Source: Bathymodiolus brooksi
Taxonomy: Eukaryota > Mollusca > Bivalvia > Mytilida > Modiolidae
Assembly (NCBI GenBank): GCA_963680875.1
Contig: OY804588.1
Coordinates: 80,500,829-80,564,828 of the forward strand
Direction of reading: 5' to 3'
DNA: 64,000 bases
Below, piece by piece: positions 1 through 64,000 of the stretch. Below the pieces are notes generated by a model. That model was not told where the DNA came from. It did no database searches and was given only the letters and a program-made list of their open reading frames with translations. Position 1 is the first letter of the stretch. Each line of letters starts with the position of its first letter. Made by a program: the position numbers and the translations under genes.

Positions 1-1332
1 AAAAAAAATGCAATAATAGTACTTTTGCCGACAGAATATTTAATTCTGTGTTGAAATCATGGCGATTTGAAAAGCATGCTTCAAAAGTTCTTTCAAAATT
101 ACTACTATGAACTACATATCTTTCTGCTTTTATTGATAAAATAATTATCGAAATAGGACATGAATTGACTTCAAGATAATATTTTAAAAAACTAGTTTAA
201 TATGATATATATAGGAAAAATCAGAAGTGTCCGAATACTTTTGACCACTGTCTGTACTTTAATGCGTATTCGTGAGAGCTGGTAATCTTCAGAAGCCATA
301 ACTTGATATGGGATATGATGCAATAATTTCATATTATGTATAAATGGATGCAGTCAGCAGTGTCATCATTAATTGCATAACGAGCATTTTCCATGTTTTC
401 TCCGTTATCCATTTTGACAGTAGCAGACGAAGGAAGAATACAGAGATATATTAATAACGAAAACTGTTCGGACCAAAAAAACGTGAATTCCAGGGGAAAC
501 AAAAAATGTCCCCACCAAAAAAAACAGATAATTGTAAAAAACTAAATACTGGATCTCATTCAAAATTTCCGGCCGCCATTGTAATGTAATACGGCACACA
601 TTATTACCCCCCCCCCCCTCCCCATGTAATACGGATCAGGTTATTTCACCCCTGGCAGATATGACTTGTTGCATTTCGAATTTATCACATATGCAAAATG
701 AAACATATCTTGAGTAAGTATATGATAAATTAAAATAATGTTACACAAGAAACACATTACTTACCTCTTTAGCATAAATATATACTACATGATACAATAT
801 TCGTTATTTTCAATGTTTAATAACAAAACAATAAGAGTGGGGGGATTGTTTAATTAGAGGAATTGAGACTCAATAATTAAAAAGAAGGATATTATTTATT
901 TATAAAAGAGGGATTTCTTTAATCTCGTTGAGATATTGGTTTTCAGTTACCAATCACGGTAGAAAATAAATTAAGATGTGTAGCAACTAAGTAATAAAAG
1001 CGTAGATACCCTCAGCAGGTACGTTGAAATGCCAAAATATTTGAAATTCTCTTAATTTAAAGGTCTTTGGGAGTATAAAAACCAAAGGGCCTAAGCAAGA
1101 TAGGCAAACATATCTTAAGATCATCTGTGATTTACAAGATAAGATCACCATTCATTGACAGACAACTGTTTTAAGCTTAATCAACACAAGTTTGCACATG
1201 TAGAAAGGTAGTGTATATTGTATTACAGCTTGATTGATAATAACATTGAATTATGTTTACTAATCCTTTCAGAAACATTTGTTTTATGATCTAGATAATT
1301 GAAAACTCACATTTAATTTGTTTATATTGTAG
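1..1332. other. 5' flank of cGLR-A
   Basis: No gene is recognisable here. A C-rich run lies near 606-624. The part from about 830 resembles the 5' flanks of cGLR-B (19760-20322) and cGLR-E (51660-52385), including short 'ttaattagagg' phrases. From about 1150 to 1332 it matches the block found just upstream of copies B, C, E and F, ending in a pyrimidine-poor but conserved acceptor 'tttatattgtag' at 1321-1332. The TATA-like element of copies C and E is not preserved (the sequence reads 'agtgtatattg'). Confidence 0.6.
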
Positions 1333-3243
1333 AAGATATTCAATCATGTGACACATCTTTATCGTTGTATCGTTATCTCTGTCATCATGTTGTTGGTAGC
1401 GAGGAAACAGTGAAGACAAGGAGAATGTTTAATACAATCAGCGATAATACGTCCCAGTCTGAATCATTTACCCAGATAACAAGTGGAAGCGGCGGCGAAG
1501 GTCTTGAGATGAAGGGGAGTGACATAGATATTATGTTTGTGTTTAAAAATGTAAATGTCTATGAGGATATAAATAGTTCACGTATTAATTCGTCTGAAAC
1601 GTGTGTTGCTATGGAGACGGACGACACCAAACTCGGATTTTCACATTTGCGACTTCTTCGCTGTAATAATAACGTAATTTTAAAGATGTGTACACAAGTT
1701 AGAAATTATTTCTATTTGTCTACTCAGTTATGTAGATCAATATTCATTGGAGCAGGTTGGAAAGCTGAAGTAGTTCATGGACCATGTTTGTCAGATAAAG
1801 ATGGGTACTTTGATTTTGCATTCAACTTGCATTCAAGACGATGGATATCAATTGCTAACCAATGGGCAACAAGATCTAATTGCTCATGGCCTAGTAGTGA
1901 TGTAAAGTCACAGATAATAAATCATGGTGTTTTGTTTGTTCCTATCGGTTCTAAAGCATCTAAAAATGAAGATATTGAATGGCGTATATCATTCTCTGTC
2001 GGTGAGAATCTATTGATATACTCTTTCACTCATACACAATTACTCTGCTATGCTTTGATGAACATATTAATCAAAGACGTAGTTAGCAGGGACAGTCGAT
2101 GTAAAGATTTAATCTGTTCATTTTATATCAAAAATATAATATTTTGGGTTTCAGAAGAAATACTGTTATCAATATGGCGACCCAAAAATCTCATTTCCTG
2201 TTTCTTGGGATGCTTCAGAAGACTCATTTACTGCCCTGAATACGGAATCTGTCTTCATTACTTTATTCTCAAAATAAATATGTTTGAGAATAAAATAGAA
2301 GAACTAGAACGTCAACTCTTACTAGGACATTTAAGTGCATTGTGGAGTTACTGTTGGCGTAGTGTCCTCCTGTCAGAGCAATTATCTACGTTTACAATAC
2401 TACGGCATCAGATATATAGTAATGCCGAAGTACAAGCAGGATATATCAAACGTATATTATGTTCAAATGCTGTCAATATTGAAACATTATATGATGAAAT
2501 ATCATACAAAAAAGTCGTTCATTTTATTCGTAAGTCGCAGAGATTAAATTCTTCTTATCGATATTTCATGAGTATGATATGTAGTACGGCAGTACAATGT
2601 ATAGCTGTCGTTAGTGTGAATAGAAACAAGACCAATACAAACATTACCGACAACATCTCTGTTACCTTACATAGAACATACATCATGACGCTGTGTCTGG
2701 TTGGTTAATGTTGGCCTCGTTTTACTACAAGATGAAACAATATAATACGGCTCTTTATATTATAGCTTATGCACTATCTAAATGTACATCAGAAAAGGTA
2801 TACGTCAAAAGAACTTATCGGATTGGCAGTACGAATTAATTAAAACAAGTACGATACAGAGTTTAGGTATAACAAACATATTAAAGCTACTTCGTGTTAG
2901 CTTTGTTGGCTTCATACCACACTCTACATTGATTCCTGTAGAATTAGAATTAGAAGTTGCCAATCAACCCTTTTTACTACCACCTGTAGTATACTCACAA
3001 TTCTTACTATGTCTGTGTCATTTTCGCCTAAACAATGTAAACCAGTGCTATAATTCACTTAGAGATCTACAACTCACAATATCAGAGAATTATTTTACAT
3101 TTTGTAATATAGAAAGATCTAACTCGTACAACTGTTTAAGGGTAGCTTATCAACTTAGTGGACAACGTGCATTAGCTGAACATGCGTTTCGTCTGGCAAT
3201 ATAATTTGCCCCTACATGGAATTGTGCTTTACAGAGAATGTAA
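1333..3243 (+). pseudogene. cGLR-A: Mab-21/cGAS-like receptor with TPR-like C-terminus, frameshifted
   Basis: This is a decayed paralogue of a nucleotidyltransferase of the Mab-21/cGLR family, which makes cyclic or linear nucleotide second messengers in innate immunity. The exon starts after the AG at 1331-1332 in the same phase as copies B to E and stays open to about 2708. The GS...GEG loop and the SDID pair (Asp codons at 1521 and 1527) are present, as is the third Asp before 'FNLHSRRW', followed by the Mab-21 helical domain. Compared with copy F, one base is missing near 2626 (AACAAAGAC reads AACAAGAC), which throws the frame into a stop at 2706. A second single-base loss near 2803 moves to another frame, which ends at a premature TAA at 3202-3204, where copy C has CAA. 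The aligned original end is 3241-3243. Two frameshifts and a stop argue against a full-length product, although an enzymatic core truncated at about 455 residues could still be translated. It is closest to cGLR-C. Confidence 0.85.
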
Positions 3244-4733
3244 CAAGAGATGACTGAACCGGTTCATTATAATCATGTAAATTAATAGCTAACATCTGCT
3301 TCAAATTAATGTGTCAATACTTGTGATTCTGTGTAGAATTCTTTTTTGAAATATTAAGTCATGTCATGTTTACTGACAGATACAGATTATTTTATTAAGT
3401 AAAAATTTCATAATATCAAAGCCAAACTATGTTTTTATTGATGAACAAAAATAGCAATGTAATATTAAGTATTTATAGGACCCTAAATATGCTGCGGTCG
3501 TATTATGTTCTCGGTCTGTCCATGTCCTTGGTACCGTCGTTTTCATCGGTCTGTCGAAACAGTTGATTACATGAGATAAGCTTTTTTTCTTTATGAACGA
3601 CCGTTCTGAACGTTTAACACACGTATCATTGTCAAATGATAAAGGTTGCGATTGATTTAAGGTGTCACAGCTCTACCGTTTCCAGGCAAGAGGCCTCCGT
3701 GTGCAATATAATGTGTGTTTCTGAGTTTTTTGTACGTGTAGATTAAATTGTTTGTCTGATTTTAATGACATTTTTGCAAGGAATTCCTTGTAATACATAT
3801 ACTATATAAGACAAATAATATAAGGGGTAATTAAAAAAAAATTGTTTTACTTTGTTTGAAATCTTTAGGTATTACTGATGGACCATGCACACACTGTATA
3901 CTATTTCGAGCATAGGGTAATATGGACATAACATTTTAAATTACATTACCGTTATAGAGATAAGCCTCAAAGAAAGTGTCAATTTCCAGTTTTTAAACAT
4001 TTGTTTGACATAAAAAAAATATTGATAGACCATAACAAGTAACTTGTTTTAGTTACGATGAAAAGGGTCTAAAAGGGACATTAATAATTAAATATCATAT
4101 TTGTCGAAGGTATATATTTTTCATTGAACACATTGTGTTTTTTCCTTTCAATTGATTGTGCTGAAATCACATGGTAGTACTACAACTGATTTCTCTATTT
4201 CTTGCGATATACGAAGTAAACTTCACCGAAAGTTTAGCAGTTTAAGTAGGATTTTATTATTCCTGGTTGCTTATTTTTCTTTTCTGTTGTTTCATATACC
4301 AGAAAAAAGCAATCAATGTGTTTTCACTATCATTGTCCTTTAGGTGACGTCGTTCAGATGATTCAGATTTTTTCCCGCATTTGTGCTGCTGTTTATTCAA
4401 AGTCAAAGTGGGGTAAATCAAGCATAAACTAGAAATTGCAAATAAAAAACAACAACATCACATTAAATTCTTAATTAACAGTAGATTGCTTAATTTTGTG
4501 AAATATATAGGCAATCTTAGTGCAGGGTCGTTAAATACAAAGCTTATGTGCATGAGGCTTGTAAAATGTGACAAGGGAGAAGTTCACAGGCCTCTCTCCA
4601 ATTTTGCGCCACATACACATACACTTTATATTTTAAGACATATCATTTATATTGTGTTTATCCGTGGATTGGCCCTTGTAGTGTGTTCTGTCAGCAGGAG
4701 ATACAGTGGATTTAAAATGCAATGGGTTGATTT
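3244..4733. other. 3' flank of cGLR-A, duplicated at 30325-31718
   Basis: I see no gene here. The sequence matches the region downstream of cGLR-C almost throughout, with small indels. It carries the downstream motif 'gtcggtctgtcg'-like that follows every cGLR copy (near 3510-3560). A 63-codon open stretch at 4152-4343 is present in both versions but starts at TTG and is explained by the duplication. The match jumps near 4714-4718, where about 4.6 kb present in the other copy is absent. Confidence 0.6.
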
Positions 4734-4935
4734 TCAGTTCTTACAGGCATTTCCATCACAAGTGGGAAATCTCTCACAGCAGTCAGAATTACGTTTGCAT
4801 GGATCGATGCAACGGTATGCACTTGCGTCATATATGTTGTGTTTCTGGCAGCAATCGCTAGAAGATGAGTACGGTTTTCTGAAGCACCAGATATTTGGGA
4901 GTTTCATTTTAGGTTTATCATAGTTTTGATTGTGA
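4734..4935 (-). CDS. Cysteine-rich peptide, terminal exon (copy 1)
   Basis: The minus strand carries a likely last exon. A good acceptor (pyrimidine-rich stretch ending CTCTAG, 4936-4957 on the minus strand) is followed by about 66 codons ending in TGA at 4734-4736. The peptide begins HNQNYDKPKMK and then has two short cysteine units. In the first, two of the expected cysteines are tyrosines. The second reads C-x5-CC-x5-C-x4-C and is complete. The CC framework resembles inhibitor-cystine-knot or other small secreted disulfide peptides, but I do not recognise a named family. Without splicing, the frame extends upstream to an ATG at 5037-5039, whose N-terminus is only weakly hydrophobic and not a clear signal peptide. 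An upstream exon is more likely and was not found. Paralogues lie at 36334-36535 and 46257-46431. Confidence 0.5.
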
Positions 4936-5039
4936 CTAGAGTGAAAAGAAGAGCAAATAATTTTAATATTGTAAATAGTCAACAAGTATGTGTTCAAACT
5001 AACCACAATACAGTATCTGGTATAATATGAAAGTGTCAT

Positions 5040-6624
5040 TAAACACAGATAATCTTAATCAAATCTAAGCTTCAAATGAATTTGATGGAAAAAAATAAAT
5101 ACAATAACAAAAATTGTGGTCTGGTAATGTTGAAAATGACGTCACATAGCCTTTTTCCATTTTCCGATTCTGTGCCACTATTTTATAAAATGATTACATA
5201 TTCTCCAACAATATTTTATTGATCAGTCAATTTCAAAACATTCCAAAACAACAACAATGTTTTCTAAAAAGAAACAAGCGTCGGTCTAATCGTTTTTGGT
5301 GGTGTCTTCTGTCCGCGCTTAGTGAATACTGTTACCTTTACTTACCATCGCTCAACATGAATCAGGTACCAGACAAAAAGTGATAGCTTGATCAATGACT
5401 GTTTAAATCGAACCAGTGTAAGATATTGTTTTTCCGTTTACATAAATAGGCAAAACGGAATTAAATTTCTATTCCAGGAGCAACTGCATAATGAGTAACA
5501 TCTCTCGTTTGTTACAATATTCCACATCTTGTGTTTATATTCAATATTTTCTTGATAGTTTACAATGATGCTACTGAATTAAGGGCTCCAGGTGATTATG
5601 TGAAAGTAGTTAGCTTGAACGTTTCATGGCTTGGTTAACCCTTCCGGAATGCATGTATATATGTCTGAAATAACCACATACATGTCCCGTTGGAAATGCA
5701 ATCCGGTCCTTTCCATGACTAATCACAGGCTTCGCAACAAGAATAACACGACAGATACGACTAGTGGAGCAGGAGCAGATTGCGATTTCTGTGAACACGA
5801 GTTCACTCGTGTTTTTTTACCTTTCATTACGTTTTTTCTTAACTTCGGTTCGTCTTCACTACCATTTGTTTTCGTTTGTCTTTTTAATGTGCGTTTTTTG
5901 TTTTATTTTTGTTTTGTTGTTGTTTTATTTGCTTGTTTTTGTATGTTGTGTTTTTTTTTGTTTACGTATTATTATTTGTTTGTATTTGTTATGTCTTTCT
6001 TTTCTTCCCTTTTCTTAGGGTCGGGAGGTTTGTTTTTGTTATTTGTATTTATTTCTGTAAACTAGTGTCCCTAACTCTTCCAGTGTTTGAATTGGGTTGG
6101 TTTTTCTCCAATCTTTAATTTCTGTGAACCCCTCGTAATTCAGCTACGGATGACATATTTCATAGTAAAATAGTTGTTTTCATACTTACTACATTACTTT
6201 ACAGTGAACATAATGATATAGACTTTACATTCTATTTTGTCACCTTGTTTACTTCTTTACAAATTCAGATAATATTAATTTTTAATTTAACATATTTATT
6301 GATCACTTTAGATTCTCTAAAACAACAAACACACAATTGGGGTAATATAGTGCACAAATGTAGATAGTACGATATAGAATTGTGAATTTCCGTGTATAAT
6401 TAAACAAAAAAGAGGGTATTCACTTTTGATATGGTTGTGTGGAAATATAATCTAGCTTCGCATTTTAACCTTAAGCTATGTTATCTTGTACAGATCATTT
6501 TAATTGGAAATTTTCAGAGATGACAAACTAGCAGATCATTAACAAAGAATAGTTTAGCAAAATATTGTTTTACATCACTTATCGCTGATGTTTTTTGTTC
6601 GGTAAAGGGGGGAGAGGGAGAGGG
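5040..6624. other. Intergenic spacer with dispersed-repeat fragment and T-rich tract
   Basis: No gene is supported. About 5636-5785 is a minus-strand fragment of the dispersed element described at 10745-11165 (it reads 'gcaacaagaataacacgac' and 'ctagtggagcaggagcag'). About 5800-6060 is strongly T-rich on the + strand and yields hydrophobic open stretches that are compositional. The block is duplicated at 36640-38300, and a more diverged relative lies at 26640-27900. Confidence 0.55.
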
Positions 6625-6845
6625 CTAGAGGCTTAACTAACATTTCAACAACAGTTCAGATATATCGTGGCGATCATATTTATTGGGGGAGGAAACCACA
6701 AACATGCCGCAAGTCATTAACATACGCTTATCACATAATGTTCTATCGAGTACACTTCGCCATTAGTGGATTCAAACTCACAAAGTTAGTGGTGTTAAGA
6801 ACTGATTACATAGGTAGTTCTAAATACCCAATGATGTTGTTCGTA
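6625..6845 (-). repeat. tRNA-derived SINE, degraded
   Basis: It contains a degraded form of the SINE core (aacatttcaacaacagttca, then 'tatatcgtggcgat', 'ggaggaaacc', 'gccgcaagtcattaac', 'cttatcacataatg'). This is the reverse complement of the element at 10335-10575. The tRNA-like head lies at the right-hand end. A near-identical copy is at 38305-38530 inside the segmental duplication. Confidence 0.7.
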
Positions 6846-7049
6846 AAAGTGACTTAAAGGAGAGGGAAATGACTTTTCTTAAATAAAGTAAGAGGCTTTC
6901 TTGACTACAGATGAAGTCGGTTTCTTAATTAAAGGAATGATTTTAGCTTCATATCATAATCAGGTTTTATCAGCTTTTTCTACAAAAGCGTTCGAACACT
7001 TACTGGTATGGATGAAACATTCACTTCAAATTCAAGTAATTTCTGAGCT

Positions 7050-8636
7050 GTGTCTTAAAAATCTGATCAAAATCTGCACATTATTAATATTGTGTGAAAA
7101 ATCTGAACATTCTATATATGGCATGAAACGTCTGCACATTCTTAGCATTATCTGAAAGGTCTGAACATTATTGACATTGTCTGAAAAGTCTGAACATTCT
7201 TAGGATTGTCTGAAAAATCTGAACATTCTTAGCATTGTCTGAAATGTCTGAACATTCTTAGCATTGTCTGAAAAATCTGAACATTCTTAGAATTGTCTGA
7301 AAAGTCTGAACATTCTATATATCTCATGAAAATGCTGAACATTCTTAGCATTGTCTCAAAAGTCTGAACATTCTTAGCAATGTCTGAAAAGTCTGAACAT
7401 TCTTAGAATTGTCTGACAAATCTGATCATTCTTAGCATTGTCTGAAAAGTCTGAACATTCTTAGCATTGTCTGAAAAGTCTGAACATACTTAGCATTGTC
7501 CGACATGTTTGAACATTCTTAGCATTTTCTGAAAATCTGAACATTCTAAGCATTGTCTGAAAAATCTGAACATTTTTAGCTAGCATTGTGTGAAATATCC
7601 GAACATTCTTAGCATTGTTTGAAAAGGCTGAACATTCTTAGCATTGTCTGAAAAGTCTGAACATTATAGACATTGTTTGAAAAATCTGAGCATTCTTAGA
7701 ATTGCCTGAAAAATCTGAACATTCTTAGCATTGTCTGAAAAATCTGAACATTCTTAGCATTGTCTGAAAAATTTGAACATTCTTAGAATTGTCTGAAAAG
7801 TCTGAACATTCTATATATCTCATGAAAAGCCTGAACATGCTTCGCAATGTCTGAAAAGTCTGAACATTCTTATAATTTTTTGAAAAGTCTGAACATTCGT
7901 AGAATTGTCTGACAAATCTGATCATTCTTATCATTGTTTGAAAAGTCTGAACATTCTTAGCATTGTCTGACATATCTGAACATTCTTAGCATTGTCTGAA
8001 AATCTGAACATTCTGAGCATTGTCTGAAAAGTCTGAACATTCTAAGCATTGTCTGAAAAATCTGAACATTCTTAGAATTGTCTGAAAAGTCTGAACATTC
8101 TATATATCTCATGAAAAGTATGAACATTCTTTGCATTTCCTGAAAAGTCTGAACATGCTTAGCAATGTCTGAAAAGTCTGAACATTCTTATAATTTTTTG
8201 AAAAGTCTGAACATTCTTAGAATTGTCTGACAAATCTTATCATTCGGAGCATTGTTTGAAAAGTCTGAACATTCTTAGCATTGTCTGAAAATTCTGAACA
8301 TTCTTATAATTGTCTGACATATCTGAACATTCTTAGCATTGTCTGAAAATCTGAACATTCTGAGCATTGTCTGAAAAGTCTGAACATTCTAAGCATTGTC
8401 TGAAAAATCTTAACATTCTTAGAATTGTCTGAAAAGTCTGGACATTCTATATATCTCATGAAAAGTATGAACATTCTTAGCATTTCCTGAAAAGTCTGAA
8501 CATTCTTAGCAATGTCTGAAAAATCTGAATATTCTTATAATTTTTTGAAAAGTCTGAACATTCTTAGAATTGTCTGAAAAGTCTGAACATTTTTAGCATT
8601 GTCTGAAAAATCTGAATATTCTTATATAATTGTATA
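7050..8636. repeat. 29-bp minisatellite array 1
   Basis: About 55 imperfect copies of a 29-bp unit sit head to tail; the core is 'tctgaacattcttagcattg' joined to 'tctgaaaag'. Variants include AGAATTG, ATAATTTTTTG and CTAAGCATTG. A distinctive variant with 'tatatatctcatgaaaa' recurs near 7313, 7809, 8099 and 8447, which shows a higher-order arrangement. There are no unique spacers, so it is not a CRISPR array. Related arrays are at 38735-40645 and 60290-60880. Confidence 0.95.
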
Positions 8637-9310
8637 ATTAAGTCAGTGATAGTTAACTGTCTACCTGTTTGACGACTTTAAACCGCTACAATATGTAAAT
8701 AAGGGTAATAACAAAATTACCGAACTCCAAACGATCTTACAAAGGGAAACTGATTAAATCTAACCCGAAAGTAGTTTTGTTTTATGTGGAAATTCCTGTT
8801 GCCAATATTCATTTATAGTTACGTGAACTTCAATGATGGCATGTAATATTTATTCCTAAATTGAAAATGTCGAGTGATAAATTAAAATAATGTTACACAG
8901 CAAAACACGTTATTTTACCTGCATAACATAAATATACATTAAATGATACAGCAATAAACGATTTGCTTATAAATAAAAAAGGGGGGTTTATTAAGTAGAG
9001 GGGGTTCCTTAATTAAATAAGAAGAGATTCAATAATAAAAAGATATATCTATATAACCATTTAATCATAGCAAAATTGAAAGTTGGCTTCCCTAATTAGA
9101 GGAAAAAGGACTTCCTTGGTTAAAGGAGAGTTGTTGGTTTTAAGCAAAGAAGAAGGGGGATTACTTACTTTAAAAAGATCGTGTGGTCCTCCATTATTAG
9201 GAGATAGATGTTAATTGAATAGCAGAGACAATGTTTCCTTGATGAAAGGAAAGGTGGCCCATTTATCAAAGATGATGAGGGTTTCTTGAGTAAAGGAGAG
9301 GCCATCCAAT
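8637..9310. other. Spacer duplicated at 40646-41334
   Basis: There is no gene. The sequence is nearly the same as 40646-41334, and both stop matching right after 'ccatccaatagtga'. From about 8985 to 9310 it contains several imperfect copies of a phrase like 'cttgattaaaggagag', a degenerate short repeat found in most intergenic units of the array. Confidence 0.6.
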
Positions 9311-9887
9311 AGTGACAATCGTTTTCTGCTACACCCTACCGACGGTCGTGCAAGGGTTTGGCCCCAACGAAACACTTCATTTCAGGACAACCACATCTTG
9401 GGCACAACTTCTTTTGGGGGTGGGGGTGTAACTGTCCTAGCTTGTTTTTCCTTTGACTGTAAGTTGGACTTGTACGTTCTTGATGGTAATCTGACAGGCC
9501 AAAAATACCGTGACAATGTGCTCGATCCATCCGTAGTCCCCCATTTCGACAATCATGCGTTGACTGACACGCCAATGTTCATGGACGACAACGCCAGGCC
9601 ACATAGAGCCCGAATTGTACAACATTGTTTTACAGCAAGAGGCTGTTCAGACAATTCCATGGCCTGCGATGTCGCCAGACATGAACCCTATATAGCATGT
9701 ATGGGACTTTATTGGCCGACAAATTAACCAACGCAATCCAAACTGTCAAAATATTGACGAATTAAGAACTGCTATCTTACAGGAGTGGCAACAGTTCCCT
9801 AAAGAACGGCTTAGGCGTCTTGTGCGAAGCATGACGAGGCGTGTTCCAGAACTTCACAATAAGCGCGGTGGATATACTCGCTATTGA
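9311..9887 (+). pseudogene. Tc1/mariner-type transposase remnant (catalytic part)
   Basis: This is the C-terminal catalytic half of a DDE transposase of the Tc1/mariner superfamily. Family landmarks are the SDNRF-like first Asp (Asp codon 9314), 'VLDGNLTGQKYRD', and 'DDNARPHRARIVQ' with the second Asp. It ends with 'PWPAMSPDMNP' and a tail rich in RRLVRSMTRRV that stops at TGA 9885-9887. The reading frame shifts by one base near 9635. The codon expected to encode the third catalytic acidic residue, just before HVWDF, is TAG at 9693-9695. No DNA-binding N-terminus is present. The product would be dead. The left edge coincides with the end of homology to 41334, so either the element or the duplication boundary begins here. 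Confidence 0.85.
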
Positions 9888-10334
9888 TTGTTATGCCTTA
9901 CACATACGCACGATAGATGCATTTAAAAGTTCTTAAAATCTGAAGACTCTGCATTTTAATGCAATGTTAAAAACTTCCATTAAAGACAAACGTGTTTTAC
10001 GTTTTTCCAGCGCCTGTTTTGAACCCCATTTTTGCCACGTGATAGTCACGTCTTTCAGGATGATAAATACTTCGTAGATTGGTAATTTTAGAGCCCTTGG
10101 TGTAGTCTTTTAAGAAGTGTAAGAAAAATGGTGATATCTATTTCATTGTTATAACAGTATTGATGTTAAAAAATATATCGAAAAAAATATAGGCTGGTAC
10201 TTAACTTTTGTACGAAGAAATTGAATAGTAATAATAGTAAACAATACTATCAATAATGATAATAATATTTAAGCTACATATTATAAAACCATCATTAACA
10301 TAATTATGAATTCAAGAGCAGTAACCTCAAATTT
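9888..10334. other. Spacer, possible transposon 3' tail
   Basis: I see no gene. The first 150 bases may be the tail of the Tc1-like element. The rest is AT-rich unique-looking sequence. Confidence 0.4.
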
Positions 10335-10575
10335 AATTGGGGCCGTCGTGGTCGTGATTGTATGGTAGATAGATCTAACACTGTGAATTCGAATCTAGCT
10401 CAGGCGAGGTGTACTAGATACAACATTATGTAATAAAGTTTGTCAGTGACTTGCGGCAGGACGGTGGTTTTCTTCGGGTACTCTTATTTCCTCCACCAAT
10501 AAAACTGACCGCCTCGATATAGCTGTAATATTGTTGAAAGTGACGTTAACGACCATAAACCTAAACCTTAACCCA
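10335..10575 (+). repeat. tRNA-derived SINE, plus orientation
   Basis: It opens with a tRNA-like head (ggggccgtcgtggtcg as a degenerate A-box region and 'gaattcgaatc' as a B-box-like region). The body follows: 'tttgtcagtgacttgcggca', 'ggtggttttc', 'cctccaccaataaaactgac', 'atagctgtaatattgttgaa'. The body is the reverse complement of the sequence seen at about ten other places, which fixes the orientation of the family. It ends near 'gttaacgacc'. Confidence 0.75.
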
Positions 10576-10744
10576 GTTGCTTTGTGGTTTTTAAGTTTGC
10601 TTTTGGCATCTAAAATATCCTTTTAGGAAATTATATGATCTACTTCAGTTAAATATTTTATTTTATTTTCTATTCCATTCAACTTATTTCATATATCTGA
10701 TTACCGCTTACTTGGTTTCACGTTTGATGATACAAATGTGGTAA

Positions 10745-11165
10745 TCAGAATCATTATATCGAAGAAGAACAGACATCATAATGGCCAAAAAGTTGGCGTC
10801 TCTTTTAAGAAGAGTTTGAAGATACCAAAGGGGCATATATCGAAGAAGAACATATTACACGATGACCAAAGATAAAGTACAAAAGGACAAACAACGATCT
10901 ACAAAACATACATATAAAACTAACGATCGAGTAACACGAACCCCACTAAAGACCGGGGGTGAACTCAGGTGCTCCGGAAGGGTAAGCAGTTCCTTCTCCA
11001 TTAGTGGAACCCGTCATGTGTATCTAGTTACAAACCCGGTGATAAGTCATGAAAAAGGAAAGGACCGGTAAGTGCTTACGACAAGTGGAACATATCCATG
11101 GTCATTTGTGACAGAGATATTCCATAACGGTTAAGTCTTTAAAATAATCATACCACTTGTGAGTG
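10745..11165 (+). repeat. Dispersed repeat family R1 (non-coding)
   Basis: Landmarks are 'cgaagaagaacagacat', 'aggacaaacaacgatctaca', 'gggtgaactcaggtgctccg', 'aagcagttccttctcc', 'cacccgt/aacccgt...tgt', and 'acaaacccggtgataagtca'. The same ordered phrases recur in partial form at 23990-24200, 25720-25870, 35500-35745, 45140-45400, 57540-57800, 57825-58040 and 58215-58420 on the + strand. On the - strand they recur at 5636-5785, 24620-24850, 27480-27610, 37240-37390, 44130-44345 and 47840-47995. It carries no protein domain I recognise and looks like a non-autonomous element. Confidence 0.75.
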
Positions 11166-11505
11166 ATTGATTTTTGTTAAACGCCAATTCAGCAATTTGC
11201 CAGCTATATCATGACAAGAACAAGTTAATTTTCAATGAAATGATGTTGAGATCCGCTTTGTTCTAAAACAACACGCTGAGTTGGATTTTTATAGTGCTAG
11301 CTCACTCGGTCACATTAGTCTGATTCCAAGCCAACCAGTTTTTGCTCGTTCTCCTTAATGCTGAGTACTTACCAGAGAAGCATCAAATACCAATTTTAAA
11401 GTCTTTGGTTTGACCCGACCGGGCTCGAATCTACGATCTACGCACTCAAGGCGAGCACGCTAACCATGACGCCATCGATGCGGTTCACTTGCAAGGGGGA
11501 AATTT
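11163..11505 (-). repeat. tRNA-derived SINE variant, minus orientation
   Basis: The right-hand end, read on the minus strand, has an A-box-like 'tggttagcgtgctcgcc' and a B-box-like 'gattcgagcccgg', which is the promoter layout of a tRNA-derived SINE. The left part begins with 'gttaaacgcca', resembling the core of the other SINEs. The middle ('ctagctcactcggtcac', 'gattccaagccaaccag') is not shared with them, so this is a related but distinct subfamily. Confidence 0.65.
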
Positions 11506-11995
11506 CTGGATTCTTAGATATATCAGAACAACCCACAATTACCCCCTGTCTTAAATAAGATAAAAATGTTAGATATTTTTTTAACTATCACTGTTTAGTT
11601 TCAGATGTTTTAAGTTTTTATTAAGTTGAGTGTTCTTTTGCTTAGAGCAAAATCTAAAATGCAATACGTTAAATTTATTTATGTATCTGTTTACATAATA
11701 TTGGCACATATCACTATTATATTATATACATAGTAATAATGTTGTATTCTCATTATTGTCTCCCTTGGAACACATCATCTCTGTAATTCAATATTATATT
11801 ATGTATATTAAAGGAATGATTATTATCTTTTATGCAATTTCTATACTTTCTTTGTAAAATGTTCAAATAGTAAATTTTCTTTGATAAATAATAATAATAA
11901 TTATTATTATTATTATTTACCATTACCATGACTTGTCGTCCAGCAACCGTTGTTAAGAATGTGGAAATAAACGTTAGATAATACCGAAGGAGGCT
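11506..11995. other. AT-rich spacer with a palindromic AAT/ATT microsatellite
   Basis: There is no gene. At about 11886-11919 an (AAT)n run passes directly into an (ATT)n run, giving a near-perfect hairpin. Confidence 0.6.
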
Positions 11996-12622
11996 ATCAA
12001 CAATGGACAATCCAGAGAAACTGGCAACAAGACGAAGACAAACAAAACTAAAACACAACACAATATGTGTCGGACACAGAAAACTTAATATTATTCTTAC
12101 TCAACTTCGTAACTCGTATTCCTTTCTAAATTACGATCTATCAAAGGTTAATATAGTAAATGATGCTGCGTGTTCCTGTGGAGCTCCATGGGAAGATGCA
12201 TTCCATTATTTGTTTACCTGTCCTAATTATACTGAAATAAGACGTATTATGATGAACAACTTAAATTGGGTACAGACAAGCGATTTGAATTTGAATCTAC
12301 TAACCCGTGGGTCGGATGATTTAACATACGAAGAAAATACTAATATCATCAAACACGTTTTCAATTTTATTAAATCTTCAAAAAGATTCCTTGTAGTATA
12401 ATTACTCGATAATTATCTACTCTCCAACCTCGTATCCACGCAACACACCTTTTATTAATTCGTTAATTATTTACAATATATCTCTATATGTATTATATGT
12501 ATGCTCAGAATGATCATGATACTATGTGAATTTATTGTATAAATGGGAGAAGACTTCATAAGTTGGTAAAACTTGTGTCCTATCCCTTTTGTTAATTTAA
12601 CAAATAAAATAATCATAAACTA
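11996..12622 (+). mobile_element. 3' end of a non-LTR retrotransposon (LINE)
   Basis: The frame at 12003-12401 encodes about 132 residues typical of the extreme C-terminus of LINE reverse-transcriptase proteins: 'LNIILTQLRNSYSFLN', then 'CSCG', 'ED.FHYLFTCPNY' and R. This gives the C-x-C...H...C metal-binding arrangement found after the polymerase and thumb. No polymerase motifs lie upstream, so the copy is 5'-truncated, as is usual for LINEs. Sequence 12402-12600 is probably the 3' untranslated tail, ending near 'aacaaataaaataatcat'. The ATG at 12003 is a by-product of truncation and not a real start. Confidence 0.8.
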
Positions 12623-13895
12623 AATGTGTCGGACACTACTACACGCAGGTACGAACAACTAACGTAAATAAGACACGAGCCCTCCTACAAACAACTGGAG
12701 GTAAAGACTAACCGAACATCGTTATAGGCACAACTTAATCATCTTGGAATTCAACACATTAACATCTTTAATAACATCTCACTTAATCGTACACAATTAT
12801 GGATGTCAAAGGCATGTTTCTTATTCTGACGTTGTACGAACTCTTATTTGAAACCACACATAGTCCAGCCTGTCCTTATGGTCACCTCTATTAAGTAGTC
12901 ACCTGTATTTAAAGGTCACATTTTTCTTGTCCTGTAATAGAAAATTTCATATGAATTGAACCTCTTTTAAGAGGTCACCTGTCTTGTAAGACCACATTTT
13001 CTCTGTCCCAAAGGTGACCTTATAATACATGTTTGAATGTATATGATCATTACAATATTCCCTGGGTTATCTCTAACTTCAATAGACACCAATTCAGACT
13101 GTGGTGTTAAGCACTTATAACTCAACCCATTCAACTTCATAAATAAATCCGAAGCCTTAAAAATAATTAAAGTCCAATTAGTTTTAGAAACTCACAGTTC
13201 TCATTTCTATCGCATGATTTAACAACAATCTTTATTTTTAATTTATTTACATTGATAGTCAACTATCTACCTGTTTGACGACTTTAAATCACTACAATAT
13301 GTAAGTGCATTGATTCCTCTGTAAATTTCCATTACAAATAATTATTTATAGTGACATGGACTCTACTTCAATGATGGCAGGTAATATTTATTCCTAAATT
13401 GATAAAGTCGAGTGATAGATTGAAATAATGCGACTCAACAAACAAGATTGTTTTAACTGTATAGCATATCTATGTATTTAATGATACAGTAATACATGTA
13501 ATTTTACGTGTTTAAATAAAAGGGGGAGGGGGTCACAAAGAAGAGGGGGTTCCTTAATTAAATGAGAATATGTTCAATAATTGAATAATATCTATATATA
13601 TATATAATTATTTTATCAGAGAAGAATTGAGGGCTGGTGTCCTTAATTAGAGGAGAGATGAATTCCTTTGTTAACGGAATTGTTGGATTTAAGCAATGGG
13701 AGGGGGTACTTACATTAAAGGAGATAAATGTTCATTGATGAACGAAAACAAGATTTGTTTGATCAAGGAAAAGACGATTAATTTATCAAAGGTGAGATGG
13801 GAATCCTTGATTATGACACAGGTGATTTAGAAATCAAACAGGAGATTGGATACCTTGATTAAAGGGAACGGTAGCAGTCTTTGCTCTGTTGTTGA
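12623..13895. other. Repeat-rich spacer without genes
   Basis: No coding signal. Around 12880-13030 there are two related stretches ('agtcacctgtatttaaaggtcac' type, reading 'aggtcacctgtcttgtaag' the second time) of a short dispersed repeat. From 13235 to 13870 the sequence resembles 8640-9310, including 'tacctgtttgacgactttaa' and several 'ttaaaggaga'-like phrases, so an old copy of the array unit extends here without a cGLR gene. Confidence 0.5.
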
Positions 13896-14830
13896 CTTTT
13901 ATATAGTTCAAGATGGCAGGTAACACTTTATTGGTTTTATCTAATATTTAGACGAGATCTTCAGATAGTTTAGGTTGGCATGTAACAATTTACTGGTTTT
14001 ATCTAGTATTTAGACTTTAAGATCGTTTAACATGGCAGGTAACACTTTAGTGGTTTTATCTAATTTGAAGACTAGAATTTCAGATAGTTCAAGATGGAAG
14101 GTAACAATTTAGTAGTTGTATCTAGTACTTAGACTGGACATTCAGATAGCTCAAGATGGCAGGTAAGAATTTACTCGTTTTATCTAGTATTTAGATTACA
14201 CTTTCAGATAGTTCTAGATGTCAGATAACACGTAGCTGGTTTTATTTAGTATTTAGACTAGACCCTCAGATAGTTAAAGATGGCATGTAACACTTTAATG
14301 GTTCTAGTATTTAGACTAGACTTTCAGATAGTTCAAGATGGCAGATAACAACTTCCTGGTTCTATTTAGTACTTAGACTAGACCCTCAGATAGTTAAAGA
14401 TGGCATGTAGCACTTTAATGGTTCTAGTAATTAGACTAGACTTTCAGATGGTTCAAGATGTCAGATACCACTTAACTTGTTTTATCTAGTATTTAGACTA
14501 GACTTTCAGATAGCTCAAGATAGCAGGTAACAATTTAGTGGTTTTATCTAGTACTTAGACTGGACATTCAGATAGCCCAAGATGGCAGGTCAGACTTTAG
14601 TGGTTTTATCTAGTATTTAGACTGGACTTTTAGATATTTCAAGATGTCAGGTAGCAGTTTACTGGTTGTTTCTAATATTTAGACCAGATTTTCAGTTCGT
14701 TCAAGATGGCAGGTAACTCTTAACTGGTTTTATCTTGTATTTAGACCAGACTTTCAGATGGTTCAAGTTGACAGGTAAAACAACCATTACTGGTTTTATT
14801 TAGTATTAAGACTATACTGAAGTCGTATCG
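13896..14830. repeat. 62-bp minisatellite, array 1
   Basis: About 15 imperfect units of 61-62 bp, each with 'caagatggcaggtaacactt', 'tggttttatctagtatttag' and 'actttcagatagttc'. A second block of the same unit lies at 16455-16895, so the array was split or two arrays arose. Confidence 0.9.
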
Positions 14831-15164
14831 AGATTTTTAACTACTGGCTGTTATAGATAGCAAATTGTTTCTTTTATATTGAATATTTCCCAGTGTCTAT
14901 ATTAGTATCCCCTCTTCTTCTGTCATTGAAAAACCTCATCGGAGGTACTATGGTTAAAATAAGACTGCTGTAACTGTAGACAGCTAGCATGAGAATAAGA
15001 CATAATACTCCATATAATTCACTAGTTGAGTGTGTAATCTCAGAAATATGTTGTTTTGATATGAAATCGATCACAGTGTATCTCTATACCTTCATGTTTC
15101 ATATTATTTGAACCAGTTGCACGTCACTCGGCCTCTACGAAAATGTGTTTAATTTTGATTTGTG

Positions 15165-15421
15165 ATTTTTGGTGTTTTAACGCCACTTTCAACAATATTT
15201 CAGCTATATCATGGCTACCAGTTTTAGTGGTGGAGGAAGCCGAGTACCCGGAGAGAACTACCGACCATGGGCAAGCAACTAGTAAGCTTTATCACTTGCG
15301 GCTGCGAGTCTAGTGCATCGTTTTTGTAATTTACAAAGCCGGGCGCGAACCAACGCGTATTGGTGATAGGCTTGTATGAGTTGTTAGATCCAGCGACCTA
15401 GCTCACTGAGCCACCCGGGCC
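15165..15421 (-). repeat. tRNA-derived SINE, nearly complete
   Basis: It begins 'ttaacgccactttcaacaat', runs through 'tttcagctatatcatggc', 'ggtggaggaagcc', 'gtacccggagagaac' and 'tatcacttgcggc'. It ends in a minus-strand tRNA-like head: A-box-like 'gggtggctcagtgagc' and B-box-like 'ggttcgcgcccgg'. It is one of the best-preserved copies. Confidence 0.85.
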
Positions 15422-16454
15422 CAGAAAGTGTGTTTATTTTCTTATGAAGAGTATATGTAATAATAATGTGTTATAATACGGACAGTCAAAGTGATGGAGT
15501 ATTAAATTCTCCCTCTTTAAATCTTCCGAATTTAATTAATTTCTAATCTAATATAAGAGACAAGACCTGAATTAGGCTTGTTTGCTCGCAGTAACTTTCG
15601 GATATTTTCTTTGCGAAACAATCTTCATTAAAAAATACAAACAAAAGCATCAATATAGATGTCATACAATTGTACCTAAATAAAATATTCCCTGTAATAT
15701 AGTAAGCAGAACGTACCAACACTTGAAGCTACTGAGAGCGTCTCGATAATAATTATACATGTATCAGCTATTTACAGCTCAGTGACAACCTGTCCATATT
15801 ATCGCCAAAAACTGTCCCGTGCATTATAAATTTCCAAATCAAACAGATCTTACAGACTTCACAAATCAGTTTTATTCTAAGAAGAAAACATTGAAACTAT
15901 AAAGAGAAATCCCATATTACCGAAATAGAAATACATTGTGTTATAACATGAAACCCTCCATATTTTACAAATTATGCAAATGTAATATATACATATTCGA
16001 ATCTACTAACACTGTGTACCTCCAACTTTAGATTTTACTTATTTCGGGATTTTTTGGACACATTTGTGGCAACTACATTTCAGTGCCAACCAAAGCAAAA
16101 TGTAGTTATAATATTTAAAAAAAAAATATATTTAAATAAACTTAACCTTCTTGACCCTATCACGTGTTTAGTCTTTAAGACGTTCTATTAAGTCAGATAC
16201 TACTTTATTGATTAACCATTTACATTAAGCGTAACAGACCACAACTATAATACAATAATTGTTTTGATAGATCGCTGCATTGATAACACACAATCTTTTA
16301 TATATTCCTTATTTAATTAAAGGTACCTTATATGTAATAATAGACAAGCAATTGTCATCTTTGAACTTTAAATCTGATAAAATTGTTTAGCGATCGTTAC
16401 AATATATAGCCTTATATGTATGGGAAATATTTATTACATATAGATCTTCATAAC
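15422..16454. other. AT-rich spacer
   Basis: I see no gene, RNA or repeat that I can name in this stretch. Confidence 0.5.
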
Positions 16455-16895
16455 GATTTAGACAGGACTTTAATATAGTTGAAGATGGCAGCTAACAATT
16501 TACTGGTTTTATCTAGTATTTAGGCCAAACTTTCAGATAGTTCAAGATGACAGGTAACACTTTAATGTTTTTACCCATTATTTATACCAGACTCTTAGAT
16601 AGTTCAAGATGGCAGGTAACTATTTACAGGTTTTATCTAGTATTCAGACCAGACGTTCAAATAGTTCAAGATGGCAGGTAACACTTTATTGGTTTTATAT
16701 ATTATTTAGACTAACCTCTCATATTGTTCAAGATGGCAGGTAACTATTTACTCGTTATATCTAGTATTTACACTAGACTTTTAAATAGTTCAAGATATCA
16801 GGTAACACTTTAATGGTTTTATCCATTATTTAGACTAGACTTTCAGAAGGTTCAAGATGACAGGTAACACTTTACTTATTTTATCTAATATTTAA
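16455..16895. repeat. 62-bp minisatellite, array 2
   Basis: About 7 units of the same consensus as 13896-14830 ('gttcaagatggcaggtaaca' followed by 'ttatctagtatttagac'). Confidence 0.9.
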
Positions 16896-17880
16896 AGTAA
16901 TATTACACCAATTTTGGGTGAAGAAAATGTTTCCCTGAAAATTCAATTTGCAATACGGCGGTACCTTTACTAAGCTATTTATGCATGTTTCAAGGTCGTA
17001 ATATGTTCCCAACAACTAGAAATCTGCAAATCCGTGTGCATGTTTATCGTTCTCGCCATTATTGTGGAGACTGCTTAACTTTCGGTTGCTTTGTTCCGAT
17101 GATTGCCGATCATGGCCTCGTGAAGAGATGTTTTGGTCCGATGATTGCCGATCGTGACCTCGTGAAGAAAAGATAAACGGGTGTGGTCGATTTGCGTTTA
17201 AATTATCTCCCTTTTTGAAACCTGGCTTTCAAAGGTAGACATTTATAAGGCTATTTGTAATATATTTATCGTATTTAAACATTGACAACCTTCTTCAAAT
17301 AAAATATGCTAAGAAATTTGCAGAATTAATATAATAACCATAACATTGTCAAGGTGACGAATGTTTTATATAATGCTTAATGTTTACATTTTCAACTCGT
17401 TCAAAGAACCATTGGCTATTAAGAGTATAGCCTACTTAGTATAACTTTTAAATATACATCTATATAATCTAATAAAAATTAAAAGTTAATTAATGATAGA
17501 ACTATTCGAAATTCTATATTAAATGTTTTCTTAGGGGCGCAATTTCTCATTGAGAAACTCGTCGTCAAAATCTATACCATTGTCATTCAACTCGTTCAAC
17601 GAATCATTGACGATTAATAGTATGGTATACTTAGTATAACTTTTGATCCTTCTTCTATAGGAGTAGTACCCAATCTATTTGTTTTTTGGGATAACTTAAA
17701 ATGGGAGACTAAATTTGGTTAATTTACGGCGTTAAATTTTGATTAGCTTTAACCACAGAATGCTTTAAAATACATGTATAAACTTTTAGTTAGCTGCTCA
17801 CCACAGCATGTTTTTCTGGGTTGATTTTTTTCATTCGAGCCTCAGTGCTACCTAGGTGAATTAACGTGTGTAAGCCAAGA
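16896..17880. mobile_element. Probable non-autonomous element, shared with 52.7-53.6 kb
   Basis: A short duplication ('tccgatgattgccgatc...ctcgtgaaga') lies at 17094-17170. From 17173, 'acgggtgtggtcgatttgcg' onwards, the sequence matches 52725-53030. The stretch 17590-17875 matches 53395-53640 in reverse complement. The phrase 'cattggctattaa...gtat.gcctacttagtataactttt' occurs at 17410 and in variant form at 17600. At 52990 and 53590 the same phrase forms an inverted pair. The pattern fits a DNA-transposon-like element with inverted ends, with no transposase present. Confidence 0.5.
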
Positions 17881-19612
17881 TGGGTGTGTGTGTGTGTGTT
17901 TGTGGGAGCAGGGGCTGGGGGTGACAGTTCAAGATGTAGAATCGTGAACATGGTCAATTATAGAATAAACGTGGGTAATTCAATGTGTGTGTGTGTGTGG
18001 GTGTGTTATTGATGTGTTATCTATCTGTGTTAATCTTTTAGTTACAAATATACCATATTATAGATGTTGTACTGATCTGGATGATACGATACATTGTATG
18101 TAATAATATTTCTTAACAATTTATCCCGTGTGATAAAATGAATTCAGGAATGGAAATACTTGTCATAACAAAATTCACCGATAACTAAACGGTGTTGAAA
18201 TTAAGCTATTGATGATTTTCAATTTAATGGCATTTTGATTTTAGCCACTTAAGATAAAAAGTAATCAATAACCATGTGTCAATTGCACCAGAATTACTTT
18301 TAATCTGTTTCACTGGAAGACGACAAATTACAAAAGTCAAGGTCGATAGATGGTCGTCCTTAGTATATTTTCAGGAAAAAAATATATGTCAAGAAACAAT
18401 GCGAGTATTTTTATATGTATCCACCACGGTCTTGTATAAATACATGACATCACTTAGGAATGGTGATAACAAAACGTAGATATTAAATTCAGTTCGCACG
18501 ACGCGTTTCTGGAATAACCGTTATCAGGTACGCTCAACATCGAAAGTTTACTAATTTGTTCGACAATACGCAGGTGCGAATTAAAATATATCATATATCG
18601 ACCTCAAAGTGAACAAACGCAATCCACAATATCAAAATATTGCTGAAATAACAAACGCGTTTCTGGAAGCATGACGGTGATTCCCAAAAAATAGGCTTCT
18701 TTGCCTAGTTCGCGGATTGTATAGGCAAGAGCGTGAACTTTGGCTTAAGCGTGGTTGCTTTGCTCGCTACTGAGTAAATGTGCACGATAAGGCTCCTTAT
18801 TACATTCGTTCAAAAGCTCTGAAAAAACGTTTTATACAGACAAGTTTCGTTTTATTACAAGACCATTATACAATTAACGTGGGGATGATAGTTCAAGATG
18901 TAGAATTGTTAACATGGTGAATCAATGTTTGTAATCTAGGGTGTGTGTATGGGGGGGGGGGGGGGGGGTGGGGAGTGAGGGTTCAAGATGTATAATCGTG
19001 AACATGGTGAATTTATGTGTGTAATTTAAGGTGTGTGTGTGGGGGGGGGGGGGGGGGTGAGGTTTCAAGATGTAGAATCGGGAACATGGTGAACTAATGT
19101 TTGTAATTTAAGGTGTGTGTGCGTTGGGGCAGGGGACGGGGTGTTAATACAAAAAATAGATTCGTCAAAATGGTGAATAAACGTACGTAATTTAAGGTGT
19201 GTGTGGGGAGATGATGGTTCAAGATTTAAAATCGTGAACATGGTGCATTAACGTGTGTAATTTAAGGTGTGAGTGTGGGGGGCAGTGATAGTTCAAGTTG
19301 TATAATCGTGTACATAATCGTGTACATGGTGAATTAACGTGTGTAATTTAAGGTTTGTGTATGTGTTTGGGTGGGGGTGATAATTCAAGATATAGAATCG
19401 TAAACATGGTGAATTAACGTGTGTAATTTAATGTGTGTGTGTGGGGAGGTTATAGTTCAAAATGTGGAACGTGCAAATGGTGAATTTTTACGCGTGTATG
19501 TGGGTGGGTGGGGAATATATTTCAAGATGTAGAATTGTGAACATGGTGAAATAACGTGTGTGATTTAATGTGTGTAGGGGGGAGGGTGGGGTTCATGATG
19601 TAGAATTTTTAT
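17881..19612. repeat. About 90-bp GT-rich minisatellite, interrupted
   Basis: Units carry 'gttcaagatgtagaatcgtg', 'aacatggtgaattaacgtgt' and 'gtaatttaaggtgtgtgtg' followed by a variable G run. Copies occur at 17920-18010 and then from 18880 to 19612. Long G homopolymers lie near 18951-18969 and 19041-19057. The gap 18010-18880 holds unrelated sequence, including a possible Tc1-like remnant near 18600-18790. Confidence 0.85.
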
Positions 19613-20322
19613 TTAAAAAATACAGTTTAGCAACAATAACAAACTTTTGGATAAAAAAATAAAGGTATGACAAAGAAAAAGGTGGGTAAAGTTATACGAA
19701 GAGCTTTGCTTTCATTTTGTTGGTTAAGTATTTCCCGTAATATTACTGAACGAGTGACATATTATGTGCTTAAATAAAAGAGAAAGAGAGAGTTCTTATA
19801 TTAAAGAAAAGGTTCAATAATTAATGGGATTTATTTATTTATAAAAGACAGTTTTCCTTAATACCTTTGGACTTTGGCTCTCGGAGCTATGTTGTGGTTT
19901 TATTTCCCTTTAATATGTCGTTACAAGTCCTCATAATTATATCCTAGAAAATTAGCAACTAGATATCATCATTTTTGTTTGTATTACAACACGAAAATTA
20001 TGAAAATAAGGGTTAAAAATACCATGCACATATCTGATTGTTTTTACAGTTAGAATATATGAGACATAATATATAATTTTCCAGCTCCCATATGTAGATA
20101 ATCAATTAAATTAAGCTCAAGAATAACAGGCAACTGTTTTGACGTATAACCATCACAAGTTTGCACATGTTGAAAGGCAGTGCATTTAAGAGATGCGTGC
20201 TTCACAATTGTATTACCGCTTTACTGATATTAACATATAATTATCATTACTAATCACTAGAGCAACATATTTTATTTGACTTAGGTAATTGACAACCCAC
20301 TTATAATTGGTTTATATTGTAG
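19613..20322. promoter_or_regulatory. 5' flank and upstream block of cGLR-B
   Basis: The last 200 bases are shared with copies A, C, E and F: 'ataacaggcaactgttttga', 'cacaagtttgcacatgttga', a TATA-like 'catttaag' at 20183-20190, then 'caacccacttataattggtt' and the acceptor AG at 20321-20322. The conserved block probably holds the promoter and the 5' exon. No in-frame ATG joins directly onto the big exon: a TAA at 20304-20306 closes the frame. Confidence 0.5.
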
Positions 20323-22235
20323 AAGATATCCATTCACGTGACACATCTTTATCGTTGTATCGTTATGTATGTCATCACGTTGTTGGTACCGAGGAAACAG
20401 TGAAGACAAGAATACTGTTAAATGCAATCGACGATAATCTGTTCCATAGTAAAATGTTTAAGTATATAACAAGTGGAAGCTTTGGTGAAGGTCTAGAGAT
20501 GAAGGGGAGCGACATAGATATTATGCTTGTGTTTAAAGGGGTATATCTCTATGAGGATATAAGTAGTGCACGTGTTAATTCGACTGATACTTGTGTTGCT
20601 ATAGAGATGAAGGATACCAAACTCGGTTTTACACGTCTGCGGCTCCTTCATTGTAATAATAATGATATTTTAAAAATGTGTACAAAAGTTGGAAATGATT
20701 TGTATTTGTCTAATCAGTTATGTAAATCAAGGTACATTGGCATATCCAAAGGAACTGATGAAGTTCATGGACCGTGCTTAACAGACAAAGATGGTTTGTT
20801 AGACATTGCATTCACCTTGCATTCAAGACAATGGATATCAATCGCTAACCAATGGGTAACAAGATCTAATTGTTCATGGCCTAGTAGTGATGTAGAGTCA
20901 CAGATAATAGATCACGGTGTTCTGTTTGTTCCTATCGGTTCTAAAGGATCCAAGAACGAACACATCGAATGGCGTATATCATTCTCTGTCGGTGAAAAAC
21001 TATTGATATATTCTTTAACTCATACACAATTACTCTGCTATGCTTTGATGAAAATTTTGATCAAAGACGTAGTTAACAGGGACAGCCGCTGTAAAGATTT
21101 AATTTGTTCATTTTATATCAAAAATATAATATTTTGGATATCAGAAGAAATACCGTTATCAATATGGCGACCCGAAAACCTCATTTCCTGTTTCCTGAGA
21201 TGTTTCAAAAGACTCATCTATTGTCTTGAATATCGAATCTGTCTTCATTACTTTATTCCTAAAATAAATATGTTTGAGGATAAAATAAACGAACAGGAAC
21301 GAGAACTATTACTGGGACATTTAAATGCATTATGGAGTTACGGTTGGCGTAGTGTCCTCCTGTCAGAACAATTATCTATGTTTACAATACTACAGCATCA
21401 TATATATAATAATACTGAAGTACAAGCAGCATATATCAAATGTATGTTATGTTCTCGAACTGTTACTTTGGATAGAATACTTGATATACAATCATACAGA
21501 AAAGCACTTCACTTCATTCGTCAGTCTCCGGGATTGAAATCTTATTATCGTTATTTCATGAGCATGATATGCAATGTGGCAGTAGAAAGTGAACATGTCG
21601 TTAGTGTGAATAGAAACAAAGACAAATACAAACAATACCGAAGACGTCTCTGTTACCTTACACAGAGCATACATCATGACGTTGTGTCTGGTTGGCTAAA
21701 GTTGGCCTCGTTTTACTACCAGATGAAGCAATATAATACTGCTATTTATGTTATATCTTATGCATTATCAAAGTGTACACCAGAAAAAGTATACTATCAA
21801 GAAAACTTAACGGATTGGCAATACGAATTAATTAAAACAAGAACGGTACAAAGCTTAGGCATAACAAACATATTAAAATTGTTACATGTTAGAGATGTTA
21901 TTTTCATGGAACAATCTACATTGATTCCTGAAGAAATAGAATTAGAAGTTGTCAATTGTTGCTATTCAATACCACCTGTAGTATACTCACATTTCTTACT
22001 ATTTCTGTGCCATTTACACTTAAACAATGTAAATCAGTGCTATTATTCACTTAGAGATCTACAACTCACCATATCAGGGGATTATTTTATACTGGATCGC
22101 ATACAAAGATCTATTTCATACAACTGTCTAGGAGTAGCTTATCAACTTATTGGAAAACGTGAATTAGCTGAACGTGCGTTTCGTCAGGCTATAGCAATTG
22201 ATCCTACAGAAAATTGTGCTTCACAAAGACTATAA
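20323..22235 (+). CDS. cGLR-B: intact Mab-21/cGAS-like receptor with TPR-like C-terminus
   Basis: This large exon is open for about 636 codons. The predicted enzyme belongs to the Mab-21/cGLR nucleotidyltransferases, which on ligand binding make nucleotide second messengers that usually act through STING in the cytosol. Visible motifs are the GSFGEG loop, the metal-binding pair SDID (Asp codons 20511 and 20517), and the third Asp (20802) before 'IAFTLHSRQW'. The Mab-21 helical domain follows ('EWRISFSVGEK', 'THTQLLCYALMKIL', 'HYFIPKINMFED'). The last third is helical with TPR-like repeats: 'GWLKLASFYYQMKQYNTA' and, near the end, 'SYNCLGVAYQLIGKRELAER'. This tail makes the protein longer than vertebrate cGAS. 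The exon opens at an acceptor in phase 1 and has no usable ATG near its start, so a small upstream exon is needed. The stop is TAA at 22233. Sensing ligand and product are unknown. Confidence 0.88.
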
Positions 22236-22697
22236 ATTACTGATATGGCTCATTATAATCAAAACAATAGATAGCTAGCATATTTGTAAACTTAATGCGT
22301 AACGACTTCTATGGACATTTTTAAAATAATTAATTCGTGTATCGTTTACTGACAGGTACATATTATTTTATTATGTAATGTAAATATTTCATAATTTCAC
22401 TACCAAAAGTTGTTTTCATTTATGGAAAATTAAAAAAACAAAACAAGTTGATATTAATTTTCAATAGGATGCTGAGGTTGTATTATGTTATCGATCTGTC
22501 CTTGTTGTCTTCGTTGTCCTTGTGTTTGCTGTCCCAGTCGTCGTTGTTGTTGTCATCGTCGGTCTGTCGAAACCATTGATTTCTGAACGTGTAAGACACA
22601 TATTATTGTCAACGAATAATGCTTGAGGGTGATTTAAGGTACTGTGTATAGCCCTACCCATTTCCAAACAAGAGGCCTGAGTGTGCAATATTGTGAT
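22236..22697. other. 3' flank of cGLR-B
   Basis: It resembles the 3' flanks of the other copies. A trinucleotide-rich stretch ('gttgtcttcgttgtccttg' and 'gtcgttgttgttgtcatcg') lies at 22498-22565, equivalent to those at 55630-55742 and 63775-63850. No gene. Confidence 0.55.
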
Positions 22698-22969
22698 TTG
22701 ATTTGATTTTTGGGGTTTTAACGCCACTTTCAGCAATATTTCAGCTATATCATGGCGACCAGTTTGGGTGGTGGAAGAAGCCGGAGTTCCCGGAGAGAAC
22801 CACCGACCATGGGCAAGTAACTGGTAAACTTTATCACTTGCGGCTCCGAATCGAGTGCACCCTTTTTGTAATACACAAAACCGGGCGCGAACCCACGCCG
22901 TATTGGTGATAGGCTTGTATGAGTTGTTAAATAATCCCACGACCTAACTCATTGAGCCACCCGAGCCCT
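22698..22969 (-). repeat. tRNA-derived SINE, nearly complete
   Basis: It has the same layout as 15165-15421: 'aacgccactttcagcaatat', 'tatcatggcgaccagttt', 'gttcccggagagaaccaccg'. The minus-strand tRNA head has B-box-like 'gggttcgcgcccgg' and A-box-like 'gggtggctcaatgag'. Confidence 0.85.
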
Positions 22970-23117
22970 TTGTAATATTGTGTGTGTTTTCTGTTTTTGT
23001 ACGTGGAGTTTTGATTGTTTGTCTGATTTTAATGGCGTTTTCGCAATGAATGCCACGTATTTTTATCGAAATAAAAAAGTCCACAACGGGAAATTTCAAA
23101 TTTATAATATCTTTTAA

Positions 23118-23245
23118 GGTTAGGTTAGGGCTACGGTTTTTAATGCCATTTTCATCAATATTTCAGTTATATCGTGGAGGTTGCTTTTACCCAAAGAAAA
23201 CCATTGACATGTCGCAAATCACTGACACTCTTTATCACAGGAAGC
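23118..23245 (-). repeat. SINE fragment
   Basis: It keeps the core only ('catcaatatttcagttatat', 'cgcaaatcactgacactctt') and lacks a tRNA head. Confidence 0.65.
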
Positions 23246-23745
23246 ATCTATGGAATGTTCTCGATAAACATTGGTCAGTTCATACTGATCAGCTTATAAA
23301 CATGACTGCCACAGCAATATTTTTTTTGACTAATCAATTTTTTCACGTCTGCAATCGAAACTAGGTAGGAAGTGTCTATGGAAGACCTTCTATGCAGAGT
23401 GTTCATTTCGTCTCGGTCTGTTAATAAGCATGGCCGCCACATGTAATTATTGTTTCTCATTGGTCGATTTCTAAATAATCTTTTCTGAAACCACTTGGCC
23501 AAATGAGCCGAAACTTGATCGGAAGCATCTATGGAAGGTCCTCTATGACAGTTGCTCATTTAGTTACGATCAGTAAGCAAATATGGCCATTATTGTTTCT
23601 AGTTTGTCGATTTCTAAAAAAAACCTACTCCTCTGAAACCGAGTAGCCAAATGAACCGTATTTTGGTAGGAAGCACCTATGGAAGGTTTTGTATACAGTT
23701 TCCTCAAAACAGGGTGTAAGGTGACCGACACAGACTTGGTCCACT
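23246..23745. repeat. 155-bp repeat family R2, two to three units
   Basis: Units contain 'aagcatggccgccacatg', 'tttctcattggtcgatttct', 'ctgaaaccacttggccaaat', and 'ggaagcatctatggaaggtc'. The same family forms the clusters at 32040-33300, 34030-35290 and 56440-57200. Confidence 0.75.
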
Positions 23746-25990
23746 GAGCCTATAGTTGTATTAATCATAAGCAAATGTTCATGAGCCATAATAAATAGCT
23801 ATTATATTGCTAAAAAAAGGGTTCTAAATATTTCAACATTTGAACATTTGTATTCGTAATCCAATTTAATGCATTTTATGTTAATGTTTATCCTTCGTAG
23901 GTGTAATAGATGGACCATAGAAACATGACCGAATTCCCTAGAACAATTTCTTCGAAGACACCAATGTTGAAATCAGAAACCAACAATCAAGGATGGACGG
24001 AAAACACACTGGCCACGCGCAAAAAGACAAACAAAGAGCTACAAAACAACACACATAAAACAAAGACCAAGCAACAGGGCCCCACTAAAAATCGGGGGCG
24101 ATTTCAGATGTTCCGGAAGTGTAAGCAGTTCCTTTCCCCACTAGTGGCATCCGTCGTGTTACTCTAGATACAAACTCATTAATAAGTCATAAATGTCAAA
24201 AGGTATTTATAAATTTCTCAGCGTAATATATAAACCATCACATCCTATCTGCAGCGTTATTTTGACCCTAGGTATTTCTTGGTACTTCTCAGAATGTGCG
24301 AAGACTACCTGGATTCTAATAAATTAAAAGCAATAGTACTAAATTATGCGACTTCTCTATCATATATATATATAGCGCACTCTCTACATTGCTACAATTA
24401 TATAAATGCTAGAGATTTTGATTGACAACATATTTGTCTTTTGCAACTCACATTCGTGCATTCCTATAGGTACCAAATGTTTTTCTTCAATGTCCATAGA
24501 TGATGTCTGTTCAGTGATTAAATCAAAGTTTGTTTAAGGTTGCTGCGAAAAAGGAAACTACTGATCAAAGAGTTCGTAGTGAAATTAAATGGAGTCATTA
24601 CTTTGAAATGTCCATGTTCGATATCATTGCTCGGTTAACCGTTATGGAATATCTGTGTCACAGATGATACTGGGTTTGCTCCGTTTGTTGTAGTCACACT
24701 CCCGTTCTGTCCATGTTTATGACTTCTCACTGCATGTGGCATATCATCGGATGCTCAACATAAGGAACAACCACTAGTGAAGCGGGACATGCTTACCCTC
24801 CCAGAGAACTTATAGTCCCCCTCCGATTGTAGATAGGCTGGTATTGTTGAACCATTATATTTCTATGTAGGATTGTGCTATCTGTTTGTCTATTACTTTT
24901 TCTTTTCTGTGGCTTCTTACGGCAGGAAAAGTCAATCAATGTGTTTCACTATTATTGCTCTTGATGTGATCTCATTGCAATAATCTACACTTTATCAGTA
25001 TGTATGTTGCTGTTTATACATTGTCAAAGGGAGATGAATCAAGCATATTCTAGAAATTGTATTATAAAACATGATGTATAACAGTGCAATCTCTTTCAAA
25101 TAACAAAAATAAAACATCACATTAATTTGTAAATTAACAGTAGATTGCTTAATGTTGTGATAGATATAGACAATATCAGTGCAGTGTCTGAAAATATAAA
25201 GCTTATATGTATGAGGCTTAAAAACTTGGGTACAAGATAATTTACAAAGTTTTCCCCTATTTTGCACAGAACACACATCAATTTTGCATTTTAAGACATT
25301 TTTATTAATATTGGGTTATCCCTGGATTGCTCCCTTTTTATAGTTTCTGTAAGCAGGAGGTGAAGATGATTTAAAACTAATTTCCCAGGTAGCATATGGC
25401 ATCGGTACCAGAAAGTGATATATCGGCAGTGACAGTATATAGTGAGAAAGGAACAATTTGTATACTAGATAGAATGATATATCGTCAGCAATAACGTATT
25501 TTCAGTACAAATAGCGTACACAGTATGAATGCATATTGACAGGATAGCGGAAAACAATTCTTTTGATTACACAATAAAAGTTAATTACAAGTAACAAAAA
25601 TCACAGATTGATAATAAGGTGACTAATTAGTCAAACTAAGTTGATGTTACGAGGTCATTAATTATGATGATAGTAATAAATTTGAATAATAAAAATGAAA
25701 TGATTGATACAGGTTTAATAGGTAAATATGAACAAAAAATTGAAGAGACAAAAGGGGAAGTCAACGCGAGCTCCTTTAATAATTGAGGCATATACTCAGG
25801 TGATCCGGAAGAGTTATCAGTACCTTCTCTACATTTGTCACACGTTGTGCTACTGTTAAATGACAACAAAACATCAGCTGATATGGAAATCGCGTTGAAC
25901 ACCAGTAGACGTAAATATGTATAAATAACATAATATTGAAAGGCAACGTAATTATAATCAGTATGTGTTGATAAAAGTAAGTTCATGAAA
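23746..25990. other. Spacer with dispersed repeat R1 fragments
   Basis: It holds R1 fragments at 23990-24200 (+), 24620-24850 (-) and 25720-25870 (+). The part 25130-25370 is homologous to 4480-4720 and 44760-45030, marking the same place in the array unit. I find no gene, and no trace of the cysteine-rich exon that follows at this place in the other units. Confidence 0.5.
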
Positions 25991-26019
25991 TTGTTTTTAA
26001 TATGATTATAGCTCTATTT

Positions 26020-26092
26020 CAGTAATATAATAATAATATAATAATAATATAATAATAATATAATAATAATATAATAATAATAATACATACAT
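26020..26092. repeat. AATAAT-type microsatellite
   Basis: A run of 'aataatat' and 'aat' repeats. Confidence 0.9.
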
Positions 26093-26149
26093 TTTAAGAG
26101 GGCAACACAGATAACATAAAGAAAATATTCATTGGGGCCCTCGAAGAAT

Positions 26150-26600
26150 GAAAAGAAATACAAAAATACAAATATCTATAAATTATAAGTATGATAACTT
26201 GCATTCCGCACACACAGAGACATACAACATGCTTATATGGTATAATAAACTATATCTAATCATGTTCTTGCTGTAATAAAAAATATTCAGACAATACGTA
26301 GACAATATTTTTACGTTATCGGAAAATATATAATTTATTTGCAATCGCCACGGAATAGGAACAAATAGACAACGGTAACAATATACACTACACAGAAAAA
26401 TAAAGATTGAGAATTCAAATCCGTTGTTGACTTCAGCATGTCCCTGTTCTGCCAAAAGCACACGTCGTCGTACTAATGCTAACAATCCGATGAGGTCACG
26501 AATGAGGAAAGAAGAACGGGATAGTGACTATGACAAAAGGAACATATAAGTGGTCATCTGTAACACAAACATTCTGTTCCGTAACAGTTAACCAAGTCAT
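26150..26600. repeat. Low-copy repeat shared with 48880-49245
   Basis: Ordered shared phrases are 'ttataagtat', 'atatctaatcatgttcttg', 'atattcagacaat', 'acagaaaaataaagattgag/aattcaaa'. The long minus-strand frame inside is not conserved as coding between the two copies. The R1 tail follows at about 26500-26600. Confidence 0.55.
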
Positions 26601-27904
26601 GATGGTGACCATGAAACTGACCACAACAATATATCTGAAATAACGTCAACGTGTCATATAACACCGATAACTGTAATCAAGCCTAAACCTCAAATGAATT
26701 TGAGGAAATAAAAAAATGTTAATGAAAAAAATATCCATTGGTAATGTTGAAAGTGTTGTCAAAGTCATTAACCATAATCCCAATAGGTCCCACTATTTAC
26801 CACAAAAGCACAAAAACAAAACAACAAAAAAGAAACCAAAAAAATTAAAAAAATTCCCTCCACCCCTCAAAAAAGTACGGTACACACACATGTTCCAATA
26901 TACAGACGTTGTCGGAAAAACTTATTTGTATCAGTTATATAAACAGGTATTAAAGCCAGTCGATATCGACATTTTCTGTCCTGTTTAACAACAAATGCAT
27001 ATCAATTTTATTATTTCTGACAATATTTCATTCAGTATGCAATATCAAAAATCCTCAAAACAACTACCATGTTATCTTCAAAGAGTAGAAACAGGAGTCG
27101 TTCATATCGTTTGTGGTGGTGCCCTCTGTGCTGAATATTATTACCGTTGCTTACCGTCACTCAACATGGATCAGGAACCAGTAAAAACCAGATAGATTGG
27201 TATCAATGTATGTAACAAAACATTATCCAGTCAATGCAAACATACTGCACAAATAGAACCCGTGAAGGATGTATTTTTTCGCTTTCAGAAATATGCAATG
27301 TGGACTTAAAATGTTTTTCCAGTAGCACCTGCATATGGAGTACACATCTCTCAGTTGCTACGATATTATACAGCTTCTGGTTGTTATCATGATTTCCTTG
27401 ATATAAGGTTGGTGCTTACAATGATGCTACCGAACCAAGGGCTCCAAGTAGTTAAGTTGAAATTATCACTTTGACAGATTTAGACTTGAGGAATATATGT
27501 GTCTGAAATAACCACGAGCATGTCGAGTTGTAATTACAATCCGGTTCTTTCCTCATTCATACCTTAACATTGGCTTCGCAACAAGAGTACCACGACAGAT
27601 GCCACAAGTATTTAGTGATCAATTTACATTCTATACAACAGCAAACACACAATATGGGTAATATAGTACACACATGTATATAGTACGAAATATAATTGTG
27701 AATTTCCATGTTTAATTAAAAAAGGGGGGATGTTTACTTATGATGTGGTTGTGTTGAAATATAATCTGGCTTCACATTGTAACGTTTGGGCTAGCTATGT
27801 TATCCTATCAAGATCATTGTAATTTTAAATGTTCACAGATTAAAAAAATAACAAGGTTAATAATAAGGAATATTTGAACATAGCATAACATTTTTGTTTG
27901 CTAA
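26601..27904. other. Spacer, diverged relative of 5030-6620
   Basis: Phrases shared with the first array unit include 'cctcaaatgaatttga' (26690) and, from 27620, 'acacaatatgggtaatatag'. An R1 minus-strand fragment lies at 27480-27610. No gene is supported. Confidence 0.5.
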
Positions 27905-28115
27905 AATGTAGGGGCGTTAGGGGTTATACAGGTTAAAGCCCATTTCAACAATATTTCAGTTATATCGTGGCGGTGAGTTTTATTGATGGGGGAACCGGAG
28001 CCCTGATAAACTTTATCACATAATGATGTATCGAGTACACCTCGGCATGAGCGGGACACAAACGTCACAACTGATTACATAGTTAGCTGTAAATCCCATG
28101 TTTTGTTCTTCGTTA
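27905..28115 (-). repeat. SINE, internally deleted
   Basis: It contains 'gcccatttcaacaatatttc', 'agttatatcgtggcggtgag', then a shortened middle and 'ataaactttatcacataatg'. Confidence 0.7.
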
Positions 28116-28254
28116 GATGGATTTAAAGATGGAATAAATTTCCTTGATTGAAGGTGAAGATTTTACAGTAAAAATTCATGCTCCATAATATATTAATATC
28201 CCAGCTGCCAATCAATATACATAATACATTAGTCTGTCTAGCTCCTGATTAACT

Positions 28255-28451
28255 TATCATTGACAGACAACTGTTTTAACTTATAACCACCACAATTTCG
28301 CACATGCTCAAAGATAGTGTATATAAGGGATATTTGTTTTTATTATATTACAGCTTGATAATAACAATGAACCATCTTTACTGATCCTGCAGAAACATTT
28401 TTATATGAATTAGGTAACTGACAACCCACTTATAATTGGTTTTTATTGTAG
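28255..28451 (+). promoter_or_regulatory. Conserved upstream block of cGLR-C with TATA box
   Basis: The block matches the upstream sequence of copies A, B, E and F. It contains a canonical TATATAAG at 28320-28327, where E has TATTTAAG (52249-52256) and B has CATTTAAG (20183-20190). It ends at the acceptor AG at 28450-28451. Its conservation beyond the coding exon suggests the shared promoter and first exon, but the transcription start was not located. Confidence 0.5.
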
Positions 28452-30324
28452 ACACTATCCAATCACGTGACACATCTTTATCGTTGTGTGTATCATCATA
28501 TTGTTGGTAGCGAGGAAACAGTGAAAACTAGGAGAATGTTTAATACAATTACCCGGATATCAAGTGGAATCAGTGGGGAAGGTCTTGAGATGAAGGGGAG
28601 TGACATAGATATTATGTTTGTGCTTAAAGATGTAAATGTCTATGAGGATATAAATAGTACACATATTAATTCGTCTGAAACCTGTGTTGCCATGGAGATG
28701 GGTGACACCAAACTCGGTTTTTCACATTTGCCACTCCTTCGCTGTAATAATAACATTTTATTTAAAATGCGTAAAGAAGTTGAGAATGATTTGTATCTCT
28801 CTAGTCAGTTATGTAAATCAATGTTTATCGGACAATTTAAAGGGGGTGATGTAGTTCATGGACCGTGTTTGTCAGACAAAGATCGTGTCGCAGATTTAGC
28901 ATTAACATTGCATTCAAGAAAATGGATATCAATCGCTAAACAATGGATAACAAGATCTAATTGTTCATGGCCTAGTAGTGAGGTAAAGTCACAGATACAA
29001 GATCACGGAATTATGTGTGTTCCTATCGGTTCTAAAGAATCACAGCATGAAGATATTGAATTGCGTATATTATTCTCTGTTGGTGAAAAACCTTTGATAT
29101 ACTCTTTCACTCATACACAATTACTCTGCTATGCTTTGATGAAAATCTTGATCAAAGACGTAGTTAACAGGGACAGCCGCTGTAAAGATTTAATATGTTC
29201 ATTTTATATCAAAAATATAATAGTGTGGGTATCAGAAGAAATACCGTTATCAATATGGTGACCCGAAAATCTCATATCTTGTTTCATGAGATGTCTTAGA
29301 ACTTATCTATGGTGTTGAATATGGAATCTGTCTTCATTACTTTATATAAAAAAATAATATGTTTCAGAATAGAATAGAAGAACTAGAACGTCAACTCATT
29401 CTAGGACATTTAAGTGCATTGTGGAGATACGTTTGGCGTAGTGGTCTCCTGTCAGAACAATTATCTACGTTTACAATACTACGGCATCAGATATATAGTA
29501 ATGCCGAAGTACAAACAGGATATATCAAACGTATATTATGTTCAAATGCTGTCAATATGGAAACAATGTATGATGAAATATCATACAAAAAGTCGTTCAT
29601 TTTATTCGTATGTCGCAGAGATTAAATTCTTCTTATCGATATTTCATGAGTATGATATGTAGTAAGGCAGTACAAAGGATTGCTGTCGTTGGTGTGAATA
29701 GAAACAAAGGCAAATACAAACAATACCGACGACATCTCTGTTACCTTACACAGAACATCCATCATGACGCTGTGTCTGGTTGGTTGATGTTGGCCTCGTT
29801 TTACTACCAGATGAAACAATATAATACGGCTCTTTATATTATAGCTTATGCATTATCTACTATGTACACTAGAAAAGGTATACTGTCAAAACAACTTATC
29901 GGATTGGCAATTCGACTTAATTAAGACAAGAACGGTACTAATATTAGGTATAGCAAACATATTAAAGCTACTTCGTGTTAGGTTTGTTGACTTCATACCA
30001 CACTCTACATTGATTCCTGAAGAATTAGAATTAGAAGTTGCCAATCAACCCTTTATACTACCACCTGTAGTATACTCACATTTCTTACTATGTCTGTGTC
30101 ATTTTCGCCTAAACAATGTAAACCAGTGCTATAATTCACTTAGAGATCTACAACTCACAATATCAGAGAATTAATTTATATTTGGAAACCTACACAGATC
30201 TAACTCGTACAACTGTTTAGGAGTAGCTTATCAACTTAGTGGACAACGTGCATTAGATGAACATGCGTTTCGGCGGGCAATACAAATTGCCCCTACATGG
30301 AATTGTGCTTTACAGAGACTGTAA
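28452..30324 (+). pseudogene. cGLR-C: Mab-21/cGAS-like receptor pseudogene
   Basis: This paralogue is closest to cGLR-A but has more lesions. Relative to cGLR-B, 8 nt are missing at about 28484 inside the first helix, which puts the acceptor frame out of register with the body. About 30 nt are missing in frame just before the GS loop. The SDID metal pair and the third Asp before 'LALTLHSRKW' remain. The conserved arginine codon CGA of 'IWRPENLI' is TGA at 29259-29261, a CpG-type transition. Further small deletions follow at about 29300-29360 and 29590. A TAT-to-TAA change at 30172-30174 breaks the last part. The aligned original stop is TAA at 30322-30324. No complete product is possible. Confidence 0.9.
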
Positions 30325-31500
30325 CAAGAGATCACTGAACCGGTTCATTATAATCATATAAATTGATAGCTAACATCAGCTTCAAACTAATGTGTCAAGA
30401 CTTGTGATTCTGTGGAGATTTTGTTTTTTAATATTAAGTCGTGTCATGTTTACTGACAGATACAGATTATTTTATTAAGTAAACATTTCATAATTTCAAA
30501 ACCAAGCTATGTTTTAATTGATGAAAACAAAATTGCAATGTAATATTAAGTATTAATAGGACTCTAAATATGCTGCGGTCGTATTATGCTCTCGGTCTGT
30601 CCTTGTTCTTGGTACCGTCGTTGTCGTCGGTCTGTCGAAATAGGTGATTGCATGGGATAAGTTTTTTTCTCTATGAACGACCGTTCTGAACGTCTAAAAC
30701 ATTTATCATTGTCAAATGATAAAGATTGGGATTGATTTAAGGTGTCACAGCCCTACCCGTTTCCAGGAAAGAGGCCTCCGAGTGCAATATAAAGTGTGTT
30801 TCAGAGTTTTTTGTACGTGTAGATTCAATTCATTAAGGGGAAATTAATTTGTTATTTTGTTTTACTTTGAAATCTTTAGGTATTACTGATGGACCAGGCA
30901 CACACTGTATACTATTTCGAGCATAGGGTAATATGGACATAACATTTTAAATTACATTACCATTACAGAGATAAGCCGCAAAGAAAGTGCCAATTTCCAG
31001 TTTTTAAACATTTGTTTGACATAAAAAAATATTGATAGACCATAACAAGTAACTTGTTTTAGTTACGATGAAAGGGGTCTAAAAGGACATTAATTATTAA
31101 ATGTCATATTTGTCGAATGTATATATTTTCATTGAAAACATTGCGTATTTTCCTTTCAATTGATTGTGCTGAAATCACATGGTAGTACTACAACTGATTT
31201 CTCTATTTCTTGCGATATACGAAGTAAACTTCACCGAAAGTTTACCAGTTTAAGTAGGATTTTATTATTCCTGGTTGCTTATTTTTCTTTTCTGTTGTTT
31301 CATATACCAGAAAAAAGCAATCAATGTGTTTTCACTATCATTGTTCTTTAGGTGACGTCGTTCAGATGATTCAGATTTTTTCCCGCATTTGTGCTGCTGT
31401 TTATTCAAAGTCAAAGTGGGGTAAATCAAGCATAAACTAGAAATTGCAAATAAAAAACAACAACATCACATTAAATTCTTAATTAACAGTAGATTGCTTA
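30325..31500. other. 3' flank of cGLR-C, duplicated at 3244-4490
   Basis: It matches the 3' flank of cGLR-A closely, apart from a deletion of about 70 bases near 30830. No gene. Confidence 0.6.
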
Positions 31501-31923
31501 ATTTTGTGAAATATATAAGCAATCTCAGTGCAGGGTCGTAAAATACAAAGTTTATGTGCATGAGGCTTGTAAAATGTGACAAGGGAGAAGTTCACAGGCC
31601 TCTCTCCAATTTTGCGCCACATACACATACACTTTATATTTTAAGACACTTCATTGATATTGTGTTTATCCGTGGATTGGCCCTTGTAGTGTGTTCTGTC
31701 AGCAGAAGTGGATTTAAAACTAGGTTCCGTGTTGTGATGTCCTTTACGATTTCCACATTTTCCGGTTCGTCTTTACCTTCGAGTTATTTGTAGGACGATG
31801 CATGTCTTATTTACGTTAGTTGTGTGTGTTTGCGTTTAGTGGTGTCCACCACACATTGTGTTTTGTTTTGTTTTTCTTTCTCTTTGTACCCTATGTTGCG
31901 AGTTTTTCTTGATTGTTCTTTTT

Positions 31924-31952
31924 AGCTCACCTTGCCAAAGGCAACGTGAGCT
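31924..31952. repeat. Palindrome heading the R2 cluster (and 33911-33939)
   Basis: AGCTCACCTTGCC and GGCAACGTGAGCT form 13-bp arms with one mismatch around AAA. The sequence continues with 'gtcatcacttgtctccgtcg'. Degenerate relatives of the downstream part lie near 44090 and 56400. Confidence 0.8.
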
Positions 31953-32039
31953 TTTGTCATCACTTGTCTCCGTCGTCTGTCGTTCGTCACCCGTTACCAC
32001 TCCACATTCTAATCTTCTCCTCCGAAACCCCTTAGCCAC

Positions 32040-33300
32040 ATGATCTGAAACTGAGTAGACATAATCTATGGAAGATTTTCTATGAAGAATCACATTTTGT
32101 CTCGATTCGTTGGCAAACATGGCCGCCACAGGCAATTTTTGTTTCTGATTGGTCGATTTCTGAAAAAAAGTATTCTTCTCTGAAACCGCTTGGCTAAATG
32201 TACCGAAACTTAGTAAGAAGTATTAGTGGAACGAAACGACTTCAATAGGGATTGCTTATTTAATCCCGATCCGTTAGCAAACATGGCCGCCACAGTCCAC
32301 TTGGTCAAATGAACCGAGACTTGGTAGAAACCATTTATGTAAAGTTTTCTATAACGATTGCACATTTTGTTCAGATCCGTTAACAAACATGGCCGCCACA
32401 GGCAATCTTTGTTTGTGATAGGTCGATTTAAAAAAAGTCGTTTCCTCTGAAACCTCTTAGGAAAATGAACTGAATCTTAGTAGGAAGCCTCTATGGAAAG
32501 TTCTCTATAAGGATTGCATATTTTGTCCCGATCCGTTAACAATAATGGCCGCCACAGACTATTCCTCTTTCTGATTGGCCAATTTCTAAATATCTTCTCT
32601 TTTGAAACCACTTGGTCTACTGCACAGTTGGTAGGAAGCATTTATGTAAAGTTTTCTATAACGATTGCTCATTTTGGGCAGATCCGTTAACAAACATGGC
32701 CACCACAGGCAATCTTCGTTTCTGAAGGTCGATTTCTAAAAAGTCGTCTCCGCTGGAAACCCCTTAGTAAAATGAACTGAATCTTGGTAGGAAGCATCTA
32801 TGTAAAGTTCTCTATAGTGATGGCTTCTTTTGTCCCGATCCGTTAATAAACATGGCCGCCACAGTCCATTCGTCTTTCTGATTGACCAATTTCTAAAAAT
32901 ATTTTCTTTTGAAACCACTTGTTCAAATGAACCGACACTTGGTAGGAAGCATTTATGTAAAGTTTTCTATATCGATTGCACATTTTGTGCAGATCCGTTA
33001 ACAAACATGTCTGCCACAGGCAATCTTTGTTTCTGATAGGTAGATTTCTAAAATATCGTCTCCTCTGAAAACCTTTAGGCAAATGAACTGAATTTTGGTT
33101 GGAAGCATCTATGGACGGTTCTCTATAGCGAATGCTCATTTTGTCCCGATCCGATAACAAACATGGCCGTCACAAGCAATTCTTGTTTCTGATTGGTCGA
33201 GTAGCCAAATGAACCGAAATCTGGTAGGAAGCACTTATGGAAGGTACTGTATAAAGTTTCCTCAAAACAGTATGAAGGGTGAGTGACACAGGCTTAGCCC
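32040..33300. repeat. R2 cluster, eight units of about 155 bp
   Basis: The phrase 'aacatggccgccacag' or a close variant occurs at about 32119, 32282, 32388, 32544, 32695, 32851, 33006 and 33164, mostly 151-163 bp apart. Each unit also has 'tgattggtcgatttctaaa', 'ctgaaaccacttggtc', 'ggtaggaagcatctatg' and 'attttgtcccgatccgttaa'. Open frames inside are by-products. The duplicate cluster is at 34027-35287. Confidence 0.9.
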
Positions 33301-33487
33301 ACTGAACCTCTAGTTTGATTGCCCCTTCGGTATTCTCTAGCGAGTATTTCCAAATGTTCAACAGGTAATATGCGACAGGGATACCAGGAAATCTATATTT
33401 CGCTCAGTAACATTTTAGAGCAAACTTTATTCAGTCAATGCAATTGGACTGCACATGAACAATATGTGCAAATGGAAAAAGGACAAA

Positions 33488-35474
33488 ATTTTGTGAAATA
33501 TATAAGCAATCTCAGTGCAGGGTCGTAAAATACAAAGTTTATGTGCATGAGGCTTGTAAAATGTGACAAGGGAGAAGTTCACAGGCCTCTCTCCAATTTT
33601 GCGCCACATACACATACACTTTATATTTTAAGACACTTCATTGATATTGTGTTTATCCGTGGATTGGCCCTTGTAGTGTGTTCTGTCAGCAGAAGTGGAT
33701 TTAAAACTAGGTTCCGTGTTGTGATGTCCTTTACGATTTCCACATTTTCCGGTTCGTCTTTACCTTCGAGTTATTTGTAGGACGATGCATGTCTTATTTA
33801 CGTTAGTTGTGTGTGTTTGCGTTTAGTGGTGTCCACCACACATTGTGTTTTGTTTTGTTTTTCTTTCTCTTTGTACCCTATGTTGCGAGTTTTTCTTGAT
33901 TGTTCTTTTTAGCTCACCTTGCCAAAGGCAACGTGAGCTTTTGTCATCACTTGTCTCCGTCGTCTGTCGTTCGTCACCCGTTACCACTCCACATTCTAAT
34001 CTTCTCCTCCGAAACCCCTTAGCCACATGATCTGAAACTGAGTAGACATAATCTATGGAAGATTTTCTATGAAGAATCACATTTTGTCTCGATTCGTTGG
34101 CAAACATGGCCGCCACAGGCAATTTTTGTTTCTGATTGGTCGATTTCTGAAAAAAAGTATTCTTCTCTGAAACCGCTTGGCTAAATGTACCGAAACTTAG
34201 TAAGAAGTATTAGTGGAACGAAACGACTTCAATAGGGATTGCTTATTTAATCCCGATCCGTTAGCAAACATGGCCGCCACAGTCCACTTGGTCAAATGAA
34301 CCGAGACTTGGTAGAAACCATTTATGTAAAGTTTTCTATAACGATTGCACATTTTGTTCAGATCCGTTAACAAACATGGCCGCCACAGGCAATCTTTGTT
34401 TGTGATAGGTCGATTTAAAAAAAGTCGTTTCCTCTGAAACCTCTTAGGAAAATGAACTGAATCTTAGTAGGAAGCCTCTATGGAAAGTTCTCTATAAGGA
34501 TTGCATATTTTGTCCCGATCCGTTAACAATAATGGCCGCCACAGACTATTCCTCTTTCTGATTGGCCAATTTCTAAATATCTTCTCTTTTGAAACCACTT
34601 GGTCTACTGCACAGTTGGTAGGAAGCATTTATGTAAAGTTTTCTATAACGATTGCTCATTTTGGGCAGATCCGTTAACAAACATGGCCACCACAGGCAAT
34701 CTTCGTTTCTGAAGGTCGATTTCTAAAAAGTCGTCTCCGCTGGAAACCCCTTAGTAAAATGAACTGAATCTTGGTAGGAAGCATCTATGTAAAGTTCTCT
34801 ATAGTGATGGCTTCTTTTGTCCCGATCCGTTAATAAACATGGCCGCCACAGTCCATTCGTCTTTCTGATTGACCAATTTCTAAAAATATTTTCTTTTGAA
34901 ACCACTTGTTCAAATGAACCGACACTTGGTAGGAAGCATTTATGTAAAGTTTTCTATATCGATTGCACATTTTGTGCAGATCCGTTAACAAACATGTCTG
35001 CCACAGGCAATCTTTGTTTCTGATAGGTAGATTTCTAAAATATCGTCTCCTCTGAAAACCTTTAGGCAAATGAACTGAATTTTGGTTGGAAGCATCTATG
35101 GACGGTTCTCTATAGCGAATGCTCATTTTGTCCCGATCCGATAACAAACATGGCCGTCACAAGCAATTCTTGTTTCTGATTGGTCGAGTAGCCAAATGAA
35201 CCGAAATCTGGTAGGAAGCACTTATGGAAGGTACTGTATAAAGTTTCCTCAAAACAGTATGAAGGGTGAGTGACACAGGCTTAGCCCACTGAACCTCTAG
35301 TTTGATTGCCCCTTCGGTATTCTCTAGCGAGTATTTCCAAATGTTCAACAGGTAATATGCGACAGGGATACCAGGAAATCTATATTTCGCTCAGTAACAT
35401 TTTAGAGCAAACTTTATTCAGTCAATGCAATTGGACTGCACATGAACAATATGTGCAAATGGAAAAAGGACAAA
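33488..35474 (+). repeat. 1987-bp tandem duplication, unit 2
   Basis: Identical to unit 1 at an offset of exactly 1987. After 35474 the sequence departs into 'ggataaacaatgatctaaa', an R1 fragment. Confidence 0.93.
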
Positions 35475-36333
35475 AGGATAAACAATGATCTAAAAAACTG
35501 TACACATATAGTCAAATATTAAGGAGCACAAGCGCTACCAAATTGCATGGGGTAAACTCAGTTGCGGAGGACGAGTAAGCAGTTCCTGCTCCATAATAGG
35601 CCTCCGTCGTGTTACTCCTGTTACAAACCCGGTAATAAGAACAGAACCAGGAAAAGACCGAATTGTTATCACGACAATCGAAATAAACACGCATATGTCA
35701 AGGCCAATAGCATAAATAGGAGAGTGCAAATCGACTAAGGTCACCTATGCCTGAGGGAAGAGAACCTTAGTTTTAATAATAATTGCATAATTCAGGAACT
35801 GTAAATTTCAATAATAATATATATAAAAAGCCATTTCCTGCCGAAACACTGACTACTGGGCGGATGGTGATCTCAGGGATAAATAGTCCGCGAACTGAGG
35901 TATCGAAACTGTGATTGTACAAAAATTATGATATCCAATTTATTGTGTAACCTTCATCAAGTAGACTCAAAGCCAAAAGAATAGAAAGACAAATAGTTAA
36001 AGATCACTGGGAACAAGAAAACCAAACATGACCGTTAGAAAAATTACTCTCTCTGAAATATGAAAAATCTTCTTTTCAGAAGCTATGGTGTCATGAAATA
36101 CCATGCTGTCCTAACAATGTCAAACTCCAATCAGAATAACATAGAAACAGAGACAAAATGGAAGTCCCCTACACACATATGAGTAACCGCTCACTTTCCT
36201 GGCTAGATAGATTTATTGAAATGCTACTAATTAACCGAACATGATATTGTGGCTGCTATATGAAATTATTAATGCTTAAAAGAAATAAAATATGTATTCA
36301 ATTAATTTCTTTACAAATGCAATGGGTTGATTT
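35475..36333. other. Spacer with R1 fragment, homologous to 45140-46250
   Basis: R1 lies at about 35500-35745 on the + strand. The remainder ('gaaacactgactactggg', 'cacacatatgagtaaccgct') matches the sequence before the third cysteine-rich exon. No gene. Confidence 0.55.
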
Positions 36334-36535
36334 TCAGTTCTTACAGGCATTTCCATCACAAGTGGGAAATCTCTCACAGTAGTCAAAATTACGTTTGCAT
36401 GGATCGTTGCAACGGTATGCACTTGCGTCATATATGTTGTGTTTCTGGCAGCAATCGTTAGAAGATGAGTACGGTTTTCTGAAGCACCAGATATTTGGGA
36501 GTTTCATTTTAGGTTTATCATAGTTTTGATTGTGA
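36334..36535 (-). CDS. Cysteine-rich peptide, terminal exon (copy 2)
   Basis: A near-twin of the exon at 4734-4935, with the same acceptor (TCTAG on the minus strand at 36536-36540) and the same TGA stop. Relative to copy 3, two first-unit cysteines are tyrosines. Relative to copy 1, one cysteine of the second unit's CC pair is also tyrosine (the sequence reads NFDYCERF). An even number of pairs can still be drawn, but the framework is degraded, so this copy may be losing function. The upstream ATG at 36637-36639 opens the same weakly hydrophobic stretch as in copy 1. Confidence 0.45.
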
Positions 36536-38304
36536 CTAGAGTGAAAAGAAAAGCAAATAATTTTAATATTGTAAATAGTCAACAAGTATGTGTACAAGCT
36601 AACCATAATACAGTATCTGGTATAATATGAAAGTGTCATTAAACACAGATAATCTTAATCAAATCTAAGCTTCAAATGAATTTGATGGAAAAAAATTAAT
36701 CCAATAACAAAAATTGTGGTCTGGTAATGTTGAAAATGACGTCACATAGCCTTTTTCCATTTTCCGATTCTGTGCCACTATTTTATAAAATGATTACATA
36801 TTCTCCTACAATATTTTATTGATCAGTCAATTTCAAAACATTCCAAAACAACAACAATGTTTTCTAAAAAGAAACAAGCGTCGGTCTAATCGTTTTTTGG
36901 TGGTGTCTTCTGTCCGCGCTTAGTGAATACTGTTACCTTTACTTACCATCGTTCAACATGAATCAGGTACCAGACAAAAAGTGATAACTTGATCAATGAC
37001 TGTTTAAATCGAACCAGTGTAAGATATTGTTTTTCCGTTTACATAAATAGGCAAAACGGAATTAAATTTCTATTCCAGGAGCAACTGCATAAGGAGTAGC
37101 ATCTCTCGGTTGCTACAATATTCCACATCTTGTGTTTATAATCAATATTTTCTTGATAACTTACAATGATGCTACTGAATTAAGGGCTCCAAGTGATTAC
37201 GTGAAAGTAGTTAGCTTGAACGTTTCATGGCTTGGTTAACCCTTCCGGAATGCATGTATATATGTCTGAAATAACCACATACATGTCCCGTTGGAAATGC
37301 AATCCGGTCCTTTCCACGTTCATGGCTAATCACAGGCTTCGCAACAAGAATAAAACGACAGATACGACTAGTGGAGCAGGAGCAGATTACGCTTTCTGTG
37401 AACACGAGTTCACTCGTGTTTTTTTACCTTTCATTACGTTTTTTCTTAAATTCGGTTCGTCTTCACTACCATTTGTTTTTGTTTGTTTTTTTAATGTGCG
37501 TTTATTGTTTTATTTTTGTTTTGTTGTTGTTTTATTTGCTTGATTTTGTATGTTGTGTTTTTGTTTTGTTTACGTATTATTATTTGTTTGTATTTGTTAT
37601 GTCTTTCTTTTCTTCCCTTTTCTTAGGGTCGGGAGGTTTGTTTTTGTTATTTGTATTTATTTCTGCAAACTAGTGTCCCTAACTCTTCCAGTGTTTGAAT
37701 GGGGTTCGTTTTTCTCCTATCTTTAATTTCTGTGAATCCCTCGTAATTCCGCTACGGATGACATATTTCATAGTAAAATAGTTGTTTTCATACTTACTAC
37801 ATTACTTTACAGTGAACATAATGATATAGACTTTACATTCTATGTTGTCACCTTGTTTACTTCTTTACAAATTCAGATTAAATTTCAACGTAAGATATTT
37901 ATTTTATGGAAAAACCCATTACAAATATGTATTTATAGTAACGAGGACTTGACATCCAATATGGCAGGTAATATTAATTTTTAATTTAACATATTTATTG
38001 ATCACTTTAGATTCTCTAAAACAACAAACACACAATTGGGGTAATATAGTACACAAATGTAGATAGTACGATATAGAATTGTGAATTTCCGTGTATAATT
38101 AAACACTTTTGATATGGTTGTGTGGATATATAATCTAGCTTCGCATTTTAACCTTAAGCTATGTTATCTTGTACAGATCATTTTAATTGGAAATTGTCAG
38201 AGATGACAAACTAGCAGATCATTAACAAAGAATATTTTAGCAAAATATTGTTTTACATCACTTATCGCTGATGGTTTTTGTTCGGTAAAGGGGGGAGAGG
38301 GGGA
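36536..38304. other. Spacer duplicated from 4936-6624
   Basis: The sequence follows the first unit closely, including the R1 minus-strand fragment (about 37240-37390) and the T-rich tract (37400-37680). An extra segment of about 100 bases sits near 37880-37980 ('acgaggacttgacatccaat', 'atggcaggtaatat'), also found near 50240 and 59470, so it was deleted from the first unit. Confidence 0.6.
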
Positions 38305-38530
38305 GGTCTAGAGGCCTAACTAACATTTCAACAACAGTTCAGATATATCGTGGCGATGATATTTATTGGGGGAGGAAACCACAAACATGCCGCAAGTCAT
38401 TAACATACGCTTATCACATAATGTTCTATCGAGTACACTTTGCCATTAGTGGATTCAAACTCACAAAGTTAGTGGTGTTAAGAACTGATTACATAGGTAG
38501 TTCTAAATACCCAATGATGTTGTTCGTAAA
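38305..38530 (-). repeat. tRNA-derived SINE, degraded
   Basis: A duplicate of 6625-6845 with a few substitutions. Confidence 0.7.
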
Positions 38531-38734
38531 AGTGACTTAAAGGAGAGGGAAATGACTTTTCTTAAATAAAGTAAGAGGCTTTCTTGACTAAAGCTGAAGT
38601 CGGTTTCTTAATTAAAGGAATGATTTTAGCTTCATATCATAATCAGGTTTTATCAGCTTTTTCTACAAAAGCGTTCGAAGACTTACTGGTATGGATGAAA
38701 CATTCACTTCAAATTCAAGTAATTTCTGAGCTGT

Positions 38735-40645
38735 GTCTTAAAAATCTGATCAAAATCTGCACATTATTAATATTGTCTGAAAAATCTGAACATTCTATAT
38801 ATGGCATGAAACGTCTGCACATTCTTAGCATTATCTGAAAGGTCTGAACATTATTGGCATTGTCTGAAAAGTCTGAACATTCTTAGAATTGTCTGAAAAA
38901 TCTGAACATTCTTAGCATTGTCTGAAAAGTCTGAACATTCTTAGAATTGTCTGAAAAATCTGAACATTCTTAGAATTGTCTGAAAAGTCTGAACATTCTA
39001 TATATCTCATGAAAATTCTGAACATTCTTAGCATTATCTCAAAATTCTGAACATTCTTAGCAATGTCTGAAAAGTCTGAACATTCTTATAATTTTTTGAA
39101 AAGTCTGAACAATCTTAGAATTGTCTGACAAATCTGATCATTCTTAGCATTGTCTGAAAAGTCTGAACATTCTAAGCATTGTCTGACATATCTGAACATT
39201 CTTAGCATTGTCTGAAAATCTGAACATTCTAAGCATTGTCTGAAAAATCTGAACAGTTTTAGCATTGTGTGAAATATCCGAACATTCTTAGCATTGTTTG
39301 AAAAGGCTGAACATTCTTAGCATTGTCTGAACATTATTGGCATTGTCTGAAAAATCTGAGCATTCTTAGAATTGTCTGAAAATTCTGAACATTCTTAGCA
39401 TTGTCTGAAAAGTCTGAATATTCTTAGCATTGTCTGAAAAATCTGAACATTCTTAGAATTGTCTAAAAAGTCTGAACATTCTATATATCTCATGAAAAGT
39501 CTGAACATTCTTAGCATTGTCTCAAAAGTCTGAACATTCTTAGCAATGTCTGAAAAGTCTGAACATTCTTATAGTTTTTTGAAAAGTCTGAACATTCTTA
39601 GAATTGTCTGACAAATCTGATCATTCTTAGCATTGTCTGAAAATCTGAACATTCTTAGCATTGTCTGAAAAGTCTGAACATTCTTAGCATTGTCTGACAT
39701 ATCTGAACATTCTTAGCATTGTCTGAAAAGTCTGAACATTCTTAGCATTGTCTGACATATCTGAACATTTTTAGCATTGTGTGAAATATCCGAACATTCT
39801 TAGCATTGTTTGAAAAGGCTGAACATTCTTAGCATTGTCTGCACATTATTGGCATTTTCTGAAAAATCTGAGCATTCATAGAATTGTCTGAAAAATCTGA
39901 GCATTCTTAGCATTGTCTGAAAAGTCTGAACATTCTTAGCATTGTCTGAAAAATCTGAACATTCTTAGGATTGTCTGAAAAGTCTGAACATTCTATATAT
40001 CTCATGAAAAATCTGAACATTCTTATAATTGTCTGACATATCTGAACATTCTTAGCATTGTTTGAAAATCTGAACATTCTTAGCATTGTCTGAAAAGTCT
40101 GAACATTCTTAGCATTGTCTGAAAAATCTGAACATTCTTAGAATTGTCTGAAAAGTCTGAACATTCTATATATCTCATGAAAAGTCTGAACATTTTTAGC
40201 ATTGCCTGAAAAGTCTGAACATTCTTATAATTTTTTGAAAAGTCTGAACATTCTTAGAATTGTCTGACAAATCTGATCATTCTTAGCATTGTCTGAAAAG
40301 TCTGAACATTCTTAGCATTGTCTGAAAAGTCTGAACATTCTTAGCATTGTCTGACATATCTGAACATTCTAAGCATTGTCTGAAAATCTGAACATTCTGA
40401 GCATTGTCTGAAAAATCTTAACATGTTTAGCATTGTGTGAAATATCTGAACATTCTTAGCATTGTCTGATAGTCTGAACATTCTAAGCATTGTTTGAAAA
40501 GTCTGAACATTCTTAGCATTGTCTGAACAATCTTAGCATTCTTTGCATTGTCTGAAACATCTGAACATACTAAGCATTGTCTGAAAAATCTGAACATTCT
40601 TAGCATTATCTGAAAAATCTGAATATTCTTATATAATTGTATAAT
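38735..40645. repeat. 29-bp minisatellite array 2
   Basis: About 66 units of the same 29-bp repeat as 7050-8636, roughly 320 bp longer. The flanks are nearly identical while internal order differs. Marker units with 'tatatatctcatgaaaa' occur near 38997, 39480, 39992 and 40168. Confidence 0.95.
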
Positions 40646-41444
40646 TAAGTCAGTGATAGTTAACTGTCTACCTGTTTGACGACTTTAAACCGCTACAATA
40701 TGTAAATAAGTGTAATAACAAAATTACCGAACTCCAAACAATCTTACAAAGGGAAACTGATTAAATCTAACCCGAAAGTAGTTTTGTTTTCTGTGGAAAT
40801 TCCTGTTGCCAATATTCATTTATAGTTACGTGAACTTCAATGATGGCATGTAATATTTATTCCTAAATTGAAAATGTCGAGTGATAAATTAAAATAATGT
40901 TACATAGTAAAACACGTTATTTTACCTGCATAACATAAATATACATTAAATGATACAGCAATAAACGATTTGTTTATAAATAAAAATAGCGGGGGGGGGG
41001 GGGGGGGGGGTTCATTAAGTAGACGGGGTTCCTTAATTAAATGAGAAGAGATTCAATAATAAAAAGATATATCTATATAACCATTTTAATCATAGCAAAA
41101 TTGAAAGTTGGGTTCCCTAATTAGAGGAAAAAGGACTTCCTTGGTTAAAGGAGAGTTGTTGGTTGTAAGCAAAGAAGAAGGAGGGTTACTTACTTTAAAA
41201 AGACCGTGTGGTCCTCCATTATTAGGAGATAGATGGTAATTGAATAACAGAGACAATGTTTCCTTGATGAAAGGAAAGGCGGCCCATTTATCAAAGATGA
41301 TGAGGGTTTCTTGAGTAAAGGAGAGGCCATCCAATAGTGAAAAAAGAAGTTGGGTTCCTCGATTAAGGGAGATGAGATAAGATTTGACAACTAATTCATG
41401 ATTTAGGTCAATGACAACTCACTTATAATTGCTTTATATTGTAG
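40646..41444. other. Short 5' flank of cGLR-D
   Basis: Up to 41334 this is the duplicate of 8637-9316, including a G homopolymer at 40990-41010. Only the last 45 bases or so ('gacaactcacttataattgc', 'tttatattgtag') match the upstream sequence of other cGLR copies. The TATA-bearing block is absent. Confidence 0.6.
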
Positions 41445-43369
41445 ACGATATTCAATTGCGTGACACATCTTTATCGTTATATCGTTATGTGTGTCATCAC
41501 GTTATTGGTACAGAGGAAACAGTCAAGACAAGGAGAGTGTTTAATACAATTATGGATAATATGTACCCTGATGAAATATCTATCCAGATAACAAGTGGAA
41601 GCCGTGGTGAAGGTCTAGAGATGAAAGGGAGCGACATGGATATTATGTTACTATTTAAAGATATAAATGTCTATGAGAATGTTAATACGGCACGTCTTAA
41701 TTCGGTTGAAACCTGTGTTGCTATGGAAATGGATGACAGTAAAATCGGTTTTTCCCAACTGCGGCTCATTCACTGCAATAATGAGAGTATTTCGGAATGG
41801 TGCACAAATATTGGAAATGATTTGTATTTATCTAGTCAGTTATGTAAATCAAGGTTCATAGGTAGACTTGGTGATGTAGTTCATGGACCGTGTTTGTCAG
41901 ACACATCTGGTTACATGGATTTAGCATTAACCTTGCATTCAAGACAATGGATATCAATCGCTAACCAATGGGTAACAAGATCTAATTGTTCATGGCCTAG
42001 TAGTGATGTAAAGTCACAGATAATAGATCACGGTGTTCTGTTTGTTTCTATCGGTTCTAAGGGATCCAAGAACGAACACATCGAATGGCGTATATCATTC
42101 TCTGTTGGTGAAAAACTATTGATATACTCTTTCACTCATACACAATTGCTATGCTATGCTTTGATGAAAATATTGATCAAGGACGTAATTAACAAGGACA
42201 GCCGATGTAAAGATTTAATCAAAAATATAATATTTTGGGTATCAGAAGAAATACCGTTATCAATATGGCGACCCGAAAACCTCATTTCCTGTTTCCTGAG
42301 ATGTTTCAGAAGACTCATTTATTGTCTTGAATATCGAATCTGTCTTCATTACTTGATTCCTAAAATAAATATGTTTGAGGATAAAATAAACGAACAGGAA
42401 CGAGAACTATTACTGGGACATTTAAATGCATTGTGGAGTTACGGTTGGCGTTGTCTCCTCCTGTCAGAACAATTATCTACGTTTACAATACTACGGCACC
42501 ATATATATGATAACGCTGAAGTACAAGCAGGAAATATCAAACGTATCTTAGTCTCACGAACTGTTAATACGGCAACAGTATTTGATATTAAGTCATACAA
42601 AAAAGCAATTCACTTCATTCTGCGGTCTCAGAGAATAAAATCTTATTATCGTTATTTCATGAGTATGATATGTAGTGATGTAGTACAACATGAACCTATC
42701 GTTAGTGTGAATAGAAACAAAGACAATTATAAACAATACCGAAGACGTCTCTGTTACCTTACACAGAGCATACATCATGACGCTGTGTCTGGTTGGTTAA
42801 TGTTTGCTTCGTTTTACTACCAGATGAAACAATATATTACGGCTCTTTATATTATATATTACGCGTTGTCTAATTGTACAAAAGAAAAGGTTTTCTGTCA
42901 AGATAACTTATCGGATTGGCAATATGATTTAATTAAGACAAGAACGGTACAAAGCTTAGGTATAACAAACATATTAAGACTATTACGTGTTAGTCATGTT
43001 TTCTTCACAACAAAATCTGCATTGAATCCTGAAGAATTAGAATTAGAAGTTTTCAATGGTGAGCATTATCTACCACCTATAGTATATTCATATTTCTTAT
43101 TATTTCTGTGTCATTTACGCCTTAACAATGTAAACCAGTGTTATGCTTCACTTAGAGATCTACAACTCACAATATCAGAGAATTATTTTATAGGGAATGA
43201 TATGCAAATGTCCAACTCGTACAATTGCATAGGAGTAGCGTATCAACTGAGTGGAAAATGTGAATTAGCTAAACATGCGTTTCGTCAGGCAATAAAACAT
43301 GGCATGACATTCAATTGTGCTTTACAGAGATTGCAAATGGAGATAAAAACGAACACAAGATATGACTGA
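41445..43369 (+). CDS. cGLR-D: intact Mab-21/cGAS-like receptor with TPR-like C-terminus
   Basis: The exon opens after the AG at 41443-41444 in phase 1 and runs about 640 codons to TGA at 43367-43369. It has the GSRGEG loop, the SDMD metal pair (Asp codons 41633 and 41639) and the third Asp (41918) before 'LALTLHSRQW', so catalysis looks possible. The Mab-21 helical domain is present except for five residues (CSFYI in the other copies) lost as 15 nt after 42220, between two ATC triplets. The TPR-like tail is complete ('GWLMFASFYYQMKQYITA', 'SYNCIGVAYQLSGKCELAKH') and ends a little longer than copy B. The block of promoter-like sequence found upstream of other copies is missing, so its transcription is uncertain. 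Its centre (42236-42455) is almost identical to copy B, while the ends differ. Confidence 0.85.
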
Positions 43370-43717
43370 ACCAGTTCATTATATTCATATAAATTTATAG
43401 CTAACATCTCTTTAAAATTAATGTGTTAAACTTATGATTATATGGATATGTTTTCAGTTGTGTAGTGTTTACTGACATATACATATTATTTTCCTATATA
43501 AATATTTCATCATTTCAAAACAAAACGTTGTTTTCATGTCTTGGAAAATAGAAAAAAAGCACAATTTGATATTAATTTTTATTAAGATCGGATATATACT
43601 GCGCTTGTTTTATGTTATCGGTATTTCCTTGTCCTTGTTGTCTTCGTTGCTGTCGGTCTGTAGAAACAATCTGATTTGTGGTGCTTTATATAGCCCTATC
43701 TCGTTCCAAACAAGAGG

Positions 43718-43908
43718 CATTAATTTTATTGATGGGGGAAATGGAATACCCAGAAAAAACCACCGGCTGAGGCAAATCACTGACAAACTTTATCACATAA
43801 TGAATACACATTGTCTGAGTAGGATTCGAAATCACAACATTGGTGGTGATATACACTGATTGCATAAATGGATGTAAATCCAACTACCATACGATGACGA
43901 ACTCGACG
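43718..43908 (-). repeat. SINE fragment
   Basis: It has 'attttattgatgggggaaat', 'aaatcactgacaaactttat' and a degraded tRNA head ('aggattcgaaatcacaac'). Confidence 0.65.
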
Positions 43909-44571
43909 ACACCTTTTAATCTTCATGGATTATTGATGGACTATACATAATCTAGCTATTTGATTTCGAATGGTGACTAATATGGGCTTAAAATCATCCT
44001 CAATTATATTACTGTTTTCGAGATAAACTTCACGGAATGTGCCATTTTCAAATATTTATTAAACATTTTGTTATCTTTTGGCATGACTTGACGTCCGTCG
44101 TCTGTCGTTCGTTCAATTTTCGTCGTTATAACTTTGTTAACCCTTATGGAGTATCTGTGTCACAGATGACACTGGGTCTGCTCCGTTTATCGTAGTCAAA
44201 ATCCCTTTTGTTCCTTGTTCATGATTTCTCATTGAATATGACAGATCATCAGACGCTCAACACAAGGAACATCACGACGGATGCCACTAGTGAAGCTGGA
44301 TCTGCTGATCCTTCCGAAGCACTTGATTTGTCCCTGATTTTGGAGGGTGGTTTTGTTTAATCTTTATATTTCTATGTAGGATTTGGTTATCCTTGTTTGT
44401 CTATTTTTACTTTCTGTTGTTTCTTACAGCAGGACAAGCAATGAATGCTTTTCTCTATAATTGCTCTTTAATTGTCCTTGTTCAAATAATCACCACTTTT
44501 TCTGCATGTTTGCTGCTGTCTATACAGTCAATCGGAGATAAATCAAGCATACAGTAGACGTTCTATGAAAG

Positions 44572-44722
44572 TTTGGTTTAATTTATGGTGTTTAACTACA
44601 CTTTTCTACGATATTTCAGTTGTATCGTGGCGGTCAGTTTTATTGGTGGAGGGAACCGGAGTGAACAGAGAAAACCACAGACCTGCCGTAAGTCACTGAC
44701 AAACTTTATCATATCAACCATG
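44572..44722 (-). repeat. SINE fragment, core only
   Basis: It has 'gatatttcagttgtatcgtg', 'gcggtcagttttattggtgg' and 'cgtaagtcactgacaaactt'. The head is missing. Confidence 0.7.
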
Positions 44723-45139
44723 GTGAATAATAATGCAATTTATTTCAAATATAAAAAAAACCACCACATTAAATTGTAAATTAACAGTAGATTCTTAATT
44801 TTGTAAAAGATACAGACAATATTAGTACAGTGTCTTAATATATAATGTTTATATATAATAGGCTTAACATCTGTGATAAAGGAGAGGTACACAGAGTATG
44901 TATGAAAGTATGTGCAGAATATACATCAACTTTAGATTTTAAGACACTGTACACATAATGTGTGTATCCCTGGATTGCCCCTTGTGATGTTTTCTGTCAG
45001 TAGGAAGTAAAATGGATTTAAAACTAGATTTCTAATGTTCAACAGGTAACATGCGACAGGGATACCAGTAAAGCTATATTTCGCTCAGTAACATTATAGA
45101 GCAAGCTTTGTTCAGTCAATGCAATTAGACTACCTATCC

Positions 45140-45400
45140 AGAATAAGGGCAAAAGGACACAAGGAAAAACAATGATCTACAAAACACTACACATATAACC
45201 AAATACAGAACACTATTACAGGCGGTATACTCAGATGCTTCGGAATGGTAAGCAGTTGTTTCTCCACAATTGGTATCCGCCGTGTTAATCTTTTTACAAA
45301 CCTGTTGATAAGTCATGACTGAGGAAAAGACCGAATTGTAATCACGACATACGAATTAAACACGTAGATATCAAGACCAATCACATAAACAGAGTAGCGA
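45140..45400 (+). repeat. Dispersed repeat R1 copy
   Basis: It shows 'aggacacaaggaaaaacaat', 'atactcagatgcttcggaat' and 'acaaacctgttgataagtca' in R1 order. Confidence 0.7.
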
Positions 45401-46256
45401 ACATCGGCTTCGGTCACCTATGTCTGAGGGAGGAGAATATGGGTTTTAATATTAGTTGCATTATTTAGGAAAGGGAAATTTCAATAATAATATATCTAAT
45501 AAACCATGTCAGTGCCGAAACACTGACTATTGGACGGATGATACGTACTCCCTGGAAAAATAGTCCACCAACAGAGGTATCGACACAATGATAGTACAAA
45601 TGCAGATACCGAATTTCGTGTGTATGCTCAAAGCAATAATAAAGGAAATCCAAACAATGAACGATCGATGGGAACAAGAAACAAAACATATTCGTTGTCA
45701 TTTGTAACACACAATTTTCATAATGGTTAACTAGGTAATGGTGTCCCCCGTAAAATTCTGGAAGTGATGACTCCTGCTTAACCACCAAGAAACCACTGTT
45801 TACGTAAAGCATCAAGAAAATGACGATAGGAGCGACAAGCTCTGGAAAATAATATCAACTGACAAGCATCTACTCATATGCAGGTACTGCTCGAATGGTG
45901 CTCTATGTATATGAAAAGTTCACACTAGGATATTTAAAATCATCTTTTCTGTCGTAATGGTTTGTTCTCGACTGACTCACTGTCATTTCGACGTGTTGGT
46001 CAATGTATGAACAATGCCAAACTCCAATCAAAACAACATAGAAACAGAGTACCCCACACACATATGAGTAACCGCTCTCTTTCATGGCTACTTATTAACC
46101 GAACATGATATTATGGCTGCTAGATGGATAAATCTCTTAAATAATTAATGTCTAAAAGAAATAAAATATGTATTCAATGAATTTCTTTACAAATGCCATG
46201 GACAGGACTTTGGTTTGATTTTCCGTCATCAAGTTCAGCTCTTACAGGCATTGCCA

Positions 46257-46431
46257 TCACAAGTGGGAATTACGCTTGCGTGGGTACCCATACCAACAAT
46301 CGATACAACTCTTTGCGCTAGCATCACATATGTTGTGTTTCCGGCAGCAATCTTTAGAAGATGAGCACGGTTTTCTGAAGCACCACACATTTTGGAGTTT
46401 CATCCCAGGTTTATCATAGTTTTGATTGTGA
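46257..46431 (-). pseudogene. Cysteine-rich peptide, terminal exon (copy 3), truncated
   Basis: A diverged paralogue of the exons at 4734 and 36334, opening at an acceptor (tttactttag on the minus strand). The first cysteine unit is complete here: C-x4-C-x5-CC-x5-C-x5-C, the six-cysteine arrangement typical of inhibitor-cystine-knot peptides. A rearrangement and a loss of about 20 nt then remove the second CC unit and shift the frame, ending at a stop at 46257-46259. The old terminal codons remain beyond it, out of frame. The product could be a shorter six-cysteine peptide or nothing; I lean to a decaying copy. Confidence 0.45.
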
Positions 46432-48880
46432 CTAAAGTAAAAAGAAAAGCAAATTATATTAATATTGTAAACAGTCAATGAGTATGTGTTCATATAAATG
46501 AGAAAATTCATTTTAGCTGTTAACTAATTTTTCAAAAAGAACGATTGATAACTCTTGAACTCAAATATACAAATTGAATGAAAAGCAAATTAATGAAGCT
46601 TACAATTGGATCACAATATATTGAATATAAATGTGAAATCATATTTGCCTTTCTGTTGAACAAAATGAAGAAAAACAATATTGAAAAAAAAGAATAATAA
46701 ATGTGATAATAATTATATCTAACATAAGATAAAATAAGAAAACAAATTTGTTTACATGAGAGAAAAAAGACATGGAGAAGTATATTTTTTTTTTACAAAT
46801 ATCAAGAGTTATGCAGCAGTATAATTTTCATTACTAAGCTGTAAACTGGAAATAATGACGTCAAACCATGCGTCACAAATGGTAGTATTTGTTTGTATAC
46901 GTACTTCTTTGACAGGAGAGGTTGGTAAATGACGACAACTCGATTCAAAATCAGAATTCCAGTAGAACTGTTCAAAATATGTCCACGTGTCTTGGATGTT
47001 TGTCGTATAACAAACATGTGTTTCGAATAATGGAATTGTGAATAAATGAATGATTACAAATTACGGGGTGGTGTCGTTTTGCATAAGCAATATAAATCAA
47101 ATTTACACACATAAAGCATATTCACAAATATATTGTACCTTTTCTTGAAGTAAATAGCTATAGTCAGACCAGAGTTATCTTTCTTTATACATGATTACTT
47201 CACAGGAAACTCCCATCTGACAATGATATGGATGTTGATATAATGTATCTTTCTTCTACATGTGGATTACGATACTTCTCTTCTCGGGATAGCTACATTT
47301 CAAAATTTGAAAATTTCTTCTATGACCACAAAGTCAAAAATATTTGTGTAAGTTGCTAACTTCCGTCGAACGGTATTTTGCGGGAATTGTCATGCAGAAA
47401 TTTAAAACCGTGTTGATTAAAATAATACAAACATTTGAAGATCTAAACTACTTCATACACTAAGGTAGGGTTTTATTTTAAGGAAAGCTAAGGAAAACTT
47501 TATATAGTCAAGGTGTCGTGGAACGTGTAAGGTCGACACCTGTCATCCACTCGGAAGCTTCCTGGTATCGGAAATTAAAGAATGTAAATAATTATTAAGA
47601 AAATAATGAGGGAACTGATAAAACAACAGGTCATCTGCAGTTCTCCATACCTTGCCGTCTTTCATGAGGTGGGGTACATTGAGTAAACCTAAGTCTCAAT
47701 TAGCACATGTAGTGGGTACCGGTAACATTGATCGTGCAAGTTGTGAAAAAAGAGTGTAATACGAACCTTTTATCTCAGAGGAAGTTTTCTTACATGTGAC
47801 CTTGATCGTTATTGCAACAATTGATCTTCAGTTTTATAGGTATGTTTTGTAGATCGTTGTTTGTCCTTTTGTACTTTTTTCTTTTGGCCATTATGTTGGT
47901 TGTTTGTCGTCGATGTATGGATTCTGATTATCCCTTTGGTATCTTCAAATTCTTCTTGTCAGTGTTTTTGTTCTAACATGTGATCTTGATCGTCAACAAG
48001 TGATTGGTAAGTTGTCCACCAACTTACCAAGTAACAGTCATGTAATCATGTAATTTTTAATTTAAGGGGAAAGGGGTCCTTTTTAATCTTTGTTTTTTTC
48101 TAATTTCAAATGTAATTTGGGTTCTATTTTATTTGTTTCTTCTAATTTTAAATGTAATTTGTAGATGCCATCATTATTGTAGATGGAATAGCAGAAAGGT
48201 ATTAGTAATAAACCATGCGTGTCTTACAAATGCTATTAGCTATGAATCTTAGGAAAGTCTGAAATATTAAAAAAGACACGTATAACAGAATCAGCAAAGA
48301 TAAGATTTACAAGACACAGATATATTTGATAGAAGCAACTAGAAGTGAGAGAAATGTGTTATTTCTTTATTTGTAGATACTGACGATTGAGATAAGAATA
48401 CGACAGTAGTATGCTTTGGCATCTGTACATAGCTGTAAGAATACTTGTAAATGTACCTATGATGCTTCCTATAAAGACGATATATTCTACCTCCCCCGTA
48501 ACGATTTCGTGGCCGGACACTGTATGATAACATGGCGTATCTAAAAGCATGAAATCAAACAATGATATCAGTGGTTTTTTATTGTGATAATCTAAAACTG
48601 ACGTAGTTTATATAGGAATGTTTTTAAAAAGTGTTTATGATAGATTTAAATAAACTTGAACCACGTATTTGAAGACGAAAACACGAGAAAACATAGAGTG
48701 TATTTGTCATTTAATAATGTGAATTAAGCTTAGGTTTATATAATTGGCTTAATCCCGCCAATTTTTATTGAAATGCCTGCAACAAGTCATGAAAACTAAC
48801 GATCGTGTATATGATGTACATGCATAAATGTATCGATTTCAACGACTGAAAACAAATACAACAATATAAATTCAGTAAAT
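46432..48880. other. Spacer of mostly unrecognised sequence
   Basis: This is the least repetitive stretch of the window. An R1 minus-strand fragment lies at 47840-47995. A minus-strand open frame (48359-48562) contains a hydrophobic run 'YIVFIGSIIGTFTSIL' that could be a membrane helix, with a possible acceptor at its start and a downstream AATAAA-like signal; it may be an exon of an unidentified gene. Nothing else is supported. Confidence 0.35.
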
Positions 48881-49245
48881 CATAAGTATAACTGGGAATT
48901 CAAACCACACACAGACACACACACACACACACAGACACACGACATGTTTTATATGGCATACTAAAATATATCTAATCACGTTCTTCTTTTAATAACAAAT
49001 ATTCAGACAATGTGTAGAGAATATTCCTACATTGTCGGAGAGTATAAATGTTATATGTAATGGCCACAAAATAGGAACAAAAGACAAACAATGGCCGAAA
49101 GAACATTACACAGAACAAAAAAGATTGAGAATTCAAACTTGTTGAAGACAGGATGTCACTGCTCTACTAGTAGTACCCCTCGTCTTGTTCATGTTAACAA
49201 TACTTTATAAGTCATGAATGAGCATTAAAGGACGGATTTATGACT
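48880..49245. repeat. Low-copy repeat shared with 26150-26520
   Basis: It matches 26150-26520 in order, with an (AC)n microsatellite at 48906-48940 in its left part. Confidence 0.55.
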
Positions 49246-49818
49246 ATGACAAGCTTAGTGGGTTCGTGTTTCTCAATCTTTAGTTTTCTCTGTGATTGTG
49301 ACTATGACAAGTTTAGTGAGGTTCATGTTTCTCAATCTTTAGTTTTCTCTGGGATTGTGACTATGACAGGTTTAGTGGGGTTCGTGTTTCTCAATCTTTA
49401 GTTTTCTCTGTGATTGTGACTATGACAAGTTTAGTGGGGTTCATGTTTCTCAATCTTTAGTTTTCTCTGGGATTGTGACTATGACAGGTTTAGTGGGGTT
49501 CGTGTTTCTCAATCTTTCGTTTTCTCTGTGATTGTGACTATGACAAGTATAGTGGGTTCGTGTTTCTCAATCTTTAGTTTTCTCTGTGATTGTGACTATG
49601 ACAGGTTTAGTGGGGTTCGTGTTTCTCAATCTTTAGTTTTCTCTGTGATTGTGACTATGACAAGTATAGTGGGTTCGTGTTTCTCAATCTTTAGTTTTCT
49701 CTGTGATTGTGACTATGACAAGTATAGTGGGTTCGTGTTTCTCAATCTTTAGTTTTCTCTGTGATTGTGACTATGACAAGTTTAGTGGGGTTCATTTTTC
49801 TCAATCTTTAGTTTTCTC
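49229..49818. repeat. 59-bp minisatellite with dimeric order
   Basis: Ten units of 58-59 bp: 'tttagtggggttcgtgtttc', 'tcaatctttagttttctctg', 'tgattgtgactatgacaag'. Units 1 to 4 alternate between two forms (gttcgtg/TGTGATTG/caag and gttcatg/GGGATTG/cagg), so dimers were copied. Confidence 0.95.
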
Positions 49819-52385
49819 CGTACGTCCCTTACGCTCCCTCTTGAATTCATCACTGATTGTTTTCATCATCACAAATTAGTTGTTTTCCATCGTACTGCAT
49901 TACCTACCAGTGTTCATGTATACAATTATATATACAGTTACAGATGAAGTTTAAAATATATAGTATAGCCCTATGCTACTTTACAAATACAATATGTACA
50001 TGCTTTGATGTAATCTAAACAACAAGAAGTCTTTTTTTCCTGTGAAAAACCCATACCATATCTATATAATCTAAAACAAAAGTAGGTTTGTTTCCTGTGG
50101 AAATTCCTATTACAAATATTTATCTATAGTGATGTGTACTTGACATCATATATACAATATGTATATGTATTGATGAAATATAAACAGTAAGAAGTGGTTT
50201 TTTTTCCTGTGGAAAAATTCATTACAAATATTCATTAATAGTGACGAGGACTTGACATCCAGAATGGCAGGTAATGTCAATTCTTTACTTACGATATTTA
50301 GTTAACAATTAAGATTCTGTAAAACAACAAACACACATTTGATGTAATATAAATTAGACAATATTGACATTACGAAATAAAATTATCAATTTCTGTGTTT
50401 AAATAAACAAAAAGGGGTAAAGATGCTTGTTCACGTTTAATGAGGTTGTGCTAAAATATAATCTGGTGTCACATTTTAACTTATAGTTATGTTATCTTGT
50501 GCAGATGATTTTAATTAGAAAGCTTCAGAGATGACAAATTAGCGGGGCCATTAATACATAATAGCTGAGCAAAAGATTGTCTTGCATCACCCATTGCTGA
50601 AGGTTTTTGTTTGCTTAAGGGTGGTTAGGGGCTATGCTGTAACGTCACCTGCAACAATATATCCGCTATATCATGTCGGTCAGTTGTATATGTGGAGGGA
50701 ACCAAAGTACCCGGTGAAAATCACCGACCTCCCGCAAGTTACTTTCATCACATAATGTTGTATCGGATACACTTCGCCATTGGCGGGATTCGAAGTCACA
50801 GCGTAAGTTGTTATAGGCACTGATAGGTAGCTGTAAATCCACTATGTTGTTGTTCGTTAAAGGGACTTAAAGGAGAAGGAGATGGGTTTTCTTGATTAAA
50901 GGAGAAATTTTCTTGATTAAAGGTGAAGTCGGTTTCTTAATGAAACTAGAGGGCGGTCCTTAATTAAAGGAATAGAAGGGGACATTCAAATTGTTATAGT
51001 TTCATATTATAATCGGGTGGTATCAACTCTTTATTAAAACACTTTCCACGAATTACTGGTATGGATGAAACATTAACTACAAAGTCAAGAAATTCTGAAA
51101 AGGCCATTGAAACATTTCAGAATGTTTACCAATTAAACTGGTATATTCAGAATTTCTGAACTTTGTAGTGATTATATATGTATTATATATGTTTCAGCAT
51201 GTATATAATCAACGAGATTAAGGAAATCCCTTTTATATAAATAATATATTTCAGCATGTATATGTTATGAGTGGTTTTTCGCTTTTTTTTGTTCTTTGTA
51301 ACTGCTATTTATTTTTGTGCAGTGTATGTCGGTCACAAGCGCACAATAGCTTGTGTTTGTATGTGTTGCTTTAGCATGCAGACTTTGAATACAACTTATC
51401 TTACCTTATCCTATCAACATGATATTTAATTGTCTACAATATATAAATGGATCGATTTAATCTAAAAGAGAATAGTTTTGTTTTCTGTGGAAATTCCTAT
51501 TACAGATATTTATTGATAGTGACGTGTACTTGCCATCAACGATGGCATGTAATATATATTCCTAAACTTACAATGTCGAGTGGTAAATTAAAATAATGTT
51601 CCACAACATTACTTACCTGTATAGCACAAATATATATTAAATTATACACCATGAGACGTGATTTTACGTGTAGCGGTGCTTGAATAAAAAAGGGATTCTT
51701 AATTAGAGAAACGGTGGTTTATTAATTCCAAAATAGGGAATTATTTATTTATAAAAGATGGTTTTCCTTAATTTCGCTGGGATTTGGCTCTCGGATATCC
51801 ATTGTGTTTTCCTTTTCGTCAAATCTCGTCACAAGCCCTCATGCATATATTCTGGAAATTTAAAAATCAAATGTATTTATTTTTATTTTTGTCTGATATG
51901 AAAATGGTGTTTTCGTAGTGTTAACAACAGTATGCAAATATCTTATTGTTTTTACAATTACAATAAATTCGCCATAATATAATAGTTGTACATTTACCAA
52001 TCATTGTATGTAATAAATTAAGATGTGTAGCACATACATACTAAAACGAAGATATCAAATTTGATGCACACGGCGGGTTTCTGGAATAACCGTCATCAGG
52101 TACGCTGAAACGCCAAAATATTTGAAAGTCACTTAATTTAAAAGACGTAAACAAGATAGGCAAAATCGGCTAAGTTCACATATCATTGACAGACAACTCT
52201 TTGAACCTATATAAACCATCACAAGTTTGCACATGTTCAAATGTAGTGTATTTAAGGGATGTTATTCCAAAATTGTATTGCAGCTTTACTGACAATAACA
52301 TGTAATTATCGTTACTGATCCCTACAGAAATATTTGTTATATAATTTAAGTCATTTCTATCATACGTATAATTGGTTTATAATGT
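49819..52385. other. Spacer and 5' flank of cGLR-E
   Basis: The stretch 50240-50560 corresponds to 37960-38230. A SINE lies at 50630-50850. 'ttaaaggagaa'-type phrases lie at 50860-50990. The conserved cGLR upstream block is at 52185-52385, with TATTTAAG at 52249-52256. No gene. Confidence 0.55.
50630..50850 (-). repeat. SINE, degraded
   Basis: It contains 'gcaacaatatatccgctata', 'ggagggaaccaaagtacccg', 'aatcaccgacctcccgcaag' and 'gggattcgaagtcac' from the tRNA head. Confidence 0.7.
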
Positions 52386-53064
52386 AGACGATAATCAATC
52401 ACCTGAGACAGCTGTACCGTTGTATCGTTATATATCGCTGTATGTGTCATCATATTGTTGGTAGCGAGAAGACAATGACGACTAGGAGAAAGTTTATGAA
52501 AGACGAATATCGTGGAATTTTTGGATTAAATATTTTTACTTAATATGCCACTTAATTTAACTAAAATCAACTGCATAACATTAAAAATCCGCTAAAAAGC
52601 AGAATTTATGAGCAAATCGCAAAATATTTGACAGCAGATAATTATGTTGTGCACAACAGTAATGCAAATGATGTGCGCGTGACCCAAGACTTGAACTCTT
52701 TCGCGGAGATTGAGTAACGGGTGTGTTCGATTTGTGTTTAAATTATCTCCATTTTGGAAACCTGACTGTCAAAAGTAGACATTTATTATTATGTTGATAT
52801 GTTTTTTTGACATATTTGTAATGATAAGACTATTTATAATATATTTATCGTATTTAAGCATTGACAAACTTCTGCAAATTAAATTTGTTTAGAAATTTGC
52901 AGAATCAAAATAATAATCATACCATTGCAAGGTGACCAATGCTTTATATAATGCTTAATGTTTACATTTTCAACTCGTTCAAGGAACCATTGGCTATTAA
53001 CCGTATGGCCTACTTAGTATAACTTTGATGTTTGAAATATAAAAAAGTATAACTTTTGATCATG

Positions 53065-53095
<31 letters not shown>

Positions 53096-55343
53096 GAGCT
53101 TTTTGATTGGCAACCACCAAGCGAGACATATCCAAACACGCTCCTGTTAGAGAAAGTGATTGAATTAGTTGACGATGGATACAGTATGAGATTTAGACAT
53201 ATCCAGGTTTGTTCCACTGGGATTCCAGCTTATGAAAATAGGAATTAAGGTTAATAAGTTTTCAATACTTTATATAGTCAACAAAAGGCATGATATAACA
53301 GAACATACAAATCAACAATTGTAAAAGCTTCAAATAAATACTACACAAAAAATAGATGCAAAAACGGCGGTAAAATACCAATATCAAAAATAACATAGGT
53401 AGCACTGAGGTTCGAATGTAAAACATCAACCCAGAAAATCAGCTAACAAAACTTTTATATTTTAAAGCATTCTGGGATTAAAGCTAATCTAAATTTAAAG
53501 CCGAAAATTAACCAAATCTATTCTCCCATGCTAAGCTATCCCAAAAACAAATAGATTGGATACTACTCCTAGAGAAGCAGGATCAAAAGTTATACTAAGT
53601 AGGCCATACTGTTAATAGCCAATGTTCAACAAGTGTTCAAAACTGGTGTAATATTACTTTAATACAATGAAAGATAATATGTTCCATAGTGAAGTATTTA
53701 CCCAGATGACAAGTGGAAGCAGTGGTGAAAGTTTTCAAAATGAAAGGGAGTGATATAGATATTATGAATGTTTTAAAGCTGTTAATGTTTATAAAGGGTC
53801 TGATGTCTTTTATGGACTGTGTTTGTCAGACAAAGATGGTTACGTAGATGTAACATTCACTTTGCATTCAAGACAATGGATATCAATCGCTAACCAACGG
53901 GTAACAAGATCTAATAGTTCATGTCCTAGTAGTGATGTAAAGTCACAGATTATAGATCACGGAGTTCTGTTTGTTCCTATCGGTTCTAAAGGATCTAGGA
54001 ACGAACACATCGAATGGCGTATATCTTTCTTTGTCGGTGAACAAATATTGATGCACTCTTTCACTCTTACACAATTACTCTGTTATGCTTTGATGAAATT
54101 CTTGATCAAAGACGTAGCTAACATGGACAATCGCTGTAAAGATTTAATCTGTTCATTTTATATCAAAAATATAATATTTTTGGTATCAGAAGAAATACCG
54201 TTATCAATTTGATGCCCCGAAAATCTCATTTCCTGTTTCATGAGATGCTTCAGAAGACTCATGTATTGCCTTGAATATTTCTCTCATTACTTTATTCCTA
54301 AAATCAATATGTTTGAGAATAGAATAAAAGAACAGGAACGACAACTCTTACTGGGACATTTAAGTGCATTGTGGGATTACGGATGGCGTAGTGTCCTCTT
54401 GTCAGAACAATTTGCTACGTTTCCATTACTACGGCACCGTATATATAATAACGTCGAAGTACAAGCAGGATATATCAAACATATATTATGTTCAACAAGT
54501 GTTCATACGGCAGCAGCATTTGATAAAAGTTCATACAATAAAGCAGTTCATTTTATTCGTCAGTCTCAGAGATTAAAATCTTATTATCGTTATTTCTTGA
54601 GTATGATGTGTAGTCAGGCTATACAATGTGAACCTGTCGTTAGTGTGTATAGAAACAAAGACAAATACAAACAATACCGAAGACGTCTCTGTTACCTTAC
54701 ACAGAACGCACATCATGACGCTGTCTCTGGCTGGTTAATGTTGGCCTCGTTTTACTACCAGATGAAACAATATGATACGGTTCTTTATATTATATCTTAT
54801 GCATTATCAAAGTGTACACCAGAAAAAAATATTCTATCAAGAAATTTTTTCGGATTGGCAATACGAATTAATTAAAACAAGAACAGTACAAAGTTTAAGT
54901 GCAACACAAATACTAAAACTAGTACGTGTTAGTTCTGTTGAATTCACTCGACAATCTCCATTGATTCCTGAAGAATTAGATTTAGAAGTTGCCAATGGTA
55001 CCATTATCTACCACCTGTAGCATACTCCTATTTCTTACTATTTCTCTGTCATTTTCGCCTAATCAATGCAAACGAGTACTATAATTCACTTAGAGATCTA
55101 CAACTCACAATATCAGAGTATTATTTGATATTTAGTACAATTACCTTGGAGTAGCTTATCAACTTATTGGAAATAAAGGTAATAACAAAATTACCGAACT
55201 CCGAACAATCTTACAAAGGGAAAGTCAAAACTCATAATTATATAAACAGACAAAATCAGTTAAAACGTGAATTAGCTGAACATGTGTTTCGTCAGGCTAT
55301 ATAAATTGCCCCAACATGGAATTGTGTTTTACAGAGACTGTAA
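52386..55343 (+). pseudogene. cGLR-E: Mab-21/cGAS-like receptor pseudogene broken by insertions
   Basis: The first 110 bases (to about 52497) match the start of the other exons but contain an extra 'atatatcgc'-like duplication that breaks the frame. About 1.16 kb of foreign DNA follows. Coding homology resumes near 53659 with the GS loop and SDID pair, in which an extra base near 53735 shifts the frame. About 270 bases between the metal pair and 'CLSDKDG' are missing. The frame at 53823-54212 carries the third Asp and part of the helical domain, then meets TGA at 54210. Further frames cover 54240-54875 and 54860-55020. A patch of about 90 bases is inserted near 55172-55263. No functional protein can result. 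Confidence 0.92.
52498..53658. mobile_element. Insertion in cGLR-E with inverted ends
   Basis: 52725-53030 matches 17173-17450, and 53395-53640 matches 17590-17875 in reverse complement. The phrase 'cattggctattaac' with 'gcctacttagtataact' near 52990 is mirrored at 53586-53622, so part of the insert has inverted repeats. A (TCTG)n run lies at 53064-53096. No transposase is visible, and 52500-52720 is of unknown origin. Confidence 0.6.
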
Positions 55344-55974
55344 ATGGAGATAAAAAAAACAATCACAAGAAATGACTGAACTGGTTCATTATAGTGCTAT
55401 AAATTAATAGCTAACGTCTGTTTAAAATTAATGTCAAGACTTATGATTCTATGGGAATTTTTTAGAACAAGTAAGTCGTGTAGTGCTTACTGACAAATAC
55501 ATTATTTGAATGTAAATATTTGACAATTTCAAAGCAAAACTGTGTTTTCGTTTATGGAAAATAAAAAAATAAAAAAAATTTAATATTAATTTTTAATAAG
55601 ATAGGAAATAGACTGCGGTCGTATTATGTTGTCGGCATGTCCTTGTTGTCGGCATGTCCTTGTTGTCGGCATGTCCTTGTTGTCGTTGTCCGTGTCGTTG
55701 TCGTCGTTTTCCTTGTCATCGCTGTCGTCGTTATCGTCGGTCTTTCGAAAATATTGATTACAGGTGATCAGTTTAACGTTTACAAATATTATTGACAACG
55801 GATAAAGACTGAGAGCGATTTAAGGTGCTATGTAGAGTCCTACTCATTTCCAAATAAAAGGCCTGAGTGTGCAATATGATATTTGGTTTCTGTTTTTGAA
55901 GGTGGAGTTTTTATTGTTTTTTTTTTAATTTCAATGGCGTTTTTGCAATCGAAATAAAGGAGGCCAGGTTATGT
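55344..55974. other. 3' flank of cGLR-E
   Basis: A poly(A)-signal-like AATAAA lies at 55560-55565, at the same place as in copy F. A trinucleotide-rich stretch with three repeats of 'gttgtcggcatgtcctt' lies at 55630-55742. No gene. Confidence 0.55.
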
Positions 55975-56222
55975 TAGAGTTACGTTTTTAAAGCCACTTT
56001 CAACAATATTTCAATTATATCGTGGTCGTTAGTTTTATTGATGGATGAAACCGGAGTACCCGGAGAAAACAGTCGGCCAGTAGCAAAGCACTGACAAACT
56101 TTGTCACATAATGAGGCCACCTCGTCTGAGCTAGATTCGAACTCACAACGTTATACTGGTGTTAGACACTGATTGCACAGGTAGTGTTGTAAATCCAACT
56201 ACCATACGATCACGACAACGAA
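55975..56222 (-). repeat. tRNA-derived SINE
   Basis: It runs from 'aaagccactttcaacaatat' through 'ccggagtacccggagaaaac' and 'aaagcactgacaaactttgt' to a minus-strand head with B-box-like 'gagttcgaatct'. Confidence 0.8.
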
Positions 56223-56399
56223 GACCTATTTTTTTTTTAGATCTTCATTATTGATGGATCATACACAATCTTGCTATTTTATTTCGAATGGTGGCTAATA
56301 TGGGCCTAAAATCCTCAATTGTATTACAGTTTCCGAGATAAACTTCATGGAAAGTGCCCATTTTCAATATTTACATTTCTTAGGTCACATTGCATTTGG

Positions 56400-57200
56400 C
56401 CAACACGTGCCGCCCGTCGTCTGTCGTGCGTTCACTTTTCACATCTGAATCCTTTCCTCTCAACCCGTTGAGCCAAATGCACCGAAACTTGGTGGGAAAC
56501 ATCTATGGAAGGTCTTCTATAAACATTGTTCATGTATTCCCGATTCGCTAAAAGAAAACAAGGCCGCCACAGGCAATTCTTGATTCTGATTTGGTCGATT
56601 TCTAAAAATATTCTACTCTGACATCGCTTGGCGAAATGAACCGAAACGTGATAGGGAGCATCAATAGAAAGTTTTTTTCTAAAGATTATTCAGCTTGTCT
56701 CGATCCATGAACAAACATGGCCGCAACAGGCAATTATTGTGTCTGGTCGGTCAATATCTAAGAAATATTCTCCTCTGAAACTGCTTGGTCTAATGAAATT
56801 AATCAATGGAAGGTCCTCTATAGCGATTTCTCATTTCGTCCGGATCCGTTAGCAAACATGGCCGCCACAGGCAATTCTAGTTTTCTGATTGGTCGATTTC
56901 TAAAGAAAAGAATCTTCTTTCCTGGAACCTCTTGGTCAAATGAACCGAATCTATACAGGAAGCATCTATGGGAGGTCCTCTATGACAATTGCTCATTTAG
57001 TTACGATCAGTAAACAAACATGACCATTATAGGCAATTTTTATTTCTGGTTGGTCGATTTCTTAAAATTGGTCTCCTCTGAACCCGCTTGGCCAAATGCA
57101 CCGAACTTTGGTAGGAATCACCTATCGAAGGTTCTGTATAAAGCTTCGTCAAAGCAAAATGAAAGGTGAGCGATACATGCTCAGACCACTGAGCCTCTAG
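56400..57200. repeat. R2 cluster, about five units
   Basis: Units carry 'aacatggccgcaacag' or 'aacatggccgccacagg', 'ttggtcgatttctaaa', and 'ggaagcatctatgggaggtc'. The cluster is headed by a degraded relative of the palindrome region ('cccgtcgtctgtcgtgcg'). Confidence 0.8.
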
Positions 57201-58600
57201 TTGTATATAGTTCTATTATATTGCTAAAAGGGATCTTATAGGGGCATTAATATATTTTTCATTGAACACAATGCGCTTGTGATGAAATCAAAATTAGTAG
57301 TATAACTGATTTCCCTATCTCTTACGGTTTCCGAAGTTAGCTTCACAGAAAATTTCAAAATTTGAACATTTGTATTCTTAATCCGATTGAATGCATTTTT
57401 CGTATATGCTCACCCTGGAGAGATATTATTAATGGACCATACAGACTTGATAGAACGGAGCCAACATTTCTGGTTCTGTCGATTACCCCACGAAACCTCT
57501 TCGAAGATAAAAAGAGAAATCAAGAAAGAAAGACAAGAAAATGGCCAAAAGAAACAGAACAAAAGATGAACAACGATCTATTAAAAAAAATACAAAGCAA
57601 TACGTACCCTACTAAAAGCTGCGAGTGAAGTCAGATGCACCGGAAGCGTACGCAGTTCCTTCTCTGCTAGTGGCACCCGTCATGTTACTCTAGTTACAAA
57701 CCTGGTGATCAGTAATGAATGAAGAAAAGACCGTACTGTGATTGCGACAAACGGAACATAGCCATGTATACTCCGTAACGGATAACTAAGGAATTCCAAA
57801 CTATCAACGTAATATATGAAGAAGAGATACCAAAGGGGTAATCAGAAGCAGTAGATCGAAGAAGGGCAGACATTAGCAAAAAGACAAATAACGGTCTACA
57901 AATCATTTCATAGAAAACTAAAGATCGAGCAACACAAATCCCTCTAAAAACCGGGCATGTGATCCGGAAAGGTAAGCAGTTCCTACTCCACTCGTGACAC
58001 TCCCGTCGTGCTACTGTTAAATGACACGAAACCATATAATATGGAACTCCTGTTGGACTCCAATATACGTAAATAAATACAAATAAAAAAAAACATGAAC
58101 CACATACAAAATAAACGGGAGTTAAATTGAATTGAAATTAATTTTTACGCAAAAATCGTAGCGGACATCACATCACTGACGCCAAGACGTGATGACATCT
58201 AATTTGACTACCCCACTAAGATAAGTAACACAAACGGGGTGGCCTCTGGTTCTCCAGACGGGTAAGCAGATCCACAATTGACGTCCGTCCTGTTACTCTT
58301 GTTACAAACCTGGTGTTAAGCCATTAATGAGAAAAATATCGAATGGTAATCATGACATTCGAAATAAAGACGTATATCAAAGCCAATCGGGAAATAGACA
58401 CATGTACTCCGTAGCGGACAACCAGGTCATTCCACGTAATATATGAAGAAAGGTTTGAAGATAACAAAAAGGTAGTCAGAAGCCGTAGATCATAGATGGA
58501 CAATGACCCAAGGAAACATGAACAAATATGACAAAGAACGATTCACAAAGTATTGCATTGAATACTAACTGGGAACACGAAAATCTAGCAAGAAAATCTA
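57201..58600. other. Spacer with three R1 fragments in a row
   Basis: R1 copies on the + strand lie at about 57540-57800, 57825-58040 and 58215-58420. The open frames here fall inside them. No gene. Confidence 0.55.
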
Positions 58601-58603
58601 GCA

Positions 58604-59060
58604 TATCGGATCTGTGTCTTGCTCAACCCAAAACCTTGACCTTGATCGGATTTGTGCCTTACTCAACCGAGAACCTTGACCTAAATAGTATTTGTGACTA
58701 CTCAACCCAGAATATAGACTTATGTCGGATTTGTTCCTTACTCAGCACCGAAACCTGTAGATATAGAGGTTTTGTAAGTTGCTCCACCATTAAGAACCTT
58801 GAACTATAGCGGATTTGTGCCATGCTAAACACAGAACACACACCTATATCGGATGTGTACCTAACTCAACCCAGAACATTGATCTATGCAATATTTGTGC
58901 CTACTCAACCCAGAACCTAGACATATATCGGATGTGTGCCTTAGTCAGTACCGAAACCTGGAGATATTGAGGATTTGTGCCTTACTCAGCCGAGAACATT
59001 GACCTATATCAGAATTGTATCTTACTCAACCCCAACATTAACCTACATCAGGTTTGTATT
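58604..59060. repeat. 40-bp minisatellite
   Basis: About 11 imperfect units of 39-43 bp built on 'cggatttgtgccttactcaa', 'cccagaacctt' and 'gacctatat'. Confidence 0.9.
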
Positions 59061-59850
59061 TACGAATTGCCCATTCCAAGTTTACTTAAAACGTTAATGA
59101 GAAAATAAAAACATATATTTCGATCATTCCATACCTATTTCATTAAAAGCAAAAAAAAAAACCAACATAAACTGAATATAAAACATGAACCAGAAAAAAA
59201 TTGTTGACGTGAAAAGTTGTGATAATATTTAATATAAACTGATGTTATTTCCGTTTTATATTGTTGTAGTTTAAATCCGTCCTTAGTGACATCTTTCATC
59301 GTCAAATACTTGTCTTCATTCTTACTACATTACATAACAATGAATATAATTATATACACTTTACGTTCTATATTGTCGCCTTGTTTACTTCTTTACAAAT
59401 TCAGATTCAATCTTGATCGTAAGATATGTTTTGTGGGAAAAGTCCATTACAAATATTTATTTATAGTAACAAGGACTTGACATCCAAAATGACAGATAAT
59501 ATAAAATCTTAATCTACAATATTTAGTTATCAATTTAGATTCTGTAAAACAACAAACACAGAATATGGGTAATATAGTACGCAAATGTAGATCTTACAAA
59601 ATATAATTGTGAATTTCCGTGTATAATTAAGAAGGGGGGGGGGGGTCGTTCACTTTGATGTGGTAGTGTTGTAATATAATCTTGCTTCACATTTTAACCC
59701 ATAGCTATGTTATCTTGCACATATCATTTTATTTAGAAATGTTCAGAGATGACAAATTAGCAAGGCCATTAACAAAGAATATCTGAGCAAGATAGTGTTT
59801 AACAGCACCCGTGGCTGAACGTTTTTCTTTGTTAAGAGGGGAGCAGGTAG
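59061..59850. other. Spacer homologous to other array units
   Basis: It follows the order of 37780-38290 ('gtaacaaggacttgacatcc', 'aacaacaaacacagaatatg'), with a G run at 59633-59645. No gene. Confidence 0.5.
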
Positions 59851-60090
59851 GAGTTATGCTGCCTAACGCCCATTTCAACAATATTTCAGCTATATCGTGG
59901 CGGTCAGTTTTATTAGGGGAGGAAACCTGATGAAACTACCAACCTGGCGCAAGTCACTAACAAATGTTTATCCCAAAATGTTGTATTGAGTACACCTCGC
60001 CATCAGTTGATTCAAATTAACAACGTTAGCGATGTCAGGAATTGAATACATAGGTAGTTGTAAATCTCCCATGTTGTTGTTCGTAAAAGT
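59851..60090 (-). repeat. SINE
   Basis: It contains 'aacgcccatttcaacaatat', 'tttcagctatatcgtggcgg' and 'ggcgcaagtcactaacaaat', with a degraded head. Confidence 0.75.
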
Positions 60091-60289
60091 GACTTAAAGG
60101 AGAAGGAGGTGAGTTTCCTGGATTAAAGGAGAGGCTTTCTAGATTAAAGGTGAAGTCGGTTTCTTAATCAAAGGAATGGCTTTAGTTTCACATTATAATC
60201 AGGTTTGGTCTACACTTTCTCCAACAGCTTTCGAAGACTTACTGGTAAGCATGAAACATACACTACAAAGTCACGAAATTTCTGAACTG

Positions 60290-60880
60290 TGTCCTAAAAA
60301 GTCTCATCAAAATCTGAATAATATTAATATTGTTTGAAAAGTCTGAACAGAGTCCAGACATTCTTAACATTGTCTGCAAAGTCTGTATATTCTATACATT
60401 GTCTGAAAAGTCTGAACATTATTTGCATTGTCTGAAAAGTCTGACATTCTTAACATTGTCTGAAAAGTCTGAACATTCCTAAAATTGTCTGAAAAGTCTG
60501 AACATTCCAAACATTGTTTGAAAAGTGTGAACATTCTTAACATTGTCTGAAAAGTCTGAACATTCTAAGTATTGTCTGAAAAGTCTGAAAATTCTTAACC
60601 ATGTCTGAAAAGTCTGAACATTCTTTACATTGTCTGAAAAGTTTGAACATTTTTAACATTGTCTGAAGATTCCGAGTATTCTTAGCGTTGTCTGGAAAGT
60701 CTGAACATATTTAACATTGTCTGAAAAGTCTGAACATTCCTAGCATTGTCTGAAAAATCTGAGCATACTTTACATTGTCTGAAAAGTCTGAAAATTCTTT
60801 ACATTGTCTAAAAAGTCTGATCATTCTTAACATTGTCTGAAACATCTGAACTTCTTAGCATTGTCTGAAATTGTTAATAG
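60290..60880. repeat. 29-bp minisatellite array 3
   Basis: About 20 units of the same family as arrays 1 and 2 but with their own consensus (TTAACATTG in place of TTAGCATTG), so it homogenised independently. Confidence 0.93.
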
Positions 60881-61603
60881 TTCAATGCTCAAGTCACGTG
60901 ACTTCACTAAGTAAAAATGTCTAAATACAATGCTATTGATTTCAGCTGTTATATAAATCCTAAATTTTGGACTAGCTGCTCTCCTATTTGCTGCATTATA
61001 TAGTTTTGTGCATTAAATTCTAGAGTTTTCATTATGTGACATTTTTTATTGTTCACATAAACAATATACAGAAATACCTAGAACATATCAAATTTCAAGG
61101 TCAAAATTAAAAACTTGTAAGCACTTGACCTATCTTTGATAACCTATTTGCACTGATATTATACTATTATCCCCAAACAAAATATTCTAATGAACAAAAT
61201 AGCATATCATATTTATTATATATACATAACAGTAGCACATAAATAATAAAAACGTAGATATCAAATTTAGTTGGAATGACGTCTTTCTGGAATAACTAGT
61301 AACATTTAATCAGGTACGATAAAAACCAAATATTGGAAATCCAAATAGTTTAAAAGTATTGGGAGCAAGAAAACAAAAGGGCATAAACGAGATGGACAAA
61401 ATCAGCTAAGTTGGCCTATCATTGCCAGGCAACTGTTTTAATCTATAACCACCACAAGTGTGCATATGCTTAAAGGTAATATGATTTATCACAATTGTAA
61501 ATATATTGACCAATAATAACAACAAAATATCTGATCATTACAGAAACATTTGCTATATGATTTATGTCCTTGCTAACATACTTATGAATGCTTTATATTG
61601 TAG
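60881..61603. other. 5' flank of cGLR-F
   Basis: The last 200 bases match the conserved upstream block ('caggcaactgttttaatcta', 'accaccacaagtgtgcatat'), with no clear TATA element. The acceptor AG is at 61602-61603. In-frame ATGs at 61557 and 61584 run straight into the big exon if the acceptor is not used. Confidence 0.5.
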
Positions 61604-63557
61604 ACGATATCAATCACGTGAGACATCTTTATCGTTATATCGTTATGTGTGTCATCACGTTGTTGGTACCGGGGAAACAGTGAAGACAAGGAGATTGCTA
61701 AATACAATCAACGATAATCTGTTCCATTCTAAAGAAATTACCCAGATATTAAGTGGAAGCAGTGGTGAAGGTCTAGATATGAAGGGAAGCGACGTTGATG
61801 TTATGTTGGTTTTTAAAGATGTAAATGTCTATGAGGACATAAATAGTGCACTTGTTAATTCGGCTGAAACGTGTGTTGCTATGGAGATGGATGACACCAA
61901 TCTCGGGTTTTCTCGTCTGCGGCTCCTTCGTTGTAATAATGTCGTTATTTTAAAAATGTGCAAAAAGGTTGGAAAATCTTTGTATTTGTCTAGTCAGTTA
62001 TGTAAATCAATGTTTATTGGAATATATAGTCCAGTTAATGTTGTTCACGGACCGTGTTTGTCAGATCAGGATGGCATCGTAGACATTGCATTCACCTTGC
62101 ATTCAAGACAATGGATATCAATCGCTAACCAATGGGTAACAAGATCAAATTGTTCATGGCCTAGTGGTGATGTAAAGTCACAGATAATAGAACACGGTGT
62201 TCTGTTTGGTCCTATCGGTTCTAAAGGATCACAGAATGAAGATATTGAATGGCGTATATCATTCTCTGTCGGTGATAAACTTTTGATATACTCTTTCACT
62301 CATACACAATTACTCTGCTATGCTTTAATGAAAATATTGATCAAGGACGTAGTTAACAGGGACAGTCGCTGCAAAGACTTAATCTGTTCATTTTATATCA
62401 AAAATATAATATTTTGGGTATCAGAAGAAATATCGTTATCAATATGGCGACCCGAAAATCTCATTTCCTGCTTCTTTGGATGTTTCAGAAGACTCATGTA
62501 TTGCCTTGAATATGGAATGTGTCTTCATTACTTTATTCCTAAAATTAATATGTTTGAGAACAAAATAGAAGGACATGAACGACAACTCTTACTGGGACAT
62601 TTAAGAGCATTGTGGAGTTATGGATGGCGTAGTGTCCTCTTGTCAGAACAATTATCTACATTTCCAATACTACAGCACCATATATATAATAACGTTGAAG
62701 TACAAGCAGAATATATCAAACGTATATTATGTTCAACAGCTGTTAATATGACAGCAATATTTGATATAAAATCATACAAAAAAGCAGTTCACTTCATTCG
62801 TCAATCTCGGAGATTAAAATCGTATTATCGTTATTTCATGAGTATAGTAGGTAGTAAGGCAGTACAAAGTGAACATGTCGTTAGTGTGAATAAAAACAAA
62901 GACAAATACAAACAATACCGAAGACGTCTCTGTTACCTTACACAGAACATACATCATGACGCTGTGTCTGGTTGGTTAATGTTGGCCTCGTTTTACTACC
63001 AGACGAAACAATATGATACGGCTCTTTATATTATATATTATGCATTATCAAAGTGTACACCTGAAAAAGTCTACGATCAAGATAACTTAACGGATTGGCA
63101 ATACGAATTATTCAAAACAAGAACGGTACAAAGTTTAGAAATAACACGTATATTAAAACTATTACGTGTTAGGTATGTTCTCTTCACAACACAATCAACA
63201 TTGATTCCTGAAGAATTAAAATTAGAAGTTGTCAATGATAGCCATAATCTACCACCTGTAGTATACTCACATTTCTTACTATTTTTATGTCATTTTCACA
63301 TAAACAATGTAAATCAGTGCTATAATTCACTTAGAGATCTACAACTCACAATATCGAGGAATTATTTTATATTGGACAACATGGAAAGATCTAACTCATA
63401 CAATTGTTTAGGAATAGCTTATCAATTTATTGGAAAGCGTGAATTAGCTAAACGTGCGTTTCGTCAGGCTGTAGAACTTGCCCCTACATGGAATCGTGCT
63501 TCACAGAGACTGCAAATGATTGAACTGGTTCATTACAATCATATGAATCAACAGTAA
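61604..63557 (+). CDS. cGLR-F: Mab-21/cGAS-like receptor with TPR-like C-terminus
   Basis: The frame is open for about 650 codons to TAA at 63555-63557. It carries the GSSGEG loop, the SDVD metal pair (Asp codons 61791 and 61797), and the third Asp (62082) before 'IAFTLHSRQW'. The complete Mab-21 helical domain follows, including CSFYI. The TPR-like tail ends beyond the other copies with a short His/Asn-containing extension. It sits downstream of the 29-bp array 3 and the conserved upstream block. The first codons differ: between the acceptor and CACGTGAG one base present in all five other copies is missing (ATATCAATC against ATATCCATTC or ATATTCAATC). Normal splicing in the family phase would therefore shift the frame. 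Either an unspliced start at 61557 or 61584 is used, or the upstream exon has a compensating change, or the copy is newly inactivated. Confidence 0.82.
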
Positions 63558-64000
63558 CATTTGCTTAAAGTTAATGTGTCAAGCTGTATGATTCTATGGA
63601 CATTTCTAAAACAATTAAATTGTGTAGTGCTTACTGACAGAAAAATAATATTTCATAATTTCTAAACAAAATTTGTTTTCATTGATGGAAAATAAAAAAA
63701 AGACACGATTTAATATTAATATTTATTAAGTTAGGATATATGCTGTGGTCGTATTATGTTATTGGTCTGCCATTGTCCTTGTTGTCGTTATCGTTGTTGT
63801 TGTTGTCGTTGTTGTCCTTGTTGTTGTTGCCGTTGTCGTCGCTTTCGTCGATCTGTAGAAACAGTTGATTCTATGTGATAACCATATGACCGCCGTTTCT
63901 GAACGCTTAAATCACATATCACTGTCAAAGGATAAAAGTGATTTAAGGTGTGATAGGCGTACTAATTTCCAAACAAGAGGCCTCAGTGTGCAATATAATG
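63558..64000. other. 3' flank of cGLR-F
   Basis: A likely poly(A) signal AATAAA lies at 63691-63696. A 'gttgttgtcgtt' trinucleotide tract follows at 63775-63850. The remainder resembles the 3' flanks of the other copies. No gene. Confidence 0.6.

Follow-up and report, generated by a model that had tools for sequence, protein, structure and literature searches.

cGAS-like receptors (cGLRs) are recognized by a cGAS fold, a G[S/G] loop, an [E/D]h[E/D] motif and a third acid 50–90 residues further on (Li et al. 2023, PMC9980059). Where the sensed ligand is known, it is a double-stranded nucleic acid. Radiations in bivalves to more than 200 genes have already been reported, as have cGLRs bearing TPRs and the clustering of related cGLRs; the part of that paper covered here contains no array anatomy, dating of pseudogenes or site-specific selection (PMC9980059). 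Shrimp likewise have members of the invertebrate Mab21 family in antiviral immunity, but these differ from the array described below in being three genes (Mab21-1 to -3) whose products are reported as kinase activators: according to the part of the source covered here, they bind neither dsDNA nor dsRNA, synthesize no cGAMP and activate IKK-epsilon directly (PMC12928593). In a deep-sea mussel, “cgas” is given as a marker gene of bacteriocytes, the paralog not being stated in the part covered (PMC13401447). A search of titles and abstract starts, with most subscription journals outside its coverage, found no study of selection in bivalve cGLRs. To our knowledge, there is no settled explanation for the hundreds of cGLRs present in some bivalves.

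The window analysed here is a stretch of 64,000 bases from a bathymodioline mussel, Bathymodiolus brooksi; COX1 likewise indicates a deep-sea mussel of the bathymodioline group. The first-pass annotation had described six copies of one gene in a single orientation, spread over 1333–63557; six copies (A–F) are indeed seen on the + strand (Table 1), the two limits being the first base of the exon of A and the stop codon of F. A 300-base stretch (family D8) is found in 6/6 copies, 85–89% identical to that of A, a likeness in sequence which exceeds chance. The 62-kb cluster is real, but the edges of the window are not the limits of the array, which has 13 copies in total over about 147 kb (C17:80.449–80.596 Mb); a second array, in inverted orientation, lies about 0.9 Mb away. 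The array is probably a young, actively turning-over tandem set of cGAS-like receptor genes.

Table 1. Positions of the gene copies, putative upstream elements and variable regions in the window
Feature	Position	Strand	Remark
Copy A main exon	1333..3282	+	dead; exon start placed, end is the tblastn match end
Copy B main exon	20323..22235	+	open, 636 codons
Copy C main exon	28452..30363	+	dead; end is the tblastn match end
Copy D main exon	41445..43369	+	open, 640 codons
Copy E	52388..55376	+	dead, interrupted by insert of ~1 kb; end is the tblastn match end
Copy F main exon	61604..63557	+	open apart from one 1-base deletion
Part of block 2 (B, C, D, E, F)	14000..64000	.	continues to h153 beyond the window
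Splice acceptor of D, TATATTGTAG	41435..41444	+	same or nearly so in other copies
Putative start-exon element of B, ATGGCAG then GTAAT	13344..13385	+	diverged, 8 mismatches in 42
Putative start-exon element of D	37931..37972	+	ATGGCAG at 37961-37967, donor GTAAT
Putative start-exon element of E	50234..50275	+	intact despite dead gene
Second, altered start-exon element of E	51512-51553	+	
Start-exon-like element of F	59459..59500	+	ATGACAG, altered donor ATAAT
Hypervariable patch 1 of D	41552..41587	+	residues 36-47, before GS loop
Hypervariable patch 2 of D	41855..41923	+	within residues 137-159; 156, 157 and 159 adjoin D158
Hypervariable sites, TPR half of D	42557..42697	+	within residues 371-417
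Hypervariable sites, TPR half of D	42995..43312	+	residues 517-522, 538-541, 583-590, 622

The main exon encodes a predicted cGAS-type nucleotidyltransferase (NTase) fold, followed by a TPR-like half, and the catalytic motif is intact in the open copies. In D, the NTase and HhH regions comprise residues 1–345 and the TPR-like half residues 346–640. In the HMM search against Mab-21 families, which had been suggested as a check of family identity, Mab-21_C scored 44.8–61.8 bits in A, B, D and F, above its curated cut-off of 24.1, and it was matched at 150/150 places scored genome-wide. The NTase model (cut-off 24.1) was reached in A only (24.1), with D at 23.9, B at 20.2 and F at 17.8, and Pfam TPR_2 scored above its curated cut-off; a Foldseek search with the C-terminal half found nothing at E ≤ 0.001. 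Among single sequences, D is matched best by MB21D2, and its best profile match is Stylophora pistillata cGLR1 (PDB 8gjy; E 5.8e-19), a coral protein with a 376-residue chain which, unlike the array proteins, has no TPR half.

In cGAS fold, G–S motif and [E/D]h[E/D], the array proteins are the same as the cGLRs in the part of Li et al. covered here (PMC9980059); a third acid is also present, in D at a spacing outside the printed range. Structural homology to cGAS was found. The G[S/G] loop corresponds to G51-S52 in D, G51 being invariant across 62 rows and S52 occurring in 90% of them or more, and the G–S motif is present in 20/20 open or nearly open copies. The catalytic acids of D are D63, D65 and D158, and all three are invariant in 62/62 relatives; the residue between the first two is I, L, V or M in 20/20 copies, in keeping with [E/D]h[E/D]. 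Between D65 and D158 lie 92 residues, and D158, as the third catalytic acid, aligns with a D of 8gjy. The printed range of 50–90 residues seems to be approximate, because human cGAS itself has 91 residues before its third acid. Vertebrate cGAS shares 18% identity with the array proteins, which have the added TPR half. Opposite the cGAS insertion, which we take to be the zinc-thumb insertion, the profile alignment shows a gap, and since the insertion is missing, the array proteins are not filed as cGAS proper. The Mab-21/TPR proteins of Mytilus (e.g. P0063, P0075) are 42–51% identical and most of them match over nearly the full length; they are mostly named “uncharacterized”, a few being named cGAS or cGLR by similarity. 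Predicted fold, domain models and catalytic motif all support the Mab-21/cGLR identity proposed at first.

Lesions were called against the open neighbouring copy e49 and, for the main exon, agree with the first-pass annotation, in which B and D were open, F nearly so, and A, C and E broken. Copy A is disrupted by two frameshifts of one base each, at exon bases 1295 and 1472, and by stops. Copy C has lost 8 bases at one point and 30 at another, and three more frameshifts as well as stops break its frame. E, besides numerous frameshifts and stops, contains an insertion of about 1 kb. In F, a single 1-base deletion lies at about exon base 5–6, just past the splice acceptor. B ends 14 codons short of e49 (650 codons), as do a, h153, L024 and L025. 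The description “half dead” holds for the window (3/6, plus F with its one lesion), but only roughly for the array: 6/13 copies are open, F bears its one lesion, the 3′ end of c26 is missing, and b16, d37, A, C and E are multiply broken.

A new finding, drawn from comparison of the copies and their flanks, is that six or seven genes were duplicated together, as one tandem block. Block 1 is homologous to block 2 and ends with copy A near window position 5000; the partners B and a are 97.1% identical over 5.9 kb. Judged by sequence, C and E were already dead before the block duplication: C and b16 have in common deletions at exon 887 and 1174, an insertion at 1449 and the stop TGA282, and the lesions of E are common to d37. 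Similarly judged, the lesions of A and F postdate it: A died after the block duplication, because its partner h153 (C17:80594227) is free of the lesions of A, and e49, the partner of F, lacks the 1-base deletion. A was also considered as a crossover hybrid, which was rejected, since A and h153 agree at 94.9% along 4.4 kb. The 3′ halves of A and h153 resemble those of C and b16 in both blocks, and this likeness is therefore older than the duplication; the copies have conversion-like tracts in common. The first reading of the locus, as a birth-and-death receptor array, is supported. Living and dead copies duplicated together can be seen as a natural experiment, which helps to separate selection from drift.

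Codon models reveal diversifying selection at particular sites of the living copies, most strongly in the TPR half, which is new here. We ran the models with a script of our own, in which branch lengths stayed fixed at their FastTree values, on 9 alpha copies (F and c26 excluded) and on 10 beta copies (13 loci, L027–L039, without L029, L038 and L039, in which the open exon was not placed); due to this procedure, and to the recombination present, the chi-square p-values are too small. M8 was preferred over M7 with 2dL of 128 (alpha) and 199 (beta), and over M8a in 3/4 segments in both sets, with a separate tree for each segment; in the central HhH segment, M8 was not better than M8a. Under the null, eight simulations based on the segment trees of alpha yielded 2dL of 2.7–13.5, the maximum of which is only modestly exceeded by the N-terminal segment (16.4 and 21.1). 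The alpha and beta subfamilies, which are sisters, have 22 sites in common, of 631, where 2.9 are expected. Of these, 15 are on the appended TPR half; the shared residues are a likely contact surface with something fast-evolving, and are concrete targets for swap and binding work. The survivors change amino acids preferentially at recurrent positions, as far as the pairs compared indicate: sites defined in beta predict amino-acid changes in the alpha pairs a/B (OR 6.6) and L023/L025 (OR 9.5), but are not favoured in the pairs dead before the duplication (OR 0.64 and 0.97). The e49/F pair has no concentration at these sites (1/9 changes), and the c26/D pair was compared up to codon 525, as c26 lacks its 3′ end.

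The two blocks could be two haplotypes of one locus misjoined by the assembler, such that the “duplication” would be allelic. The gene order is identical in both blocks and 20/24 compared flank windows differ by just 0.9–4.3%, as might be expected of alleles; this is nevertheless very improbable, given that 174 kb are assembled without any N, that the block junction is a spacer of about 4 kb without match elsewhere in the array, that about 20 kb, including gene g137, are additional in block 2, and that part of the flank downstream of C also stands after A, for which a plain allelic join gives no explanation. The changeable sites could be loosely constrained loops without positive selection, which we consider improbable. 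Hypervariable sites do lie mostly outside helices (43/63, vs 253/572 in the helix comparison), recombination inflates the codon-model tests, and, with the sites left aside, the three living pairs do not differ from the dead pairs (97:37 vs 110:39 amino-acid-changing to synonymous-only codons, p 0.44), so recent constraint on the remaining protein is not visible there. Deeper comparisons show constraint, with dN/dS of 0.37–0.51 between open alpha paralogs of different lineages; the dead pairs, with 0.61 and 0.80, are also below 1. Loose loops fit poorly, however, with the preference in both subfamilies for M8 over M8a, in which omega is fixed at 1, with the ratio of 38:1 at beta-defined sites in living pairs against 110:39 over all codons in dead pairs (p 4e-4), and with the lack of site preference in the dead pairs.

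What these proteins do is suggested by their fold and their variable sites. The living proteins would act as sensors, whose hypervariable positions would meet a fast-evolving partner (a microbial or viral ligand, an antagonist or a symbiont factor); the conserved NTase core would then make a nucleotide messenger, to be read by a STING-like receptor. STING-type ligand-binding exons were found at three places on C2. We infer enzyme activity, a ligand and expression for the array proteins, and consider the account as a whole, from sensor array and diversified sites to nucleotide messenger, to be rather likely. Alternatively, the proteins may be immune scaffolds instead of cyclases, with the Mab21 fold and TPR half binding and activating a TBK1/IKK-type kinase. 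TPR folds commonly bind proteins, and the match of D to MB21D2 points the same way, as do the shrimp proteins, which activated IKK-epsilon without making cGAMP (PMC12928593, part covered). Such a scaffold is nonetheless unlikely, considering that the acid triad is invariant throughout the relatives and that codons 160–335 have the lowest dN/dS of the four regions (0.14–0.28) in 6/8 region-split pairs, as expected for the core of an enzyme. Returning to the messenger-making sensor, it is conceivable, though we would hold it only tentatively, that the TPR half serves as a recognition module diversified in the germline, with many cyclase-linked receptors differing chiefly at a fixed set of positions. 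The arrays would then correspond in animals to the NLR clusters of plants, and would read proteins of pathogens or symbionts (not only nucleic acids) via the TPR surface and report by a nucleotide messenger. This raises the possibility that some cGLRs recognize proteins or other ligands and, if true, such a module in a chemosymbiotic mussel could help to tell symbionts from intruders.

The main exon starts at the acceptor TATATTGTAG, followed by A, with small variants between copies. The “TTG starts” of the open frames were rejected, as they are intron sequence and the exon begins at the acceptor. An in-frame ATG ahead of the main exon is absent in 8/9 open copies examined, the exception being e49 (at −16). 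In F, the frame that is open past the deletion includes ATGs at −20 and −47, so that translation from these without splicing would find an open frame; the deletion matters only if F is spliced like the other copies. A start-exon-like element, new here, was found upstream of 9/13 copies, with a GT donor in 6. Its core has 17 exact matches in the genome of 2.0 Gb, all on C17, and 12 of the 17 are inside the two arrays (12/12 on the gene strand), whereas the reversed-pattern control had none. All-against-all comparison of the upstream DNA alone did not reveal the element, owing to the abundance of repeats between the genes, and strings of the 62-bp satellite ATGGCAGGTAA upstream of a and B were rejected as start exons in favour of the ATGGCAG element. 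Since the donor is altered in c26, e49, F and L025, A has just an altered element, and none is present in the fetched DNA of a, b16 and C, the element may not serve as the start exon of every copy. The short upstream exon is predicted to supply Met-Ala, which would be spliced to the common acceptor, and the N-termini of the Mytilus Mab-21/TPR proteins (MAD.., MAE..) resemble this predicted product.

The same gene, a cGAS/Mab-21-type nucleotidyltransferase, occurs six times on the plus strand of the window (copies A–F, see table), as the first-pass annotation had stated. B and D were indeed open (exon frames of 636 and 640 codons), F, described as nearly open, has a single 1-base deletion about 6 bases into the exon frame, and A, C and E each carry multiple breaks. 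The claimed 62-kb cluster of six copies held for the window but is part of a larger array: in the 2.0-Gb assembly, in which the window corresponds to C17:80,500,829–80,564,828, the gene is present 13 times on the plus strand over C17:80.449–80.596 Mb (C17 being the chromosome). A second, inverted array lies at C17 81.47–81.70 Mb, with the exon open in three (L023, L024 and L025) of the seven pieces fetched, and sister clusters of ~52–59% identity are found on C18, on C19 and in other parts of C17. Mab-21_C matched at all 150 genome places scored, which is a lower bound, as 150 of 266 candidate places were taken.

The order of matches within the plus-strand array indicates that its copies were born by block duplication. 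Array positions 2–54 kb match 74–126 kb in order, at an offset of ~72 kb and except for short unmatched stretches, and 55–65 kb match 147–157 kb; the 174 kb of assembly over the array contain no N bases. The partners (copies outside the window in lower case) are a/B, b16/C, c26/D, d37/E, e49/F and A/h153, with copy g137 lacking a partner. Flank windows between partners differ by 0.9–4.3% in 20 of 24 cases; in the remaining four the difference is larger, at 10.9% upstream of c26/D, 7.9% downstream of d37/E, and 37% and 44% in two windows comprising non-corresponding sequences.

Four lesions are common to b16 and C. The same five stops, two deletions, 10-base insertion and ~1-kb stretch of inserted DNA occur in both d37 and E. 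Thus, C and E had already died by the time the block was duplicated. The lesions of A, F and c26 are later, because the frameshifts of A are absent in h153, the deletion of F is absent in e49 and the 3′ loss of c26 is absent in D. Among the four pairs with a presumably living ancestor, both copies are still open in a/B only. Sequence may also have been exchanged between copies: D differs from B by 1–5% in exon window 500–700 and by 2% in 800–1000, where c26 and D differ by 9–16%, and of 11 pairs tested by shuffling, six (D-a and e49-L025 included) share a longest identical run greater than chance would give (p < 0.05), the other five lying within chance.

Between a and B there are 33 non-synonymous and 4 synonymous differences (dN/dS 2.2); dN/dS is 0.33–0.91 for the remaining open-copy pairs and 0.32 for e49/F. 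Codon models, run with our own script, favour a site class (7%) at omega 3.8 in nine copies of alpha, the subfamily of the window copies, and one (9%) at omega 4.65 in ten copies of its sister subfamily, beta. Comparing M8 with M8a over four segments with separate trees gave 2dL of 16.4, 0.2, 30.6 and 67.8 (alpha) and 21.1, 0.0, 20.3 and 80.5 (beta), the HhH domain being in the second segment. In eight simulations under the null, generated on the alpha segment trees and analysed with a single tree, 2dL was 2.7–13.5; therefore, chi-square p-values are not reliable at face value and the N-terminal selection signal is weak.

The 37 sites called in alpha and 49 in beta overlap at 22 of 631 (2.9 expected), 15 of these 22 being in the TPR half; the union comprises 63 sites, 35 in the TPR half and 43 outside helices. 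When sites were defined from beta only (threshold 0.5), changes between alpha copies were concentrated at them in a/B (OR 6.6, p 5e-5), L023/L025 (OR 9.5, p 4e-12), L024/L025 (OR 9.8), A/h153 (OR 3.9, p 9e-4) and, to codon 525, c26/D (OR 7.1), with no clear concentration in e49/F (OR 1.5, p 0.52). The pairs dead before duplication had no enrichment at these sites (b16/C, OR 0.64; d37/E, OR 0.97). The comparison of living with dead pairs is decisive. At the sites, living pairs (a/B, e49/F, L023/L025) have 38 amino-acid-changing vs 1 synonymous-only codons, compared with 110 vs 39 when every codon of the dead pairs is counted (p 4e-4); elsewhere in the exon, living pairs (97 vs 37) do not differ from dead pairs (p 0.44). 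The living-vs-dead concentration is stable at thresholds of 0.3, 0.5 and 0.8 (p 1e-5, 6e-6 and 6e-4).

The main exon begins at a splice acceptor, TATATTGTAG|A, with minor variants among copies and a similar acceptor in two sister genes examined. An in-frame ATG before the acceptor is absent in eight of nine open copies, the exception being e49 (at −16); F has an ATG at −20 in the shifted frame, from which unspliced translation would leave it open. An upstream element, GACTTGACATCCAGAATGGCAG followed by GTAAT, is predicted to be a start exon spliced to the main exon. It was found upstream of 9 of the 13 plus-strand array copies, 2–7 kb away with a GT donor in six (d37, B, D, E, g137, h153) and with AT in c26, e49 and F; A has an altered element only, and none was found for a, b16 and C within the fetched DNA. 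The predicted splice products, MADDIQLRDTSLS (D) and MAEDIHSRDTSLS (B), resemble the Mytilus N-termini MADTDTHTES and MAETDTTTVS. A 27-base core pattern, either donor allowed, had 17 exact matches in 2.0 Gb, every one on C17 and 12 with GT; the reversed pattern had none. Of the five at 78.17–78.63 Mb, two sit ~23 kb upstream of members that the genome search listed and three have no listed member adjoining. Additional start-exon-like elements, in most cases ATGGCAT joined to GTAAT or GTGAT as the donor, lie 0.8–2.2 kb upstream of d37, E, A (its sole element), g137 (ATGGCAG followed by GTAAT) and h153; these are possibly alternative first exons or decayed duplicates.

Features and their positions (window coordinates unless a chromosome or contig is named)
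Feature	Position	Remarks
Copy A	1333-3282	+ strand
Copy B	20323-22235	+ strand
Copy C	28452-30363	+ strand
Copy D	41445-43369	+ strand
Copy E	52388-55376	+ strand
Copy F	61604-63557	+ strand
29-bp satellite (AAAAGTCTGAACATTCTTAGCATTGTCTG)	7069-8624, 38752-40631, 60358-60870	
Open frame	9290-9724	where block-junction spacer begins
zf-RVT (reverse-transcriptase zinc finger)	11982-12398	weak match, E 0.02, below cut-off
62-bp satellite	13894-14818, 16456-16894	upstream of B
~0.9-kb repeat array, two copies	32297-33200, 34284-35187	starts 1,987 bases apart
Core matches, plus-strand array	C17	7, + strand
Core matches, inverted array	C17	5, − strand
Core matches, third region	C17 78.17-78.63 Mb	5, − strand
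STING-type exons	G000:C2 126588964-126831714	three places, one region
Bacterial-type COX1	G000:C78:1933729-1935072, 923662-924963	

The predicted fold, motif, turnover and site-specific change are shown by the sequence. The NTase core would produce a nucleotide messenger, because its active site has been preserved amid change at other positions; the genome has STING-type exons with matches to the STING ligand-binding domain. A non-enzymatic role, such as that reported for shrimp Mab21 (PMC12928593), is a possible alternative. The TPR half, we think, would meet a fast-evolving partner, because the selection signal is strongest there. Radiations of more than 200 cGLR genes in bivalves, and cGLRs with a TPR part, have already been published (PMC9980059); in literature searches, judged by titles and the starts of abstracts, no work addressed selection on bivalve cGLRs or the dating of their pseudogenes.

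One of the 29-bp satellite arrays separates A from B, and the other two precede D and F by ≤1 kb, with related arrays upstream of e49. Several 62-bp units hold ATGGCAGGTAAC, near-identical to the start-plus-donor string of the putative start exon, from which it is possibly derived. The two ~0.9-kb repeat arrays do not differ in their repeat statistics and agree at 100% over a stretch of 282 bases, which marks a very recent local duplication. The zf-RVT match is perhaps a retrotransposon remnant; the open frame, which may be a piece of Tc1/mariner transposase, had no match in a Pfam search.

A relative from Mytilus edulis (P0087, 824 aa) has a TIR domain (PF01582) added to the Mab-21 protein. 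Seven relatives from other assemblies (P0005, P0006, P0007, P0010, P0013, P0016, P0018) have no counterpart of >87% identity among the fetched copies, possibly owing to copy-number variation between individuals or a sister species; other proteins of that origin find matches of 99.7–100% in this genome. In a deep-sea mussel single-nucleus study, cgas is reported among the bacteriocyte marker genes (PMC13401447). Contig C136 (17.6 kb) bears a mitochondrial-type COX1 with 99% identity to a protein cluster that has the name of Gigantidas vrijenhoeki, against 91% for the second-best match; Gigantidas belongs to Bathymodiolinae, and because the cluster is drawn at 90% identity the match does not settle the species. 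Contig C78, probably a co-assembled symbiont genome, has two bacterial-type COX1 genes without TGA codons, which would be compatible with a symbiont-bearing animal.
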